Assembly (NCBI RefSeq): GCF_002973595.1
Contig: NZ_PVEO01000009.1
Coordinates: forward strand, 1-64,000
Direction of reading: 5' to 3'
Source: Jejuia pallidilutea
Lineage (GTDB): Bacteria; Bacteroidota; Bacteroidia; Flavobacteriales; Flavobacteriaceae
DNA length: 64,000 nucleotides
A program made the translations under genes and the position numbers. Every line of letters starts with the position of its first letter. Position 1 is the stretch's first letter. Below are positions 1 through 64,000 of this stretch, in pieces. The notes under the pieces are model-generated. The model was not told where the DNA came from. It made no database searches and saw nothing but the letters and a program-made list of their open reading frames with translations.

Positions 1-60
1 GTTGAAATAGGGCTAATTGCAATGGCCCACAACCTTAAAAAGTATAGTTTGGCAATATAA
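1..60 (+). CDS. C-terminal end of a probable transposase (partial)
   Basis: The first 60 bases are open in frame 1 and read VEIGLIAMAHNLKKYSLAI followed by TAA. The string 'G-L-x-A-x-A-H-N-L-K-K' resembles the end of the DDE domain of IS1182/IS4-like transposases, where a final helix with His-Asn-Leu-(Arg/Lys)-Lys is common. That assignment rests on 19 residues, so it is tentative; the rest of the gene lies outside the window. No terminal inverted repeat is obvious in the 150 bases downstream. Confidence 0.4.
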   Translation, partial: VEIGLIAMAHNLKKYSLAI

Positions 61-146
61 AATCACTTTTGCTTTTTTATATTGAGCGTTTTGTAACAAA
101 AATTCAACGTCAAAAAAAACAAACTGAAAAATAACCAAAAAGAAAA

Positions 147-172
147 TCGCCTAAAAATTACTTTTTAGACGA
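147..172 (-). terminator. Rho-independent terminator of the proline operon
   Basis: Read on the minus strand, an 11-bp stem (arms 162-172 and 147-157, one U-G wobble, GTAA loop) is followed by a U-rich run. It lies about 40 bases after the proA stop codon, so it probably ends the proCBA transcript. Confidence 0.7.
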
Positions 173-211
173 CCTCTTTACATGATAATATATAAATTGT
201 TAAGTCCTTTT

Positions 212-1411
212 TTAAACTCTTACATGGCCATCGCCGTATACATAATACTTATTTGTTACCAATTCTTTAAGTCCCAGAGGGCCTCTATGGTGTAATTTAT
301 CCGTACTAATGGCTAATTCTGCACCTACACCTATTTGTCCGCCATCGGTAAATCGTGTGGAAGCATTTTGGTATACCACAGCACAATCTACTTGTTCCAT
401 AAATGTTTTGGCTTTGGTATCATCATTGGTCATTATGGTTGCCGAATGTCCTCCAGAATATTCATTTATGGCAATAATAGCTTCGGTAATTGAAGCTACA
501 GTACCAATACAGCATTTCATTTCTAAAAACTCTTGGTACCATACGGCATTATCTTCTACTAAAGGTGCCTCACTTAAAACTTTTTTAGTGTTTTCGTCAA
601 CCAAAACCTTTACTTTGTTTTGCTTTAAAATATCATTTAAAATTTGCAGTTTACCTTTATAATCTGAAATATTTTCGTTGATAAGAATTTTATCCAATGC
701 GTTACAAGCCGATATTTTATCGGTTTTAGCATTTAGTATAACTTCTATAGTTTTTTTCCAATCTGCTTCTGTATCAACATACAAAAAGTTATTGCCTCTT
801 CCACTTACCAAAACCGCGCAGTTTGCATGTTCTTTCACAAACTTAATTAACTGTTCTCCTCCTCTTGGTACTATTAAATCTAGAGATTCGGTTGGGTTTT
901 TTAAAAATTCTTGTGTTTCTTGCCTATTCATTTGTAGCAGCTGAATATAATCTGTACTTAAATTATGTGCTTCTAGTGCTTTATGCCATAGTGCTACAAT
1001 GGCTTTATTGCTATGCAGTGCTTCTTTCCCACCTTTAAGCAAAATTTTATTGTTGGCCTTAAAGGCTAAAACGGTGGCCTCTACTGTTACATCTGGTCTA
1101 GATTCGTAAATAATCATAATTGTGCCAAAAGGCGCCGTTTTATTTACCACTTTTAAACCTGAATTTAGCGTGTTAGAGCTTATAATTTGGTTTACGGGAT
1201 CTTCCTGCTGTAATACTTCTTCAACAGCAGTTACCATTCCTTTAATTTTCTTTTCGTTTATAATTAAACGATCGTACATAGCTTGGTCCTCACTATTAAA
1301 AGCATCTACATCTTTTTTGTTAGCTTCTAGCAATGCATGTTGGTTGTTCTGCAAAAGCTTTATCATACTCTGCAAAACATTGTTTTTTATAGTTGTACTT
1401 AATAATTCCAT
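212..1411 (-). CDS. proA: Glutamate-5-semialdehyde dehydrogenase
   Basis: NADPH-dependent reduction of glutamyl-5-phosphate to glutamate-5-semialdehyde, the second step of proline synthesis. The 399-residue protein has the usual family length. The ALDH-superfamily hallmarks are visible: YESRPDV at about residues 102-108, the nucleotide-site segment KGGKEA near 127, and the catalytic cysteine in ISACNAL at about 236. The gene starts 10 bases after proB and is the last gene of the proC-proB-proA operon, followed by a terminator hairpin. ATG start; no strong Shine-Dalgarno, as is usual for the phylum. Nothing looks truncated. Confidence 0.95.
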   Translation of the reverse strand: MELLSTTIKNNVLQSMIKLLQNNQHALLEANKKDVDAFNSEDQAMYDRLIINEKKIKGMVTAVEEVLQQEDPVNQIISSNTLNSGLKVVNKTAPFGTIMIIYESRPDVTVEATVLAFKANNKILLKGGKEALHSNKAIVALWHKALEAHNLSTDYIQLLQMNRQETQEFLKNPTESLDLIVPRGGEQLIKFVKEHANCAVLVSGRGNNFLYVDTEADWKKTIEVILNAKTDKISACNALDKILINENISDYKGKLQILNDILKQNKVKVLVDENTKKVLSEAPLVEDNAVWYQEFLEMKCCIGTVASITEAIIAINEYSGGHSATIMTNDDTKAKTFMEQVDCAVVYQNASTRFTDGGQIGVGAELAISTDKLHHRGPLGLKELVTNKYYVYGDGHVRV

Positions 1412-1421
1412 TTTATTTTTT

Positions 1422-2192
1422 TTAGAGTGATACTTTAGTACCTACGTCCTTGCCATCTATAATATCTATTATAGTGTTGTCTCGTTTACCATTGGCAATG
1501 TAAGTAGGCACATTATTAGCGGCGGCTTGTTGTGCATAGTCTAGTTTAGAGCCCATGCCACCTCTACCTTCACCTTCACTTTTGTCATTTTCTTTAATGT
1601 ATTTATCTACGTTATCCTCGGGATCTACATTGGTAATTAAATTACTATCCTTTTCTTCTGGATGCCCTGTGTATAGCCCATCTATATCGGTTAAAATAAT
1701 AAGCTTATCGGCATTTATTAATTGGGCAATTAAGCTCGCCAATTCGTCGTTATCAGAGAACATAGACATAGTAACGGATACCGCATCATCTTCATTGGCA
1801 ATGGGTATTACACCTTCGGCCAACAGCCCTTCACAACAATTAATCATATTTTCTCTGTGTACGCCTGGACTAAAATCTCGTTTTGTTGGTAATACTTGGG
1901 CACATTTCATACCATATTCATGAAAAATATTGTAGTAAAGTCGCATCATTCTTGGTTGCCCTATGGCAGAGTATACTTGTCGTCTTTGAGTATCATTTTC
2001 AATTTTAGAATCTCCAAGCACTTCCCTACCAGCTATTACGGAACCAGAAGACACTAAAAGCGTCATAATATCTCTTTCGTAAAGTTCTGCGATTTGTCTT
2101 ACTAAACGCCTTAAAACTGGTCTTACTATTCGGTTGTCTTTGTTGGTCATTACATTTGTACCAACTTTAATCACTATTATTTCTTTATACAT
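1422..2192 (-). CDS. proB: Glutamate 5-kinase (short form without PUA domain)
   Basis: ATP-dependent phosphorylation of glutamate to glutamyl-5-phosphate, the first step of proline synthesis. The 256 residues form a single amino-acid-kinase domain: KVGTNV near the N-terminus, the SSGSVIAG glycine-rich segment at about 48-55, the NEDD segment in the middle, and LTDIDGLYT followed by GRGGMGSKLDYA towards the end. The C-terminal PUA RNA-binding-like domain of the longer E. coli enzyme is missing; single-domain forms are known in other bacteria. It starts one base after proC, indicating translational coupling. Confidence 0.93.
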   Translation of the reverse strand: MYKEIIVIKVGTNVMTNKDNRIVRPVLRRLVRQIAELYERDIMTLLVSSGSVIAGREVLGDSKIENDTQRRQVYSAIGQPRMMRLYYNIFHEYGMKCAQVLPTKRDFSPGVHRENMINCCEGLLAEGVIPIANEDDAVSVTMSMFSDNDELASLIAQLINADKLIILTDIDGLYTGHPEEKDSNLITNVDPEDNVDKYIKENDKSEGEGRGGMGSKLDYAQQAAANNVPTYIANGKRDNTIIDIIDGKDVGTKVSL

Positions 2193-2193
2193 T

Positions 2194-3000
2194 TTAGTAT
2201 TCTTTACCTAATTCAACGGCACGGTTAAAAGCCGCAAAGGCTGCTTCTTTAATTAATTCGTTTATATTATTATCATCCATAGAATCTAGAGCTGCACGTG
2301 TTGTGCCTCCTTTAGAGGCTACACGTTCCATCCAAGAATTAGGTGATAAATTTGATTGGTTAAACAATTCTACGGCACCTGTAAAGGTTTGGCTCACCAA
2401 AACTGTTGAATCGTTCTTTGAAAAGCCCATTTGAAGTGCTGCCTCCATCATACTTTGCATAAAGTAAAATACATATGCTGGCCCACTTCCTGAAATACCC
2501 GTAGAGGCATCGATTAATTCCTCATTTGAAACTTTTATAGATTTTCCAGTGGTATCTAATAAACTTTCTACCGTTAAAAGTTCTATGCGCGATACCTCGG
2601 GAGATGCTACATAAGATGTTAACCCTTTACCTATTTGTGCTGGTAAATTTGGCATTGCCCTAACAATTTTTTGCAAGCCTGTTATTTCCTTAATTTTTGG
2701 TATGGTTACACCTGCCATGATGGAAATAATAATTTGCTGAGGCTTTACCAATGCTTGAATAGATTTAAATACATCTTCGGCATGGTAAGGTTTTACTGCT
2801 ACAAAAATAATATCGGCTTTAGGTACGCAATCTTCTAACGCATCAAAGGCATCAAAATGTGCTATTTTATGTAAGGCCTGAAGTTTTTCTTCAGACTTGT
2901 CTAAAACCATTATGTTCTTTTTCTTTAAGAGTTTAGATTTAGACATTCCTTCTGCGTAGGTAAGACCCATATTACCTGCACCAATAACTAATACTTTCAT
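2194..3000 (-). CDS. proC: Pyrroline-5-carboxylate reductase
   Basis: Reduces 1-pyrroline-5-carboxylate to proline with NAD(P)H, the last step of the pathway. The 268-residue protein has the N-terminal Rossmann motif GAGNMG at residues 7-12, the MPNLPAQIGKG segment near 135, and the C-terminal helical dimerisation region with SGSGPAYVFYF and SKGGTTRAAL. It is first of the three adjacent proline genes; a 27-base gap separates it from the small ORF upstream, so the transcript may start further up. Confidence 0.95.
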   Translation of the reverse strand: MKVLVIGAGNMGLTYAEGMSKSKLLKKKNIMVLDKSEEKLQALHKIAHFDAFDALEDCVPKADIIFVAVKPYHAEDVFKSIQALVKPQQIIISIMAGVTIPKIKEITGLQKIVRAMPNLPAQIGKGLTSYVASPEVSRIELLTVESLLDTTGKSIKVSNEELIDASTGISGSGPAYVFYFMQSMMEAALQMGFSKNDSTVLVSQTFTGAVELFNQSNLSPNSWMERVASKGGTTRAALDSMDDNNINELIKEAAFAAFNRAVELGKEY

Positions 3001-3027
3001 GTTTTATATTTAGTGTGTTTATATTAT

Positions 3028-3219
3028 TTAGATGAACAACATACAATCGTTACAGTCTTTAACTTCACCATAATAGGTTTCTCTATATTTATGCAACGTT
3101 TTTATGGGAAGCCCAAATAAATACTTTTTTATGTAGGTAACTTTTGTATTTAAAACTCCCATTTTTACTGTATGTCGCTGTTCGTGTTTTGTTATTCTTT
3201 TTATGTGTAATATTTTCAT
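3028..3219 (-). CDS. Small conserved-looking hypothetical protein
   Basis: A 63-residue basic ORF between the GNAT gene and proC, on the same strand with gaps of 34 and 27 bases. It has no membrane segment or signal peptide. The C-terminal half (YLFGLPIKTLHKYRETYYG, then CNDC) looks composed rather than random and ends with a CxxC pair. I do not recognise a family. Operon-like spacing supports it as a real gene; function unknown. Confidence 0.5.
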   Translation of the reverse strand: MKILHIKRITKHEQRHTVKMGVLNTKVTYIKKYLFGLPIKTLHKYRETYYGEVKDCNDCMLFI

Positions 3220-3253
3220 TTGTATTATTGTTTTAACGAATGAGTAATTAGAA

Positions 3254-3694
3254 TTAAATTCTTTCTAACCTCATTTCTATATTTTTTGATTTGAATCCTA
3301 ATTTTCTAAACAATGCTATTGCAGGATTACTTTTATTTATGTGTAGTGTTATATCGCCGCTACAATATTCTATGGTGTAATTCATTAGTTTTTTTGCTAT
3401 GCCATGACCTCTAAAATCTTTTTTTACAGCTATGTATACCAATATATTTTCGGAGATATATTCATTCATTCCCGTTTTATTTATAACCGAAACGCCAAGG
3501 ATTTCATTTTTTTGCTCCATTACAAAAACGCACCCACCAAGTCCTGGGATTTCCTTTGCGGCATACAACAATGCTTTTTTAATGGCACTCTTGCTGTCCT
3601 TGTACTCGCCAGAATGCTCATATAAAAAATTAGTTATACGGTTTATATCTATAATTGATAGCCTTGTAAAAGCATCAAAAGTTTTAATAGTCAT
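3254..3694 (-). CDS. GNAT-family N-acetyltransferase
   Basis: A 146-residue single-domain acetyltransferase. The acetyl-CoA binding motif A is visible as RGHGIAKKLM at about residues 96-105, preceded by the beta strand ILVYIAVKK, and the C-terminal motif NPAIALFRKLGF is typical of GNAT proteins. The substrate cannot be inferred from sequence. Its position, same-strand and 34 bases upstream of the small ORF that precedes proC, suggests co-transcription with the proline genes, but no enzymatic link is established. Confidence 0.8.
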   Translation of the reverse strand: MTIKTFDAFTRLSIIDINRITNFLYEHSGEYKDSKSAIKKALLYAAKEIPGLGGCVFVMEQKNEILGVSVINKTGMNEYISENILVYIAVKKDFRGHGIAKKLMNYTIEYCSGDITLHINKSNPAIALFRKLGFKSKNIEMRLERI

Positions 3695-4034
3695 TAACGT
3701 GCGTTATTTTTTGCAATACCTTAAATGGTATAGCTTTGGTAATTCTTGATGAATTAGTTAGGGGTGATAGAAAATACTTTTAATAAAGTATTTAATTAAA
3801 GATGAGTAAAAGGCCGTGGATAAAACAACCTTAAATTAATTATAAAGCTGGGGGAATAAACTTATTAGGTTGATTTCTAAAAACTAGAAAGTTGAAACTA
3901 AATATCCTGTCGTTTTTCTTGTCATGCATTCCTTTTCCCATTTTGCAAAAATACAAAAACAGATGGCTGCTGGCAAATATCTAGTGTTAAGATAATTATA
4001 ACCTTTGTAGAATGAATGTATTGTAAACAAAAAA
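3695..4034. other. Intergenic stretch without a recognised gene
   Basis: About 340 bases between the GNAT gene and the terminator of the nusB-yajC operon. It is AT-rich with no convincing coding signal. A 33-codon minus-strand ORF (3840-3941) was considered and rejected. The promoter of the GNAT-proline transcript should lie here, but no clean TAnnTTTG box was found close to the GNAT start. Confidence 0.5.
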
Positions 4035-4053
4035 ACTCTCCATTTAGGAGAGT
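4035..4053 (-). terminator. Terminator after yajC
   Basis: On the minus strand, ACTCTCC (4053-4047) pairs with GGAGAGT (4041-4035) across a 5-base loop and runs into a U tract at 4036-4029. It lies about 25 bases after the yajC stop. Confidence 0.8.
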
Positions 4054-4077
4054 CTTTATATTAAAATATTAATAGTA

Positions 4078-4377
4078 TTATTTTTTTGTTGCTACAGGGG
4101 CGTTAAGCTTTGTGCTCATTTCCATAGATATTGCAGAACGGTCAAACTTTAGCTTACCCGCCAAAGTTTCAATAATACAAGAATTATCTTTATCGTTTAG
4201 CTCTGCAATTTTTCCATGTAAGCCGCTTTTAGTTACAACCCTATCTCCTTTTTTTAACTCTGCTGCAAATTTCTTTTCTTTTTTAGCACGTTTCATTTGT
4301 GGTGCAATCATAAAGAAATAGATGACTACAAACATTAATACAAATGGCAATAAACTGCCGAATCCTCCTTCTCCCAT
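4078..4377 (-). CDS. yajC: Preprotein translocase accessory subunit YajC
   Basis: Single-span inner-membrane protein that associates with SecDF-YidC at the Sec translocon. The 99 residues comprise one membrane helix (about 6-22, LLPFVLMFVVIYFFMIAP), the characteristic PQMKRAKKEKKF stretch, and the small cytoplasmic domain with KKGDRVVTKSGLHGKI. Length and architecture match the family. It follows the DUF1573 gene by 10 bases and is the last gene before a terminator. Confidence 0.95.
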   Translation of the reverse strand: MGEGGFGSLLPFVLMFVVIYFFMIAPQMKRAKKEKKFAAELKKGDRVVTKSGLHGKIAELNDKDNSCIIETLAGKLKFDRSAISMEMSTKLNAPVATKK

Positions 4378-4387
4378 GTTTTATAAT

Positions 4388-4861
4388 TTAGCTTTGCGCT
4401 GGTTTAGCTGTATTTGGATCTGGCTTTACAAATGCTGTAATTTTTACGTTTTCAGATCCTTTTTCGGTATTTGCTGTAACTGTGATAGTTTTAGAAACTT
4501 TATTAGAACCACTACCGTTAAATTTTACGGTAAACTGGCCTTCGCCACCTGGGGCTAAAGGCTCTCTGCTCCAATCTTTTGGTACAGTACACCCACAGGT
4601 ACTTTTAATATTGGTTATTACCAAAGGGGCTTCTCCTGTGTTTTTATATTTAAATACAGTTTCTACTTGAGTTTTAGCTTCAATTTCGCCAAAATCGTGT
4701 TCCGTTTTATCAAACGTTAACACTGGGAATTTAGATGCAACTGCATCTCTCTCTGCCGCTTTAGCTACATTGGCTTCACTAATTTTTTTGGTAGCATCTT
4801 CTTTACAACTTGTAAAGGCAACTAAGCATAATGCACTTAGCGCTAATATTATTTTTTTCAT
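4388..4861 (-). CDS. DUF1573 lipoprotein
   Basis: A 157-residue predicted lipoprotein: the N-terminal hydrophobic segment ends in the lipobox-like LVAFTSC, with the lipidated Cys at about residue 20. The rest is a DUF1573 Ig-like beta-sandwich, recognised by FDFGEIEAKTQVETVFKYKNTGEAPLVI-type spacing and the conserved STCGCTVP segment near residue 90. The family is abundant in Bacteroidota; its molecular role is not established. It lies between nusB and yajC in a probable three-gene operon. Confidence 0.85.
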   Translation of the reverse strand: MKKIILALSALCLVAFTSCKEDATKKISEANVAKAAERDAVASKFPVLTFDKTEHDFGEIEAKTQVETVFKYKNTGEAPLVITNIKSTCGCTVPKDWSREPLAPGGEGQFTVKFNGSGSNKVSKTITVTANTEKGSENVKITAFVKPDPNTAKPAQS

Positions 4862-4947
4862 AATTTGTTGTTTTTATGATTTGGTGCGTAAAAATAGCAA
4901 TTATTTAACTGTTTAAAAACTTTTTAGAGCTTCTTAACAGGGTTTAT

Positions 4948-5895
4948 TTACATTAAACCTCTACCTACCTTATTTAGTTTATCTTCTTTTTTGTATTCTT
5001 TTACCAATTTATCTAAAATACCATTAATAAAAATGCTGCTTTTTGGGGTAGAGTATTCTTTAGCAATTTCTAAATACTCATTAATAGTAACCTTTACAGG
5101 AATGGATGGAAAATGCTGTAATTCGCAAATACCCATTTGCAGTAAAACATAGTCTAAATTTGCTATTCTATCGGCATCCCAATTTTTTGTTTTTTTGGCG
5201 ATTTCAGCATTAATAGTAGTGGCATTTAAAATTGTTTTTTTCAACAAGTCTATTGCAAATTGTTTATCATCAGCATCCTTGTACAATTTTGGTGTAAAGT
5301 GGGCATCGGTAGTATTTACCTTTAATTTTCTAAATAACTTTAATATCAATGTATTTACTGTTGGCAAGTCATCTAACCAAGTTAAGCTCTTGTCTTCAAT
5401 ATAATCGTAAAGCTTGTTGTTTGGAGCTATAATTTCCTTAAATATATCGATAAAAAAATCTTTATCTTCCTTAAAATCAGAGGTCCGTGTTTGCATGTAA
5501 TCTTCATACAAATCACTATTAATTATAGCTTTAAAAATAATATCTACATACTCACTATCTAACTCCCAGTTTATCGCCTTATTATTTTTAATGCTACTTA
5601 GTAGTGTTTCATTCTGTTGTATTAGCTGAAACACTTGATTGTTTATAAACTTTTTATTGGGGTTTTTATCCTCCGATGTAGCTAAATGCTTTTTTTGTTT
5701 TTTTTCTAAATCTTTTTCTGCTCTTTTTTGAACTTCGAGCAGTAAGGACATTATAAGAATGTAGAGGTTATGCATATTCTCTATGCTAAACACTAAAAAT
5801 TTTTCATCTTTCTTTAAATCATCACTTTCGCTTCCATTAAAAGCATAAATGGTTTGCATTACTTTTACGCGAATATGTCTTCTGTTTAGCATCAT
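4948..5895 (-). CDS. nusB: Transcription antitermination factor NusB (long form)
   Basis: RNA-binding antitermination factor acting with NusE/S10 at rRNA boxA. The family signature is at the two ends: LNRRHIRVKVMQTIYAF at the N-terminus, and KNWDADRIANLDYVLLQMG followed by INEYLEIAKEYST at about residues 233-285. At 315 residues it is about twice the length of the E. coli protein; the extra, charged, Lys/Glu/Asp-rich helical material lies in the middle, as in other Bacteroidota homologues. Two adjacent ATG codons are possible starts; the second gives the usual MLNRRH start. A promoter box is visible at 5950-5957. Confidence 0.92.
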   Translation of the reverse strand: MMLNRRHIRVKVMQTIYAFNGSESDDLKKDEKFLVFSIENMHNLYILIMSLLLEVQKRAEKDLEKKQKKHLATSEDKNPNKKFINNQVFQLIQQNETLLSSIKNNKAINWELDSEYVDIIFKAIINSDLYEDYMQTRTSDFKEDKDFFIDIFKEIIAPNNKLYDYIEDKSLTWLDDLPTVNTLILKLFRKLKVNTTDAHFTPKLYKDADDKQFAIDLLKKTILNATTINAEIAKKTKNWDADRIANLDYVLLQMGICELQHFPSIPVKVTINEYLEIAKEYSTPKSSIFINGILDKLVKEYKKEDKLNKVGRGLM

Positions 5896-5949
5896 TACAA
5901 AGAACTTAAGTTAAAACGGGTTTTTATGTTTTTTACTTTTTTGTGCTGG

Positions 5950-5957
5950 CAAAAATA
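5950..5957 (-). promoter_or_regulatory. -7 box upstream of nusB
   Basis: Minus-strand TATTTTTG fits the Bacteroidota -7 consensus TAnnTTTG and would give a leader of roughly 50 bases to the nusB ATG. I did not find a convincing -33 element, so this is a motif match only. Confidence 0.45.
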
Positions 5958-6081
5958 GTACTATTTTAATAAAGTTTATTCTAAACATATCATGAATTTT
6001 AGTTTTATTAAATTAATTTCTTTTAGCTATTATTTAACAGTTAGCTACAGGTTAAATATCTCAATTACGTTTTTATTGATG

Positions 6082-6089
6082 TATATTTG
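6082..6089 (+). promoter_or_regulatory. -7 box upstream of the ABC exporter
   Basis: TATATTTG matches TAnnTTTG exactly and lies 23 bases before the GTG start, giving a short leader. The -33 element is not clear. Confidence 0.5.
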
Positions 6090-6112
6090 CTACTCATTTT
6101 TTCTTAATTTAA

Positions 6113-7873
6113 GTGAAAGAACTCAAGCACCTCAATAAATACTTTTTAAAATATAAATCTCATTTATTAATTGGGATTGTAATTACAATTGTAGCTAGAA
6201 TTTTTTTATTGTTTACGCCACGATACATAAGGCGCATTTTTGAAATTATTGAAAACAAAGCAGGACTTGAAGAAACTGAAATTAGGGCAGAATTACTCGA
6301 AGCCATTCTATACATTATTGGTGCAGCAGTTATAGCTGGAATTTTCACCTTTTTAATGCGCCAAACTATTATTAATGTATCGCGCTACATAGAGTACGAC
6401 TTAAAAAACGAGGTGTACGCCCAGTACCAAAAACTATCCTTAAATTTTTACAAAAAAAACAGAACGGGCGATTTAATGAACCGTATAAGTGAAGATGTAG
6501 GGCGTGTACGCATGTATGCTGGTCCTGCTATAATGTACAGTATCAACACAGTTACGCTTTTTGTAATTGCATTAATTTATATGTTTAACCAAGCGCCTAC
6601 CCTAACGCTATATACCGTTATACCTTTGCCTATTTTATCGGTAATCATTTATAAACTAAGTAAAGAAATTCATAAGCGCAGTACCATTGTACAAGAATAT
6701 TTATCAAAACTCTCTACGTTTACCCAGGAATCCTTCAGTGGTATTTCGGTAATAAAAGCTTATAATATAGAACCAAAAACATCAGCAGATTTTGATGCAT
6801 TATCTACAACCAGCAAAGAAAAACAATTACATTTAGTAAGTGTACAAGCCTTATTTTTTCCTATGATGATATTGCTTATAGGTACCAGTAACCTGTTAGT
6901 AATTTACATTGGCGGTATGCAATACATTAATGGAAAAATAGAAAGTTTAGGTACCATTGCAGAGTTTATAATTTATGTTAATATGCTCACATGGCCTGTA
7001 GCCACTGTAGGCTGGGTAACCTCTATTGTACAACAAGCCGAAGCATCCCAAAAACGTATTAATGAATTTTTGAAGATTGAACCTGAGATTAAAAACAACG
7101 TTGAAGGCCACACAGAAATTACGGGAGACATTACATTTAAAAATGTATCGTTTACCTATGACGACACCAACATACAAGCATTAAAAAATGTTTCTTTTGA
7201 AATAAAAGCAGGGGAAACTTTAGCTATTTTAGGCAAAACAGGTTCTGGAAAATCCACAATCTTAGATTTAGTTGGTAGACTTTATGATGTTGATTCTGGT
7301 GAAATATTACTGAATAATATTAAAATAAATGAGCATAATTTATCCGATTTAAGAAGTAATATTGGTTATGTACCACAAGATGCCTTTTTGTTTTCAGATT
7401 CCATAAAAAATAATATTAAATTTGGAAAAGAAGACGCTACTGACGATGAGGTAATTGCTGCTGCCAAAAATGCACAAGTACATAAAAACATAACAAAATT
7501 CAACAAAGGCTACAATACTGTTTTAGGAGAACGTGGTATTACCTTATCTGGAGGACAAAAACAGCGCGTTTCTATAGCTAGAGCCATAATTAAGTCACCT
7601 AAAATATTGTTGTTCGACGATTGTTTATCTGCCGTAGATACCGAAACAGAAGAAAAAATATTAAAAAATCTTTTTAAAATAACTAAAGGGAAAACCACCA
7701 TTATTGTTAGCCACCGTGTATCTTCAGCTAAAAACGCAGATAAAATAATAGTATTGGAAGATGGAAAAATTGTCCAAAAAGGAAGCCATGAAACACTTAT
7801 AGATGTAAATGGCTACTACAAAGAACTTTATTTAAAGCAACTTAGCGAAACTGGCGAGAGTAAAATTAATTAA
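6113..7873 (+). CDS. ABC exporter, fused permease and ATPase (MdlB/MsbA-like)
   Basis: A 586-residue half-transporter: N-terminal type-1 exporter membrane domain (about residues 15-300, six predicted helices) and C-terminal ATPase domain. The ATPase has Walker A GKTGSGKST at about 373-381, a Q-loop in YVPQDAFL, the signature LSGGQ and the H-loop SHRVS. In Walker B the usual DE is DD (LLFDDCLSAVD), i.e. the catalytic Glu is Asp, as in degenerate sites of heterodimeric exporters. Translation starts at GTG, immediately preceded by an in-frame TAA, so no longer start is possible. Substrate unknown. Divergent from nusB. Confidence 0.9.
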   Translation: MKELKHLNKYFLKYKSHLLIGIVITIVARIFLLFTPRYIRRIFEIIENKAGLEETEIRAELLEAILYIIGAAVIAGIFTFLMRQTIINVSRYIEYDLKNEVYAQYQKLSLNFYKKNRTGDLMNRISEDVGRVRMYAGPAIMYSINTVTLFVIALIYMFNQAPTLTLYTVIPLPILSVIIYKLSKEIHKRSTIVQEYLSKLSTFTQESFSGISVIKAYNIEPKTSADFDALSTTSKEKQLHLVSVQALFFPMMILLIGTSNLLVIYIGGMQYINGKIESLGTIAEFIIYVNMLTWPVATVGWVTSIVQQAEASQKRINEFLKIEPEIKNNVEGHTEITGDITFKNVSFTYDDTNIQALKNVSFEIKAGETLAILGKTGSGKSTILDLVGRLYDVDSGEILLNNIKINEHNLSDLRSNIGYVPQDAFLFSDSIKNNIKFGKEDATDDEVIAAAKNAQVHKNITKFNKGYNTVLGERGITLSGGQKQRVSIARAIIKSPKILLFDDCLSAVDTETEEKILKNLFKITKGKTTIIVSHRVSSAKNADKIIVLEDGKIVQKGSHETLIDVNGYYKELYLKQLSETGESKIN

Positions 7874-8018
7874 ATCCTTTTTTTGCATTATGGCTGTTTC
7901 AATTTTATGCTACAAAAATGGGATTTTACAAAAGAAACTTTAAAAAATGTTGGTAAGTTTAGGTTTTTTTTAGATTTTTGATGTTAACAAGGAGTTATTA
8001 AATTAATTTGAAAGTATA

Positions 8019-8405
8019 ATGAATAACAACGGCATGATGGAGAAAGAGGAAATTTTTTCTAAAGTACTAAGAGCTGGAAGACGCACCTATTTTTTTGATG
8101 TTAGAGCTACAAAAGCTGATGATTATTACTTAACAATTACCGAAAGTAAGAAGTTTACAAACGACGATGGATCGTACCACTACAAAAAACATAAAATCTA
8201 TATCTATAAAGAAGATTTTACTGAATTTAAAGAAATTCTAGCTGAAATGACTGATTTCATCATTAGAGAAAAAGGCGATGAGGTTATTAGTGAAAGACAC
8301 CAAAAAGATTTCAAAAAAGATTACGAAAAACCAGCTGTTGAAAGCACCATAGACACGCCAAAGTCTACAGAGAGTTTTACCGATATAGATTTTGATGATA
8401 TCTAA
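8019..8405 (+). CDS. DUF3276 PUR-alpha-like DNA/RNA-binding protein
   Basis: A 128-residue protein with the PUR-domain pattern typical of Bacteroidota: EEIFSKVLRAGRRTYFFDVR followed by KADDYYLTITESKK and HKIYIYKEDF. PUR proteins bind single-stranded nucleic acid; the cellular role of the bacterial versions is not settled. The C-terminal 35 residues are acidic and low in complexity. ATG start at 8019; an internal start at MMEKEE (residues 6-7) is equally plausible. A strong terminator follows 27 bases after the stop, so the gene is probably monocistronic. Confidence 0.88.
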   Translation: MNNNGMMEKEEIFSKVLRAGRRTYFFDVRATKADDYYLTITESKKFTNDDGSYHYKKHKIYIYKEDFTEFKEILAEMTDFIIREKGDEVISERHQKDFKKDYEKPAVESTIDTPKSTESFTDIDFDDI

Positions 8406-8431
8406 GCTTTAACAAAGATTTATAAAAACCT

Positions 8432-8460
8432 AACCGCTATTTTTAATAGCGGTTTTTTTA
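8432..8460 (+). terminator. Terminator after the DUF3276 gene
   Basis: AACCGCTATT (8432-8441) pairs with AATAGCGGTT (8445-8454) over a 3-base loop and is followed by a T run. Confidence 0.9.
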
Positions 8461-8483
8461 TCTTTAAACTCAAAATTTTTTTT

Positions 8484-10997
8484 ATGAAAAAGCTTCTACT
8501 CCTATGTTTCTTATTGTTTGCATTCGCTTTAACATCTCAAAACAATACTGAACTTTCATATTATCTACCACAAAACGTAACCTACAATACCAATATTCCA
8601 ACTCCCGAAAGCGTTATTGGGCACCCAGTAGGCAAATGGCATGTTACACACGATAAATTAGTGCAGTACATGTACGCGCTAGCAGAAGCTTCAGATAGAA
8701 TAGCAATAGAAAACCGAGGAAAAACCTTTGAAGATAGGCCTCTACTTTTATTAACAATAACTTCTCCTGAAAATATTAAGAATATAGAAACTATTCGTAA
8801 CAACCATATTGAAGCCACAAATACTGATACCGCTATAAATACCAAAAATAGGCCAATAGTTGTATACCAAGGCTATTCCATTCATGGTAACGAGCCAAGT
8901 GGTTCCAATGCGGCATTATTAGTAGCCTACTATTTAGCCGCCGCTCAAGGAAACGCAATAGAAAACATGCTACAAAACACCGTTATTCTTTTAGATCCTG
9001 CTTTTAATCCAGATGGCTTACAGCGCTTTGCCTATTGGGCAAACACTAACAAAAACATAAATTTAAACCCAGACCCTAACGATAGGGAGTATAGTGAGGT
9101 TTGGCCCGGTGGCAGAACAAACCATTACTGGTTTGATATGAATAGGGATTGGCTACCTGTGCAATTACCAGAATCTCGTGCCCGCATAAAAACATTCCAT
9201 AAATGGTTACCAAATATTCTAACAGACCATCATGAAATGGGGACAAATTCTACGTTCTTTTTTCAACCGGGAATTCCTTCAAGAACACACCCTTTAACCC
9301 CTAAGCTAAACCAAGAATTAACAGCAAAAATTGGAAATTACCACGCTAAAGCTTTAGATAAAATTGGGTCTTTATATTTTACCGAAGAAAGCTACGACGA
9401 CTTTTATTACGGTAAAGGCTCTACATTTCCTGATATTAATGGAAGCATTGGGATTTTATTTGAACAAGCCAGCTCTAGAGGTCATATACAAGAAAGCGAT
9501 AATGGTATTTTAACCTTTCCATTCACCATTCGCAACCAATTTACAACAAGCCTATCTACTTTAAAAGCTGCAAATAACCTTCGTGAGGAAATTTTAAAAT
9601 ATCAGCACAACTTCTACAAAAACGCAAGGAAGGAAAGTGCTAAACAACATACCAAGGCCATAGTTTTTGGAGATGAAAAAGATGCTGCCAAAACTTTTCA
9701 TTTAGCAGAAATTTTAAATAGGCATAAAATTATAATTCACGACATAAAGGACGATTTTAGTATTGATGGCAAAAACTTTAAAAAAGGCTACAGTTATATT
9801 GTTCCTAAACACCAAAAAAACAGCAGGCTAATTAATGCCATGTTCGAAAAACGAACAACATTTCAAGATAGTTTATTTTATGATATTTCTGCGTGGTCTT
9901 TCCCTCTAGCTTTTAATTTAGATTATGCTGAAAATGTAGCAACTTCAAACCTAGGTGAGCAGGTAAACGATTTAAAATTAAGAGAAGGTGGTGTTTCTGC
10001 AAAAAGCGATTATGCCTATTTAGTGGAATGGCACGAATACTATTCTCCAAAACTTTTAAATACTATTCTAAATAAAGACCTAAGGGCTAAAGTAGCCCTA
10101 AAACAGTTTAGTTTAAATGGTGTAAATTACGATTATGGCACTATTATGGTGCCCGTACAAAATCAAAAACTAAATGCCGAGGATTTGTATACTTTTCTTC
10201 ATAAAGCCGCAAAGGCAAGCCATGTAACCATTAACGGGGTAAATACAGGTTTAACCCAAGGGATAGATTTAGGAAGTAGAAATTTTAGCCGTTTAGAAAA
10301 ACCAAACATAGCACTACTTGTTGGCGATGGAATTTCATCTTACGATGCTGGCGAAATTTGGCACTTACTAGATACTCGTTATAACATTACAGCAACAAAA
10401 CTAGACACCAAGAATATATCAAGGGTAGATTTAAGCAGATATAACACTATTATTATACCTAATTTAAGGAGTTTAGGAGATACTGAAACAAAAAGGCTTA
10501 AGGAATGGACTAAAAACGGCGGCACAATTATTGGCTATAGAAACACAGTTAAATGGCTAGAAAAACAAGAATTTATTAAAGCTAAATTTAATAAAACTGA
10601 TGTTCCTGCCAAAAATATATCTTTTGAAGATGCTAGTAATTTTAGAGGGGCACAACGTATTGGAGGTGCTATTTTCGAAGCTAAATTAGATAGGTCGCAC
10701 CCTATAAACTTTGGCTATAAAAATAACATGCTCGCCATGTTTAGAAACACTACAATTTTTATGAAACCAGATTCTTTAAGCTACAATAACCCTATAAAAT
10801 ATACCAAAACACCTCTATTAAGTGGCTATATTTCTAAACCCAATTTAGAGGCTTTGGCAGAAACTGTTCCTGTAAAAATTAAAAATCTGGGAAAAGGAAA
10901 GGTAGTAGCCTTTACTGATAACACTAATTTTAGAGCATTTTGGTACGGTACCAATAAATTATTAATGAATGCCATATTCTTTAGGGATGAATTATAA
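8484..10997 (+). CDS. Secreted M14-family zinc carboxypeptidase
   Basis: An 837-residue exported peptidase with a signal peptide (MKKLLLLCFLLFAFALTSQ). The M14 domain occupies about residues 40-360: zinc ligands in HGNEPSG near 133-137, a second His in LTDHHEMG near 253, and the catalytic Glu in LFEQASS near 328. The C-terminal part (about 610-790) looks like a class-I glutamine-amidotransferase/DJ-1-like fold, an arrangement common in Bacteroidota M14 proteins. No T9SS sorting domain is seen, so it is probably periplasmic or outer-membrane associated. It probably digests peptides for nutrition; specificity cannot be read from sequence. Confidence 0.88.
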   Translation: MKKLLLLCFLLFAFALTSQNNTELSYYLPQNVTYNTNIPTPESVIGHPVGKWHVTHDKLVQYMYALAEASDRIAIENRGKTFEDRPLLLLTITSPENIKNIETIRNNHIEATNTDTAINTKNRPIVVYQGYSIHGNEPSGSNAALLVAYYLAAAQGNAIENMLQNTVILLDPAFNPDGLQRFAYWANTNKNINLNPDPNDREYSEVWPGGRTNHYWFDMNRDWLPVQLPESRARIKTFHKWLPNILTDHHEMGTNSTFFFQPGIPSRTHPLTPKLNQELTAKIGNYHAKALDKIGSLYFTEESYDDFYYGKGSTFPDINGSIGILFEQASSRGHIQESDNGILTFPFTIRNQFTTSLSTLKAANNLREEILKYQHNFYKNARKESAKQHTKAIVFGDEKDAAKTFHLAEILNRHKIIIHDIKDDFSIDGKNFKKGYSYIVPKHQKNSRLINAMFEKRTTFQDSLFYDISAWSFPLAFNLDYAENVATSNLGEQVNDLKLREGGVSAKSDYAYLVEWHEYYSPKLLNTILNKDLRAKVALKQFSLNGVNYDYGTIMVPVQNQKLNAEDLYTFLHKAAKASHVTINGVNTGLTQGIDLGSRNFSRLEKPNIALLVGDGISSYDAGEIWHLLDTRYNITATKLDTKNISRVDLSRYNTIIIPNLRSLGDTETKRLKEWTKNGGTIIGYRNTVKWLEKQEFIKAKFNKTDVPAKNISFEDASNFRGAQRIGGAIFEAKLDRSHPINFGYKNNMLAMFRNTTIFMKPDSLSYNNPIKYTKTPLLSGYISKPNLEALAETVPVKIKNLGKGKVVAFTDNTNFRAFWYGTNKLLMNAIFFRDEL

Positions 10998-11001
10998 AAT
11001 A

Positions 11002-11337
11002 TTAAGTTACCGTACTGCCGTTTCTTACCTTTGTTTCTGGCTTTAACAATATAACATCTTTAGCATTAACGGCGCCTAAAACCAAGCAATCACTCATAAA
11101 TTTGGCTATTTGCTTTTTTGGAAAGTTTATAACAGCAATAATCTGCTTGTTAATTAACTCTTTTTTTGAATATAGCGTTGTAATTTGAGCCGAAGACTTT
11201 TTCACACCTAAATCACCAAAATCTATCGTTAATTGGTATGCAGGTTTTTTGGCTTCGGGAAAATCGTTTACTGCTATAATTGTCCCCACTCTTAAATCTA
11301 CTTTAGCAAAGTCATTAAAAGATATTGTCTCACTCAT
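11002..11337 (-). CDS. csaA: CsaA-like tRNA-binding domain protein
   Basis: A 111-residue protein consisting of one EMAP/tRNA-binding OB fold, as in CsaA and the C-terminus of some methionyl-tRNA synthetases. Characteristic pieces are DFAKVDLRVGTI at the N-terminus, KPAYQLTIDFG, SSAQITTLY, and NFPKKQIAKFMSDCLVLG. B. subtilis CsaA was described as a secretion-related chaperone that also binds tRNA; the role here is inferred from the family. It converges on the M14 peptidase gene with only a 4-base gap. Confidence 0.88.
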   Translation of the reverse strand: MSETISFNDFAKVDLRVGTIIAVNDFPEAKKPAYQLTIDFGDLGVKKSSAQITTLYSKKELINKQIIAVINFPKKQIAKFMSDCLVLGAVNAKDVILLKPETKVRNGSTVT

Positions 11338-11383
11338 TTTTTAAAAATACAAATTATTACGAACTTTGAACAAACTCTAAATT

Positions 11384-11941
11384 ATGGCAAGAACTCCATC
11401 AAACATGCTTCCGTTAGGAACAAAAGCACCAGATTTTTCGTTGTTGGACACTGTTTCTGGCAACACATTACATTTAAATGATTTAAAGGGTGAAAAGGGT
11501 ACTGTGGTGCTTTTTATTTGCAACCATTGCCCTTTTGTTATTCATATAAATTCTGAATTAGTGGCTATTGCAAATACTTACGCCGGAAAAGGAATTAGTT
11601 TTATAGCTATTTCTAGTAACGATGTGGAAAACTATCCACAAGATAGCCCTGAAAAAATGAAAATTCACGCCAAAACAGAAGGGTATCCATTTCCGTATTT
11701 ATACGATGAAACACAAGAAGTTGCTAAGGCTTACGATGCGGCTTGTACCCCAGATTTATATCTTTTTGATAGTGATTTAAAATTAGTATATCGCGGACAG
11801 TTAGATGATTCTAGACCAGAAAATGGCGTTCCGCTATCAGGCAAAGATTTAAGACATGCATTGGATTGTGTAATAGAAGGCAAGGAAAATACCAAACCCC
11901 AAAAACCAAGTATTGGTTGTAATATTAAGTGGAAAAGTTAA
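11384..11941 (+). CDS. Thioredoxin-like AhpC/TSA-family protein
   Basis: A 185-residue thioredoxin-fold protein without signal peptide. The active-site CxxC is in ICNHCPFV at about residues 45-52, preceded by the peroxiredoxin-like LGTKAPDFSLLDT and followed by AISSNDVENYPQDSP and the cis-Pro region AACTPDLYLFD. This subfamily is usually annotated 'thioredoxin family protein' and may be a thiol-disulfide reductase or peroxidase; activity is not known. Divergent from csaA with a 46-base gap. Confidence 0.88.
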   Translation: MARTPSNMLPLGTKAPDFSLLDTVSGNTLHLNDLKGEKGTVVLFICNHCPFVIHINSELVAIANTYAGKGISFIAISSNDVENYPQDSPEKMKIHAKTEGYPFPYLYDETQEVAKAYDAACTPDLYLFDSDLKLVYRGQLDDSRPENGVPLSGKDLRHALDCVIEGKENTKPQKPSIGCNIKWKS

Positions 11942-12005
11942 AATAAAAACCTAGTTTAAAACTAAAAAGCACCTGCAAGACTAATTCTTTAGAATGATAT
12001 TTAAG

Positions 12006-12488
12006 CTATAATTTAAGTTGCCAAATCCCCACATCGTGCCACTCATCAAATTTTAAGCCTGCATCTTCAATATGGGCTACTTTTTTAAATCCAAATTTTT
12101 CATGCAGTTTTACACTAGCTTTATTTGGCATAGTTAAAACTCCTAAAACAGAATGTGCTTTGGTTGCTCTTAACTTGTCGATAAGGGCTTTGTAAAGCTT
12201 TGTACCTATTTGCTTTCCGTGTGCATTATGTTTTACATAAACTGTAGATTCTACTGTAAAATTATATGCAGGTTTTGGCCTAAACATACTGGCATAGGCA
12301 AAGCCTAAAATATGGCCTTCGTCCTCATAAACTAAAAAAGGGTAATGGGAATTAATATGATTTATCTTTTCGCTAAATGTAGTTAAAGACAAGGGTTCTA
12401 TATCGAACGTAACTACACTGTTTAAAACGTAGTAGTTATAAATATCAAGTAACGCTTGTGTATCGTTAGTGTGCAATTGCCTTATCAT
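12006..12488 (-). CDS. GNAT acetyltransferase, phosphinothricin-acetyltransferase-like
   Basis: A 160-residue GNAT protein of the PAT/YwnH type: IRQLHTNDTQALLDIYNYYV at the N-terminus, the strand FTVESTVYVK, the acetyl-CoA loop HGKQIGTKLYKALI at about 94-107, and KLHEKFGFKKVAHIEDAG near the end, then the WHDVGIWQL terminus typical of this subfamily. Known members acetylate amino acids or amino-acid analogues; the natural substrate here is unknown. Confidence 0.85.
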   Translation of the reverse strand: MIRQLHTNDTQALLDIYNYYVLNSVVTFDIEPLSLTTFSEKINHINSHYPFLVYEDEGHILGFAYASMFRPKPAYNFTVESTVYVKHNAHGKQIGTKLYKALIDKLRATKAHSVLGVLTMPNKASVKLHEKFGFKKVAHIEDAGLKFDEWHDVGIWQLKL

Positions 12489-12597
12489 TTACAGCAAAAA
12501 TTTATGTTATATAGAATTTTTAAAAACACGTAATACTACTTCTTAAATTAATTGTTTTAAATTTAGAAGCAAGCCCTAAAATAATCATTAATTGTAA

Positions 12598-13020
12598 TTA
12601 AGCAATTTCTAGATTACCCTTTTTGGCCCAATTAACAGCTTCAAACAAAGAATTAAAACTTTGGATTTTACTGTTGAAAAATAAGTTCTCAACCAATAAA
12701 TTTAGTTTACTGCTAGGACTGCTAGAAACAATATAGTACGCTTTTAGGTAATAGTTATTTTTGAAGAATTTCAACCAATCTACAGCCATAACCGCATAAG
12801 AGTTTATACGATTAGAGATGTACACAAGATCGCTACCATCTGTCCCTAAATAACAGGAAATATCCTCAACAATAAGTTTTCCATGGTTTTTCCAATTTAA
12901 GTTAATGCCACTTTCTATTTCAGAAATAACAAAACCATTAAAAATAAAAACATCCCCAAAAGAATAATTTAATTCCTTGAGGACTTCAGGATATAATTCA
13001 GTTTGTTTTACGCTTATCAC
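12598..13020 (-). CDS. Hypothetical protein, possibly STAS/SpoIIAA-like
   Basis: A 140-residue protein with no signal peptide. The alternating strands and helices (VFIFNGFVISEIE, GKLIVEDIS, DLVYISNRINSYAVMAVDWLKFF, LKAYYIVSSS, SFNSLFEAVNWAKKG) are reminiscent of the STAS/SEC14-like small proteins common in flavobacteria, including the ending in which a helix with 'F-x-S-L-x-E-A-x-x-W' closes the domain. This is fold-level resemblance only. Single gene; no operon partner. Confidence 0.65.
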   Translation of the reverse strand: MISVKQTELYPEVLKELNYSFGDVFIFNGFVISEIESGINLNWKNHGKLIVEDISCYLGTDGSDLVYISNRINSYAVMAVDWLKFFKNNYYLKAYYIVSSSPSSKLNLLVENLFFNSKIQSFNSLFEAVNWAKKGNLEIA

Positions 13021-13104
13021 CGCGCAAAACTACAGAGACCTAATATAATGCTTAAAAAACTCGACCAATTCTTTAATTATACGACATCTTACGGTACACG
13101 ATAA

Positions 13105-13133
13105 AAAAAAGCACCTTAAACAGATGCTTTTTT
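13105..13133 (-). terminator. Terminator after the PPIase gene
   Basis: AAAAAAGCA (13105-13113) pairs with TGCTTTTTT (13125-13133). On the minus strand it lies about 85 bases after the isomerase stop and is followed by U residues. Confidence 0.6.
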
Positions 13134-13216
13134 AAAAATTTATAATTTGTTGTGTATTATTAGAATTCTTTATGGTAAAGCAATAAACAACCTTTTAAAT
13201 AAAAATTATGCTCAAC

Positions 13217-14149
13217 TTATTTCACATCCATTAACTCAACATCAAAAATTAAATTAGCATCTGGTGGTATTACGCCACCTGCACCACGGCTTCCGTAGGC
13301 TAAATTGCTTGGTATTACCAAACGTGCTTTATCGCCAACATTTAATAAACCAATACCTTCGTCCCAACCAGGAATAACTTGCCCAACCCCAAGTGGAAAA
13401 TCTATAGGCTGGTTGCGTTTGTATGACGAATCGAAAACTGTGCCATCAATTAGTTGTCCTTTGTAATGCACTGAAACTGTTTTACCCTTTTCTGCTTTTA
13501 CACCATTACCTTTTTGTATAATTTGGTAACGCAAACCACTATCGGTTTTTTCAAAACCAGCAGCAACTTTTTCTAGTTCTGCTTCTTGTTTTGCACGTTC
13601 TTCAGCTAATCTTTTTTCTCTAGAACCTTCAAAAGTTCTAAAGGCCTCTACTGCATTAAACCCTTCTGCATCTTCCCCTACTCTTATAATTTCTACACTT
13701 TCTATAACATCGCCCTGCGCTACTGCATCAACAACATCCTGTCCTTCGGCTACTTTTCCAAAAATAGTGTGCTTTCCATCTAACCAAGCGGTTTCGGTAT
13801 GGGTAATAAAAAACTGGCTTCCGTTTGTACCAGGACCTGCATTTGCCATAGACAATACACCTGGGCCATCGTGCTTTAATTCTGGATGAAATTCATCATC
13901 AAACTGGTATCCTGGGTTTCCCGCACCCGACCCTTGAGGGCATCCGCCTTGAATCATAAAATCTGGAATAACCCTATGGAATTTTAGTCCGTCGTAATAC
14001 GGTGTCCCTTGAGGTTTTGCAGAGTTTTCTAAATTCCCTTCTGCTAAAGCTACAAAGTTACCTACCGTTCCTGGTGTTTTCTTATATTCTAAAGCTACTA
14101 ATATTTCACCTTTTGATGTGTTGAATTTTGCGTATAATCCGTCTTGCAT
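13217..14149 (-). CDS. Cyclophilin-FKBP fusion peptidyl-prolyl isomerase
   Basis: A 310-residue two-domain prolyl isomerase. Residues about 5-165 are a cyclophilin: [13 protein letters not shown], the [12 protein letters not shown] active-site segment and [13 protein letters not shown] charged helical linker (about 170-195, rich in Glu/Arg/Lys) leads to an FKBP domain (about 215-310) with [28 protein letters not shown] and [11 protein letters not shown]. No signal peptide is present, so it is predicted cytoplasmic. This fusion occurs in other Bacteroidota. Promoter box at 14172-14179. Confidence 0.93.
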
Positions 14150-14171
14150 TGTTCTGATTTTTAATGAGGTG

Positions 14172-14179
14172 CAAATATA
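14172..14179 (-). promoter_or_regulatory. -7 box upstream of the PPIase gene
   Basis: Minus-strand TATATTTG is an exact TAnnTTTG match, 22 bases before the ATG. Confidence 0.5.
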
Positions 14180-14487
14180 TAAAGGATTTACGATTTTAGA
14201 GGAACGATTTTAGATTTTTGAATTATAAAATGATAATAAAATCATATAAAAACTTCAAAAGAACATTTGATTTTAAGAGCTAGCAAGCATCTAGACTATA
14301 TAACATTAGAAAACCAGGATATTATTCTTATTGAATTAAAATTAATACACTACCATCGATTAGTAAAAATATACTTTGTATGAAAGTTTATTGTTTAAAA
14401 AATAAGATACTTTTAATATGCTTATTTGAGTTGTTATAAAAATCTACTCGAAAAAAACATATAGAAAATTAAGACAGAATCACAAAA
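14180..14487. other. Intergenic stretch without a recognised gene
   Basis: About 300 AT-rich bases between the PPIase promoter and the DUF4397 gene terminator. I see no ORF with coding character, RNA gene or repeat. Confidence 0.5.
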
Positions 14488-14519
14488 AAACACCGGAGAA
14501 TCATGATTCTCCAGTGTTT
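14488..14519 (-). terminator. Terminator after the DUF4397 gene
   Basis: A long inverted repeat (AAACACcGGAGAATCA with TGATTCTCCaGTGTTT, one position that becomes a U-G wobble in the minus-strand RNA), followed on the minus strand by a run of seven U. About 55 bases after the stop codon. Confidence 0.9.
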
Positions 14520-14574
14520 TATCTTCTTTTTCAATTAAGAATTGAAATAATGATTTAAAAATGAATTTAAATAC

Positions 14575-16956
14575 TTATTCAACCATTATTTTTGTAGTTG
14601 CTTCTCCATTTTTATTAGAAATATTCAACATATAAATCCCGCTATTCAAACTGTTAACATCCACTTGGTTGTTAATGCCATTCAATGTTTCCTCAATAAC
14701 TAATCGACCAGAAAGGTCATATAATTTCACCTCTGTTTTCAAAGAAGCCCTAAGATTAATGTTTAATATAGTATTTACTGGATTTGGGTATATATTTACA
14801 CCTATCCTTTTCACATCTTCAATACTTAAAGCTGATGTTGGCAACTCTACCAAAGCACCTCCCGCTGGTAATGCTACCCATAAACCAAATGCTGGCCCGT
14901 TGCCGTTTGCAGAAGGATCTAAAAACCCCGAAGCTACTACTGTAATGGCTGCATCCGTTAAACCTAAAGTAGCTAATGGCGCAGTGTATTCTTCCACTAC
15001 GGTTGAACCGTCTGCTGTAGATATATTAATTGTATAATCTGCTGTTGGAAGTTCTAAATAGCCCGCAAAATCTCCATAGGACGCATCATCGACCAAAACC
15101 GATGGCCCAGTGACTTCGTTAACATCTACAGTTGGCGCATCCGTTGAACCGTGGTGAACCAAAACATCGGTATTGCCCGAAACGGCTGCTGCCTCACGCC
15201 CCATTGCATAGACCTCAAGGTTGAACGCTGGTGCTGGTGTGTAAGTAGTACTCGATAGGCCTGTAATGCCATCTGCTACCAAAATATACGTTTCGTTAGC
15301 AGTTAATGTGTACGAAAAATTCGCTATTGATTGCGCTACGCTTGTACTGGTACTTGGTGCAATATCTATCTCTATCTCTGACCCTGCTGGAGCATCCACA
15401 AATGGAGAGGCTGTTCTAAACATAAAATCGTCTAACAATAACGCTCCGTTTAAATAAACGTCTACCATTGTCGCAGCATCGTCTGGTGAGTTGTGAATCA
15501 CCTGAACACGTGCCGTACTCTTTGGTAACTCTACCAATGCACCTCCTGCTGCTGTTGCTGCCCATAAACCAAAAGCTGGCCCGTTGCCATTTGCAGAAGG
15601 ATCTAAAAATCCTGAAGCTACTACTGTAATGGCTGCATCAGTTAAACCTAGGGTTGCTAACGGTGCTTCGTAGGAAGCCACAACTGTACTGCCCGTTTCA
15701 TCTTGTACTTCTAATCGGTAATCCGCAGTCGCCAGTTCTAGATAGCCCGCAAAATCTCCGTACGATGCATTATCAACTACAGTACCCGCTGGTACTGAGC
15801 TTTCAAATACATCTACAGTTGGTGCATCCGTTGAACCGTGGTGAACCAAAACATCGGTATTGCCCGAAACGGCTGCCGCTTCACGCCCCATTGCATAGAC
15901 CTCAAGGTTGAACGCTGGTGCTGGTGTGTAAGTGGTACTCGATAGGCCTGTAATGCCATCTGCTACAACAACGTAAGTTTCATTCGCCGTTAAGGTAAGC
16001 GGAAAGTTCGCTATTGATTGCGCTACGCTTGTGCTAGTGCTTGGCGCAATATCTATCTCTATCTCTGACCCTGCTGGAGCATCCACAAATGGAGAGGCTG
16101 TTCTAAACATAAAATCGTCCAACAATAACGCTCCGTTTAAATAAACGTCTACCATTGTCGCAGCATCGTCTGGTGAGTTGTGAATCACCTGAACACGTGC
16201 CGTACTCTTTGGTAACTCTACCAAAGCACCTCCCGCTGGTAATGCTACCCATAAACCAAATGCTGGCCCGTTGCCATTTGCAGAAGGATCTAAAAATCCT
16301 GAAGCTACTACTGTAATGGCTGCATCAGTTAAACCTAGGGTTGCTAACGGTGCTTCGTAGGAAGCCACAACTGTACTGCCCGTTTCATCTTGTACTTCTA
16401 ATCGGTAATCCGCAGTCGCCAGTTCTAGATAGCCCGCAAAATCTCCGTACGATGCATTATCAACTACAGTACCCGCTGGTACTGAGCTTTCAAATACATC
16501 TACAGTTGGTGCATCCGTTGAACCGTGGTGAACCAAAACATCGGTATTGCCCGAAACGGCTGCCGCTTCACGCCCCATTGCATAGACCTCAAGGTTGAAC
16601 GCTGGTGCTGGTGTGTAAGTGGTACTCGATAGGCCTGTAATGCCATCTGCTACCAAAATATACGTTTCGTTAGCAGTTAATGTGTACGAAAAATTCGCTA
16701 TTGATTGCGCTACGCTTGTGCTAGTGCTTGGTGCAATATCAACCTGTATTGGAATACCAGCTGGAACATTAACAAATGGTGAAGCTGTTCTAAATTCAAC
16801 ATCGTTTAATGTTAAAATACCGTTTAGATATACATCTACGGTTTGTACAAAGTCATCCGGTGAGTTATGTATCACCTGAACACGTGCATTCTGAGCAAAT
16901 GAATATGCAGATAGCAATAATACAAATAGAATTAGGTAGGGTTTTTTTTGTTTCAT
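14575..16956 (-). CDS. Secreted DUF4397 triple-repeat protein with T9SS sorting domain
   Basis: A 793-residue cell-surface or secreted protein. After a signal peptide (about residues 1-21, cut after SYSFAQ) come three tandem units of about 229 residues, each starting ARVQVIHNSPDD and containing two DUF4397 beta-sandwich stretches (the second around VLVHHGSTDAPTVDV). The C-terminal 75 residues are a type-A T9SS sorting domain: IYPNPVNTILNI, VKLYDLSGRLV, LNSGIYMLNI, TTKIMVE. The repeats are nearly identical even at DNA level with a 687-base period; the third diverges slightly near VNEVTGPSVLVDD. DUF4397 function is unknown; a structural or adhesive surface role is a guess. Confidence 0.9.
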   Translation of the reverse strand: MKQKKPYLILFVLLLSAYSFAQNARVQVIHNSPDDFVQTVDVYLNGILTLNDVEFRTASPFVNVPAGIPIQVDIAPSTSTSVAQSIANFSYTLTANETYILVADGITGLSSTTYTPAPAFNLEVYAMGREAAAVSGNTDVLVHHGSTDAPTVDVFESSVPAGTVVDNASYGDFAGYLELATADYRLEVQDETGSTVVASYEAPLATLGLTDAAITVVASGFLDPSANGNGPAFGLWVALPAGGALVELPKSTARVQVIHNSPDDAATMVDVYLNGALLLDDFMFRTASPFVDAPAGSEIEIDIAPSTSTSVAQSIANFPLTLTANETYVVVADGITGLSSTTYTPAPAFNLEVYAMGREAAAVSGNTDVLVHHGSTDAPTVDVFESSVPAGTVVDNASYGDFAGYLELATADYRLEVQDETGSTVVASYEAPLATLGLTDAAITVVASGFLDPSANGNGPAFGLWAATAAGGALVELPKSTARVQVIHNSPDDAATMVDVYLNGALLLDDFMFRTASPFVDAPAGSEIEIDIAPSTSTSVAQSIANFSYTLTANETYILVADGITGLSSTTYTPAPAFNLEVYAMGREAAAVSGNTDVLVHHGSTDAPTVDVNEVTGPSVLVDDASYGDFAGYLELPTADYTINISTADGSTVVEEYTAPLATLGLTDAAITVVASGFLDPSANGNGPAFGLWVALPAGGALVELPTSALSIEDVKRIGVNIYPNPVNTILNINLRASLKTEVKLYDLSGRLVIEETLNGINNQVDVNSLNSGIYMLNISNKNGEATTKIMVE
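14830..16890 (-). repeat. Three tandem 687-base intragenic repeats
   Basis: Approximate units 16890-16204, 16203-15517 and 15516-14830 within the DUF4397 gene. Long blocks are identical at DNA level: the region around 15654-15911 repeats unchanged at 16341-16598, exactly 687 bases away. Low synonymous divergence points to recent duplication or gene conversion. Confidence 0.9.
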
Positions 16957-17250
16957 AATCTTATATTTTGTTTAATTGTTTATCAAATTACGTAAACAAA
17001 AATTCAGAAAACAAGATTGTTTATGTTTTTTAACAAAAAATTAAACAAAATTACCATGTGTTGATACCATCTAAAAATTTGTGACGCAACATTAATCTTT
17101 TTTTGAGATGTTAAAAAACTTAATCTGAAATATACCCTAGAAGAAAAAGTCGAATAATAAAAACCTTAATAAAAAATCACTTGTTTAAAACACGGTGAAT
17201 AACTCGTGTTTTTCCATATTACATTTACTTTAAATTCAATTAAAAAGGCC
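16957..17250. other. Divergent intergenic region, DUF4397 gene and purL
   Basis: About 295 AT-rich bases that should hold the promoters of both flanking genes. A minus-strand TAATTTTG (17053-17046) is a possible -7 box for the DUF4397 gene. No ORF or RNA gene is apparent. Confidence 0.45.
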
Positions 17251-17258
17251 TAAATTTG
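17251..17258 (+). promoter_or_regulatory. -7 box upstream of purL
   Basis: TAAATTTG fits TAnnTTTG exactly and lies 27 bases before the purL ATG. It overlaps the upstream TTG that could otherwise be read as a start, which supports the ATG at 17286. Confidence 0.55.
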
Positions 17259-17285
17259 CGTTTTCTTAAACACAAATCAAACATA

Positions 17286-20200
17286 ATGATTCATTTCTTC
17301 GGCAACTTAAATAGCAAGGTATTTGCTGTTCAAACCACAAAAGAATTATCAACAGAAACCATATTAAAACTTACATGGCTTTTTGGCAACAAGCCAAAAA
17401 TAGAACAAGCATCCATAGATGCTTTTTTTGTTGGTCCGCGTGCAGCAATGATAACGCCTTGGAGCACCAATGCGGTGGAAATTACCCAAAATATGGGGAT
17501 TACCGATATTATTAGAATTGAAGAATTTAAAGCAGTTTCTAAGGATTTTAAGGACTTCGATCCTATGATTTCCGAAAAGTTTAATGGCTTAAATCAAGAA
17601 ACGTTTACAATAGCTATTAAACCTGAACCCATTTTAAATATTGAGGATATTGCGGCTTACAACTTGCAAGAAGGCTTATCGTTAAGTGATGAAGAAGTAG
17701 CATATTTAGAGGGTGTAGCAAAAAAAATAGGGCGACCGTTAACCGACTCTGAAGTATTTGGATTTTCGCAAGTAAATAGTGAACATTGTCGCCATAAAAT
17801 TTTCAACGGAACCTTTATCATTGATGGCGAGGAAAAGCCAACGTCCTTATTCAAATTAATTAAAAAAACATCCGAAGCAAATCCCAACGATATTGTTTCA
17901 GCTTATAAAGATAATGTAGCATTTATTAAAGGTCCAAAAGTGGAACAATTTGCACCAAAACGTGCTGATATTCCCGAGTTTTATCAAACCAAGGACTTCG
18001 AGTCTGTAATTTCCCTAAAAGCAGAAACACATAATTTTCCAACAACTGTAGAGCCTTTTAATGGTGCTGCTACAGGTTCTGGTGGCGAGATTAGAGACAG
18101 ACTTGCTGGAGGTAAGGGCTCTTTACCGTTGGCTGGAACCGCGGTATATATGACCTCTTATTCGAGACTTGAAGAAAACCGCCCATGGGAAAAAGCATTT
18201 CCAGAGCGCAAATGGCTGTACCAAACACCAATGGATATTTTAATAAAGGCATCTAACGGCGCCTCAGATTTTGGCAATAAATTTGGGCAACCGCTTATTT
18301 GTGGTTCGGTATTAACGTTTGAGCATGATGAGTCTACAGACGCTTCCCCTTCGGGAGAACTGGAAAAGGCTCGCAAGTTAGGTTTCGATAAAGTAATTAT
18401 GCAAGCGGGCGGCATTGGCTACGGCAAAAAGGACCAAGCACTAAAAGACACCCCAAAAACTGGTGATAAAATAGTAATTCTAGGTGGTGAAAACTACCGT
18501 ATTGGTATGGGCGGTGCAGCAGTATCGAGTGCCGATACAGGCGAGTTTGCCTCTGGTATAGAATTAAACGCGGTACAACGTTCTAACCCCGAAATGCAAA
18601 AACGAGCAGCCAATGCAGTTCGCGGGATGGTAGAAAGTGAAGAAAACCACATTGTATCTATTCACGACCATGGGGCTGGTGGGCATTTAAATTGCTTATC
18701 GGAATTGGTTGAAGAAACTGGTGGAAAAATCGATTTAGATGCGCTTCCTGTAGGCGACCCTACCCTTTCGGACAAAGAAATTATTGGTAACGAATCCCAA
18801 GAACGAATGGGATTGGTTATTGGCAAAAAACATATTGAAACGCTACATAAAATTGCCGATAGAGAGCGCTCGCCAATGTACACGGTTGGTGATGTTACAG
18901 GTGATAATCGCTTTACTTTTGAATCTAAAACCAACGGACATAAACCAATGGATTTGGCCATGGAGGATATGTTTGGTAGTTCTCCAAAAACTATCATGAC
19001 CGATAATTATGTTAAAAGAAATTATACAGATTTAAGTTATAATCCCAGTAATTTCCACGATTATTTAGAGCAAGTTTTACAACTGGAAGCTGTAGCTTGT
19101 AAAGATTGGTTAACAAACAAGGTAGATCGCTGCGTTGGTGGTAAAGTAGCCAAACAACAGTGCGTTGGCGCATTACAATTGCCATTAAACAACGTTGGAG
19201 TTATGGCGTTGGATTATAAAGGAAAAGAAGGTATTGCCACCTCTATTGGCCATTCCCCTATTTCTGGATTAATTAATCCGATTGCTGGCAGCAGAAACTC
19301 TATTGCCGAAGCGCTCACCAACATAATATGGGCACCTTTAAAAGATGGTTTACAATCGGTATCGTTATCGGCAAACTGGATGTGGCCTTGTAAAAATGCA
19401 GGCGAAGATGCGCGTTTGTATCAAGCGGTAGAAGCAATTTCAGAATTTGCCATAGATTTGGGCATTAATGTGCCAACTGGAAAAGATTCGTTGTCCATGA
19501 AACAGAAATATCCTGATGGCGATGTAATTTCCCCTGGAACAGTTATCATTTCTGCAGCAGGAAACTGTAACGATATTACCAAAGTAGTAGAACCTGTTTT
19601 TAAGAAAAATAAAGGCGCTATTTACTATATAAATATCTCACAAGACAATTTTAAACTCGGCGGAAGCTCATTTGCTCAAATTTTAAATAAAATTGGTAAT
19701 GATGCACCAACTATTATAAATGCAGGTTATGTTAAAAAGGTATTCAATACCATTCAAGATTTAATTAGAAACGAACACATTGTTGCAGGACACGATGTGG
19801 CTTCTGGTGGATTAATCACTACACTGTTAGAATTATGTTTTGCCGACACTAATTTAGGCGCCGAAATAGATCTTTCAGCTTTGGCTGAAAAAGACACATT
19901 TAAAGTATTATTTGCTGAAAATGCAGGTATCGTGATTCAAGCCAAAGACGCTTCAATTGAAAAAACGTTATTTGATGCCCATATTGAATTTTTCAACATT
20001 GGAAACGTAACCGAAAGTGATACGTTAAGCATTATCAACAATAGCGATGTATTTAAGTTAACAGTATCAAGATTGCGTGATGTTTGGTACAAAACCTCAT
20101 ATTTGCTAGACCAAAAACAAACGGCAAATAATTTAGCTGAAGCGCGCTTCAACAATTATAAACATCAGCCACTTCAATATAAATTCCCTGAACATTTTAC

Positions 20201-20975
20201 TGGAAAATCGCCTAAAACAGGACACAAAAGACCAAAAGCGGCAATTTTAAGAGAAAAGGGAAGCAACTCAGAACGCGAAATGGCCAATGCGATGTATTTG
20301 GCTGGTTTTGATGTGAAAGATGTACATATGACCGACTTAATTTCTGGTCGTGAAACCCTTGAGGATATTCAGTTTTTAGGTGCTGTTGGTGGTTTTAGTA
20401 ATTCAGACGTTTTAGGTTCCGCCAAAGGTTGGGCAGGTGCTATAAAATATAACGAAAAGGCGAATAAAGCCATTCAAGATTTCTTTAATAGAGAAGACAC
20501 CTTATCGGTTGGTATCTGTAATGGTTGCCAGTTATTTATGGAGCTGGAAGAGATAAACCCAGAGCATGACATTCACGGAAAGATGCATCATAATGATTCG
20601 CATAAGCATGAAAGCGCATTCACTTCTGTAAAAATCCAAGAAAATAATTCTGTGATGCTCTCAACACTCGCGGGCACTACTTTAGGGGTTTGGATTTCGC
20701 ACGGAGAGGGTAAATTCAGCCTACCATATACTGAGGATAAGTACCATATTGTAGCAAAATATGGGTATGCCGAATATCCGCATAATCCAAATGGCTCAGA
20801 TTTTAACACAGCAATGCTATGTGATAAAACAGGCCGCCATTTAGTCACCATGCCACATATAGAACGTTCTATATTCCAATGGAACTGGGCAGATTATCCT
20901 AATGGCAGAAAAGATGAAGTATCGCCTTGGTTAGAAGCTTTTGTTAATGCCAGAAAATGGATTGAGAAGTTATAA
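17286..20975 (+). CDS. purL: Phosphoribosylformylglycinamidine synthase (large PurL)
   Basis: Converts FGAR to FGAM with ATP and glutamine in purine synthesis. The 1229-residue single-chain form contains an N-terminal PurS-like region, the linker (SEHCRHKIFNG near 170), two AIRS-related ATP domains (AETHNFPTTVEPFNGAATGSGGE-type segment near 255) and a C-terminal glutaminase with the nucleophile in GICNGCQ near 1078 and the His/Glu pair in PHIERSI near 1195. I chose the ATG at 17286 (MIHFFGN) over an in-frame TTG ten codons upstream, because the TTG lies in the promoter box. A terminator follows the gene. Confidence 0.97.
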   Translation: MIHFFGNLNSKVFAVQTTKELSTETILKLTWLFGNKPKIEQASIDAFFVGPRAAMITPWSTNAVEITQNMGITDIIRIEEFKAVSKDFKDFDPMISEKFNGLNQETFTIAIKPEPILNIEDIAAYNLQEGLSLSDEEVAYLEGVAKKIGRPLTDSEVFGFSQVNSEHCRHKIFNGTFIIDGEEKPTSLFKLIKKTSEANPNDIVSAYKDNVAFIKGPKVEQFAPKRADIPEFYQTKDFESVISLKAETHNFPTTVEPFNGAATGSGGEIRDRLAGGKGSLPLAGTAVYMTSYSRLEENRPWEKAFPERKWLYQTPMDILIKASNGASDFGNKFGQPLICGSVLTFEHDESTDASPSGELEKARKLGFDKVIMQAGGIGYGKKDQALKDTPKTGDKIVILGGENYRIGMGGAAVSSADTGEFASGIELNAVQRSNPEMQKRAANAVRGMVESEENHIVSIHDHGAGGHLNCLSELVEETGGKIDLDALPVGDPTLSDKEIIGNESQERMGLVIGKKHIETLHKIADRERSPMYTVGDVTGDNRFTFESKTNGHKPMDLAMEDMFGSSPKTIMTDNYVKRNYTDLSYNPSNFHDYLEQVLQLEAVACKDWLTNKVDRCVGGKVAKQQCVGALQLPLNNVGVMALDYKGKEGIATSIGHSPISGLINPIAGSRNSIAEALTNIIWAPLKDGLQSVSLSANWMWPCKNAGEDARLYQAVEAISEFAIDLGINVPTGKDSLSMKQKYPDGDVISPGTVIISAAGNCNDITKVVEPVFKKNKGAIYYINISQDNFKLGGSSFAQILNKIGNDAPTIINAGYVKKVFNTIQDLIRNEHIVAGHDVASGGLITTLLELCFADTNLGAEIDLSALAEKDTFKVLFAENAGIVIQAKDASIEKTLFDAHIEFFNIGNVTESDTLSIINNSDVFKLTVSRLRDVWYKTSYLLDQKQTANNLAEARFNNYKHQPLQYKFPEHFTGKSPKTGHKRPKAAILREKGSNSEREMANAMYLAGFDVKDVHMTDLISGRETLEDIQFLGAVGGFSNSDVLGSAKGWAGAIKYNEKANKAIQDFFNREDTLSVGICNGCQLFMELEEINPEHDIHGKMHHNDSHKHESAFTSVKIQENNSVMLSTLAGTTLGVWISHGEGKFSLPYTEDKYHIVAKYGYAEYPHNPNGSDFNTAMLCDKTGRHLVTMPHIERSIFQWNWADYPNGRKDEVSPWLEAFVNARKWIEKL

Positions 20976-21004
20976 GTATATAAAAAACAAAAAAATTAAT
21001 TATC

Positions 21005-21040
21005 AAGCCTTGGTGAAATACAGCAAACCAAGGCTTTGTT
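21005..21040 (+). terminator. Terminator after purL
   Basis: AAGCCTTGGT (21005-21014) pairs with ACCAAGGCTT (21027-21036) and a T-rich tail follows, about 30 bases after the purL stop. Confidence 0.85.
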
Positions 21041-21145
21041 TTTTACAAAAAGAAAGAATAATTTTACTTTTTATAAAAAAAATAACAAAAACATCTTTAA
21101 AAAATAATTAATTTCGATTTATCGATTTTACAGAAAATATTTTCT

Positions 21146-21153
21146 TACATTTG
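21146..21153 (+). promoter_or_regulatory. -7 box upstream of the 334-residue T9SS cargo gene
   Basis: TACATTTG matches TAnnTTTG and lies 40 bases before the ATG. Confidence 0.5.
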
Positions 21154-21193
21154 TAAAATAATTTTTTATACAAAAAACCCTAACACATCTATT

Positions 21194-22198
21194 ATGAAGA
21201 AACTACTACTTATTTTATGTACATTTTATTTAACAAATTTAACTGCGCAAACCACACTGGCTCCTGGTGACATAATGTTTATAGGGCTTAATGCCGATTC
21301 TGCAGGAAACCCTTTGGCAGATGAATTTAACGTTCTATTTCTTGAACCTGTAACCTTAAATACTGAAATTTATTTCACCGATATGGGATACACAGGCAAT
21401 AGTGCTCCTTATTTTCAGCAAAATGTGAATAATGGCTGTAGTAGCTCTCCAATTACAGCAAGTGGCGCCGTAAGTGATGGTATGGTAAAATGGACTGCTA
21501 CAAGTGATGTTGCAGCAGGAACACAGTTGGTAATTAGAGTAAGAATTACTGGCGTAATCGGTGCAACTTGTAACATTGGCAGTGTATCAGTAGTTGTTAA
21601 CCCCCAAAATGAAAATTACGCTATGAGCTTAAGTGGAGGTGGTGAGGCTGTACATGCATTTCAAGGCGCTATAAATAGCAATAACCAAGTAACTTCAGCA
21701 ACAATGCTTGCTTCTATATTATATGATGACGCTAGTGATGCTTGGGACGCTAATGTTACTACTTGCCAATTTAGCTCATCAGACACAGAAGATCCTGCTA
21801 CAGGTTTTGAGGTAGAATATGTAAATCATTTTGATAACGGATATTATTCTGGTGATTTAACTTTAAGCAAGACTGCGCTACAAACAGCAATACTAGATAT
21901 GACTAATTGGACTAGAAGTAATACAACAACTTATGAATTCCCTATTTCTGGAACATTAGGCAATTCAACTTTCTCTAATGATAGTGAAGTAATAATGTAC
22001 CCTAATCCTTCAAACAATTATGTTTTCTTTACTAAGAATATTGAAAAAATTATTGTTTATGATTCTTTGGGAAGAGCAGTCATTGAAACCCATCAAAATA
22101 AATGCAATATAAAATCTCTCAAACCTGGTATTTACTTAGTAAAGATTAAGACTTTAGAGGATAACAATACTATAGTTAAAAGATTGATAAAGGAATAA
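21194..22198 (+). CDS. Secreted protein with T9SS sorting domain
   Basis: A 334-residue exported protein: signal peptide of about 18 residues ending LTAQ, a beta-rich middle domain that starts LAPGDIMFIGLNADSAG, and a C-terminal T9SS type-A sorting domain (about 260-334: IMYPNPSNNYVFF, IIVYDSLGRAVIE, LKPGIYLVKI, VKRLIKE). The opening 'G-D-I-x-F-x-G-x-N-A-D' and the segment YFTDMGYTGN are shared by a group of lamin-tail-like secreted flavobacterial proteins, but I do not know a function. Monocistronic, between its own promoter box and a bidirectional terminator. Confidence 0.85.
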   Translation: MKKLLLILCTFYLTNLTAQTTLAPGDIMFIGLNADSAGNPLADEFNVLFLEPVTLNTEIYFTDMGYTGNSAPYFQQNVNNGCSSSPITASGAVSDGMVKWTATSDVAAGTQLVIRVRITGVIGATCNIGSVSVVVNPQNENYAMSLSGGGEAVHAFQGAINSNNQVTSATMLASILYDDASDAWDANVTTCQFSSSDTEDPATGFEVEYVNHFDNGYYSGDLTLSKTALQTAILDMTNWTRSNTTTYEFPISGTLGNSTFSNDSEVIMYPNPSNNYVFFTKNIEKIIVYDSLGRAVIETHQNKCNIKSLKPGIYLVKIKTLEDNNTIVKRLIKE

Positions 22199-22230
22199 GT
22201 GGTAATTTAAAAATAATTCCTTGTATTAAA

Positions 22231-22268
22231 AAAACCCCAATAAATATAACAATATTTATTGGGGTTTT
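22231..22268. terminator. Bidirectional terminator between the T9SS gene and ppdK
   Basis: A 17-bp perfect stem (22231-22247 with 22252-22268, 4-base loop) with A/T runs on both sides; it serves the two converging genes. Confidence 0.92.
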
Positions 22269-22284
22269 TAGGCGCATTAAAATA

Positions 22285-25014
22285 CTATAAACTCGCCTTA
22301 ATAGCTGCTTGAGCAGAAGCTAATCGAGCTATTGGCACTCTGTAGGGCGAACAACTTACATAATTCAATCCTGTTCTATAACAGAATTCAACTGAACTTG
22401 GGTCGCCACCATGTTCTCCACAAATCCCTACTTTTAATTTAGGTTTTGTGTTTCGTCCTCGTTCGGTAGCCATTTCTACTAACTGCCCAACACCTTCCTG
22501 ATCTAAAACTTCAAAAGGATCGGCAGTTAAAATGCCTTTTTCTATATAAATTGGCAAAAATTTGCTTGCATCATCTCTGGAATAACCAAATGCCATTTGT
22601 GTTAAATCGTTTGTTCCAAAGGAGAAGAAATCGGCATACTTAGCAATTTTATCAGCAATTAAAGTCGCTCTTGGAATTTCTATCATAGTACCAACAGCAT
22701 ACTCTACAGTGTCATTTCTTTCTTTAAAAACTTTATTTGCTGTTTCTCTAATAACAGCCTCCTGACTTTCAAATTCAGTAAGCGTACCAATTAAAGGTAT
22801 CATTATTTCTGGTTTTGCAACAATACCTCTTTCTTTTAAATTTAACGCAGCTTCAATAATAGCTCTTGCTTGCATTTCGGTAATTTCTGGATACGTAATT
22901 CCTAATCTACAACCTCTGTGACCTAACATTGGATTAAACTCTTCTAATTCAGCTACTTTTATTTTTACCGCCTCTAAAGTGATATGCATTTCTTCGGCTA
23001 AACTACGTTGTGTTTCCAATTGATGCGGAACAAACTCATGTAAAGGCGGATCTAATAAACGAACCGTTACTGGAAGCCCTTGCATGGCTTCAAAAATACC
23101 TTCAAAATCGCTACGCTGCATTGGCAATAATTTTTCTAAAGCATTTTGTCTACCTATTAAAGTATCAGATAAAATCATTTCGCGCATTGCTTTAATACGG
23201 TCTACTTCAAAAAACATGTGCTCTGTACGTGTTAATCCAATACCTTGTGCTCCAAAATTACGAGCTACTTTTGCATCGTTAGGCGTATCGGCATTAGTTC
23301 TAACTTGCATTGTTGTATATTTATCAGACAGTGTCATGATTTCGGCAAATTCACCACTTAATTCTGGTTCGCTAGTAGCTACTTTTCCTTCAATAATATT
23401 ACCTGTAGAACCATTTAAAGAAATCCAATCGCCTTCATGGTATACTTTATCGCCAACTTTTAGAGTTCTTGTTTTATAGTTAATTTTTAATGCACCTGCT
23501 CCAGAAATACAACATTTACCCATACCGCGAGCAACCACTGCAGCATGCGATGTCATTCCGCCACGAGCAGTTAAAATTCCTCGGGCAATATTCATGCCTT
23601 CTAAATCTTCAGGAGAAGTTTCAATACGCACTAAGATGGTGTATTTGTATTTGTTGGCTTCATCTGCAAAAAACACGATTTGCCCTGTTGCAGCACCTGG
23701 GGAGGCAGGTAAGCCTTGTGCAATTACATGAGCTTCTTTTAAAGCTTTAGCATCAAAAACAGGATGTAATAACTCATCTAATTTACTAGGTTCTATACGT
23801 AAAACTGCTTCTTTTTCGGTAATTAAACCTTGCTTAAACATATCCATGGCAATTTTTACCATAGCGGCTCCAGTACGCTTGCCATTTCTGGTTTGTAGAA
23901 TCCAAAGTTTGCCATCTTGAATGGTAAACTCCATATCTTGCATATCCTTGTAATGGTTTTCTAATTTTTCCTGATAGCCATTCAATTCTTTATAAATACT
24001 AGGCATTAGCTCTTCTAAAGAAGGATAATTTTCAATTCTATCTTGTTCTTCAATTTTTGCTAATTCTGCCCAACGCTGGGATCCTAGTTTTGTAATTTGC
24101 TGTGGGGTTCTAACGCCTGCTACTACATCTTCACCTTGTGCATTAATTAAATATTCACCATTAAAAACATCTTCACCTGTACCTGCATCGCGTGTAAAGC
24201 AAACCCCTGTTCCAGAGTTTTCCCCCATGTTTCCATAAACCATGGCTTGTACGTTAACTGCAGTACCCCAATTGGCTGGATACCCATGCATTTTTCTGTA
24301 ATACATAGCTCTATCACCGTTCCAACTATTAAATACTGCTATAACAGCACCCCAAAGTTGATCCCAAGGGTTAGTTGGAAAATCATGACCAGTTCTCTTC
24401 TTAACCGCATCTTTAAAGTCGTACACTAAGTCTTTTAAATCTTGAATAGTAAACTCTGTATCTAATGTAATACGTCGTTTATATTTTAAGTGTTCCATTA
24501 TTTCCTCAAAAGGATCTATATCTTCTTTAGCTTCGGGTTTCATACCTAAAACAACACCACCATACATTTGAATAAAACGACGATAAGAATCCCATGCGAA
24601 CCGTTCATTTCCTGTTTTATTTGCTAAACCAATAACCGCATCGTCATTCAAACCAAGATTTAATACGGTGTCCATCATTCCAGGCATAGATACCCTTGCC
24701 CCAGAACGTACAGAAACCAACAAAGGATTTTCTTTATCTCCAAAGGTTGTTCCCATTAAAGACTCTATGTTTGCAATAGATGCTTCTACTTCATCTTTTA
24801 TTAATTCTACAACTGCATCTTTTCCTAATAAATTAAATTCTGTACAAACTTCGGTTGTTATAGTAAATCCGGGTGGCACCGGAATTCCTATTGAACTCAT
24901 TTCTGCTAAATTAGCACCTTTACCTCCTAAAAGGTTTTTCATTGTACTGTTTCCATCTGCTGTTTTGTCTCCAAATTTGAAAACTCGAGCCTTTGTTTTT
25001 TCAAGTATTTCCAT
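22285..25014 (-). CDS. ppdK: Pyruvate, phosphate dikinase
   Basis: Interconverts pyruvate, ATP and phosphate with PEP, AMP and PPi, usable in gluconeogenesis or PPi-linked glycolysis. From the ATG at 25014 (MEILEKTKARVF) the protein has 909 residues, the usual size. Visible are the N-terminal ATP-grasp segment LLGGKGANLAEM, the phosphohistidine loop GGMTSHAAVVARG (about 485-497) and the C-terminal PEP/pyruvate domain with GTNDLTQM and CGEHGGDP (Cys near 864). The frame stays open to 25104, but a longer start would overlap a predicted Fnr site and promoter (25051-25093); 25035 (MNQTTN) is an alternative start. Probably induced at low oxygen. Confidence 0.95.
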   Translation of the reverse strand: MEILEKTKARVFKFGDKTADGNSTMKNLLGGKGANLAEMSSIGIPVPPGFTITTEVCTEFNLLGKDAVVELIKDEVEASIANIESLMGTTFGDKENPLLVSVRSGARVSMPGMMDTVLNLGLNDDAVIGLANKTGNERFAWDSYRRFIQMYGGVVLGMKPEAKEDIDPFEEIMEHLKYKRRITLDTEFTIQDLKDLVYDFKDAVKKRTGHDFPTNPWDQLWGAVIAVFNSWNGDRAMYYRKMHGYPANWGTAVNVQAMVYGNMGENSGTGVCFTRDAGTGEDVFNGEYLINAQGEDVVAGVRTPQQITKLGSQRWAELAKIEEQDRIENYPSLEELMPSIYKELNGYQEKLENHYKDMQDMEFTIQDGKLWILQTRNGKRTGAAMVKIAMDMFKQGLITEKEAVLRIEPSKLDELLHPVFDAKALKEAHVIAQGLPASPGAATGQIVFFADEANKYKYTILVRIETSPEDLEGMNIARGILTARGGMTSHAAVVARGMGKCCISGAGALKINYKTRTLKVGDKVYHEGDWISLNGSTGNIIEGKVATSEPELSGEFAEIMTLSDKYTTMQVRTNADTPNDAKVARNFGAQGIGLTRTEHMFFEVDRIKAMREMILSDTLIGRQNALEKLLPMQRSDFEGIFEAMQGLPVTVRLLDPPLHEFVPHQLETQRSLAEEMHITLEAVKIKVAELEEFNPMLGHRGCRLGITYPEITEMQARAIIEAALNLKERGIVAKPEIMIPLIGTLTEFESQEAVIRETANKVFKERNDTVEYAVGTMIEIPRATLIADKIAKYADFFSFGTNDLTQMAFGYSRDDASKFLPIYIEKGILTADPFEVLDQEGVGQLVEMATERGRNTKPKLKVGICGEHGGDPSSVEFCYRTGLNYVSCSPYRVPIARLASAQAAIKASL

Positions 25015-25050
25015 AATGTTTGTTGTTTGGTTCATATTTAAAAACTCATA

Positions 25051-25058
25051 TAAAAATA
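25051..25058 (-). promoter_or_regulatory. -7 box of the ppdK promoter
   Basis: Minus-strand TATTTTTA is one mismatch from TAnnTTTG. It lies exactly 23 bases downstream of the Fnr-type palindrome, the same spacing as at pflB, ccoI and ccoS. Confidence 0.55.
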
Positions 25059-25081
25059 ACTTTTTAAGAGGGAAATAATCA

Positions 25082-25093
25082 TGATAAAAATCA
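25082..25093 (-). promoter_or_regulatory. Fnr-type operator upstream of ppdK
   Basis: TGATAAAAATCA, flanked by A and T to give a 14-base ATGA...TCAT palindrome. It fits the TGAY-N4-RTCA pattern of the Crp/Fnr family and is centred near -41 of the predicted promoter, an activating position. Confidence 0.7.
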
Positions 25094-25221
25094 TGTAAAC
25101 ACATTGTTTTTTAAGGAATTAACAGTTTATTTGATATGTTTTAATAATATGTGATTTAAAATAGCTTTTATTAATAAAACCGCAACTACCTAAGCAATTG
25201 GCACAGATATAATCCATAAAA

Positions 25222-25253
25222 AAAAGCACCTCCATTTTCATGAAGGTGCTTTT
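25222..25253 (-). terminator. Terminator after the OFA transporter gene
   Basis: AAAAGCACCTcCAT (25222-25235) pairs with ATGaAGGTGCTTTT (25240-25253); on the minus strand it is followed by a long U run. It ends the pflB-pflA-transporter transcript. Confidence 0.88.
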
Positions 25254-25274
25254 CGACTAACTCAAACAAAAAGT

Positions 25275-26543
25275 TTATGCAAACTTTAGTTTTTCTTCTA
25301 TTTTTTTTGCGTTTTCCTTGTGTGCCTTAACTACTGTTCGTTTCATTAACAATGCTACAATTAAAGCAATAACAAATAATCCAGCGAATACTTTTAATGT
25401 TGTATCTAGGGAGCCTGTGGCGTTTTTAACCATATCGTAAATGGTAGGTCCTACAACACCTGCTAATCCCCATGCTGCTAGTACCATTCCATGAATAGCT
25501 CCAAGCTGTTTTGTACCAAATAAATCGCCTAAAAACGCTGGTAGAGTTGCGAAACCACCACCATACATAGTTATTACGGTAAATAGTACAATTAAAAATG
25601 CCAATTCCATTGATATTTGTGGTAAGAAATAGAACGCTAAAATCTGGAATGCAAAGAAAACTATATAAGTATTTGCGCGCCCTAGGTAATCTGATAAGGT
25701 AGACCACATAATTCTACCAAGACCATTAAACACGCCTATTAAACCAACAATAGCGGCAGCTTCCATTGGTGTATAATTAAGTTTTTCTTGCATCATTGGG
25801 CTTGCTGCCGAAATAATAGCTATACCACAAGCAATATTAATAAACATCATAATCCAGATGTAATAAAATCGTGGTGTTTTTAAAGAGGCGTTAGCGGTAA
25901 TATTTGCCAAATCTTTTTTAATGGTTTTACCTTCTCCCGGTTTAAACCCATCTGGCATGTAGCCTTCCGGTGGTCTTTCTATATATCTAGCAGAAGATAA
26001 AATTAGTACCATATAAATAATACCTAAAATGTAAAAAGCATTGGAAACGCCTACACTATCAAAAAGCGATTGCATTACAGGACCAAATATTAAGGCAGCA
26101 AAACCAAAGCCCATAATGGCCATTCCTGTAGCTAAACCTCTACGGTCTGGAAACCACTTTACCAATGTACTTACTGGTGTAATGTAGCCTAAACCTAGAC
26201 CTATACCACCTATAACACCGTAGCATAAATAGAATAACCATAAAGACTCTAACTGTACTGCTAGTCCTGATCCTAATATACCAACACCGTAAAATATACC
26301 TGCGGTTGTACCGCTAATTTTTGGGCCAACTTTTTCTACCCACCTACCTAAAAATGCTGCAGACAAGCCTAATAGCAAAATGGCAATTTTAAATGCCCAT
26401 TTGATAACGCTGCCTTCAACATCAAAAATATCTTTAACCGGATTGGTCATAACTGAATATGCATATACAGACCCAATTGAGATGTGGATCCCTACTGCTG
26501 AAGCTGCTATGAGCCATCGGTTTTTTAGTTTTTGTGTTTTCAT
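25275..26543 (-). CDS. OFA-family MFS transporter (oxalate/formate antiporter family)
   Basis: A 422-residue major-facilitator protein with 12 predicted membrane segments. The N-terminus (NRWLIAASAVGIHISIGSVYAYSV) and the A-loop region around WFPDRRGLATGMAIMGFG are typical of the OxlT/OFA family, whose characterised members exchange oxalate and formate; many others carry monocarboxylates. It lies 38 bases downstream of pflA, so export of formate or another fermentation acid is a reasonable inference, but the substrate is unproven. A basic C-terminal tail ends the protein. Confidence 0.85.
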   Translation of the reverse strand: MKTQKLKNRWLIAASAVGIHISIGSVYAYSVMTNPVKDIFDVEGSVIKWAFKIAILLLGLSAAFLGRWVEKVGPKISGTTAGIFYGVGILGSGLAVQLESLWLFYLCYGVIGGIGLGLGYITPVSTLVKWFPDRRGLATGMAIMGFGFAALIFGPVMQSLFDSVGVSNAFYILGIIYMVLILSSARYIERPPEGYMPDGFKPGEGKTIKKDLANITANASLKTPRFYYIWIMMFINIACGIAIISAASPMMQEKLNYTPMEAAAIVGLIGVFNGLGRIMWSTLSDYLGRANTYIVFFAFQILAFYFLPQISMELAFLIVLFTVITMYGGGFATLPAFLGDLFGTKQLGAIHGMVLAAWGLAGVVGPTIYDMVKNATGSLDTTLKVFAGLFVIALIVALLMKRTVVKAHKENAKKIEEKLKFA

Positions 26544-26581
26544 AACTGTTACTGTTTAGATGTTGCCTTTACAACATCCCT

Positions 26582-27310
26582 TTAATTTACTTTTACTTCT
26601 TTAAAATAATTTTGCAATATCGCTACTGCCGCATCTATTTCTTCTTTTGTGTTTTCTCGAGCATCTTTTAATTGGTATTCCCATCCTAAAGATTCCCATT
26701 TATGTATACCTAATTTATGATAAGGCTGAATTTCTATTTTTTCAATGGTTTTATAATCTTTAAAGTACGCTCCCATTTCGTGTAGCAGTTCAGGTGTATT
26801 TGTTATACCTGGAATTAACACATAGCGTAGCCACATTTTTTTTCCTGAAGCTTCTCTATGCTTAGCAAAGGTAAAGGTGGTTTCTTTATTTTTTTTACCA
26901 GTAATGTACTTATACCCTTCTTCAGTCATGTGTTTAATATCCAACATTACTAAATCTGCATATTCGTCAAGTAATTCTTCGGTAAAATGGTTAAGAAGTC
27001 TACCATTAGTATCAATATTGGTATGTATACCCTCTTCTTTTAACCTTTTAAAAAACGGAATGAGTTCTTTTGATTGTAAAAGCGGTTCGCCACCTGATAC
27101 GGTAACACCGCCCTTTTTTCCAAAGTAAGGCTTCTTTTTTATAGCCATTTGCACCAACTCTTCTACGTGGTATTCTTTACCGCCATGGGTATCGATAGTA
27201 TCGGGGTTGTGGCAATATAAACACTTTAGTTTACAGCCTTGTAAGAACACTACCATTCTAATTCCCGGGCCATCGTGCGTTCCAAAAGACTCAATGGAAT
27301 GCACTCTCAA
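26582..27310 (-). CDS. pflA: Pyruvate formate-lyase-activating enzyme (non-ATG start)
   Basis: Radical-SAM enzyme that installs the glycyl radical on PflB. The CxxxCxxC iron-sulfur motif is at residues 26-33 (GCKLKCLYCHNP), with the SAM-binding GGEPL near 75. About 242 residues, normal length. There is no ATG: the conserved reading ILRVHSIESFGTHDGPG runs up to a TAA at 27344-27346 without any Met, so translation must begin at TTG (27310, as listed), at the GTG two codons later, or at an upstream ATT/ATC/ATA. It follows pflB by about 100 bases with a hairpin between them. Confidence 0.92.
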   Translation of the reverse strand: MRVHSIESFGTHDGPGIRMVVFLQGCKLKCLYCHNPDTIDTHGGKEYHVEELVQMAIKKKPYFGKKGGVTVSGGEPLLQSKELIPFFKRLKEEGIHTNIDTNGRLLNHFTEELLDEYADLVMLDIKHMTEEGYKYITGKKNKETTFTFAKHREASGKKMWLRYVLIPGITNTPELLHEMGAYFKDYKTIEKIEIQPYHKLGIHKWESLGWEYQLKDARENTKEEIDAAVAILQNYFKEVKVN

Positions 27311-27351
27311 TATGTTATCTTTTGATTGGATAATAATTGGGTTTTAAATTA

Positions 27352-27392
27352 GCATCTGAGAAAAAAGCTTTAACACTTCGTTTCTCAGATGC
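27352..27392 (-). other. Intercistronic hairpin between pflB and pflA
   Basis: A perfect 12-bp inverted repeat, GCATCTGAGAAA (27352-27363) and TTTCTCAGATGC (27381-27392), with a 17-base loop. No U tract follows on the minus strand, so it is more likely an mRNA-stability or attenuation element than a full terminator. It could protect the pflB message and lower pflA output. Confidence 0.75.
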
Positions 27393-27412
27393 CTACAAAA
27401 TATAAATAGAGT

Positions 27413-29638
27413 TTAGATTGATTCGTGGAAAGATCTAGTAATCACTTCCATTTGTTGTTCTTTAGTTAATCTTACAAAGTTTACTGCATAACCAGAAACT
27501 CTAATAGTTAACTGCGGATACTCTTCTGGATGTTCCATAGCGTCTAGTAATGTTTCTTTATCTAGAACATTTACATTAAGGTGATGTGCGTTTCTAGAGA
27601 AATAACCATCTAAAATTGTTGCTAGGTTTTCAATACGCTCTTCAGTATCAGCACCTAAAGATTTTGGCACTATTGAGAAGGTATTAGAAATACCGTCTTG
27701 AGAATCTTTATAATCTATTTTTGCAACAGAGTTTAATGATGCTATAGCACCTTGAGAATCTCTACCGTGCATTGGGTTTGCACCTGGTGCAAATGGTACA
27801 CCTTTGGCTCTACCATCTGGTGTTGCTCCTGTTTTCTTACCATATACTACATTTGATGTAATGGTTAATACAGACATTGTTGGTTCTGCGTTTTTATAAA
27901 CAGGTAGCTTTTTTAATTCATCATTAAAATCGGCTACTGCTTTAGCGGCTAAAGCATCTACACGATCATCGTCATTACCATAGCAAGGGAATTCACCTTC
28001 AATTTTAAAATCTACCGTTAAACCATCTTCGTTTCTAATTGGTTTTACTTTTGCATATTTTATTGCTGATAATGAATCTGCTACGATTGATAATCCGGCG
28101 ATACCGTAAGCAATATTAATACTTGGGTTGGTATCAATTAAAGCCATTTGTGCTTTTTCGTAGTAATATTTATCATGCATGTAGTGAATAATGTTCATAG
28201 AATCATTATAAACTCGTGCTACTTCTTTCATGGCTATTTTAAAATTGGCCATTACTTTATCGTAATCTAAGTACTCACAATCGCATGGCTCTATACCGTC
28301 TACCATTTGTGTTCCTGTAATTTCACAACGTCCGCCATTAATAGCTAACAATAATGTTTTAGCTAAATTGGTACGTGCTCCAAAAAACTGGATAGATTTT
28401 CCTAATTCTTGATAAGACACACAACATGCAATACCATAATCATCAGAACCTCTGTTGGTTCTCATCATTTCATCATTTTCAAACTGAATTGAAGAGGTAT
28501 CTATAGATACTTTTGCACAGAAATTTTTAAAGTTTTGTGGTAATCTTTCAGACCAAAGAATCGTCATATTTGGCTCTGGTGAAGGTCCTAAGTTATACAG
28601 TGTGTTTAAAAAACGGAAAGATGTTTTGGTTACTTTAGTTCTTCCATCATCAAACATACCACCTATAGCTTCGGTTACCCATGTTGGATCTCCAGCAAAA
28701 ATTTCATCGTAAGCACTCATTCTTAAATGACGTACCATTCTCAATTTCATCACAAATTGATCGATATACTCTTGTGCTTCTTCTTCAGTAATTAGGCCTT
28801 CTTGTAAATCGTTTTCAATATAAATATCTAAAAACGTAGATACGTTACCAAGCGACATAGCAGCACCATCTTGCTCTTTTACAGCAGCTAAGTATGCCAT
28901 ATATGTCCATTGTACTGCTTCTCTTGCATTTTCGGCAGGACGTGTTAGGTCTAAATTGTATTTAGCTCCTAGTTCTATCATCTCTTTTAAAGCTGTAATT
29001 TGGTCTGCAACCTCTTCGCGTAAACGAATTACCGCATCAGTCATCGGGCCAACAATTTTAGCTTTGTCTGCTTTCTTAGCCTCAATTAAGGCATTAATAC
29101 CATAAAGCGCAATACGACGATAATCGCCAATTACACGACCTCTTGCATAATTATCTGGTAAACCTGTTAAAAACCCTAACGAACGGAATTTCTTAATTTC
29201 GGCATTATATGCAGAAAATACACCATCGTTATGTGTTTTAACATATTTAGAGAATAACTCTGTTAAATTATCATTTGGCTTAACACCATGCTCAGATAAG
29301 GCTTTTTGTACTACTTTAAAACCTCCAAAAGGCTTCATTGTTCTTTTTAACAACTCATCTGTTTGCAATCCTACAATTACTTCGTTTGCTTTATCTATAT
29401 ATCCTGCATTAAATGCACTAACTGTAGAAATTGTTTCAGTATCTAATGATCGTACGCCATTATTTTGTCTTTCTTCTTTGGTTGCTGCTTTACAGATATC
29501 CCATAATTTTTCTGTTCTAGCACTTGGGCCAACTAAAAATTCGTGAGTTCCGTAATAAGGAGTAATATTATTGATTACAAAATCTCTAACATCAATCGCA
29601 TCAATCCACTTTCCTGGTTTAAATTGTTTTACTTCCAT
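27413..29638 (-). CDS. pflB: Formate C-acetyltransferase (pyruvate formate-lyase)
   Basis: Glycyl-radical enzyme that splits pyruvate with CoA into acetyl-CoA and formate under anoxic conditions. The 741-residue protein is full-length. The adjacent catalytic cysteines are in IACCVS (about 405-406), and the radical glycine is in RVSGYAV at about residue 716, close to the C-terminus as expected. It heads a pflB-pflA-OFA transporter operon. An Fnr-type palindrome (29725-29736) and a -7 box (29694-29701) precede it, so induction by oxygen limitation is predicted. Confidence 0.97.
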
Positions 29639-29693
29639 CTCTATATATTTATTTAATATTTTGTAAAATCTAGGTCAATAATTTTTGACACTT

Positions 29694-29701
29694 CAAAGGT
29701 A
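29694..29701 (-). promoter_or_regulatory. -7 box of the pflB promoter
   Basis: Minus-strand TACCTTTG is an exact TAnnTTTG match, 23 bases downstream of the Fnr palindrome and about 55 bases before the pflB ATG. Confidence 0.65.
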
Positions 29702-29724
29702 GACACAGAAGTTATTATAAAAGA

Positions 29725-29736
29725 TGACAATTGTCA
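29725..29736 (-). promoter_or_regulatory. Fnr-type operator upstream of pflB
   Basis: TGACAATTGTCA is a perfect 12-base palindrome that fits the Crp/Fnr pattern. Its position relative to the -7 box is the same as at three other promoters in the window. Confidence 0.78.
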
Positions 29737-30013
29737 GTAAAAGTTTGAAAATGAATGTTTTTACACCTTTAAACAAAAACTCTTTAAAACCAAATAATAT
29801 TTCAGACAATAACGACACGGCATTATATATTCTTAATAATAACGTTAAAAAAATGCCAATTCCTAATTAAAACTAGGGTTGTTTTTTTATTTTGATACTA
29901 TATTATGTATCACGAAGCGAGGAATTTACAATATACATTAATTAGTAAGCGTAATAAGTATTTGTAAATCCTATTTATTTTCATAATTTGCATTGACATT
30001 TTCTATACCAACT
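29737..30013. other. Divergent intergenic region, pflB and acyl-CoA ligase
   Basis: About 280 AT-rich bases. The only structure I see is an inverted repeat TGATAC-N8-GTATCA at 29893-29912, about 100 bases before the acyl-CoA ligase start, a possible operator. No ORF or RNA gene is apparent. Confidence 0.5.
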
Positions 30014-31786
30014 ATGACTGAGATTAGTAGACTTTTTGATTTTCCATATTACCAGTTAAAGCACAAACCAAATAATGCTGCTTTGGTAACCAAATACGAT
30101 GGTAAGTGGATAAAAACATCAACCCAAGAATACCTAGATAAAGCCAATGCTTTAAGTAGAGCTTTATTAAAATTGGGGGTAAAAAAGGATGATAAAATTG
30201 CTGTTATTTCTACAACAAACAGAACCGAATGGAATATTGTTGATATAGGTGTTTTACAAATTGGCGCACAAAACATACCTGTATATCCTACAATTTCTGC
30301 AGAAGATTATGAATATGTTATCAATCACAGCGAATCTATTTACTGTTTTGTTTCGGATGCAGAAGTACTTGAAAAAGTTAACAAAATAAAAAGCAAGACC
30401 AATATTAAAGAGGTATATTCGTTTAACAAAATTGAAGGTTGCAAACACTACTCCGAGTTGCTTGATTTAGGCAAAGACACCTCCAATCAAGATGAAGTTG
30501 AAGCAAGAAAAGACGCTGTAAAACCAAACGATTTAGCCACTATTATTTACACTTCTGGCACCACAGGAAAACCCAAAGGCGTTATGCTCTCACATTGGAA
30601 CATTACCAGTAACGTTCTAGATAGTGCAGAAAGAGTGCCACTAAGGGAAGGGGAAAATAAAATACTGAGCTTCTTGCCCATTTGCCACATTTTTGAGCGC
30701 GTACTAATATATATTTACCAACATGCCGGCACCTCTATTTATTACGCTGAAGGACTAGACAAAATTGGAGATAATGCCAAAGAAATCAAACCCAATATGA
30801 TGAGTGTGGTACCACGCCTTCTAGAAAAAGTGTACGACAAAATTATGGATAAGGCCGCCGATTTATCTGGTATAAAGAAGGCACTGTTTTTTTGGGCGGT
30901 TGGTTTAGGCGAACAATGGAAACCATACGGAGAAAACGGTTCATGGTACGAATTTAAACTTAAAATAGCCAATAAACTTATTTTTAGTAAATGGCGTGCT
31001 GCCTTAGGAGGAGAGCTATACACCATGGTATCAGGAAGCGCTGCTTTACAACCTAGATTAGCTAGAATTTTTGGAGCCGCCCGCATGCATGTTATGGAAG
31101 GCTATGGTTTAACAGAAACCTCCCCTGTTGTTTCTGTGGGTAGATATGCAAACCGAATGTATAAAGTAGGTACTGTGGGTATACCTATAGATAATGTTGA
31201 AGTTAAAATTGCTGAAGATGGAGAAATACTAATAAAAGGCCCTAACGTTATGATGGGCTATTATAAAGATGCAGAAAAAACCGCTAGCGTGATGACGGGA
31301 GACTATTTTCATACTGGAGACAAAGGCGAGATTGACGAAGATGGATTTTTAAAAATTACTGGTCGCAAAAAAGAAATGTTTAAAACTTCTGGCGGAAAAT
31401 ACATTATCCCCACGCTTCTAGAAAATGAGTTAAAACAATCCCGATTTATAGAACAGGCTATGGTAATTGGCGAAGGCGAGAAAATGCCCGCTGCTTTAAT
31501 TCAGCCGCACTTCGAGTTTTTGCGCGAATGGATTGAACATAAAAACCATCCTATAGAAAATTCTATGGAAGCTATGGCTAATTCCGAAATTGTTAAAAAA
31601 AGAATACAAAAAGAAGTAGATAAGTGTAACAACAAATTTGGGAAATGGGAACAAATAAAAAAGTTTGAAATTACACCACAAATTTGGTCTATAGATGATG
31701 GGCACCTAACGCCCACTATGAAAATGAAACGCGATGTTATTAAAAAAATGTACCATAGCTTAATAGAAAATATATATAGACCATAG
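30014..31786 (+). CDS. Long-chain fatty acid-CoA ligase
   Basis: Activates long-chain fatty acids to acyl-CoA using ATP. The protein of 590 residues (from MTEISRLFDF) has the AMP-binding motif YTSGTTGKPKG at about 179-189, the GYGLTETSP segment near 366 and the C-terminal signature with TGDKGEIDEDGFLKITGRKKE. I chose the ATG at 30014; a TTG seven codons upstream is in frame but unlikely. It stands just upstream of, and on the same strand as, the MarR-FadB-thiolase-dehydrogenase group, but separated by 268 bases. Confidence 0.93.
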   Translation: MTEISRLFDFPYYQLKHKPNNAALVTKYDGKWIKTSTQEYLDKANALSRALLKLGVKKDDKIAVISTTNRTEWNIVDIGVLQIGAQNIPVYPTISAEDYEYVINHSESIYCFVSDAEVLEKVNKIKSKTNIKEVYSFNKIEGCKHYSELLDLGKDTSNQDEVEARKDAVKPNDLATIIYTSGTTGKPKGVMLSHWNITSNVLDSAERVPLREGENKILSFLPICHIFERVLIYIYQHAGTSIYYAEGLDKIGDNAKEIKPNMMSVVPRLLEKVYDKIMDKAADLSGIKKALFFWAVGLGEQWKPYGENGSWYEFKLKIANKLIFSKWRAALGGELYTMVSGSAALQPRLARIFGAARMHVMEGYGLTETSPVVSVGRYANRMYKVGTVGIPIDNVEVKIAEDGEILIKGPNVMMGYYKDAEKTASVMTGDYFHTGDKGEIDEDGFLKITGRKKEMFKTSGGKYIIPTLLENELKQSRFIEQAMVIGEGEKMPAALIQPHFEFLREWIEHKNHPIENSMEAMANSEIVKKRIQKEVDKCNNKFGKWEQIKKFEITPQIWSIDDGHLTPTMKMKRDVIKKMYHSLIENIYRP

Positions 31787-32000
31787 CAAAAAAACTGTTT
31801 ATTTCTCAAAACAACACTACAGGCTGTATTAAAATATTAAACACAATTTAACTTTCCCTATTTACAGAAAACCGTAATTATTTAACCTGCAAGCAAATAA
31901 GACGCTTTACCCTAAAATAATAGGTGACTAAAGCAAAAAATCTAAATACAATTTAAGCAATACCCCTTTATTGTAAGCAACAAAACCATTTTCGTTTATT

Positions 32001-32018
32001 TATTATGCATGCATAATA
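32001..32018 (+). promoter_or_regulatory. 18-base perfect palindrome, probable MarR operator
   Basis: TATTATGCATGCATAATA is perfectly symmetric and ends 9 bases before a TAnnTTTG box (32028-32035), so it covers the -33 region of the MarR promoter. MarR-family dimers bind palindromes of this size and commonly repress their own operons. Confidence 0.7.
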
Positions 32019-32027
32019 TATTTTTAT

Positions 32028-32035
32028 TATATTTG
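32028..32035 (+). promoter_or_regulatory. -7 box of the MarR/beta-oxidation promoter
   Basis: TATATTTG fits TAnnTTTG exactly and lies 19 bases before the MarR ATG. Confidence 0.6.
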
Positions 32036-32054
32036 AGAATTCTAACTCTCAAGA

Positions 32055-32501
32055 ATGAAAGACAAGACGATAGATTATGTATTAAGAACAACCTGGTTAA
32101 CAGTAAATAAAATGTATAATGAAGAAGCTGCAAAGTTTGATACCACTATGGCTACTGGCTTTACTTTGTTAAGCATAGATCCAGAAAAAGGAACACCTTC
32201 TACAGCGTTAGGACCAAAAATGGGTATGGAAGCCACAAGTTTATCACGTATACTAAAAACTATGGAGCAACGCGGTTTAATAGAACGACATCCAAATCCG
32301 GAAGACGGCAGAGGCGTATTAATACATTTAACCGAGTTTGGTAAAGAAAAGCGTGGACTTTCTAAAGAAAAGGTTTTAACATTTAATGAAACAATTAAAA
32401 AACATATTCCCGAAGAAAAAATGAACCATTTCTACGAAGTTGCAGAAACCATAAACGAATTGGTTTGCAACAAAAAAATATATAATAACAACAAAAAATA
32501 A
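32055..32501 (+). CDS. MarR-family transcriptional regulator of the beta-oxidation operon
   Basis: A 148-residue winged-helix regulator. The DNA-binding part is visible as PSTALGPKMGMEATSLSRILKTMEQRGLIERHPNPEDGR, split between the recognition helix (about 60-75) and the wing (about 80-95), with the dimerisation helices at both ends. It is the first gene of a probable operon with the FadB-like fusion (13-base gap), thiolase and acyl-CoA dehydrogenase. A near-certain operator overlaps its promoter. By analogy with other fatty-acid-responsive MarR proteins, an acyl-CoA or fatty acid is the likely ligand; that is inference. Confidence 0.9.
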   Translation: MKDKTIDYVLRTTWLTVNKMYNEEAAKFDTTMATGFTLLSIDPEKGTPSTALGPKMGMEATSLSRILKTMEQRGLIERHPNPEDGRGVLIHLTEFGKEKRGLSKEKVLTFNETIKKHIPEEKMNHFYEVAETINELVCNKKIYNNNKK

Positions 32502-32514
32502 AGTTTAAATAAAC

Positions 32515-34923
32515 ATGGCTAAACGCATAATAAAAAAAGTTGCTGTTATTGGTTCTGGCATTATGGGTAGCGGTATTGCTTGTCATTTTGCTAATATTGG
32601 CGTGGAGGTTTTACTCCTAGATATAGTTCCAAGAGAACTAACCGATGCCGAAAAAGCCAAAGGACTAACTCTAGAAGATAAAGTGGTTAGAAACCGTTTA
32701 GTTAACGATGCACTTAGGGCTTCTTTAAAATCTAAGCCTTCTCCTATTTATCATCAAAAATTTGCAGATAGAATTTCAACTGGTAATTTAGAGGATGACA
32801 TCACTAAAATAAAAGATGTAGATTGGATTATTGAGGTAGTTGTGGAGCGACTTGATATTAAAAAACAGGTTTTTGAAAATCTTGAAAAACATAGAACCCC
32901 TGGAACGTTAATTACCAGTAATACCTCAGGAATTCCTATTCAATTTATGAGTGAAGGAAGAAGCGAAGATTTCCAAAAGCATTTCTGTGGCACACATTTC
33001 TTTAATCCACCGCGATACTTAAAGTTATTCGAGATTATTCCTGGGCCAAAAACCGATGCTTCAGTTTTAGAATTTTTAAATGGCTATGGAGAACAATATT
33101 TAGGAAAAACTTCGGTTGTTGCTAAAGACACGCCAGCGTTTATAGGAAACCGTATTGGTATTTTTAGCATTATGAGTTTATTCCATACCGTAAAGGAAAT
33201 GGAATTAACTATTGAAGAAGTTGATAAATTGACGGGGCCTGTAATTGGGAGACCAAAGTCTGCAACCTTTAGAACCGTTGATGTTGTTGGCTTAGACACA
33301 TTAGTGCATGTAGCTAACGGAATTGCCGAAAATTGTAAAAATGATGAACGATTAGAACTATTTAAACTCCCTGATTTTATCAATACCATGGTTGAAAATA
33401 AATGGTTGGGCAGTAAAACAGGACAAGGATTTTATAAAAAGATTAAAGATGAAAATGGTAAAAGTGAAATACTTTCTTTAGACTTAAACACTTTAGAATA
33501 CCGTTCAGCAAAAAAAGCAAAATTTGATACTTTAGAACTTACCAAACCCATAGACAAGGTTATCGATAGATTTAAAGTTTTGGTTTCTGGAAAGGACAAG
33601 GCAGGTGATTTCTACAGAAAATCTTTCGCGCAATTATTTGCTTATGTTACCCATAGAATTCCTGAAATTTCAGACGAATTATATAAGATTGACGATGCTA
33701 TGAAAGCTGGTTTTGGATGGGAACAGGGCCCTTTTCAAATTTGGGATGCCATTGGTGTTGAAAAAGGTTTAGAATTAATTAAAGCTGAAGGTTTAGAGGC
33801 TGCCAATTGGGTTGATAATATGCTAAGTTCTGGTAGCACATCATTTTACACAGTTCAAAATGGTGCTACCCATTATTACGATATACCTTCAAAAACACAA
33901 ACTAAAGTTCCTGGACAAGATGCCTTTATTATTTTAGATAACATCAGAAAATCAAACCAAGTTTTCAAAAACTCAGGAGTTGTAGTTGAAGATTTAGGTG
34001 ATGGTATTTTAAATTGTGAGTTTCAGTCTAAAATGAACACCATAGGCGGTGATGTTTTAGCTGGATTAAATAAAGCAGTAGATATTGCAGAGAAAGATTT
34101 CGAGGGATTAGTAATCGGTAACCAAGCCGCTAATTTCTCAGTTGGCGCCAATATTGGTATGATTTTTATGATGGCCGTAGAACAAGAATACGATGAGTTA
34201 AATGCTGCCATAAAATATTTTCAAGATACCATGATGCGCATGCGCTATTCAGCAATACCAACAGTTTCTGCACCTCATGGTATGTCTCTAGGTGGTGCCT
34301 GTGAGCTATCAATGCACGCCGATAAAGTAGTGGCAGCCGCAGAAACCTATATTGGTTTAGTTGAATTTGGTGTTGGTGTTATCCCTGGTGGCGCTGGCTC
34401 TAAGGAAATGGCACTACGAGCATCTGATACGTTTAGAAAAGGCGATGTTGAATTAAACGTACTACAAGAATACTTCTTAACAATTGGTATGGCCAAAGTA
34501 TCGACTTCAGCTTACGAAGCTTACGATTTAGGCATCCTTCAAAAAGGAAAAGATATAGTTGTAGTTAATAAGGACAGGCAAATTGCAACCGCCAAAGCAC
34601 ATGCCAGATTAATGGCAGCCGCTGGATACACACAACCTGTAAAACGCAAGGATGTTAAGGTGTTAGGTAAGCAGGCGCTAGGTATGTTTTTGGTTGGTAC
34701 AGATGCCATGGAAGCTAGTAACTACATTAGTGAACACGACCATAAAATAGCCAATAAGCTAGCCTATGTTATGGCAGGTGGAGACTTATCTGAACCAACG
34801 TTAGTAACCGAACAATACTTACTGGATTTAGAACGCGAGGCTTTTTTAAGCTTATGTACAGAACGTAAAACGTTAGAGCGTATTCAGCACATGCTTAAAA
34901 CAGGTAAACCGTTACGTAATTAA
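32515..34923 (+). CDS. 3-hydroxyacyl-CoA dehydrogenase / enoyl-CoA hydratase fusion
   Basis: Two-step beta-oxidation enzyme of 802 residues. The N-terminal half is the NAD-dependent dehydrogenase: Rossmann motif GSGIMGSGIACHF (about 13-25), then THFFNPPRYLKLFE and a second dehydrogenase-type helical domain. The C-terminal part (about 500-740) is a crotonase fold with SLGGACELSMHAD near 591 and VGVIPGGAGSKEM. The domain order is the reverse of E. coli FadB, as in other Bacteroidota homologues. Partners are the thiolase and dehydrogenase downstream. Confidence 0.93.
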   Translation: MAKRIIKKVAVIGSGIMGSGIACHFANIGVEVLLLDIVPRELTDAEKAKGLTLEDKVVRNRLVNDALRASLKSKPSPIYHQKFADRISTGNLEDDITKIKDVDWIIEVVVERLDIKKQVFENLEKHRTPGTLITSNTSGIPIQFMSEGRSEDFQKHFCGTHFFNPPRYLKLFEIIPGPKTDASVLEFLNGYGEQYLGKTSVVAKDTPAFIGNRIGIFSIMSLFHTVKEMELTIEEVDKLTGPVIGRPKSATFRTVDVVGLDTLVHVANGIAENCKNDERLELFKLPDFINTMVENKWLGSKTGQGFYKKIKDENGKSEILSLDLNTLEYRSAKKAKFDTLELTKPIDKVIDRFKVLVSGKDKAGDFYRKSFAQLFAYVTHRIPEISDELYKIDDAMKAGFGWEQGPFQIWDAIGVEKGLELIKAEGLEAANWVDNMLSSGSTSFYTVQNGATHYYDIPSKTQTKVPGQDAFIILDNIRKSNQVFKNSGVVVEDLGDGILNCEFQSKMNTIGGDVLAGLNKAVDIAEKDFEGLVIGNQAANFSVGANIGMIFMMAVEQEYDELNAAIKYFQDTMMRMRYSAIPTVSAPHGMSLGGACELSMHADKVVAAAETYIGLVEFGVGVIPGGAGSKEMALRASDTFRKGDVELNVLQEYFLTIGMAKVSTSAYEAYDLGILQKGKDIVVVNKDRQIATAKAHARLMAAAGYTQPVKRKDVKVLGKQALGMFLVGTDAMEASNYISEHDHKIANKLAYVMAGGDLSEPTLVTEQYLLDLEREAFLSLCTERKTLERIQHMLKTGKPLRN

Positions 34924-34929
34924 AATGAA

Positions 34930-35049
34930 GCCCCACCTAGCCTCCCAAAGGGGAGGAAAGTGAAAAACTAAATGAAAAATATTTTGAATAAATAATTATA
35001 AAATACCCCGAGTAAGTTTCTCCCCCTTTTTTGGGGAGTTAGAGGGGGC
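34930..35049 (+). repeat. REP/MITE-like inverted-repeat element, copy 1
   Basis: A 120-base element bounded by imperfect inverted ends GCCCCACCTAGCC... and ...GTTAGAGGGGGC. Each end carries its own small hairpin (CCTCCC-AAAGGGGAGG at the left; CTCCCC-N6-GGGGAG at the right). The inner core includes ACCCCGAGTAAGTTTCTCCC, also present in copy 2. The right end stops 5 bases before the thiolase ATG, so its AGAGGGGG run probably serves as Shine-Dalgarno. Confidence 0.8.
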
Positions 35050-35054
35050 ACATT

Positions 35055-36245
35055 ATGAAACAAGCATATATAGTTAAAGCATACAGAACAGCTGTTGGTA
35101 AAGCTCCAAAAGGTGTGTTCAGATTTAAAAGAACAGATGAATTGGCTGCTGAAACTATTCAGCACATGATAGCAGCATTACCTCAATTTGACAAAAAACG
35201 AATAGACGATGTTATTGTAGGTAATGCAATGCCAGAAGGCTCACAAGGTTTAAATATGGCACGCTTAATCTCTTTAATGGGGTTAAATATTGTTGATGTT
35301 CCTGGTGTAACCGTAAACCGTTTTTGTTCCTCTGGCGTAGAAACTATTGCCATAGCTGCTGCTAAAATTCAAGCAGGTATGGCAGATTGTATTATCGCTG
35401 GTGGCGCAGAAAGTATGAGTGCCGTACCTATGACGGGATATAAAACAGAACTAAACTACGATGTAGTTAAATCTGGCCATGAAGAGTATTATTGGGGTAT
35501 GGGGAATACAGCAGAAGCTGTAGCCAACGAGTTTAAGATCTCTAGGGAAGACCAAGATGAGTTTGCTTATAATTCACATATGAAAGCTTTAAAAGCGCAG
35601 GCTGAAGATAGATTTCAAGATCAAATTGTACCAATTGAGGTAGAACAAACTTATGTAGACGAAGCGGGAAAAAAAGTAACTAAAAGCTATACAGTTACCA
35701 AAGATGAAGGCCCAAGAAAAGGTACAAGTATAGAAGCATTATCTAAATTACGCCCAGTATTTGCCCAAGGCGGTAGTGTTACCGCTGGTAACTCATCCCA
35801 AATGAGCGATGGTGCTGCATTTGTTATGGTAATGAGCGAAGCCATGGTAAAAGAATTAAACCTAGAACCCATTGCTAGATTGGTAAATTATGCTGCTGCT
35901 GGTGTAGAACCAAGAATTATGGGTATTGGTCCGGTTAAGGCAATTCCAAAAGCCCTAAAACAAGCAGGCCTAAAGCAAAGTGATTTAGAGCTAATTGAAC
36001 TTAATGAGGCTTTTGCTTCTCAATCTTTAGCTGTGATTAGAGAATTAAACCTCAACCCAGATATTGTAAACGTTAACGGAGGAGCAATAGCACTGGGCCA
36101 TCCTCTAGGGTGTACTGGAGCTAAACTTTCGGTGCAACTTTTTGATGAAATGCGTAAGCGTAACATGAGCGGTAAATACGGCGCTGTAACAATGTGTGTT
36201 GGTACCGGCCAAGGCGCTTGTGGGATATTTGAGTTTCTTAATTAA
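35055..36245 (+). CDS. Acetyl-CoA acyltransferase (thiolase)
   Basis: Cleaves 3-ketoacyl-CoA in the last step of beta-oxidation. The 396-residue protein has the nucleophilic Cys in NRFCSSG (about residue 91), the conserved NEAFA segment near 317, [14 protein letters not shown] with the catalytic His near 349, and the C-terminal Cys in CVGTGQG near 381. It lies between two copies of an inverted-repeat element; the upstream copy ends 5 bases before the ATG. Operon position fits the FadA/FadI role. Confidence 0.95.
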
Positions 36246-36252
36246 GCCCAAA

Positions 36253-36408
36253 GCCCCACCTAAACCTCCCCAAAGGAGAGGAAATACCCTAACTAAAAAG
36301 GTACTTGTAAAGAGACAAAAGATCAACAAAAAAGGAAATAAGAATTAATGTATAATTAAAAAATAACCCCGAGTAAGTTTCTCCCCATTAGGGGGAGCAA
36401 TAGGGGGC
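36253..36408 (+). repeat. REP/MITE-like inverted-repeat element, copy 2
   Basis: A 156-base relative of the element at 34930-35049, in the same orientation. Left end GCCCCACCTAAACCTCCCC with an AAAGGAGAGG hairpin arm; right end CTCCCC-ATTA-GGGGGAG then AATAGGGGGC; the shared inner core is ACCCCGAGTAAGTTTCTCCC. It starts 8 bases after the thiolase stop and ends 7 bases before the acyl-CoA dehydrogenase ATG. Confidence 0.8.
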
Positions 36409-36415
36409 TGTTACT

Positions 36416-38221
36416 ATGGAAACAAAAGACATATTAAGAGGTGGCCAATTCCTTGTAAAAGAAAGCAACTGCGAAGACATTTTTACCCCAGAAGATTTTA
36501 ACGAGGATCAATTGATGATGAAAGAGGCTGTTAGTGAATTTGTCGACCGAGAAATTTGGTCTAAAAAGGCACAATTCGAGAAAAAAGATTATGCCTTAAC
36601 CGAATCTTGTATGCGTAAAGCAGGAGAGCTAGGTTTTTTAAGTGTTGCCGTACCCGAAGCATACGGCGGCATGGGCATGGGCTTTGTAGATACTTGCTTA
36701 GTTTGCGATTATATATCTGGAGCAACTGGCTCTTTTAGTACCGCTTTTGGTGCACACACTGGTATTGGCACTATGCCTATTACATTGTATGGTAACGAAG
36801 CGCAAAAAGAAAAGTATGTACCCAAACTGGCTACTGGCGAATGGTTTGGTTCATATTGTTTAACCGAACCCAGCGCAGGTAGCGACGCCAATTCTGGTAA
36901 AACCAAAGCTGTCCTTTCTGATGATGGAAAAACATATAAAATTACAGGGCAGAAAATGTGGATTTCAAACGCTGGATTTTGTAGTGTTATGATTGTTTTT
37001 GCACGTATTGAAGACGATAAAAATATAACTGGTTTTATTGTAGAGTACGACCCCAAAAACCCAAATGGTATTACCATGGGAGAAGAAGAACATAAATTAG
37101 GTATTCGCGCTTCTTCCACAAGACAGGTGTTTTTTAATGAAACCGTTGTTCCTGTAGAAAACATGTTATCAGAAAGAGGTAACGGTTTTAAAATTGCAAT
37201 GAACGCCCTAAACGTGGGTAGAATAAAATTAGCAGCGGCATGCTTAGATGCGCAAAGACGTACCATTACAGAATCTGTAAAATATGCTAACGAACGTATC
37301 CAGTTTAAAACCCCTATCTCTAGTTTTGGAGCAATTCGTCAAAAAATTGCTGAAATGGCTACGAACTGTTGGGTGGGTGAAGCTGCCACTTACAGAGCTG
37401 CTAAAGATATTGAAGACCGTATTGAATTGAGAAAAAACAATGGTAAAGACACACACCAAGAAGCAGAATTAAAAGGTGTTGAAGAATACGCCATTGAATG
37501 TTCAATTCTAAAAGTTGCAGTATCAGAATTTGTACAAAAATGTACCGACGAAGGTATCCAGATTTTTGGTGGTATGGGCTTTTCAGAAGAAACACCAATT
37601 GAATCGGCCTGGAGAGATGCTCGTATTGCTAGAATTTACGAAGGCACCAACGAAATAAATCGTATGTTAAGCATTGGTATGCTTATAAAAAAGGCCATGA
37701 AAGGGCACGTAAACGTTTTAGAACCTGCCATGGCCGTAAAAGAAGAGTTAATGGGCATACCTTCTTTTGATGTTCCCGATTTTTCAGAATTATTTTCAGA
37801 GGAGAAAAACATTATTAAAAATCTTAAAAAATTGTTCTTAATGGTGGCCGGTGCAGCACTTCAAAAATATGGTGAGAAAATGGATAAGCAGCAACAGTTA
37901 ATGCTCGCAGCATCAGATATTCTTATTCAAATTTATTTAGCAGAATCGGCAATTTTAAGAGCTGAAAAAATGGCTAAAAAAGAAGGTGAAGACAATGTGA
38001 AAGAACAAATAGCAATGGCTAAATTAAATTTATTTCACGCTATCGATGTTATTGAAACCGCAGGAAAACATTCTATAATTTCATTCTCTACTGGAGACGA
38101 ACAACGTATGATGCTCATGGGATTAAAACGTTATATTAAATACGTAAATATGCCTAATATTATAGAACTAAGGCATATAATTGCCGAAAAAGTAATTACT
38201 AAAAATAAATATTGTTTTTGA
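36416..38221 (+). CDS. Acyl-CoA dehydrogenase
   Basis: FAD-dependent first step of beta-oxidation. The 601-residue protein has the ACAD core in about 20-430 (FVDREIWSKK, CLTEPSAGSDAN near 153, KMWISNAGF, and the catalytic-base region ARIYEGTNEINRML near 405) and a C-terminal helical extension of about 160 residues as in VLCAD-like and Bacteroidota forms. It is the last gene of the operon; a terminator follows. The inverted-repeat element immediately upstream supplies a G-rich run at the ribosome-binding position. Confidence 0.94.
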   Translation: METKDILRGGQFLVKESNCEDIFTPEDFNEDQLMMKEAVSEFVDREIWSKKAQFEKKDYALTESCMRKAGELGFLSVAVPEAYGGMGMGFVDTCLVCDYISGATGSFSTAFGAHTGIGTMPITLYGNEAQKEKYVPKLATGEWFGSYCLTEPSAGSDANSGKTKAVLSDDGKTYKITGQKMWISNAGFCSVMIVFARIEDDKNITGFIVEYDPKNPNGITMGEEEHKLGIRASSTRQVFFNETVVPVENMLSERGNGFKIAMNALNVGRIKLAAACLDAQRRTITESVKYANERIQFKTPISSFGAIRQKIAEMATNCWVGEAATYRAAKDIEDRIELRKNNGKDTHQEAELKGVEEYAIECSILKVAVSEFVQKCTDEGIQIFGGMGFSEETPIESAWRDARIARIYEGTNEINRMLSIGMLIKKAMKGHVNVLEPAMAVKEELMGIPSFDVPDFSELFSEEKNIIKNLKKLFLMVAGAALQKYGEKMDKQQQLMLAASDILIQIYLAESAILRAEKMAKKEGEDNVKEQIAMAKLNLFHAIDVIETAGKHSIISFSTGDEQRMMLMGLKRYIKYVNMPNIIELRHIIAEKVITKNKYCF

Positions 38222-38264
38222 GTTTAAACTCAAACAATTTCGTGTGACTAATTCGAATGTAAAG

Positions 38265-38297
38265 ACGTCTCAAATTCAATTTTGAGGCGTTTTTTTA
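38265..38297 (+). terminator. Terminator after the beta-oxidation operon
   Basis: ACGTCTCAAA (38265-38274) pairs with TTTGAGGCGT (38281-38290), with one wobble, followed by seven T. Confidence 0.88.
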
Positions 38298-38322
38298 TTA
38301 CTTTAGTTAAAAATAAAATTTT

Positions 38323-39654
38323 ATGAAAAAAGTTCTATTTCTTACTCTACTATTATTTTCTAATTTTAATTTCTCTCAAAACCAACAAGATATTTACAAT
38401 ATTATTAATGCTGTTTCCGCAGAACGCATAAAAAGCGATGTACAAACACTTGTAAATTTTGGTACTCGAAATACATTTAGCGATACTATTTCTGAAACGC
38501 GAGGTATTGGTGCTGCTAGACGTTGGATTAAAAAGGAGTTTGAAACAATTTCTAATACTTGTGAAAATTGTTTAGATGTTTTTTATCAAAAAGATTTCGT
38601 AACCAAAGAAGGTAATAGGCGTGTACCACACGATGCTTGGGTGGTAAATGTGGTTGCCATTCAAAAAGGCACAAAATACCCAAATCGCTATATCATTATG
38701 AGTGGCGATATAGATTCTCGTGCTAGTGATACTATGGATTTTACAACAGATGCACCTGGTGCTAACGATAACGCATCGGGTATGGCAGGCACCCTAGAAG
38801 CTGCTCGCGTACTATCAAAATATAAATTTGAAAGCAGTATTGTTTATGTAGGCTTATCTGGTGAAGAACAAGGCTTGTTTGGTGGTGCTGGTTTAGCAAA
38901 ATATGCTAAAGACAACAATTGGGATATTATCGGTGTTTTAAATAATGATATGATTGGGAATATTAAAGGTGTAGATGGTGTGATTGATAACAGAACATTT
39001 AGAATTTTTTCTGAACCTGTTCCTGCTAATGAAACAGAACGCCAAAGAACATTAAGACGTTTTTACGGTGGTGAGGTTGATGGTATTTCTAGGCAACTAG
39101 CCCGTTATGTTTACAAAAATACCAAAACCTACATGCCCGAAATGAACCCAATGATGGTATATAGGCTAGACCGCTTTGGTCGCGGTGGCCATCATCGTCC
39201 GTTTAACGATTTGGGGTTTGCTGGAATTCGTATTATGGAAGCCCACGAAAACTATACACAGCAACACCAAGACATTCGAGAGGAAAATGGGATAAAATAT
39301 GGCGACGTTATTGAGCATGTTAACTTTGCATACGCTAAAAAACTCACTGCTGTAAATGCTATTAATTTAGCGAGTTTAGCATGGGCTCCACCAACACCTA
39401 AAGAGGTTGCCATAGGGGGTGTTGTAGAACCCTCAGCCAAATTTAAATGGGATAAAGTAGAAGGCGCTAAAGGCTATAAAATTTATTGGCGAGACACCAC
39501 CTCGCCTACTTGGGATTACAGTAGGTATGTTGGTGATGTTTCAGAATTCACACTAAATGGTATCGTTATTGATAATTATTTCTTCGGAATTGCAGCTGTT
39601 GGTGAAAACGGATTTGAAAGTCCTGTAGTGTTTCCTAATCAGGTAATGCGATAA
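38323..39654 (+). CDS. Secreted M28-family metallopeptidase
   Basis: A 443-residue exported zinc peptidase (signal peptide about 1-18, ending NFNFSQ). M28 ligand sites are recognisable: ANDNASG (about 148), the catalytic Glu pair in SGEEQGL (about 180), LNNDMIG (about 209) and the distal His in GHHRPF (about 289). The first ligand position, normally His in a GxHxDS motif, reads SGDIDSR (about 127), i.e. Asp instead of His. A fibronectin-type-III-like tail (about 360-443, KWDKVEGAKGYKIYWRD) follows. First of three co-directional peptidase genes. Confidence 0.88.
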   Translation: MKKVLFLTLLLFSNFNFSQNQQDIYNIINAVSAERIKSDVQTLVNFGTRNTFSDTISETRGIGAARRWIKKEFETISNTCENCLDVFYQKDFVTKEGNRRVPHDAWVVNVVAIQKGTKYPNRYIIMSGDIDSRASDTMDFTTDAPGANDNASGMAGTLEAARVLSKYKFESSIVYVGLSGEEQGLFGGAGLAKYAKDNNWDIIGVLNNDMIGNIKGVDGVIDNRTFRIFSEPVPANETERQRTLRRFYGGEVDGISRQLARYVYKNTKTYMPEMNPMMVYRLDRFGRGGHHRPFNDLGFAGIRIMEAHENYTQQHQDIREENGIKYGDVIEHVNFAYAKKLTAVNAINLASLAWAPPTPKEVAIGGVVEPSAKFKWDKVEGAKGYKIYWRDTTSPTWDYSRYVGDVSEFTLNGIVIDNYFFGIAAVGENGFESPVVFPNQVMR

Positions 39655-39655
39655 A

Positions 39656-40462
39656 ATGATTTTAAGACTAAGTTTAGTTGTAATAATTATTATGTGCGCC
39701 AGCTGTTCAAAAACTGCAAATAATAAAGGTAATATTGTTTTTGAACTATCAAATGACTCATTAAAAGTAGTTTATAAAAATCCATTTTTATGTCCTGCTT
39801 TTACAAAAGTTAAAAATATTAAAAATGGTGATGAATCCTATGTACAATCTAAACCAAAAGAAACTTCCCTAGTGATGAGCTTTAAAAAAGATCATATGGA
39901 TACCACTACTATTTTAAATACTTACAAGTTCACACATTATTATGGTTTTTATGAAGCCAATAAGCAAGCTTACGATACCCTTTTTAACTATGCGCTACCC
40001 TTTTCGAGAGGAAAACAATATAAAATCATCCAAGGTTATAATGGCGATTTTACACATAACACGAACTTTTCAAGATACACTCTAGATTTCAATTTAAAAA
40101 TAGGTGATACTATAAATGCATCTCGTGATGGAGTTGTTATAAAAATTATAGAGCAACATAACAAACAAGGTACAACAAAGAAATACAGACCTTATGGAAA
40201 TCATATTATTATATACCATAAGGATAATACATTTGCGCAATACGTGCATTTAAAACAATATGGAAGTTTGGTTAAAGTTGGAGATTCAGTTAAAACTAAT
40301 CAGCCAATTGCATTATCTGGTTTTACAGGCTTAACCACTATACCACATTTGCATTTTGGAGTTTTTAAGGCCACAACAAATGGATTTGTTTCAATTCCAA
40401 TACTTCTAGATTCAATTCCAGGGAAAAAATACACCAAAAATAAAATTGCAGTAAATGATTAA
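39656..40462 (+). CDS. M23-family (LytM) metallopeptidase, lipoprotein
   Basis: A 268-residue protein with a short hydrophobic N-terminus ending in IIMCASC, a lipobox-like site. The LytM domain covers about 125-255: the zinc motif is spread as THNTNFSRYTLDF with a longer His-to-Asp spacing than in classical M23, then SRDGVVIKI, GNHIIIYH and the PHLHFGV motif near 230. It probably cuts peptidoglycan or peptide cross-links. It starts one base after the M28 stop and overlaps the M1 gene by 8 bases, so the three are translationally coupled. Confidence 0.87.
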   Translation: MILRLSLVVIIIMCASCSKTANNKGNIVFELSNDSLKVVYKNPFLCPAFTKVKNIKNGDESYVQSKPKETSLVMSFKKDHMDTTTILNTYKFTHYYGFYEANKQAYDTLFNYALPFSRGKQYKIIQGYNGDFTHNTNFSRYTLDFNLKIGDTINASRDGVVIKIIEQHNKQGTTKKYRPYGNHIIIYHKDNTFAQYVHLKQYGSLVKVGDSVKTNQPIALSGFTGLTTIPHLHFGVFKATTNGFVSIPILLDSIPGKKYTKNKIAVND

Positions 40463-42101
40463 TTATAAATACCTTCTATTTTTATTTATATCTTTTCTAT
40501 CGTTAGCCTCTTTTGCTCAAGGGCTTTTACAAGAAAAGACAAATTTCTCGAGACAAGATACGCTAAGAGGTAGCATAACACCAGAACGCGAATGGTGGGA
40601 TTTATCCTATTATCATTTAGACATAAAGGTTGAACCTGATAAAAAATTTATTTCAGGTAAAAACACAATTCAATATAAGGTCTTAAAGGAAAATTCTGTG
40701 ATGCAAATTGATTTGCAATCCCCAATGAAGTTGCTAAAAGCTACCCAAAACGGAAACGAGTTGACTATAAAACACGATGGAAACGCCCATTTTATTTCTT
40801 TAATAGAAGTTCAAAATGTAGGAGATGTAAATCGTATTGAAGTGTACTACGAAGGACATCCTAAAGAAGCTGTTAGAGCACCTTGGGATGGCGGTATTTC
40901 TTGGAAGCGAGACAAAAACAACAATCATTTTATAGCATCATCCTGTCAAGGCCTTGGAGCTAGCGTATGGTGGCCATGTAAAGACCATATGTATGATGAG
41001 GTTGATAGTATGAAAATTAGCGTAAATGTACCATACAAATTAATAAATGTATCAAATGGAAGACTACGTTTAGTTGAAAGAATTGGCGATACTAAAACCT
41101 ACCATTGGGTGGTAAAAAATCCCATAAATAACTATGGCGTCAATATCAATATTGGTGATTATGTAAACTTTTCTGAGGTGTATAACGGTATGGCTGGAAA
41201 CTTAGATATGGATTATTATGTATTAAGTTACAACCTAGAAAAAGCCAAAGTACAATTTAAGCAAGCACCTAAAATGATGGAGGCCTTCGAGTATTGGTTT
41301 GGGCAGTACCCGTTTTATGCCGATAGCTTTAAGTTGGTAGAAGTGCCGTATTTGGGCATGGAGCACCAAAGCTCTGTCACTTATGGCAATGGGTTTAAAA
41401 ATGGGTATTTAGGTCGCGATTTATCAAATACTGGTTGGGGGCTAAAATTCGATTTTATAATTATTCACGAAGCTGGCCACGAGTGGTTTGCTAATAGTAT
41501 TACAAATAAAGATGTTGCAGATATGTGGATTCACGAAAGTTTTACCTCTTACTCTGAAAGCTTGTACTTAGAATACTATTTTGGAAAGGAAGCTGGAGCA
41601 GAATATGTAATTGGCAAAAGAAAAAACATAGCAAACGACAGACCAATAATAGGATGTTATAATGTAAACAAAGAAGGATCTTCAGACATGTATTTTAAAG
41701 GTGAAAACATGCTGCATACCCTTCGCCAATTGGTTGAAGACGATAAAAAATGGCGACAAATGCTACGAGGTTTGAACAGGGCGTTTTACCACCAAACAGT
41801 GACTACAAAACAAGTTGAAGATTATATAAGTAAAACTTTGGAAAAAGATTTAACCGAATTTTTTAATCAATATCTTAGAACAACAAAAATACCTACACTT
41901 GAATATAAGTTTGACAAAAAAAATTTAGAATACAGATACACTAATATAGTTAAGGGCTTTGATATGCCTATTCAAGTGAAAATAAATGATGAGGAACACT
42001 GGTTATTTCCTAATGCTGAATGGCAAACTTTAAAACAAGATGATAGAATAAATACTTTTACAGTAGATAAAGACTTCTACATCTTTTCAAAGCCTCTTTA
42101 A
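40455..42101 (+). CDS. Secreted M1-family aminopeptidase
   Basis: A 548-residue gluzincin aminopeptidase with a signal peptide (about 1-22, ending LASFAQ). The zinc site is HEAGH at about 338-342 with the third ligand Glu 19 residues downstream in WIHESF (about 361); the exopeptidase signature region GMEHQSSVTYGNG lies near 308. The N-terminal beta-domain starts ITPEREWWDLSYYHLDI. It overlaps the M23 gene by 8 bases. With M28 and M23 it forms an exported peptidase operon. Confidence 0.92.
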   Translation: MINYKYLLFLFISFLSLASFAQGLLQEKTNFSRQDTLRGSITPEREWWDLSYYHLDIKVEPDKKFISGKNTIQYKVLKENSVMQIDLQSPMKLLKATQNGNELTIKHDGNAHFISLIEVQNVGDVNRIEVYYEGHPKEAVRAPWDGGISWKRDKNNNHFIASSCQGLGASVWWPCKDHMYDEVDSMKISVNVPYKLINVSNGRLRLVERIGDTKTYHWVVKNPINNYGVNINIGDYVNFSEVYNGMAGNLDMDYYVLSYNLEKAKVQFKQAPKMMEAFEYWFGQYPFYADSFKLVEVPYLGMEHQSSVTYGNGFKNGYLGRDLSNTGWGLKFDFIIIHEAGHEWFANSITNKDVADMWIHESFTSYSESLYLEYYFGKEAGAEYVIGKRKNIANDRPIIGCYNVNKEGSSDMYFKGENMLHTLRQLVEDDKKWRQMLRGLNRAFYHQTVTTKQVEDYISKTLEKDLTEFFNQYLRTTKIPTLEYKFDKKNLEYRYTNIVKGFDMPIQVKINDEEHWLFPNAEWQTLKQDDRINTFTVDKDFYIFSKPL

Positions 42102-42193
42102 ACTAAGGGAAATATATATTAAAATATTTTAAACACCATACCATTTTTATAAGGCACTTAACTTTCAATTACATTATTATGATACAAAAAGGA

Positions 42194-43075
42194 CTACGGA
42201 TTAATAAATGCGTTTATGTCTTTTAAGCTTAATTTTGGATTAGCCCCTTCACTTTGTGCTACCAAAGCCCCTACCCCACAAGCAAAATCTATAGCATCTT
42301 GGGGATTTTCTTTACGTAGCAGTTGACTTATCAAAGATGCCAAAAAAGCATCTCCAGCACCAACCGTATCTTTAACCTTAATTTTATAACCACTATTATA
42401 ATATAATGCGCCATCGCATAATAAAACGGCACCATGCACGCCTTTGGTTACACAAATACGCTTTGTTTTTGTTTGGTCTGCTATAAACTTTAAATTTTGT
42501 TCTAAGGAATTGAATTTTGAATTTAAAAACCCTGCTACTTCATAAAGTTCATCATCATTAAACTTTATAAAATCTGCCTTCTGCATTAAATACATCAAAA
42601 TATCTTTTGAGTAATGGGGTGGCCTTAGATTAAGATCAAAAATATTATATTTAGAGAGCTCTAGGAGGTTATAAAGCGTGTTTTTAGATAAATTGTCTCT
42701 TGTAACTAAACTCCCAAAGACCAGTGCATCGGCATTTTTTACAAGATTACCCATTTCTTTAGTTAAACTTATTTTATCCCAAGCACTTGGGTAGGCAATA
42801 TCGTAGGTTGCAGAGCCATTTTTGTTTAAATTCACCTGTACCACGCCTGTGTTGTACGCGTTAGTAACCTGAATACAAGAAGCATCTACACCATTAGCCT
42901 GAATATATTCCAATAGTTTAGTCCCTAACACATCATTTCCAATGGCACTAACCATGCTAATATTATGGCTAAAAGTATTTAACCTTAAAGCTACATTTAA
43001 GGGTGCACCACCTATTTTCTTTTTATCAGGGAAAACATCCCATAGCACTTCACCAAAACAAACTATATTCGACAT
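42194..43075 (-). CDS. PfkB-family carbohydrate kinase, probable fructokinase
   Basis: A 293-residue ribokinase-fold sugar kinase. It has the N-terminal substrate motif KKIGGAPLNVALRL (about 19-32) and the C-terminal ATP/anion-hole signature DTVGAGDAFLAS (about 236-247). The GEVLWDVFPDKKKIGGAP opening is typical of bacterial fructokinases. It is the third gene of the operon with the disaccharide-phosphate synthase and the phosphatase/glycosidase fusion, so it probably phosphorylates fructose released by the glycosidase. Confidence 0.85.
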   Translation of the reverse strand: MSNIVCFGEVLWDVFPDKKKIGGAPLNVALRLNTFSHNISMVSAIGNDVLGTKLLEYIQANGVDASCIQVTNAYNTGVVQVNLNKNGSATYDIAYPSAWDKISLTKEMGNLVKNADALVFGSLVTRDNLSKNTLYNLLELSKYNIFDLNLRPPHYSKDILMYLMQKADFIKFNDDELYEVAGFLNSKFNSLEQNLKFIADQTKTKRICVTKGVHGAVLLCDGALYYNSGYKIKVKDTVGAGDAFLASLISQLLRKENPQDAIDFACGVGALVAQSEGANPKLSLKDINAFINP

Positions 43076-43130
43076 AATACTATAAACTACAAGATTACAC
43101 TACAAACTTACTATACCACTAGATTATACA

Positions 43131-44405
43131 CTAATAAATATTAGACTCCATGGTACGTTGATTGATAGAATTTTTAAATTTCTCTAAAATACGTTTCGCA
43201 ATACCCGTCCACCCAAAATTACGTCTTGCAAAACGAGCCCCTTCAACAGATAATTCATTTCTTAAAGTAGGATATAAAAGCGGCATAGACATCATAGCTC
43301 CAAATTCAATGGGTCTATGCGGATCTGCAAATAAGGCTTGATTTCCAAAATCAATTAAATCGTACAAACCACCATGTACAGTTACAACGCTTGGAGTTCC
43401 GCAAGCCATAGCTTCTATGGCTACCATACCAAAAGGTTCGTATCTAGAAGGCATTGCAAAAATATTTGCAGAACGGTAAACATTAGCTAAATCTTCATCT
43501 GCAATATAGTTTTTCCACTTAATTTTATCTTGCACACCAAGCTCATTAGCTAGAGTTTTTAATTTTTTAATGCCCTGTTTATCTTGCGCAGAATCTCCCC
43601 CTATGGCTGCTACTAATCTTGCTTCGGGACACAATTGAAAAACAGTTGGAAGCGATTTTATAAGTAAATCGTAACCTTTATTATGAGCCATTCTACCCAA
43701 AGCTAAAATATCGGTTGGATGAATATCGTATTTTGCCCTTATTTTATCGTTTTCTTTGGTTGGTACTGGATAAAACCTGTTTTCATCAATTCCTGGAGGC
43801 ACCATACTACAATTACGAGGTAAAACATCGTATTGTTGCACCAATAAGTCTACCTGTGGCAACGTAGTTGCAATAACGTGGTTACACATTTGAAATACAA
43901 AGTACTCTTTTCGAATACGCTCTTTAAAGCGGTATTTTTTCTCCATGTCTTTCTCCTCCATATCACTGCCCATGGTATGCTGTTTCCACCAACCTAACGA
44001 ATGTGGCGTATGTACATGTGAAATACCTAGCTCTTCAGCAATTTTTTGTCCTGCCCAACCTGCATCCCAATAGTGAGAATACACAATATCGTATTTTTTA
44101 CGCTCTTTTTTTATGGCTGCTAGTGTATTAGTAACAAACTTTTTTAAATGGTCGTGCATATCTTCTTTTCGGATAAATTCTTTACCTCCAAAGGGAATAC
44201 GCCATACCTTAAAATTTTCATATACTTCGTCATATTCTGGCTGATCTTCAAACTGTCGTGTTACTAAATCTACACGTTTTCCTAGTCTGCTAAATCTATC
44301 TGCAAGTTCTAATACATACACTACTTGTCCCCCTGTATCTGGTTTTCCTAATTCTGGATTTGCAGCTACGTAACCGTGTAAAGAGATCATTAATATAGAC
44401 TTCAT
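43131..44405 (-). CDS. GT4 glycosyltransferase, sucrose-/mannosylfructose-phosphate synthase-like
   Basis: A 424-residue retaining GT-B glycosyltransferase. The segments DTGGQVVYVLELA (about 23-35), TRQFEDQPEYDEV, SHYWDAGWAGQ, HTPHSLGWWK and the C-terminal EX7E region RYEPFGMVAIEAM (about 322-334) resemble bacterial mannosylfructose-phosphate synthase (MfpsA) and sucrose-phosphate synthase. These transfer a hexose from GDP-mannose or UDP-glucose to fructose-6-phosphate. The donor cannot be told from sequence by eye. It follows the phosphatase fusion by 18 bases. Confidence 0.85.
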   Translation of the reverse strand: MKSILMISLHGYVAANPELGKPDTGGQVVYVLELADRFSRLGKRVDLVTRQFEDQPEYDEVYENFKVWRIPFGGKEFIRKEDMHDHLKKFVTNTLAAIKKERKKYDIVYSHYWDAGWAGQKIAEELGISHVHTPHSLGWWKQHTMGSDMEEKDMEKKYRFKERIRKEYFVFQMCNHVIATTLPQVDLLVQQYDVLPRNCSMVPPGIDENRFYPVPTKENDKIRAKYDIHPTDILALGRMAHNKGYDLLIKSLPTVFQLCPEARLVAAIGGDSAQDKQGIKKLKTLANELGVQDKIKWKNYIADEDLANVYRSANIFAMPSRYEPFGMVAIEAMACGTPSVVTVHGGLYDLIDFGNQALFADPHRPIEFGAMMSMPLLYPTLRNELSVEGARFARRNFGWTGIAKRILEKFKNSINQRTMESNIY

Positions 44406-44423
44406 AATTTTTAAGTTTTAAGT

Positions 44424-46511
44424 TTATTTTTTAATTATTTTTAAATCATGGCAAGCTGAAATATATTGCGCTGCAGACCATGCTTGATAAGCTTTCCCCA
44501 TAGGTTTACCCGTTGTACCATGCGCCCATTCTGTAAATTCCCATTCGTCGTTTATACCTTCTTTATTAATAAGTGCCAGTTTGTGCAACTCTAAAATCGC
44601 AACATCTTTTAAACCTAGTTTATTAATAAATTTTACCCAAAACCCACCAACAAATGGCCAAATACCACCGTTATGGTAATGGTTTGGAAGGTTTAATAGA
44701 TTAACAGTGTAGTAGGGCCTCCAGTCTGGATCTCCAGGACTTACTACAGGGTATACATTTGCTACTGGAAACGGATCGTTAACTCCAACACCTAACATAA
44801 ATTTAAATGTTTGGTGTGCTTTTTCTGCATCTATAGTACCGTGCAAAAATGCTAAAACATTTCCTAGCACATCACATCGCCAACTAAAATCGAATGGTGT
44901 AGTTTGCGCTATTAAGTAAGATGTATCGCCTAGTGTAAATTGCTTTTCTGCAAAAGAAACCGATTGAAATAATTGTTGCTGGGTAGAAGGCCAAAAGTTT
45001 TGAACTATTTCCTTCTTTATAACTTGAGACCAGCGAATATACTCACCCGCCTGTTCATGATCTCCCAACATTTCTAACATACGCCCAAAACACACGTTAG
45101 AGCGATACCATAATATTTCATCGTACAATATATTGTAGCTTCTTCCAAACAAATCAGTCCAATCGCCAGCTTCAGGAATTTCCAATAAAGCATCATTATT
45201 ACTATCGTGGGCGCCTAACCATCGCATGGTTTCTTTTATAGCAGAAATATGTTCTCTTAAAAACTTAATATCCTTAGTAACATTTACATATTCGTAAAAT
45301 GCTATAACTACCCAAATACCACTATCTATAGAACAAATACCACCTACGCCTGAATAATCGGGTACGTTATCTTTTATACGAACGTTAGAAGGAATCTGTC
45401 CGCTTCTAGAAATATGTTCGAATAAGGTAAGCAATGTTTGTCTAGCGCACTTATGTATTTCTTCATCTTTATGAATTAACGGTAGCGCGCCAATAACTGT
45501 AATAGCGCCATCTCTGGCCCAAACGCTATAGTAATTTTCGTCTGTACCGTGGGCTACATTATCTTTAATTGAACATGCCGAAAAACCTAACGGGGTAATA
45601 TTCTTTTTTAAAGCGTCTACAGCTTTAACATAACCTTCTTTAATAAGTGCTACTTTCTCATCATCATCTTCGGAAGCAACACTGTCTAGTTCTTTTTTTA
45701 TAAAAAAGTCTTCGCTATGGTCTATATCGCATTGTATTTTTGCTTCTTCTGGTAAAATACCATAATATATCAATCCTTCTACAATGCCATCGCCTTGTTC
45801 CTGTTCAGAATGATAAACCTGTCTGTGCTTGGTATATTTATATAATTCTTCATGCGCATTAGATACTACAATACCTTTAATATTTTTAATATCGAACATT
45901 GCAGAATCGTTACCGCTGTCTCCCGCAACCAGAGCCTGATGGGTTTTTAAATTTAGTTTTTTTAATAGCCACTGTAAAGCATTACCTTTATTTGCATATT
46001 TTGGCAAAACATCCAAAAACTTATCGCCGGAATAAACTACATTAACGTGCATATTGGCCTCGGCAAAATCTTGTTCTATACTCGAAATTAAATCGGGCGT
46101 TGCATCATGAAAAAAGTAGCTTCGTTTATAGGCATGTTGAAACCTAATAGGTTGCTCGCTTATGGGGTGCTGTATACTTTGTATCAAATCTTCTACAGAT
46201 TTTAAATCCCAACCATCGTCTAAAACATCGTTAAACTCTTTTACAATACAATTATTATTAAAATCATATATATGTGTACCTACTCCCGAAATTATATAAT
46301 CTGGACGAGGTAAAATACCCTTATCAATCAAATTAAGAACGTCATCAATTAAACGCCCAGTGTTATAAGTTAACAGCACGTTTTTTGGTTTGAACTTTTC
46401 CCAAGCTGTTTTAAAATTGCTTTTATAGGTATGAAAATCTATTAAGGTATTATCTATATCAAATGAAAGCAATTGTATATCGGCCTGATCATGGGTTGTG
46501 ATTTTACTCAT
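44424..46511 (-). CDS. HAD phosphatase - GH100-like glycosidase fusion
   Basis: A 695-residue two-enzyme protein. Residues about 1-255 are a HAD-IIB phosphatase of the sucrose-phosphatase type: DIDNT at 18-22, LTYNTGR, and GDSGND near 207. Residues about 285-690 form an (alpha/alpha)6 glycosidase with WARDG, IDSGIW (Asp near 396), GDWTDLF, HYHNGGIWP and EWAHGTTGKPMG (Glu near 661), a pattern resembling GH100 neutral invertases and amylo-alpha-1,6-glucosidases. It heads an operon with the synthase-like transferase and fructokinase, so it may both finish synthesis of a fructose disaccharide and hydrolyse it. Specificity is inferred. Confidence 0.8.
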   Translation of the reverse strand: MSKITTHDQADIQLLSFDIDNTLIDFHTYKSNFKTAWEKFKPKNVLLTYNTGRLIDDVLNLIDKGILPRPDYIISGVGTHIYDFNNNCIVKEFNDVLDDGWDLKSVEDLIQSIQHPISEQPIRFQHAYKRSYFFHDATPDLISSIEQDFAEANMHVNVVYSGDKFLDVLPKYANKGNALQWLLKKLNLKTHQALVAGDSGNDSAMFDIKNIKGIVVSNAHEELYKYTKHRQVYHSEQEQGDGIVEGLIYYGILPEEAKIQCDIDHSEDFFIKKELDSVASEDDDEKVALIKEGYVKAVDALKKNITPLGFSACSIKDNVAHGTDENYYSVWARDGAITVIGALPLIHKDEEIHKCARQTLLTLFEHISRSGQIPSNVRIKDNVPDYSGVGGICSIDSGIWVVIAFYEYVNVTKDIKFLREHISAIKETMRWLGAHDSNNDALLEIPEAGDWTDLFGRSYNILYDEILWYRSNVCFGRMLEMLGDHEQAGEYIRWSQVIKKEIVQNFWPSTQQQLFQSVSFAEKQFTLGDTSYLIAQTTPFDFSWRCDVLGNVLAFLHGTIDAEKAHQTFKFMLGVGVNDPFPVANVYPVVSPGDPDWRPYYTVNLLNLPNHYHNGGIWPFVGGFWVKFINKLGLKDVAILELHKLALINKEGINDEWEFTEWAHGTTGKPMGKAYQAWSAAQYISACHDLKIIKK

Positions 46512-46581
46512 ATAGGATTATTGATTTTTTATTGTTTTTTTACATTTTTGAATAAAATATGGCTTTAAAAGGATAAAACCA

Positions 46582-46595
46582 AGCGCAATTGCGCT
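46582..46595 (-). promoter_or_regulatory. 14-base palindrome upstream of the sugar operon
   Basis: AGCGCAATTGCGCT is perfectly symmetric, GC-richer than its surroundings, and lies 70 bases before the fusion-gene ATG. It may be a repressor operator; no regulator gene lies next to it. Confidence 0.45.
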
Positions 46596-46715
46596 ATTTT
46601 AGACCTTATTTAGAATGTGGTAAACAGAAATTTATAGAATAAGAATTTACAAAATCTCTGGTAACTATTTTGAAGATTTAGCAATAGTTAAAATGAGAAT
46701 TTGTAATAAAAAAAA

Positions 46716-46751
46716 GGCTAAATTCTATTTTTGTTTATATAGAATTTAGCC
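46716..46751 (-). terminator. Terminator after the MoxR ATPase gene
   Basis: GGCTAAATTCTAT (46716-46728) and ATAGAATTTAGCC (46739-46751) form a perfect 13-bp stem; the minus strand continues into a run of eight or more U. Confidence 0.92.
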
Positions 46752-46783
46752 CTGTAGAACTAGTTTTGTAAAATTAAAGTATG

Positions 46784-48250
46784 TTATATGCCACTTATAA
46801 AACTCCCGTAAGGATCTTTAAAATGTATACCTTCTGAAAATCTGTGCTTACTTAATTGCTTAAATTCGGCAAGTGCCCAAAGCACAAATTCTTTTACAAA
46901 ATAACTATCTGCCTTTGTTAAATTAGGTTGGTATTTTCCTAATAAATCATCTAGCGGAGAAATGGCATCTAGCATATTTTTATAGTCCTTATCTCTTACA
47001 TCATCCAGAAGCTCAAACCCTTCTTTTTGGTTGAAAAACCAAGATACTATGTCGTCATATGCTGTTTCTTCATTTTGTTTTTTTAATTTTTCAATTTTCG
47101 GGAAAAATTCTTCAAATAGACTTTTTACGCCTTCTCCAATTAGGTTATAAGCTACAACTGCGGCACCTTCTTGTTCGCCTTCATAAACCAATTCTACTTT
47201 TCCAGTAATTGAGGGGATTACGCCTATAAAATCGCTTAAACGCAATGTTGTTTTGTCGTCTCCAGCCATTAAGGCACGCCTCTCTGCGGTACTCAATAAA
47301 TTCTCAAAGGCTGTGATGCTTAATCTTGCACTTACACCGCTTTTAGCATCAATATATTCACTTTCCCGTGCTTCAAAAACGATTTGTTCTAGTAAATCTT
47401 TTGCTAAATCTGGCACATATACATGTTCTTTTTGACTTTCAACTAGGTTAGATTCTTGCTCGGTAATTAATCGTGCAGTTTCTATATCTTCTGGATAGTG
47501 TGTTAAAATTTGCGAGCCTATTCTATCTTTTAAAGGCGTAACAATACTACCTCTATTGGTATAATCTTCTGGGTTTGCGGTAAATAAAAACTGTATATCT
47601 AAAGGTAAACGTACTTTAAACCCTCTAATTTGTATATCGCCTTCTTGTAAAATATTGAAAAGTGCTACCTGAATTCGAGCCTGCAAATCTGGTAACTCAT
47701 TAATTACAAAAATACAACGGTTAGCTCTTGGTATCATACCATAGTGAATTACACGGTCGTCGGCATAACTCAACTTTAAATTTGCAGCTTTTATTGGGTC
47801 TACATCGCCTATAATATCGGCTACTGTTACATCTGGAGTTGCCAATTTTTCTGCAAAACGCTCGCTTCTGTGCAACCATGAAATAGGTGTATCATCACCC
47901 TTCTCGTTAATTAACGTTTTGGCGTATCTTGAAATAGGATTTAAAGGATCGTCGTTTACATCAGAACCCTCAACCAATGGAATGTATTCGTCTAATAAAT
48001 TCAACATTAATCTTGCTAAACGGGTTTTTGCCTGTCCTCGTAATCCTAATAAGTTAATATTATGTCGAGATAAAATGGCCCGTTCTAGTTCTGGAATAAC
48101 AGTATTCTCGTATCCATGAACACCTTCAAAAGTAGTTTCCTTATTTTTTATCTTTTTAATTAGGTTATCTCTCAATTCATCTTTAATAGATTTTGATTGA
48201 TACCCTGATTGTTTTAGTGCTCCTAGTGTTTTTATTTTTTCTATTTTCAT
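46784..48250 (-). CDS. MoxR/magnesium-chelatase-type AAA+ ATPase
   Basis: A 488-residue AAA+ protein. Walker A is GLRGQAKT at 69-76; the Walker B region reads CIFVINELPDL, with Asn-Glu in place of the usual Asp-Glu. Sensor and insert segments typical of the MgCl/MoxR clade follow (LFNILQEGDIQIRGF, LFTANPEDYTNRG, PLKDRIGSQI). The pair with the VWA-domain gene upstream (91-base gap, same strand) is the classic MoxR-VWA arrangement, thought to remodel or insert metals/cofactors into partner proteins. Its client here is unknown. A terminator follows. Confidence 0.88.
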   Translation of the reverse strand: MKIEKIKTLGALKQSGYQSKSIKDELRDNLIKKIKNKETTFEGVHGYENTVIPELERAILSRHNINLLGLRGQAKTRLARLMLNLLDEYIPLVEGSDVNDDPLNPISRYAKTLINEKGDDTPISWLHRSERFAEKLATPDVTVADIIGDVDPIKAANLKLSYADDRVIHYGMIPRANRCIFVINELPDLQARIQVALFNILQEGDIQIRGFKVRLPLDIQFLFTANPEDYTNRGSIVTPLKDRIGSQILTHYPEDIETARLITEQESNLVESQKEHVYVPDLAKDLLEQIVFEARESEYIDAKSGVSARLSITAFENLLSTAERRALMAGDDKTTLRLSDFIGVIPSITGKVELVYEGEQEGAAVVAYNLIGEGVKSLFEEFFPKIEKLKKQNEETAYDDIVSWFFNQKEGFELLDDVRDKDYKNMLDAISPLDDLLGKYQPNLTKADSYFVKEFVLWALAEFKQLSKHRFSEGIHFKDPYGSFISGI

Positions 48251-48260
48251 ATGTCTGCTT

Positions 48261-48289
48261 TTAGCTATTGGCGCTTAGCCACTAGCACT
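48261..48289 (-). repeat. Degenerate heptanucleotide tandem repeat before the MoxR gene
   Basis: Four units, TTAGCTA-TTGGCGC-TTAGCCA-CTAGCAC plus TTA, occupy the bases just upstream of the ATPase start codon. The repeat covers the ribosome-binding region of the minus-strand message. Confidence 0.5.
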
Positions 48290-48341
48290 TACTCTATTTT
48301 AAAATTTATAAAAGATAATACCCAAAGTTTATACGTTAAAA

Positions 48342-49469
48342 TTATCCTTTAATTCTCTTTTTTCTATTGGTTTCGTAATCTTCAAAAATCATTTCACCCA
48401 AACCTTTTAACCCAGTATAAAATGCTTTTCCTTGGTTGGCATAAGTAAACTCTCTTACAAATTGCATTAAATAACTATCTTTAGCAATCATAAAAGTGGT
48501 GATGGGAATGTGCAATCGTCTAGCTTGTTGTGCCATCATATAACATTTATTAATAATATGAGGATCTAAGCCCATACTATTTTTATAATACTGCCCATCG
48601 GGTAAACGCAAGCAGCTTGGTTTACCGTCGGTAATCATAAAAATTTGTTTATTTGTGTTTCGTTTACGTCTTAGTAAATCCATGGCAAGTTCTAGGCCCG
48701 CAACCGTATTGGTATGGTAAGGACCTACTTTTAAATATGGCAAATCCTTAATTTCTATACGCCACGCATCGTTGCCAAAAACAATAATGTCTAGAGTATC
48801 TTTTGGGTAACGGGTGGTAATTAATTCGGCCAGTGCCATCGCTACTTTTTTTGCTGGTGTAATGCGATCTTCACCATATAAAATCATACTATGGCTAATA
48901 TCTATCATTAAAACTGTACTCATCTGAGATTTATGCAGCGTTTCTTCAACTACCAAATCGTCTTCAGAAAGTGTAAAGTCTGATATACCATGATTTATTT
49001 GTGCATTCTTTAAGCTTTCGGTCATAGATACCTTATCTAGCGCATCACCAAATTGGTAGCCTCTAAAATCTCCAGTATGCTCATCGCCAATACCTGGGCT
49101 TTTACTTTTATGGTTGCCTTGTCCGCTGCGTTTTATTTTACCAAAAATTTGATCTAAGGCTTGCTGGCGAATAGCACGTTCTGTTTTAGCAGTAATTTGT
49201 AGAGCACCGTTTCCATCAGGATCAATTTCTTCACGTAGATAGCCTTTCTTTTTAAGGTCTTCAATAAAATCTTCAATGGTATACTCTGGAGTTGTTAGTT
49301 TGTACTCCTTATCTAATTCTCGTAACCAACTAATGGCTTCATCAAAATCACCAGAAGTATGCGTAATTAGTTCCTTGAAAATTTCGAAAAGTGTATCAAA
49401 AGGCGATTTGTAAGGTGCCTCGTAAGTTTTAAAAACGAAACCTTTTCTAATAGTAGTGTTGTTTTTCAT
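48342..49469 (-). CDS. VWA-domain protein partnered with MoxR ATPase
   Basis: A 375-residue cytoplasmic protein without signal peptide or membrane segment. The N-terminal 160 residues are helical and charged; the von Willebrand A domain follows with the MIDAS motif DISHS at 190-194 and the later MIDAS residues in MITDGKPS. VWA proteins paired with MoxR ATPases act as metal-dependent adaptors. It is the first gene of the pair, and is divergent from the beta-propeller gene. Confidence 0.86.
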   Translation of the reverse strand: MKNNTTIRKGFVFKTYEAPYKSPFDTLFEIFKELITHTSGDFDEAISWLRELDKEYKLTTPEYTIEDFIEDLKKKGYLREEIDPDGNGALQITAKTERAIRQQALDQIFGKIKRSGQGNHKSKSPGIGDEHTGDFRGYQFGDALDKVSMTESLKNAQINHGISDFTLSEDDLVVEETLHKSQMSTVLMIDISHSMILYGEDRITPAKKVAMALAELITTRYPKDTLDIIVFGNDAWRIEIKDLPYLKVGPYHTNTVAGLELAMDLLRRKRNTNKQIFMITDGKPSCLRLPDGQYYKNSMGLDPHIINKCYMMAQQARRLHIPITTFMIAKDSYLMQFVREFTYANQGKAFYTGLKGLGEMIFEDYETNRKKRIKG

Positions 49470-49578
49470 AGCTGTATAAAAATACTACTTTTATAGAATA
49501 CCTAAGTTAAGATTAACATCTATTTAAACAATTCTGTAATAAGTTTTCATTATTTTCGAAAGCATTAAAAAATAATCA

Positions 49579-52500
49579 ATGAAAAAAATTATTCTAACTC
49601 TAGTTTTATTAAGCTCATTTTCAGTTTTTAGTCAAAATCTTTCTATGGATCTTTTTAAGAATATGCATCCTAGAAATATTGGTCCAGGTGGTATGTCTGG
49701 AAGAGTTACAGCAATAGATGTTGTACATTCCAACCCAGATATTATGTATGTTGGTACTGCCTCTGGAGGGTTATGGAAATCTACTTCTGGCGGTATAAAA
49801 TGGGATCCTATTTTTGAAGAAGAAGTAACAGCCTCTATAGGCGCGGTGGCTATCCAGCAATCTAACCCAAGTGTAATTTGGGTAGGTACCGGCGAGGGCA
49901 ACCCAAGAAATAGTTTAAATGGGGGTTATGGTATTTACCGCTCACTAGATGGCGGTAAAAACTGGACACTTATGGGGCTGGAAAACACCCGCCATATCCA
50001 TAGAGTAATTATAGACCCTACAAACCCTAATACCATTTATGTAGCTGCCATAGGCTCGCCCTGGGGAGAACACCCAGAACGCGGTGTTTTTAAAACTACC
50101 GATGGCGGTATTTCCTGGGAAAAAATACTATTTGCAAACAATAAAACTGGTGCTGCAGATTTAGTAATGGATCCAACAAACCCCAATAAACTTATCGCAG
50201 CTATGTGGGAACACAAACGCGAACCCTGGTTTTTTAATTCTGGCGGTTCTGGCTCTGGGTTACACATAACTTATAATGGCGGAGAAACTTGGAAAAAAGT
50301 AACCGAAGAAGATGGCTTTCCTAAGGGCGATTTAGGCCGCATAGGTGTTGCTATTGCTGCCAATAAACCCAATACCGTTTATGCTTTAGTTGAGGCTAAA
50401 AAAAATGCACTTTATAAAAGTGAAGATGGCGGATTTAAATGGGAAAAAATTAACGATAAAGAAGACATTGGCAACAGGCCTTTTTATTATTCTGAAATTT
50501 ATGTAGATCCACAGAATGAAAATAGGGTATACTCGGTTTTTACATATGTAAATGTAAGTGAAGATGGCGGTAAAAACTTTACACAATTAATGCCTGCATA
50601 TGGTGCAAATAACGGTGTGCACCCAGATCATCATGCGTGGTGGATTCATCCTAAAAATGGTAATTTTATGATTGATGGGAACGATGGCGGACTAAATATA
50701 ACCAAAGATGGTGGTAAGACTTGGCGCTTTATTGGCAACTTGCCTGTAGCACAATTTTACCACATTGCTGTAGATAACGATATACCCTATAACGTATATG
50801 GCGGCATGCAAGATAACGGTTCCTGGAAAGGGCCTGCTTATGTTTGGCGCGCACAAGGTATTCGTAACTCGTATTGGCAGGAAATTAGCTTTGGTGATGG
50901 TTTTGATGTGGTTCCAGACCCCACTAATGCTCGTTTTGGATGGTCTATGAGCCAACAAGGAAATGTGAGATATTACGATGCAGAAACTGGAAATAATTTT
51001 AGCGTTAGACCTACACATCCTAACCCTGATGTATTGTTACGGTTTAATTGGAATGCTGCTATAAGTATTGATCCTTTTGACAGTAATACACTCTATTTTG
51101 GAAGTCAGTTTGTTCATAAATCAACAGATAAAGGATTAACTTGGAAGCTTATTTCAGATGACTTAACAACCAACAATCCAGAAAAACAAAAACAAAGTGA
51201 AAGTGGCGGATTAACCATTGATGCCACAGGTGCCGAAAACCATTGTACCATTTTAGTTATTGAGCCTTCTCCCCTAGAAAAAGATATGCTTTGGGTAAGC
51301 ACAGACGATGGTAAAGTACATATAACAAAAAATGGAGGATCAACATGGACCGATGTATCTAAAAACATTAAAGGATTGCCCTCGGGAAGCTGGATTCCGC
51401 AGATAAAAGCTTCAAATAAAAACAAAGGTGAAGCGCTACTTATTGCTAACGATTATAGAAGATTTAATTACACACCATATGCTTACCGTACTACAAACTA
51501 TGGTAAAACTTGGGAACGTATTGTTGATGAAAACGATGTTGAAAGCTACACATTATCTATAATTGAAGACATAGAAAACCCAAACTTATTATTTTTAGGA
51601 ACCGACGATGGTTTATACATATCTATTAACAAAGGTAACACTTGGACTAAATGGACTGAGGGGTTTCCAACAGTATCGGTAAAAGATTTGGTTATACACC
51701 CTAGAGAACACGATTTAATAATAGGTACATTTGGGCGTGCTGCTTGGGTGTTAGACGATATTCGTCCGCTTCGAGCCATTGCCAACAACCAACAACTGCT
51801 TAATTCTAAGCTAGAATTATTTAAACCACCTACGGCTTATTTAGCTGCCTATCAGCAACCTTCAGGTAGTCGTTTTGGTGCAGATGCACTATATAATGGT
51901 GAAAACCGAAATTCTGGAGCGCAAATTTCTTATTTTGTTACTATTGATGAAAAAACACAATCTAATAACGAAAAGAAAGATGAGGATGATTCTAAAATCA
52001 AAAAAAATACTGCAAAATGGGATTCTTTAACTCTTAAAATTTATGACGGGGATCGCCTAATTAGAACTCTAAAACAAAAAGCACCTAAAAAAACAGGCAT
52101 ACAAAAATGGCGATGGAATTTAACTGAAAAAGGTCCCGAACGTCCTTCCAGAACTATGAGAACTCCTAAAAACGAACCTTCAGGGGTTCGTGTAAAACCT
52201 GGTATTTATAAAATTGCTTTACATTTTGGGGATAAGGTTTCAGAAGAAATGATTAAAGTTGAGTTGGATCCTAGACTTGATACATCAATACAAGCCGTTA
52301 ATGATGTTTATAAAACTGCTAAAGCTATTGAAGAGATGACACAACTGGCTGCAGATGCTACAAAACAACTAGCTGAAAGCAAACAGATAGCAGAAAAATA
52401 TCAGTCTGAATTAAAACAACTAGACAGAGAGAAATACAAAACGCATATAAAAGCTTCAAAAGCAATTGTAAAAGAAATAGATACGCTTATGGCATTATTT

Positions 52501-52776
52501 TTAGGAAAAGAAGATAAACGCCAAGGCATTGTAAGAAGCCCCAAACCCAATATTAGCAGGCGTATTAGTTTAGCAAATAGCTATGTTAGTTCTAGACAAA
52601 ACGGTATTACTGCAACCGAAAAAGCCTTAATAGCACAAGCTAAAACAGCCTTACAAAGTGGTCTTGATAAAACAAATACATTTTTTAATGAAGCGTGGAA
52701 AGGCTATAAAGATAAGATGAACGATGTAAACCTGTCTCCATTTAAAGAAACAAAATCCTTTAAATTACAAGACTAG
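49579..52776 (+). CDS. Large secreted beta-propeller (sortilin/BNR-type) protein
   Basis: A 1065-residue exported protein, signal peptide about 1-19 (ending SVFSQ). Residues about 25-740 carry many BNR/Asp-box blades (SxDGGxxW variants such as SLDGGKNW, TTDGGISW, SEDGGFKW, TKDGGKTW), forming one or two propellers as in VPS10/sortilin-like proteins often labelled glycosyl hydrolase. The C-terminal 250 residues include a charged linker (about 800) and an alpha-helical coiled-coil-like region (about 910-1000). No T9SS sorting domain. Catalytic activity is uncertain; it may be a binding scaffold. Confidence 0.82.
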   Translation: MKKIILTLVLLSSFSVFSQNLSMDLFKNMHPRNIGPGGMSGRVTAIDVVHSNPDIMYVGTASGGLWKSTSGGIKWDPIFEEEVTASIGAVAIQQSNPSVIWVGTGEGNPRNSLNGGYGIYRSLDGGKNWTLMGLENTRHIHRVIIDPTNPNTIYVAAIGSPWGEHPERGVFKTTDGGISWEKILFANNKTGAADLVMDPTNPNKLIAAMWEHKREPWFFNSGGSGSGLHITYNGGETWKKVTEEDGFPKGDLGRIGVAIAANKPNTVYALVEAKKNALYKSEDGGFKWEKINDKEDIGNRPFYYSEIYVDPQNENRVYSVFTYVNVSEDGGKNFTQLMPAYGANNGVHPDHHAWWIHPKNGNFMIDGNDGGLNITKDGGKTWRFIGNLPVAQFYHIAVDNDIPYNVYGGMQDNGSWKGPAYVWRAQGIRNSYWQEISFGDGFDVVPDPTNARFGWSMSQQGNVRYYDAETGNNFSVRPTHPNPDVLLRFNWNAAISIDPFDSNTLYFGSQFVHKSTDKGLTWKLISDDLTTNNPEKQKQSESGGLTIDATGAENHCTILVIEPSPLEKDMLWVSTDDGKVHITKNGGSTWTDVSKNIKGLPSGSWIPQIKASNKNKGEALLIANDYRRFNYTPYAYRTTNYGKTWERIVDENDVESYTLSIIEDIENPNLLFLGTDDGLYISINKGNTWTKWTEGFPTVSVKDLVIHPREHDLIIGTFGRAAWVLDDIRPLRAIANNQQLLNSKLELFKPPTAYLAAYQQPSGSRFGADALYNGENRNSGAQISYFVTIDEKTQSNNEKKDEDDSKIKKNTAKWDSLTLKIYDGDRLIRTLKQKAPKKTGIQKWRWNLTEKGPERPSRTMRTPKNEPSGVRVKPGIYKIALHFGDKVSEEMIKVELDPRLDTSIQAVNDVYKTAKAIEEMTQLAADATKQLAESKQIAEKYQSELKQLDREKYKTHIKASKAIVKEIDTLMALFLGKEDKRQGIVRSPKPNISRRISLANSYVSSRQNGITATEKALIAQAKTALQSGLDKTNTFFNEAWKGYKDKMNDVNLSPFKETKSFKLQD

Positions 52777-52780
52777 CATA

Positions 52781-52816
52781 AAAAAGGGTTTTGAAAAAAT
52801 TTTCAAAACCCTTTTT
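52781..52816. terminator. Bidirectional terminator between the propeller gene and fnr
   Basis: A 17-bp perfect stem (52781-52797 with 52800-52816) with A/T runs on both sides, between converging genes. Confidence 0.92.
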
Positions 52817-52825
52817 TTAATCTTA

Positions 52826-53503
52826 TTATTCTACACGTCGCAATGCACTAACGTCTTCAATTCTAATGTGCTTTCCTACGGTAGAAATAATACCTTCTTT
52901 TTTAAACTGGGATAGCACCCTAATAGCCGATTCTGTTGCAGTACCTACAATGTTTGCATAATCTTCACGAGACAACACCAAACTTATAGTACCATCAGGA
53001 TTTGTTCCAAAGTTTTTTTCAACATAAATCAAGGTTTCTGCCAAACGTTGTTTTACAGATTTTTGTGCCATATCCACAATTACGTCATCTGCTTCTTTTA
53101 AATCGTGTGCCATATCCTTTAACATATCCAAGGTAAATTTAGGATTACGCTCAAGGTCTGCAATAATTTCGCTTTTAGGTATAAAACAAACTTCCATGTC
53201 ATTTAAAGCAGTAGCTTGTAAATTAGAACTCTCATCAGAAACCAAGGAACGTTGCCCAATAAGTTGGCCTTTAACTACCATTTTTACAACTTGGTCTTTA
53301 CCATTTTCGCTTAATTTAGACAACTTACATATACCATCTTTAATACAGTATACGCCGTTTATAGCCTCGCCTTCCTCAAAAATAATTTCCCCCTTTTTTA
53401 TAACTTTTGAGGTTTTGCATCCAGAAATTCTAATTAACTCATCCTTAGTCAAGGACTTAAGCGCATTAAACTGTTTAATGATGCATTGTTCACATTTACT
53501 CAT
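52826..53503 (-). CDS. fnr: Crp/Fnr-family regulator, Fnr-like
   Basis: A 225-residue regulator from the ATG at 53503 (MSKCEQC); a longer frame to 53548 would run through its own promoter. The cyclic-nucleotide-type effector domain is followed by a C-terminal HTH whose recognition helix reads TATESAIRVL; the Glu and the Arg four residues on match the E. coli FNR contacts to TGA half-sites. Cysteines at 4, 7, 29 and 106 could ligate an Fe-S cluster, although their spacing (C-x2-C-x21-C) differs from E. coli FNR. It is divergent from ccoI and shares a palindrome with it. Confidence 0.88.
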   Translation of the reverse strand: MSKCEQCIIKQFNALKSLTKDELIRISGCKTSKVIKKGEIIFEEGEAINGVYCIKDGICKLSKLSENGKDQVVKMVVKGQLIGQRSLVSDESSNLQATALNDMEVCFIPKSEIIADLERNPKFTLDMLKDMAHDLKEADDVIVDMAQKSVKQRLAETLIYVEKNFGTNPDGTISLVLSREDYANIVGTATESAIRVLSQFKKEGIISTVGKHIRIEDVSALRRVE

Positions 53504-53525
53504 ACCGAGATGTTTGTTTAGAATA

Positions 53526-53533
53526 CAAAAATA
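53526..53533 (-). promoter_or_regulatory. -7 box of the fnr promoter
   Basis: Minus-strand TATTTTTG, exact TAnnTTTG, 22 bases before the fnr ATG. The Fnr palindrome at 53543-53554 lies between this box and the -33 region, a repressing position. Confidence 0.6.
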
Positions 53534-53542
53534 AATAAAACA

Positions 53543-53554
53543 TGACAAATATCA
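53543..53554. promoter_or_regulatory. Fnr-type operator shared by fnr and ccoI
   Basis: TGACAAATATCA within a 14-base ATGA...TCAT frame. For ccoI it is centred near -41 (activation); for fnr it is centred near -27 (autorepression). Both roles are inferred from position. Confidence 0.72.
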
Positions 53555-53577
53555 TATGAAGTAAGTACTTGTTTTAT

Positions 53578-53585
53578 CATTTTTG
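53578..53585 (+). promoter_or_regulatory. -7 box of the ccoI promoter
   Basis: CATTTTTG is one mismatch from TAnnTTTG and lies exactly 23 bases after the Fnr palindrome and 25 bases before the ccoI ATG. Confidence 0.55.
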
Positions 53586-53610
53586 TTTCAGGTATAAATG
53601 AGCAAATATT

Positions 53611-55986
53611 ATGGGAGCAAAAACATGTTTCCACTGTGGACTAGATGCCACATCTTCTGAAATTGTGTACGACAATAAATCGTTTTGTTGTAACGGTTGT
53701 AAAACTGTTTACGAGATATTTTCTGCAAACGATTTAGGGTGCTATTACGATTTACAACAAGCCCCTGGCGCTACACCAAAAGAAATTGAAGGCAAATACA
53801 ATTTTTTGGATAACAAAAAAATTGTAGAACGCTTGTTGGAATTTAATGATGAAAACACACAAATTGTTACACTCTACATCCCACATATTCACTGTAGTTC
53901 TTGTATTTGGATTTTAGAGAATTTAAACAAACTACATCCTTCAATAAGTTCTTCAATTGTAAATTTTGGAAAAAAAACCGTTAGGGTAAATTACTACACA
54001 AATAACTTTTCTATAAAAGCATTAGTAAAATTATTAAGTAGCATAGGTTACGAACCATTTATAAGTTTAGATGACTATAGTGTGGGCAAAAAAAATGTAG
54101 ATCGTTCGCTAATTTACAAATTAGGAATCGCGGGTTTTGCTTTTGGTAACATTATGTTTTTATCCTTCCCGGAGTATTTTCAGGTTGGCGAATATTGGCT
54201 GGAACAATTTAAACATACGTTTAGGTGGTTAATGTTTACCTTCTCTCTTCCTGTAGTATTTTATTGCGCTCAAGACTATTTTATATCGGCCTACAAGGGT
54301 TTAAAATCTAAACTTTTAAATATAGATGTTCCTATAGCACTTGGTGTTACGGTACTATTCTTAAGGAGTACTGCCGAAATTGTTTTAGATATAGGTACAG
54401 GTTTTTTTGATAGTTTATCTGGTTTGGTATTCTTTCTTTTGCTTGGAAAATTTTTTCAGCAAAAAACGTACAATTTCTTATCGTTTGAAAGAGATTACAA
54501 ATCTTATTTCCCTATAGGAATTACAAAAATTACTTCAGAGGGTAAAGAAGAGTCTATACAAGTTTATGATATTGAAAAAGGTGATAGGCTTTTAATTAGA
54601 AATGAAGAATTAATTCCTGTAGATTGTATCTTAATTCATGGTAATGCCAGCATTGATTATAGTTTTGTAACAGGTGAATCTAATACGGTTTCTAAAACAT
54701 CTGGCGATAAGTTATTTGCTGGTGGCAAACAACTAAATGGCAGCATTGAGGTTGATGTATTAAAAACAGTAGAACAAAGCTACTTAACGCAATTATGGAG
54801 CAACGATGTATTTAATAAAAATAAAGAGGACGGGTTTACCAACCTAACCAATGCCATAAGCAAAAAGTTTACAATAACCATTTTAAGTATAGCAATTTTT
54901 GCAACCATTTTTTGGATGTTTGTTGATGCATCTAAAGCCTTAAATGTATTTACAGCTGTTTTAATTATTGCATGCCCTTGTGCCATTGCGCTGGCTGCAC
55001 CGTTTACCTTTGGTAATATGCTACGTATTTTTGGTAAGTTAAAATTTTACGCAAAAAACGCCTCGGTAATAGAACAATTGGCGGCCATTAACACCATTAT
55101 TTTTGATAAAACAGGAACTATTACTGCAAACAAAGAAACCTCTATTGCCTATGAGGGTATGGCACTTTCTAGCACCGAAGAAGTGCTTTTAAAAAGTTCG
55201 CTAAGAAACTCAAACCATCCCTTAAGTCGTTCTTTATATGCACTTTTACAGGATAACGATATTTTAACTTTAAACGATTACGAAGAGCATATTGGCAAAG
55301 GTATAAGCGCAACACACAATAACAATTCCATAAAAATTGGATCTGCACCTTTTGTGGGACATTCTTCTGAAAGTACCACTTTAAACACTGCGGTACATGT
55401 AAGCACCAATAATACATATAAGGGAAAATTTACATTTTATAATAAATACAGAAAAGGACTTTCAAAATTATTTAACAAACTAAAAAAAGAATACGATTTG
55501 GTTATACTTTCTGGCGATAATGCTGGAGAAAAAGAGAACTTAACCAAACTTTTACCAGCTAAAACAAAGTTGTTTTTTAACCAAAAGCCCGAAGACAAGT
55601 TAGAGTACATAAAGCACCATCAAAGTTCTGGTGCAAAAGTATTAATGATTGGTGATGGATTAAATGATGCAGGTGCCCTAGCACAAAGCGATGTTGGCAT
55701 TGCTATTTCAGAAGACGTAAATGTATTTTCACCAGCTTGCGATGCTATTTTAGATGCATCAAAATTTAATAGTTTATACCATTTTATAAAAGCATCAAAA
55801 CAGGCTATAACCATTATAAAATGGAGCTTTGTGCTATCTTTTGTTTACAATGCCATTGGCCTTTATTTTGCAGTTACAGGACAATTAGCACCTGTGGTTG
55901 CGGCTATTTTAATGCCTTTAAGCTCTATTAGTATCGTGGTATTTACAACAGTGTGTACTAATATAATTGGACGAAAGTTGAAATAG
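53611..55986 (+). CDS. ccoI: Copper-transporting P-type ATPase of the cbb3 locus
   Basis: A 791-residue P1B ATPase. The N-terminus has a Cys-rich zinc-finger-like module (CFHCG at 6-10, CCNGC near 27), then a heavy-metal domain with CSSC near 95, eight predicted membrane helices, the ion-binding CPC in IACPCAIAL near 454, the phosphorylation site DKTGT near 499 and GDGLND near 681. In cbb3-containing bacteria this type (CcoI/FixI) exports Cu needed for oxidase assembly. Location next to ccoS-ccoNOQP and the predicted Fnr-controlled promoter support that role. Confidence 0.92.
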   Translation: MGAKTCFHCGLDATSSEIVYDNKSFCCNGCKTVYEIFSANDLGCYYDLQQAPGATPKEIEGKYNFLDNKKIVERLLEFNDENTQIVTLYIPHIHCSSCIWILENLNKLHPSISSSIVNFGKKTVRVNYYTNNFSIKALVKLLSSIGYEPFISLDDYSVGKKNVDRSLIYKLGIAGFAFGNIMFLSFPEYFQVGEYWLEQFKHTFRWLMFTFSLPVVFYCAQDYFISAYKGLKSKLLNIDVPIALGVTVLFLRSTAEIVLDIGTGFFDSLSGLVFFLLLGKFFQQKTYNFLSFERDYKSYFPIGITKITSEGKEESIQVYDIEKGDRLLIRNEELIPVDCILIHGNASIDYSFVTGESNTVSKTSGDKLFAGGKQLNGSIEVDVLKTVEQSYLTQLWSNDVFNKNKEDGFTNLTNAISKKFTITILSIAIFATIFWMFVDASKALNVFTAVLIIACPCAIALAAPFTFGNMLRIFGKLKFYAKNASVIEQLAAINTIIFDKTGTITANKETSIAYEGMALSSTEEVLLKSSLRNSNHPLSRSLYALLQDNDILTLNDYEEHIGKGISATHNNNSIKIGSAPFVGHSSESTTLNTAVHVSTNNTYKGKFTFYNKYRKGLSKLFNKLKKEYDLVILSGDNAGEKENLTKLLPAKTKLFFNQKPEDKLEYIKHHQSSGAKVLMIGDGLNDAGALAQSDVGIAISEDVNVFSPACDAILDASKFNSLYHFIKASKQAITIIKWSFVLSFVYNAIGLYFAVTGQLAPVVAAILMPLSSISIVVFTTVCTNIIGRKLK

Positions 55987-56160
55987 ATAACCATAAAACA
56001 CTTCTCTAAGTTTTCACAGAAAATTAGGGAGATAATTTAAACTACGGTTTAAGTTGATAACTGCATTAGGAATTATAGAGAAAAGCTTACCATGAGAAAC
56101 AATAGAACACCTAGAGCGGAAAGCCCAACCAAAGAGATTAAAGCATAAAAAAAATGGGTA
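55987..56160. other. Spacer between ccoI and ccoS
   Basis: No convincing gene. A minus- or plus-strand hairpin terminator is not obvious; an 18-codon ATG ORF at about 56092-56148 was seen but has no support. Confidence 0.45.
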
Positions 56161-56164
56161 AATA

Positions 56165-56176
56165 TGACAAATGTCA
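56165..56176 (+). promoter_or_regulatory. Fnr-type operator upstream of the cbb3 oxidase genes
   Basis: TGACAAATGTCA (with flanking A and T, ATGAC-AAAT-GTCAT). Centred about -41 from the predicted start; activating position. Confidence 0.78.
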
Positions 56177-56199
56177 TCTTTTTAAAATAAGTATAAAAG

Positions 56200-56207
56200 T
56201 ATTTTTG
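56200..56207 (+). promoter_or_regulatory. -7 box of the ccoSNOQP promoter
   Basis: TATTTTTG, exact TAnnTTTG, 23 bases after the Fnr palindrome and 20 bases before the ccoS ATG. Confidence 0.68.
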
Positions 56208-56227
56208 AACCATAACTTCAATTAGGT

Positions 56228-56413
56228 ATGAGTGTTATATATATTTTATTAGCCGTAAGCATAGTGGTTGCTATTGCTTTTTTTGTGGCATTTGTTGTTG
56301 CCGTAAAAAAAGGACAATTTGATGATAGCTATACACCGTCTGTACGCATGCTTTTTGAAGACGAATTAATAAAAGATAAAACCAATAAAACGATACTAAC
56401 CAAGAAAGATTAA
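56228..56413 (+). CDS. ccoS: cbb3 oxidase maturation protein CcoS
   Basis: A 61-residue single-span membrane protein: one helix (about 3-26, VIYILLAVSIVVAIAFFVAFVV) then FDDSYTPSVRMLFED, the tail motif of the CcoS/FixS family. It is needed for cofactor (heme b/Cu) insertion into CcoN in characterised bacteria. First gene of the oxidase transcript, 11 bases before the ccoNO fusion. Confidence 0.93.
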   Translation: MSVIYILLAVSIVVAIAFFVAFVVAVKKGQFDDSYTPSVRMLFEDELIKDKTNKTILTKKD

Positions 56414-56424
56414 TAACTATAATT

Positions 56425-58614
56425 ATGGAAATGCAACAATTTCATTACGATAATAAAATCGTTAAAAATTTTATTTATGCCACCATGCTTTGGGGGGTTG
56501 TAGGCATGCTTGTAGGGTTACTGCTAGCCTTTATGTTTTTATTTCCAAACTTAACAGACGGCATTTCGTGGTTAAGCTTTGGTAGATTAAGACCATTACA
56601 TACTAATGCCGTTATTTTTGCATTTGTAGGTAATGCTATTTTTGCAGGTGTTTATTATTCTACTCAACGCTTGTTAAAAGCAAGAATGTTTAACGACACC
56701 TTAAGTAAAATTAATTTTTGGGGCTGGCAACTTATTATTGTAGGTGCTGCAATAACTTTACCTCTTGGATACACAAGTTCTAAAGAATATGCCGAATTAG
56801 AATGGCCTTTCGATATTGCTATTGCAGTAATATGGGTGGTTTTTGGATGGAATTTAATTGGTACCATGTTAAAACGTAGACAACGCCATTTATATGTTGC
56901 TATTTGGTTTTACATAGCAACATTCGTAACCGTTGCAGTACTTCATATTTTTAATAGTTTAGAATTACCTTTATCATTAACCAGTATGAAAAGCTACTCT
57001 GTTTATGCTGGTGTACAAGATGCTTTAGTACAATGGTGGTATGGACACAATGCTGTTGCATTTTTCCTTACAACACCATTCCTAGGGTTAATGTACTACT
57101 TTGTACCAAAAGCAGCAAACAGACCTGTATACTCGTATAGACTTTCTATTGTGCACTTCTGGTCTTTAATATTTATTTACATTTGGGCAGGACCTCACCA
57201 TTTATTATATACTGCGTTACCAGAATGGGCACAAAACCTAGGGGTTACCTTTTCTGTAATGTTATTAATGCCGTCTTGGGGCGGTATGATAAACGGTTTA
57301 TTAACCTTACGTGGTGCTTGGGATAAAGTAAGAACAGATCCTGTTCTAAAATTTATGGTAGTTGCCATTACAGGATACGGTATGGCAACCTTTGAAGGCC
57401 CTACGCTTTCACTTAAAAACGTAAATGCTATTGCGCACTTTACAGATTGGATTATAGCACACGTACACGTGGGTGCTCTTGCTTGGAATGGTTTTTTAAC
57501 CTTTGGTATGATTTATTATTTAGTACCACGATTGTTTAAAACCAAACTGTACTCTGTAGGACTTGCCAATCTACACTTTTGGATAGGCACACTGGGTATA
57601 ATAATGTATGCTTTACCTATGTATGTTGCTGGATTTACACAAGCTAGTATGTGGAAACAATTTAACCCAGACGGAACTTTAGTTTACGGAAACTTTCTTG
57701 AAACCGTAACAGAAATTATTCCTATGTACTGGATGCGTGCCATTGGCGGTACTTTATACATAACAGGTATGCTAATTTTAGTATATAACATTATTGTAAC
57801 CATAAAACAAGGTAGTAAAGTAGAAGACGAGCTAGCTGAAGCTCCTGCTTTAGAACGAGTTACTAAAAGACGCACTGCTAACGAAGGGTGGCACACATGG
57901 ATTGAGCGCAGACCTATACAACTAACCATTTTAGCAACCATTGCTATTTTAATTGGTGGTATTGTACAAATTGTACCAACCATTATGGTAGAATCTAATA
58001 TCCCAACAATTGCTAGTGTTAAACCATACACCCCTTTGGAGTTAGAAGGTAGAGACATCTACATTCGAGAAGGCTGTGTGGGATGCCACTCACAAATGAT
58101 TCGCCCGTTTAGAAGTGAAGTTGAGCGCTATGGCGAATACTCTAAAGCTGGTGAGTATGTGTACGACCACCCATTCCTTTGGGGAAGTAAACGTACTGGT
58201 CCAGATTTACACCGCGTTGGCGGAAAATATTCAGATAACTGGCACTTTAACCACATGTACGATCCGCAAAGTACCTCATCTGGTTCTATTATGCCCCGTT
58301 ACCAATGGTTAACTAAAAATGAGTTAGATAAATCTCAAACAGAGATGAAAATGAGAACCATGGTTTCTCTTGGTGTTCCGTATTCAGATGAAGAAATAGC
58401 TGCTGCACAACAAAGTATGGCAGAACAGGGAGCACAAATAGAACAAAACCTTTACAGCGATCCAGATTTTGCAAACAACTACGAAGCAGACAAAAAATAT
58501 GCTGCCGAAAATGGTGAAGATTTTGTAGAAATGAAAAACAGAGAAATTGTAGCTTTAATAGCATACCTACAACGTTTAGGTACAGACATTAAAGTAGAAA
58601 CAGCTCAAAAATAA
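56425..58614 (+). CDS. ccoN: cbb3 cytochrome c oxidase, fused CcoN-CcoO
   Basis: A 729-residue fusion of the catalytic subunit and the monoheme subunit of the high-affinity terminal oxidase. The CcoN part (about 1-490, 12 or more membrane helices) has heme/CuB ligands in LRPLHTNA (about 58), WWYGHNAVAF (about 211), GPHHLLYT (about 253) and AHVHVGALAW (about 351). After a linker, another membrane helix and the CcoO domain follow, with one heme c site GCVGCHS at about 550-556 and the Met ligand in SIMPRY near 623. The fusion is typical of Bacteroidota. Confidence 0.96.
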   Translation: MEMQQFHYDNKIVKNFIYATMLWGVVGMLVGLLLAFMFLFPNLTDGISWLSFGRLRPLHTNAVIFAFVGNAIFAGVYYSTQRLLKARMFNDTLSKINFWGWQLIIVGAAITLPLGYTSSKEYAELEWPFDIAIAVIWVVFGWNLIGTMLKRRQRHLYVAIWFYIATFVTVAVLHIFNSLELPLSLTSMKSYSVYAGVQDALVQWWYGHNAVAFFLTTPFLGLMYYFVPKAANRPVYSYRLSIVHFWSLIFIYIWAGPHHLLYTALPEWAQNLGVTFSVMLLMPSWGGMINGLLTLRGAWDKVRTDPVLKFMVVAITGYGMATFEGPTLSLKNVNAIAHFTDWIIAHVHVGALAWNGFLTFGMIYYLVPRLFKTKLYSVGLANLHFWIGTLGIIMYALPMYVAGFTQASMWKQFNPDGTLVYGNFLETVTEIIPMYWMRAIGGTLYITGMLILVYNIIVTIKQGSKVEDELAEAPALERVTKRRTANEGWHTWIERRPIQLTILATIAILIGGIVQIVPTIMVESNIPTIASVKPYTPLELEGRDIYIREGCVGCHSQMIRPFRSEVERYGEYSKAGEYVYDHPFLWGSKRTGPDLHRVGGKYSDNWHFNHMYDPQSTSSGSIMPRYQWLTKNELDKSQTEMKMRTMVSLGVPYSDEEIAAAQQSMAEQGAQIEQNLYSDPDFANNYEADKKYAAENGEDFVEMKNREIVALIAYLQRLGTDIKVETAQK

Positions 58615-58632
58615 CCCAGTAAATAAAGTATT

Positions 58633-58818
58633 ATGCTAAAATTTGTAAAAAACCATATGGAGAGTATTACGGGGGTTGAAATATATCCTATAATTTCCCT
58701 ACTCATCTTTTTTATCTTTTTTGTAGCGCTTTTTTGGTGGGTTGCAACCGCTAAGAAAGATTATATAAAAACAGTAAGTAACATACCTTTAGACAACCAA
58801 AATAACGACACATTATGA
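58633..58818 (+). CDS. ccoQ: CcoQ-like small cbb3 subunit
   Basis: A 61-residue protein with one membrane helix (about 18-38, PIISLLIFFIFFVALFWWV). Size, position between ccoNO and ccoP, and the 4-base ATGA overlap with ccoP fit CcoQ/FixQ, a small subunit that stabilises the complex. Sequence conservation in this family is low, so position carries much of the weight. Confidence 0.82.
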   Translation: MLKFVKNHMESITGVEIYPIISLLIFFIFFVALFWWVATAKKDYIKTVSNIPLDNQNNDTL

Positions 58819-59762
58819 GAAATTTAGTTCCATCTTGGATTCGCGTTCCTGTAGTATTCTTTATTATTTTCGGAGCTGTAGAATTCTTTATAGATTCTGG
58901 TGAAAAACCTGCATTTATTGAATATCCGGCAGTACTATTATTTCTCTTATTAGTATTGTTAATTTTAATTGCCATAGAAGCTATTATTGGCGCATTAGAA
59001 AATGTAATGCTACATAAGCTAGACGAAGAGGCAAAAGCACGTTTTTTAGCTGAAAAAGAAAAAACTTTTGAGTTTACATGGTTAAAAGAAACCTACAACA
59101 AACTTTTAGGCCAAAAGCCAATTGAAGAAGAAGGAGAAATAATTCTAGACCATAACTACGATGGTATTAAAGAGCTAGACAATAACTTACCACCTTGGTG
59201 GCTGTATGCTTTTTATGCTTCAATTGTTTTTGCCGCAGTTTACTTAGTAAGATATCATATTTTTGAAGGGCCAACACAAATAGATGAGCTACAAACAGAA
59301 TTAGCCCAAGCTAAAATAGAAATTGAAGAATACAAGAAAACAGCTGTTGATTTAGTAGATGAAAACACTGTAGTAGTATTAACAAATCCTGATGACTTAA
59401 AAACAGGGCAATCCATTTTCGAAACCAACTGTGTAGCGTGCCATATGGCAGACGGTGGTGGTGGTATTGGACCAAACTTAACCGATAAACATTGGATTCT
59501 TGGTGGTGGTATTAAAAATGTTTTTAGAACCATCTCAGAAGGTGGGCGTTCTGGAAAAGGAATGATTCCTTGGAAAGCACAGTTAAAACCTTCTCAAATA
59601 GCAAAAGTAGCAAGTTATGTATTAACCTTTGAAGGTACTACACCTGCAAACCCTAAAGCTCCCGAAGGCGATATTTGGGTAGACGAAAATGCACCTGCTG
59701 AAGACATACCTACCGAGGCTATGGAAATAAAAACAGACTCTGTTATTAACGTTGTAAACTAA
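58815..59762 (+). CDS. ccoP: cbb3 oxidase subunit CcoP (monoheme)
   Basis: A 315-residue membrane-anchored cytochrome c. Two N-terminal helices (about 10-28 and 36-58) and a FixP_N-type helix with NNLPPWWLYAFYASI (about 118-140) precede a single cytochrome c domain with CVACH at 206-210 and a Met ligand in GMIPWK near 254. Classical proteobacterial CcoP carries two heme c groups; only one CxxCH is seen here. An acidic C-terminal tail ends the protein. It overlaps ccoQ by 4 bases. Confidence 0.93.
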   Translation: MRNLVPSWIRVPVVFFIIFGAVEFFIDSGEKPAFIEYPAVLLFLLLVLLILIAIEAIIGALENVMLHKLDEEAKARFLAEKEKTFEFTWLKETYNKLLGQKPIEEEGEIILDHNYDGIKELDNNLPPWWLYAFYASIVFAAVYLVRYHIFEGPTQIDELQTELAQAKIEIEEYKKTAVDLVDENTVVVLTNPDDLKTGQSIFETNCVACHMADGGGGIGPNLTDKHWILGGGIKNVFRTISEGGRSGKGMIPWKAQLKPSQIAKVASYVLTFEGTTPANPKAPEGDIWVDENAPAEDIPTEAMEIKTDSVINVVN

Positions 59763-59830
59763 ATAAGCAAACACCTTTATTCTGTTTAAGAATAAAAAAA
59801 CTAGTGAACTAAACTAAATACTTGAATCAA

Positions 59831-59863
59831 GACCTGTTAGATTTATTTTAAATCTAACAGGTC
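59831..59863. repeat. Perfect 14-bp inverted repeat between ccoP and ccoG
   Basis: GACCTGTTAGATTT (59831-59844) and its exact complement (59850-59863) with a 5-base loop. It resembles intergenic palindromes common in flavobacterial genomes. It lacks a T tract, so it is not a classical terminator; it ends 14 bases before the ccoG ATG. Confidence 0.75.
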
Positions 59864-59877
59864 TAAATCAAAAAAAA

Positions 59878-61302
59878 ATGGAAACCCCAGAGAACGAAAT
59901 ATTTAGAGACTCTATATCTACTATAACAGAAGAGGGTAAACGCGCATGGGTTTTTCCAAAAAAACCTAGTGGTAGGTTTTACGAATACAGAAAATATGTA
60001 AGCTACTTTTTGCTTGCATTTTTATTTTTGTCGCCTTTTATTAAAGTCAACGGAAATCAGTTTTTAATGTTTAACATACTGGAGCGTCGCTTTAATATTT
60101 TTGGTTTTCCGTTTTGGCCACAAGATTTTCATCTTTTTGTAATTTCTATGTTAATTGGTGTGGTGTTTATCACACTCTTTACAGTGGCGTTCGGACGTAT
60201 TTTCTGTGGATGGATTTGTCCGCAAACCATATTCATGGAGATGGTATTCCGTCGCATTGAATATTGGATAGAAGGCGATAGAAACAAGCAACGCAAATTA
60301 GCAAGACAAAAATGGGATGCAGAAAAAATAAGAAAAAAAGGGCTTAAACTTATTATTTTCCTTTTTATATCATTTTTAATTGCTAATGTATTTTTAGCTT
60401 ATTTAATTGGAAGCGATAAACTAATACGATACATTACAGATGGCCCATTTGAGCATCTTGGTACATTAGTACCATTACTAATTTTTACTGGTGTTTTTTA
60501 TTTTGTTTTTGCTTGGTTTAGAGAACAGGTATGCATTATCGCTTGTCCCTACGGAAGGCTTCAAGGTGTATTGTTAGATACAAAGTCTATTGTTGTGGCT
60601 TACGACCATAAACGTGGTGAAGGCGAAAATGGTAGAAAGAAATTTAGAAAAAACGAAGATCGTGAAGCTTTAGGCCACGGCGATTGTATAGACTGCTTAC
60701 AATGTGTACATGTATGCCCTACAGGTATAGATATTAGAAACGGTACGCAGTTAGAATGTGTAAACTGTACCGCTTGTATTGATGAATGCGACCATATCAT
60801 GGAAAGCATTAACCTCCCTAAAGGATTAATTAGATACGCTAGTGAAGAAAACATAGAAAAGAAAGCACCTTTTAAGCTTACCGCTAGAATGAAAGGCTAT
60901 ATTGCTGTACTTTCTATTATGATTGGGTTGTTAATTGGTATGCTATTTTTAAGAAATGACGTAGAAGCAAACGTGTTGAGACTACCAGGGCAACTATACG
61001 AACATAAAGAAAACAACATTATTAGCAACGTGTTCACTTATAAGTTAGTAAATAAAACATCTAATGATATTGAAGATGTAAGCCTAAAATTAATGTCGCA
61101 TAAAGGCGAGCTAAGATTGGTATCTACTAGTGATGAATTTACAGTACCTAGCCAAGGCATTGCAGAAGGCACGTTATTTATTGAGATAAACAATGCGGCA
61201 CTCTCTGGTGATAGAAATAAAATTAGAATTGGCGTATATAAAGGTGATGAGTTAATTGAAACCACAACAGCTAATTTTTTAGGTCCTAGGAGTTATAGAT
61301 AA
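59878..61302 (+). CDS. ccoG: Cytochrome c oxidase accessory protein CcoG
   Basis: A 474-residue membrane ferredoxin-like protein (RdxA/FixG family) that supports copper reduction and cbb3 assembly. Five or so membrane helices, with Cys motifs CGWICPQ (about 112), CIIACPYGR (about 220) and the double cluster-binding stretch with CIDCLQCVHVCP (about 266) and CVNCTACIDECD (about 293). The C-terminal 130 residues form an Ig-like periplasmic domain. Upstream is an inverted repeat, downstream an unusual 298-base gap before ccoH. Confidence 0.94.
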   Translation: METPENEIFRDSISTITEEGKRAWVFPKKPSGRFYEYRKYVSYFLLAFLFLSPFIKVNGNQFLMFNILERRFNIFGFPFWPQDFHLFVISMLIGVVFITLFTVAFGRIFCGWICPQTIFMEMVFRRIEYWIEGDRNKQRKLARQKWDAEKIRKKGLKLIIFLFISFLIANVFLAYLIGSDKLIRYITDGPFEHLGTLVPLLIFTGVFYFVFAWFREQVCIIACPYGRLQGVLLDTKSIVVAYDHKRGEGENGRKKFRKNEDREALGHGDCIDCLQCVHVCPTGIDIRNGTQLECVNCTACIDECDHIMESINLPKGLIRYASEENIEKKAPFKLTARMKGYIAVLSIMIGLLIGMLFLRNDVEANVLRLPGQLYEHKENNIISNVFTYKLVNKTSNDIEDVSLKLMSHKGELRLVSTSDEFTVPSQGIAEGTLFIEINNAALSGDRNKIRIGVYKGDELIETTTANFLGPRSYR

Positions 61303-61360
61303 GGTTTTCGTCGTAATAACGGTTAGATAGTACTTATTTTCGAGAAGTGAATAATTTTGG

Positions 61361-61447
61361 CCGACAATATATTATGGATTGAAGCTCCCCAGCACAGGAG
61401 GGAGCAACTGCCGAAAGCCATACAGCGACAGGTGAAATGCCATAATA
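61361..61447 (+). other. GC-rich, foldable non-coding segment between ccoG and ccoH
   Basis: A segment clearly richer in G+C than its surroundings, without an ORF. It can close with TATTATGG (61370-61377) pairing CCATAATA (61440-61447); inside are GCTCCC (61384-61389) with GGGAGC (61400-61405) and CTGcCG (61408-61413) with CGaCAG (61426-61431). Three nested or adjacent stems suggest a structured RNA, cis-element or mobile-element remnant. I could not match it to a known riboswitch. Confidence 0.45.
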
Positions 61448-61479
61448 ATTAGTTTAGTGCGTACAGTTGTACTAAATAG

Positions 61480-61595
61480 TTTTCTGTAAGGTTTTAAAAC
61501 CTTGTAGATCTAAATTAAAAATTGAAATGAGATTCTGAAACAAGTTCAGAATGACAAACTATAATAAAAAAAGATTCCTGCCTTTGCTGGAAGTT
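61480..61595. repeat. Cluster of short intergenic palindromic repeats before ccoH
   Basis: A 16-base perfect palindrome AAGGTTTTAAAACCTT (61488-61503), then an interrupted repeat ATTCTGAAACAAGTTCAGAAT (imperfect symmetry, around 61532-61552), then TTCCTGCCTTTGCTGGAA (around 61574-61591). All three resemble repeated intergenic sequences found widely in flavobacteria. They sit between the GC-rich element and the ccoH start. Confidence 0.55.
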
Positions 61596-61600
61596 GAGAT

Positions 61601-62047
61601 ATGAAAATTAATTGGGGAACCGGTATTGCATTGGCGTTTATAAGTTTTATTGCTTTTATAATGTACTTTATTATTTCTATGAATGTAAACGATAAGTACG
61701 ACCACGATTTGGTGAGTGATGATTATTATGGTGATGAATTAAAATACCAAGCAGATATTGATAAGCTTAAAAACGCTAACGCATTAACTACAAATATTAG
61801 TTACGAAAGAACTGTTGAGGGACTTAAAATAAACTTCCCACAGGATATTGATTATAAAGAAATTACAGGAAAAATGTTCCTATATAGACCATCTAACAAA
61901 CAACTAGACTTTGAAACTGCTATTTCATTGTCTAATCCTTATTTGCTCATACCTGACAAACGTTTGGTAGATGGTCGTTGGAACATTAAAATAGATTGGC
62001 AATATAAAGGAAAATCTTATTTATTTAAAAAATCTATAGTATATTAA
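61601..62047 (+). CDS. ccoH: FixH/CcoH-family protein
   Basis: A 148-residue membrane-anchored protein: one N-terminal helix (about 6-27, GIALAFISFIAFIMYFIISM), then a periplasmic beta-domain with DDYYGDELKYQADIDK, the FixH signature around the first Asp-Tyr-Tyr, and DGRWNIKIDWQYKGKSY at the end. FixH/CcoH takes part in cbb3 assembly. One base separates its stop from the next gene. Confidence 0.9.
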   Translation: MKINWGTGIALAFISFIAFIMYFIISMNVNDKYDHDLVSDDYYGDELKYQADIDKLKNANALTTNISYERTVEGLKINFPQDIDYKEITGKMFLYRPSNKQLDFETAISLSNPYLLIPDKRLVDGRWNIKIDWQYKGKSYLFKKSIVY

Positions 62048-62048
62048 C

Positions 62049-62750
62049 ATGTTGGCATCGGCATTCATACTAGGCTTATTAGGTAGCTTTCACTGCGTTG
62101 GTATGTGTGGCCCAATTGCTTTTATGTTGCCTGTAGACCGTACAAACTCTATAAAAAAAGTATCTCAGATTGCTATTTACCATTTTGGTAGGTTACTGTC
62201 TTATAGCCTTATAGGCTTAGTTTTCGGACTTATTGGTAAAAGCCTGTATATTTTTGGTTTTCAACAACAGTTATCTATTCTTATAGGTATTTTAATGATT
62301 TTGGTGGTTGTAATTCCACAGAAAACGTTTAACAAGTACAACTTTTCAAAACCTATTTACCGAACCATTTCTAAAGTAAAATCTGCTCTGGGTGCAGCTC
62401 TCAAGAAAAAAACCATGGATACGTTTTTAACTATTGGTTTTTTAAACGGCTTCTTACCCTGCGGCTTGGTATATATGGCTTTATTTGCTGCCATAGCCGG
62501 AGGTAATGCCGCTAACGGTAGTTTGTATATGGCTGTTTTTGGCTTGGGTACTATTCCTTTAATGACAACTGCTATTTATTTTAGCCACTTCTTAAAAGGT
62601 AAAACAAGACAACGTATACAAAAAGCAATTCCCGTTTTTGTAATAGTTATTGGTGCACTTTTTATTCTTCGTGGTTTAGGTTTGGGCATTCCTTATTTAT
62701 CTCCCGCCCCTGTTTACGACCTAGTTTCTAACAGTATAGATTGTCATTAA
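62049..62750 (+). CDS. TauE/SafE-like (UreH-type) membrane protein of the cbb3 locus
   Basis: A 233-residue membrane protein with about six predicted helices. It has the motifs GSFHCVGMCGP (about 12-22) and NGFLPCGLVYMAL (about 137-149), which mark the 'sulfite exporter TauE/SafE / UreH' group found next to cco genes. The paired His-Cys/Cys and Pro-Cys-Gly motifs suggest metal handling, and a copper role in oxidase assembly is plausible from context but not demonstrated. It follows ccoH by one base. Confidence 0.85.
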   Translation: MLASAFILGLLGSFHCVGMCGPIAFMLPVDRTNSIKKVSQIAIYHFGRLLSYSLIGLVFGLIGKSLYIFGFQQQLSILIGILMILVVVIPQKTFNKYNFSKPIYRTISKVKSALGAALKKKTMDTFLTIGFLNGFLPCGLVYMALFAAIAGGNAANGSLYMAVFGLGTIPLMTTAIYFSHFLKGKTRQRIQKAIPVFVIVIGALFILRGLGLGIPYLSPAPVYDLVSNSIDCH

Positions 62751-62944
62751 TTACAAAAACTAGTTTTATTTAGTTTATCTAAAGTTTATACCGTTGTAAA
62801 GTCTATGGTATTTCATTTTTAAACAGTTAACTTAGCAATCTTTACTTCCATAAGATTTATTTATATGTATTATTTATAAAAACAATAGTTATATTTTCTA
62901 TTATAATAGTAACGCTATTATATTTGCAATCAAACTTACTAAAT

Positions 62945-63616
62945 ATGGATTCTTTACTTTCAAATTTAAAGATTGCTGTTCCAGAGAAAATATATGTAAA
63001 AGACCCAGAGTCTTCCGCATTAGGAAAGCGTATTGTAGAACATAGTATTATTTTAATAGATGAGATTGGTTTTGATAGTTTTACCTTTAAAAAACTAGGT
63101 GCAATAATAGGCTCCAACGAGAGTTCTGTTTATCGTTATTTTGAAAGTAAACATAAATTATTGCTGTATTTATCATCTTGGTATTGGGCATGGATTGAAT
63201 ATCAACTTGTAATGGAAACCCATAATTTAAACCCTTCCGATAAGTTACAAAAAGCCGTTGAAGTAGTGTCTAGATCCATTAAGGAAGATTCTAATTTCTC
63301 CCATATTAACGAAGTTATTTTAAACCGTATTATGGTGAATGAAAACTCTAAATCCTTTTTAACAAAAGAAGTAGACCAAGAAAATAAAGAAGGGTATTTT
63401 GTAATTTATAAGCGCATTGTGCATAGGTTGCGCGACATGGTAATTGCAATGGCCCCACATTATAAATACCCATCTAGTTTAGCAAGTACTATTATAGATG
63501 GTAGTTTGCACCAACATTTTTTAAAAAATCATTTTAAATCTATAACGGATTGTAACTTGAATGTAACCCCTACTCAATTTTATAAAGATTTAGTACTTAA
63601 CACCTTGAAATCTTAA
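62945..63616 (+). CDS. TetR-family transcriptional regulator
   Basis: A 223-residue protein from ATG 62945 (MDSLLSNLKI); a TTG seven codons upstream is a less likely start. The N-terminal HTH is visible as IDEIGFDSFTFKKLGAIIGSNESSVYRYFESKHKLL-type spacing (about 45-80), with YRYF-x-x-K-x-x-L the usual end of the TetR motif. The C-terminal ligand domain is not recognisable. It lies 2 bases before the ABC exporter gene, so it probably regulates that transporter. Confidence 0.88.
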   Translation: MDSLLSNLKIAVPEKIYVKDPESSALGKRIVEHSIILIDEIGFDSFTFKKLGAIIGSNESSVYRYFESKHKLLLYLSSWYWAWIEYQLVMETHNLNPSDKLQKAVEVVSRSIKEDSNFSHINEVILNRIMVNENSKSFLTKEVDQENKEGYFVIYKRIVHRLRDMVIAMAPHYKYPSSLASTIIDGSLHQHFLKNHFKSITDCNLNVTPTQFYKDLVLNTLKS

Positions 63617-63618
63617 CT

Positions 63619-64000
63619 ATGGAACAACCAAAAATGACCCCTTGGCAACGTTTATTAGGCTTGCTTCAATTAGAAAAAAGGGACATCTTACAAATATTTT
63701 ATTATGCTATTTTTGCAGGTGTTGTAGCTTTATCGCTCCCTCTAGGAATACAAGCAATTATTAACCTTATTCAAGGTGCACAAATATCTACCTCTTGGAT
63801 AGTGCTTGTTATTTTGGTTACCTTGGGCGTAGCCTTTTCGGGACTTCTACAATTAATGCAATTAAGAATTATAGAAACCATACAGCAACGTATATTTACG
63901 CGTTCTTCTTTCGAGCTAACATATCGTTTTCCTAAAATAAAAATGTCGGAGCTACGTGATTATTATCCACCAGAATTAGCTAACAGATTCTTTGATACAT
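63619..64000 (+). CDS. ABC exporter, N-terminal part (cut by window end)
   Basis: The open frame from ATG 63619 continues past the window. The visible 127 residues (MEQPKMTPWQRLLGLL) contain membrane helices at about 27-50 and 57-77 and the opening of a type-1 ABC exporter membrane domain (QQRIFTRSSFELTYRFPKI). An ATPase domain is expected downstream but not seen. The upstream TetR gene ends 2 bases before. Peptidase-type or plain exporter cannot be told apart here. Confidence 0.75.
   Translation, partial: MEQPKMTPWQRLLGLLQLEKRDILQIFYYAIFAGVVALSLPLGIQAIINLIQGAQISTSWIVLVILVTLGVAFSGLLQLMQLRIIETIQQRIFTRSSFELTYRFPKIKMSELRDYYPPELANRFFDT

Follow-up and report, generated by a model that had tools for sequence, protein, structure and literature searches.

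Does a shared promoter arrangement in front of four genes of Jejuia pallidilutea mark a single low-oxygen response, and which protein would read it? The sequence studied comprised positions 1-64,000 of NZ_PVEO01000009.1 (assembly GCF_002973595.1), and all 64,000 nt are referred to as the window. The preliminary description had proposed four palindromes, each separated by exactly 23 nt from a -7 box, as class II sites of one Fnr protein, and the palindromes, spacers and boxes all read as claimed. On the minus strand, the ppdK operator (25082..25093; TGATTTTTATCA in the minus-strand reading) and its box TATTTTTA (25051..25058) precede ppdK (22285..25035), which starts 15 nt past the box and encodes a pyruvate phosphate dikinase. 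The pflB operator TGACAATTGTCA (29725..29736) and box TACCTTTG (29694..29701) lie on the same strand, as do pflB (pyruvate formate-lyase, 27413..29638) and pflA (pyruvate formate-lyase activase, 26582..27310). On the plus strand, the operator TGACAAATGTCA (56165..56176) and box TATTTTTG (56200..56207) precede ccoS (56228..56413; 61 aa), the fused ccoNO gene for cbb3 oxidase subunits I/II (56425..58614), a gene for a ccoP-like subunit III (58815..59762) and ccoG (59878..61302). The remaining operator, TGACAAATATCA (53543..53554, plus strand), is common to ccoI and fnrA; the ccoI box CATTTTTG (53578..53585), whose first base is not T, and ccoI itself (53611..55986; heavy-metal P-type ATPase) lie on the plus strand. 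The operators were identified as window composites and the boxes from the sequence, both together with orthologue comparison. The gene names also held: the products of ppdK (TIGR01828), pflB (TIGR01255), pflA (TIGR02493), ccoNO (TIGR00780/00781) and ccoG (TIGR02745) scored above the NCBIfam cut-offs and ccoS matched Pfam FixS, with ccoP below its curated cut-off (106.7 versus 179.95) and ccoI just below that of TIGR01525.

A search of the window for the composite TGAYN4RTCA-N23-TAnnTTTG, with at most one mismatch, revealed 4 copies versus 0.12 expected, and 4 or more were found in 0/100 shuffles, in agreement with the earlier view that the fixed spacing is unlikely to be due to chance. Two of the four boxes were one base off the consensus, as the ppdK box ends in A and the ccoI box begins with C. 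Without the box, the palindrome occurred 4 times versus 2.63 expected; since 26/100 shuffles reached this count, the palindrome alone was rejected as an informative signal. Every window palindrome (4/4) was part of a composite, and because the palindrome alone was at chance frequency, the fixed 23-nt spacing to the -7 box is the evidence.

Random occurrence of the composite across the genome, which the preliminary description had named as refuting its proposal, was not observed. At spacer 23, the genome contained 15 exact composites and 49 with at most one mismatch, versus 0 and 14 for a reversed-pattern control; copies were found upstream of hemN, pta, a usp gene cluster, and cytochrome c and HPF genes. 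When the spacer was varied between 8 and 38, the 30 lengths other than 23 yielded 12 exact copies in total. Seven of the 49 matches lay well within reading frames, probably by chance, and 3 at frame edges; with these 10 and 2 matches without a downstream frame dropped (12/49), the start codon was 8-50 nt past the box in 30/37 matches, a count based on the longest frame, in which ccoS (20 nt) was therefore entered as ccoNO (217 nt). Among 149 Flavobacteriaceae genomes (about one per genus), the composite was present in 134, with 1159 copies versus 21 for the reversed pattern, although these copies are not independent because the genomes share ancestry; spacers 24-33 gave a mean of 55.9 copies per spacer. 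The consensus extended operator was about AAnATGAYAWWTRTCATnTTTT, 23 nt upstream of TAnnTTTG; the thinned logo was drawn from 161 of 219 distinct composites in the collected loci and is biased to cco, pfl and ppdK. The TAnnTTTG box has been placed at -12..-5 in F. psychrophilum (main text of PMC9723704), and because this position was adopted here, the palindrome centre is predicted at -41.5. The comparative evidence thus supports the proposed class II geometry and a single regulon.

The arrangement was retained at orthologous promoters. Among 80 ccoI loci, 75 had the site at spacer 23, 3 at spacer 22 (L154, L155 and L180) and 2 had no usable site (the palindrome was absent in L152, and L157 had TACTTTCG). 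This ccoI-anchored count, which covered 80/80 loci, supersedes a near-fnr scan of 75/80 loci (72 at 23, 2 at 22 and 1 without); an anchored count of the 80 loci in a narrower search interval gave 71 at 23, 3 at 22 and 6 without, with 3 boxes beginning with T. The ccoS composite was found in 72/72 loci (of the 80) having the ccoNO start with upstream DNA. For ppdK, 27/28 orthologues with upstream DNA had the site, with at most two mismatches in the box, and 1/28 lacked it; for pflB, 16/21 were exact, one more had one mismatch and 3/21 lacked the site. The conserved sites at ppdK and pflB are a new detail.

The border between fnrA and ccoI showed a more complex architecture. fnrA (52826..53503, minus strand) encodes an Fnr-like regulator of 225 aa, termed Fnr-A, with C4, C7, C53 and C106 and the recognition helix TESAIRVLSQF. 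Its putative -7 box, also TATTTTTG (53526..53533, minus strand), lies 9 nt from the palindrome, with a predicted start near 53521, and box positions would place the centre of the shared operator at -41.5 for ccoI and about -27.5 for fnrA. On the fnr side, a box with at most one mismatch was present at spacer 9 in 67/75 loci having the palindrome near fnr. The single operator probably serves activation of ccoI as well as repression of fnrA, and the latter would amount to autorepression. At ccoI, the first base of the box was T in 0/75 spacer-23 loci, and the three spacer-22 loci had a full TA box beginning with T. In a second set of 37 ccoI promoters, which may include species already among the 80 loci, the box began with T in 1/37 (L095); the duplicates L051, L052, L058, L083 and L075 were left out of this set, as were L059, L087, L092 and L093 (box at 23 or palindrome absent). 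No ccoI match was found in the G143 locus (L322).

The genome encodes Fnr-A, Fnr-B and a receiver-CRP regulator adjoining a FixL-like kinase. Fnr-A has the CRP/FNR fold (cNMP-binding PF00027 and Crp HTH PF13545), and a Foldseek search with its model (pLDDT 79, pTM 0.65) matched FNR and CRP structures; because its score of 98.6 bits was below the 228-bit cut-off of the NCBIfam Fnr model, it is described as Fnr-like rather than as a curated Fnr. Its C4, C7 and C106 align with cysteines of A. fischeri FNR, and N13 occupies the third N-terminal cysteine position. All four cysteines were invariant in 98/98 Fnr proteins, and on the basis of this conservation C4/C7/C53/C106 may form a shifted Fe-S ligand set. 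In the receiver-CRP protein, a receiver domain is fused to cNMP-binding and Crp HTH domains, and the phospho-Asp position was conserved in 30/30 receiver-CRP loci. The neighbouring kinase had a FixL-like PAS in 25/30 of these loci (24 by motif and L246 by alignment) and lacked that half in 5/30. In FixL-type PAS domains, the proximal histidine is the heme ligand; the PAS of the J. pallidilutea kinase had FixL as its best match (E 2.7e-14) with this histidine aligned, and the protein is thus a putative heme-PAS kinase. The recognition-helix residues E191, I194 and R195 were identical in 128/128 Fnr and receiver-CRP proteins. As judged from the sequences, the same promoter code seems readable by two clearly distinct types of oxygen-sensing regulator.

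Site number was compared with regulator content, with genomes classed as Fnr-A/B when the best identity to Fnr-A among the matches listed was at least 47% (89 genomes) and as receiver-CRP at E <= 1e-50 (66 genomes). The mean number of copies per genome was 13.9 with both kinds of regulator, 6.7 with Fnr only, 8.9 with receiver-CRP only and 0.64 with no regulator match. When genome size was accounted for, the effect of Fnr was +4.35 copies (t 5.7) and that of receiver-CRP +6.75 (t 9.5). Only 1-3 copies were found in 12/89 Fnr-A/B genomes. Genomes with only weak CRP/FNR matches (n = 8) had a mean of 2.9 copies, with 9 in one of them (G048), and G147 had 7 despite having no regulator match. The G048 and G147 assemblies are 82% and 73% complete, respectively.

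In our judgement, these data are quite probably explained by a low-oxygen regulon, present in the majority of the Flavobacteriaceae examined, whose operator is read by more than one oxygen-dependent activator. The operator would be held rigidly 23 nt upstream of the Bacteroidota TAnnTTTG -7 box, so that the activator is centred at -41.5 for class II activation. Its readers would be Fe-S Fnr proteins (Fnr-A in the window and Fnr-B elsewhere) and the receiver-CRP response regulator, whose receiver is joined directly to a CRP/FNR-type DNA-binding half and which usually adjoins the heme-PAS kinase. Low oxygen would then turn on PPDK, Pta, pyruvate formate-lyase and the cbb3 oxidase (ccoI and ccoS-NOPG), along with hemN for oxygen-independent haem synthesis, a ribosome hibernation factor and universal stress proteins. 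A more specific version, to which we give even chances, is a family-specific oxygen code of two sensors and one operator, parallel to proteobacterial FNR/FixLJK. In this version, an Fe-S Fnr with the shifted ligand set (C4, C7, C53 and C106) could take the place of a FixL-to-receiver-CRP relay of one step, and vice versa, and the ccoI promoter would be deliberately weak. Because the two readers would be interchangeable on one operator, lineages could have swapped sensors with the promoters kept; the ccoI promoter, with a non-T box at spacer 23 and a full TA at spacer 22, looks as though the strength of the box were balanced against the spacing.

The preliminary description had assigned all four promoters to the Fnr encoded by fnrA. 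This protein stands as one of several candidate readers, and fnrA and ccoI are transcribed divergently from either side of a single operator, with the ccoI start 40-250 nt from fnr in 76/80 loci. However, it is unlikely to be the sole activator, with other CRP/FNR proteins reading other sites: the receiver-CRP-only genomes retained the composite at ccoS-ccoNO (3/4 examined) and hemN (4/4), Fnr-B and receiver-CRP share its recognition residues, and their genes sit among composites at C2:345-378 kb of the same genome. Regulator cross-tabulation and the targets in receiver-CRP-only genomes led us to reject Fnr-A as the only reader on this comparative evidence. A scheme in which receiver-CRP and Fnr have partly separate targets (e.g., usp versus fermentation genes), with near-identical operators and limited cross-reading, is a possible though doubtful alternative. 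The usp cluster flanks the receiver-CRP and kinase genes, copy numbers look additive across regulator classes, and among the sites examined usp-like genes appeared in 3/4 receiver-CRP-only genomes, with pflB and pta solely in an Fnr-only one; the comparison covered all exact composites of G143, G130, G101 and G017, 6/9 of G027, 5/7 of G072 and 7/10 of G107. Against this separation, composites at ccoS, hemN, cytochrome c and HPF genes occurred in receiver-CRP-only and Fnr-only genomes alike.

TGAY-N4-RTCA is a generic half-site of the CRP/FNR family, and Porphyromonas HcpR was among the fold matches of Fnr-A (rank 41), both of which would suit CRP-like or NO-responsive (HcpR-like) sites rather than oxygen-responsive ones. 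Targets such as cbb3, hemN, pflB and pta, the invariant cysteines and the FixL-like PAS make that reading highly improbable. A chance arrangement of AT-rich palindromes would fit the frequency of the window palindromes alone, but it is refuted by the family counts, the one preferred spacer and the conservation at orthologues, and its likelihood is close to nil.

The four sites thus yield a strict, testable promoter model for the large, little-studied Flavobacteriaceae. The model names genes expected to be under low-oxygen control, among them, surprisingly, PPDK, and points to the convergence of two distinct sensing modules on one operator. It also makes sensor replacement beneath a conserved regulon directly testable.

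E. coli FNR ligates its Fe-S cluster through C20, C23, C29 and C122 and contacts DNA through E209, S212 and R213. Fnr-A differs from both patterns: N13 replaces the third N-terminal cysteine and C53 is invariant instead, and E191 and R195 are kept, whereas the serine position is I194 in 128/128 proteins. The operator here is ATGAY..RTCAT, as opposed to TTGAT..ATCAA in E. coli, and does not match the E. coli site TTGATnnnnATCAA, as position -48 is A or C in 96% and T in 1% of the 161 thinned sites. E. coli FNR, which mostly activates from about -41.5 and has focA-pflB and nrf among its listed targets, is alike in being a CRP/FNR protein with a 4-nt-gapped palindrome, whose centre is likewise predicted at -41.5 here, and, probably, a cysteine-ligated Fe-S cluster (PMC3688515). 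Its spacing is looser, with 19/23 sites within 4 nt of -41.5 (PMC3688515), in contrast to the rigid spacing found here.

F. psychrophilum sigma-A promoters have the same TAnnTTTG box, and oxygen limitation induces cbb3 and haem enzymes in this species; the terms Fnr, Crp and palindrom do not occur in the main text of that paper (PMC9723704). Titles and abstract openings in the mainly open-access literature revealed no paper describing an Fnr or a receiver-CRP regulon for Flavobacteriaceae. The FnrN and FixLJ-FixK systems of Alphaproteobacteria likewise have two oxygen sensors, an Fe-S protein and a heme-PAS kinase, and CRP/FNR proteins with very similar sites that control cco and hemN (PMC4999443). 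Unlike in FixLJ-FixK, the receiver and CRP/FNR half form one protein here, without a separate FixJ (receiver-LuxR HTH), and the operator and sigma box differ; because of this fusion, the FixJ-to-fixK transcription step would not be needed. Replacement of one sensor system by the other has been proposed in Caulobacterales (PMC4999443), parallel to the swapping of sensors that may have occurred in Flavobacteriaceae.

Direct reading of the sequence confirmed exactly the four composites of the preliminary description, which are located upstream of ppdK, pflB, ccoI and ccoS and each consist of a TGAYN4RTCA palindrome, a 23-nt spacer and a -7 box resembling TAnnTTTG. The number of palindromes in the window was chance-like (4 versus 2.63 expected), and all four had a box at 23 nt. 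Composites numbered 4 versus 0.12 expected, a count reached in 0 of 100 shuffles, which agrees with the proposal that the fixed spacing is unlikely to be due to chance. The proposed search of the whole 4.11-Mb genome, of which the window represents contig C9:1-64000, revealed 15 exact composites and 49 with up to one mismatch, versus 0 and 14, respectively, for a reversed-pattern control. When the spacer was left free from 8 to 38 nt, 27 matches were found: 15 at 23 nt and 12 across the other 30 lengths. Seven of the 49 matches were well within reading frames and three at frame edges; these ten all had one mismatch except C7:139494. A start codon was present 8-50 nt past the box in 30 of the 37 remaining matches with a downstream frame, which was chosen mechanically. 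Family models confirmed five of the downstream genes: hemN (C9:70351), pta (C5:158390), HPF/YfiA (C8:120823), a cytochrome c gene (C5:322582) and a usp gene (C2:359516). Additional usp-like genes, porins, a molybdopterin oxidoreductase, an ArsR-type regulator and a small heat-shock protein were assigned by sequence reading only, the model scores of the last being below cut-offs.

A 35-kb island of this genome (C2:343384-378012; L031, L032) was dense in composites and contained the genes for Fnr-B, a FixL-like kinase and receiver-CRP pair, nrfH, nrfA, a ResB/cytochrome-c-assembly fusion, approximately six usp-like genes, a small heat-shock protein and a thioredoxin-like gene. We also observed a palindrome flanked by -7 boxes on both sides, at C5:322550-322624 in this genome and at C2:256994-257067 in the family genome G017 (L305, L306), with cytochrome c on one side and, opposite it in G017, what we take to be an Rrf2-like regulator. 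The spacer of the second box was 24 nt in our genome and 23 nt in G017; similar spacer-24 rows were found in G034, G082, G125 and G145 as pattern matches only.

The exact composite was present in 134 of 149 Flavobacteriaceae genomes (148 genera), with 1159 copies versus 21 for the control. Spacers of 24 to 33 nt, the range of the family-wide comparison (spacers below 23 were covered in our genome only), gave 559 matches, or 55.9 per spacer, and the control gave 304. Among 247 genomes drawn from the phylum, the 27 of the same family had a mean of 9.4 composites, against 6.3 for the 3 from elsewhere in the order and 3.1 for the 31 from elsewhere in the class; the remaining 186 genomes had mostly 0-1, with a maximum of 6. 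The closest named match to Fnr-A, the Fnr-like regulator encoded at 52826-53503 on the minus strand, was found in Hyunsoonleella jejuensis, also of the Flavobacteriaceae (96% identity).

According to PMC9723704, the sigma-A box TAnnTTTG of F. psychrophilum spans -12 to -5 of mapped starts. With a 23-nt spacer, the palindrome would thus lie at -47 to -36 with its centre at -41.5, consistent with the class-II position claimed previously. The spacing is rigid in the Flavobacteriaceae composites, whereas in E. coli the site falls no more than 4 nt from -41.5 in 19 of 23 FNR-activated promoters whose start is known (PMC3688515). The extended operator, drawn from 161 thinned sites, was about AAnATGAYAWWTRTCATnTTTT; TGA was preceded by A or C in 96% of the sites and by T in 1%, in contrast to the E. 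coli FNR site TTGAT. At spacer position -17 of the composites in fetched loci, T was rare (9%) and G common (35%), and the rest of the spacer was little conserved.

The orthologue set for ccoI and ccoS consisted of 80 named Fnr-A loci, with gene-anchored counts. The ccoI start was 40-250 nt from fnr in 76 loci and approximately 3.4 kb off in 4, and the box upstream of ccoI had a spacer of 23 nt in 75 and 22 nt in 3, with no usable site in 2. The ccoS box was at 23 nt in all 72 loci with a ccoNO start. Of the 28 ppdK orthologues for which DNA upstream was available, our genome included, 27 kept the composite at 23 nt (boxes: 10 exact, 15 with one and 2 with two mismatches; frequently TAnnTTTA). 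Among 21 pflB orthologues, our genome included, 16 composites were exact, 1 had one box mismatch, 1 was weak and 3 were absent. Because just 31 and 21 of the 149 genomes had ppdK and pflB, respectively (E <= 1e-100), the association is mostly retained wherever the genes are. Of the whole finding, a predicted low-oxygen role of PPDK was the least anticipated element, and its site stood up to the comparison. The ppdK frames of G132, G147 and G106 (L205, L217, L225) each contained one in-frame stop.

Fnr-A has close relatives in this genome, namely Fnr-B (C2:377308-378012; 55% identical to Fnr-A) and a weaker paralogue (C7:218357; 33% identity). Besides Fnr-A and Fnr-B, a candidate reader of the operator is a 350-aa receiver-CRP protein (C2:359580-360632), in which a receiver domain is joined to a cNMP-binding domain and a Crp-type HTH. 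The PAS domain of the histidine kinase adjoining this protein had FixL as its best PDB match (E 2.7e-14). A same-strand kinase adjoined receiver-CRP in 30 of 30 fetched loci (66 genomes have receiver-CRP), with a FixL-like PAS domain in 25; in the other 5 (L238, L244, L247, L249 and L257), the N-terminal half of this kinase was not FixL-like. Among the 149 genomes, composites averaged 13.9 with both Fnr-A/B and receiver-CRP (n = 36), 6.7 with Fnr-A/B only (n = 53), 8.9 with receiver-CRP only (n = 30), 2.9 with other weak CRP/FNR matches only (n = 8) and 0.64 without a regulator match (n = 22, of which 15 had zero). Both effects persisted after genome size was allowed for, with shared ancestry still included in them. 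Just 1-3 composites were found in 12 of 89 Fnr-A/B genomes, and G048 and G147, both incomplete assemblies, had 9 and 7 without a clear Fnr-A/B or receiver-CRP match.

The target look-up, which took in part of the sites in G027, G072 and G107, revealed sites in four receiver-CRP-only genomes before hemN (4/4), ccoS-ccoNO (3/4), cytochrome c as elsewhere (3/4), usp-like genes (3/4) and the HPF gene (1/4), and in three Fnr-only genomes before ccoS-ccoNO (2/3), cytochrome c (2/3) and HPF (2/3). G017, one of these three, had sites before hemN, pflB, pta and nrfH. All 81 Fnr-A, 17 Fnr-B-type and 30 receiver-CRP proteins shared the recognition-helix residues E191, I194 and R195. The preliminary description had named Fnr-A as activator of all four promoters; the comparative evidence supports one regulon but not Fnr-A as its sole reader, since receiver-CRP-only genomes keep the ccoS (3/4) and hemN (4/4) sites. 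Read most simply, a single regulon would be served by varying sensors, and we infer activation, oxygen sensing and repression.

Exactly four cysteines, C4, C7, C53 and C106, were invariant in 98 of 98 Fnr-A/B-type proteins, and the 30 receiver-CRP proteins had no cysteine at these positions. In the alignment to A. fischeri FNR, C4, C7 and C106 matched cysteines and the third N-terminal cysteine corresponded to Asn. Fnr-A/B would likely hold a cluster in which one of the ligands has shifted to C53, within the beta-roll. The AlphaFold model of Fnr-A (mean pLDDT 79, pTM 0.65, N-terminal blocks approximately 64) resembled CRP/FNR folds.

In counts inflated by related sequences, the first base of the ccoI box at spacer 23 was T in 0 of 75 named loci (A 31, G 28, C 16), and on the fnr side of the palindrome a box with up to one mismatch (mostly TAnnTTTA) was exactly 9 nt off in 67 of 75. 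The three named ccoI loci with spacer 22 all had TAATTTTG; G107 had spacer 22 yet a box beginning with A, which counts against a strict compensation rule between spacing and box. In 37 further ccoI promoters, including two receiver-CRP-only genomes, the box began with T in 1, and the ccoS box began with T in 72 of 72. The kept weakness of the ccoI box suggests that the copper-ATPase promoter may be held low or strictly activator-dependent. The fnr box places the palindrome at -33 to -22 of fnr, a repressing position, so fnr autorepression through the palindrome shared with ccoI is probable.

A literature search, mainly open-access, found no printed description of a Flavobacteriaceae Fnr/receiver-CRP regulon. 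According to PMC4999443, the sites bound by FnrN and by FixK in Alphaproteobacteria closely resemble each other, and the paper proposes that in Caulobacterales sites of FnrN were taken over by FixK; the Flavobacteriaceae arrangement would work like FnrN plus FixLJ-FixK. However, its operator, cysteine set and fused receiver-CRP differ from those systems, and it therefore belongs to neither.
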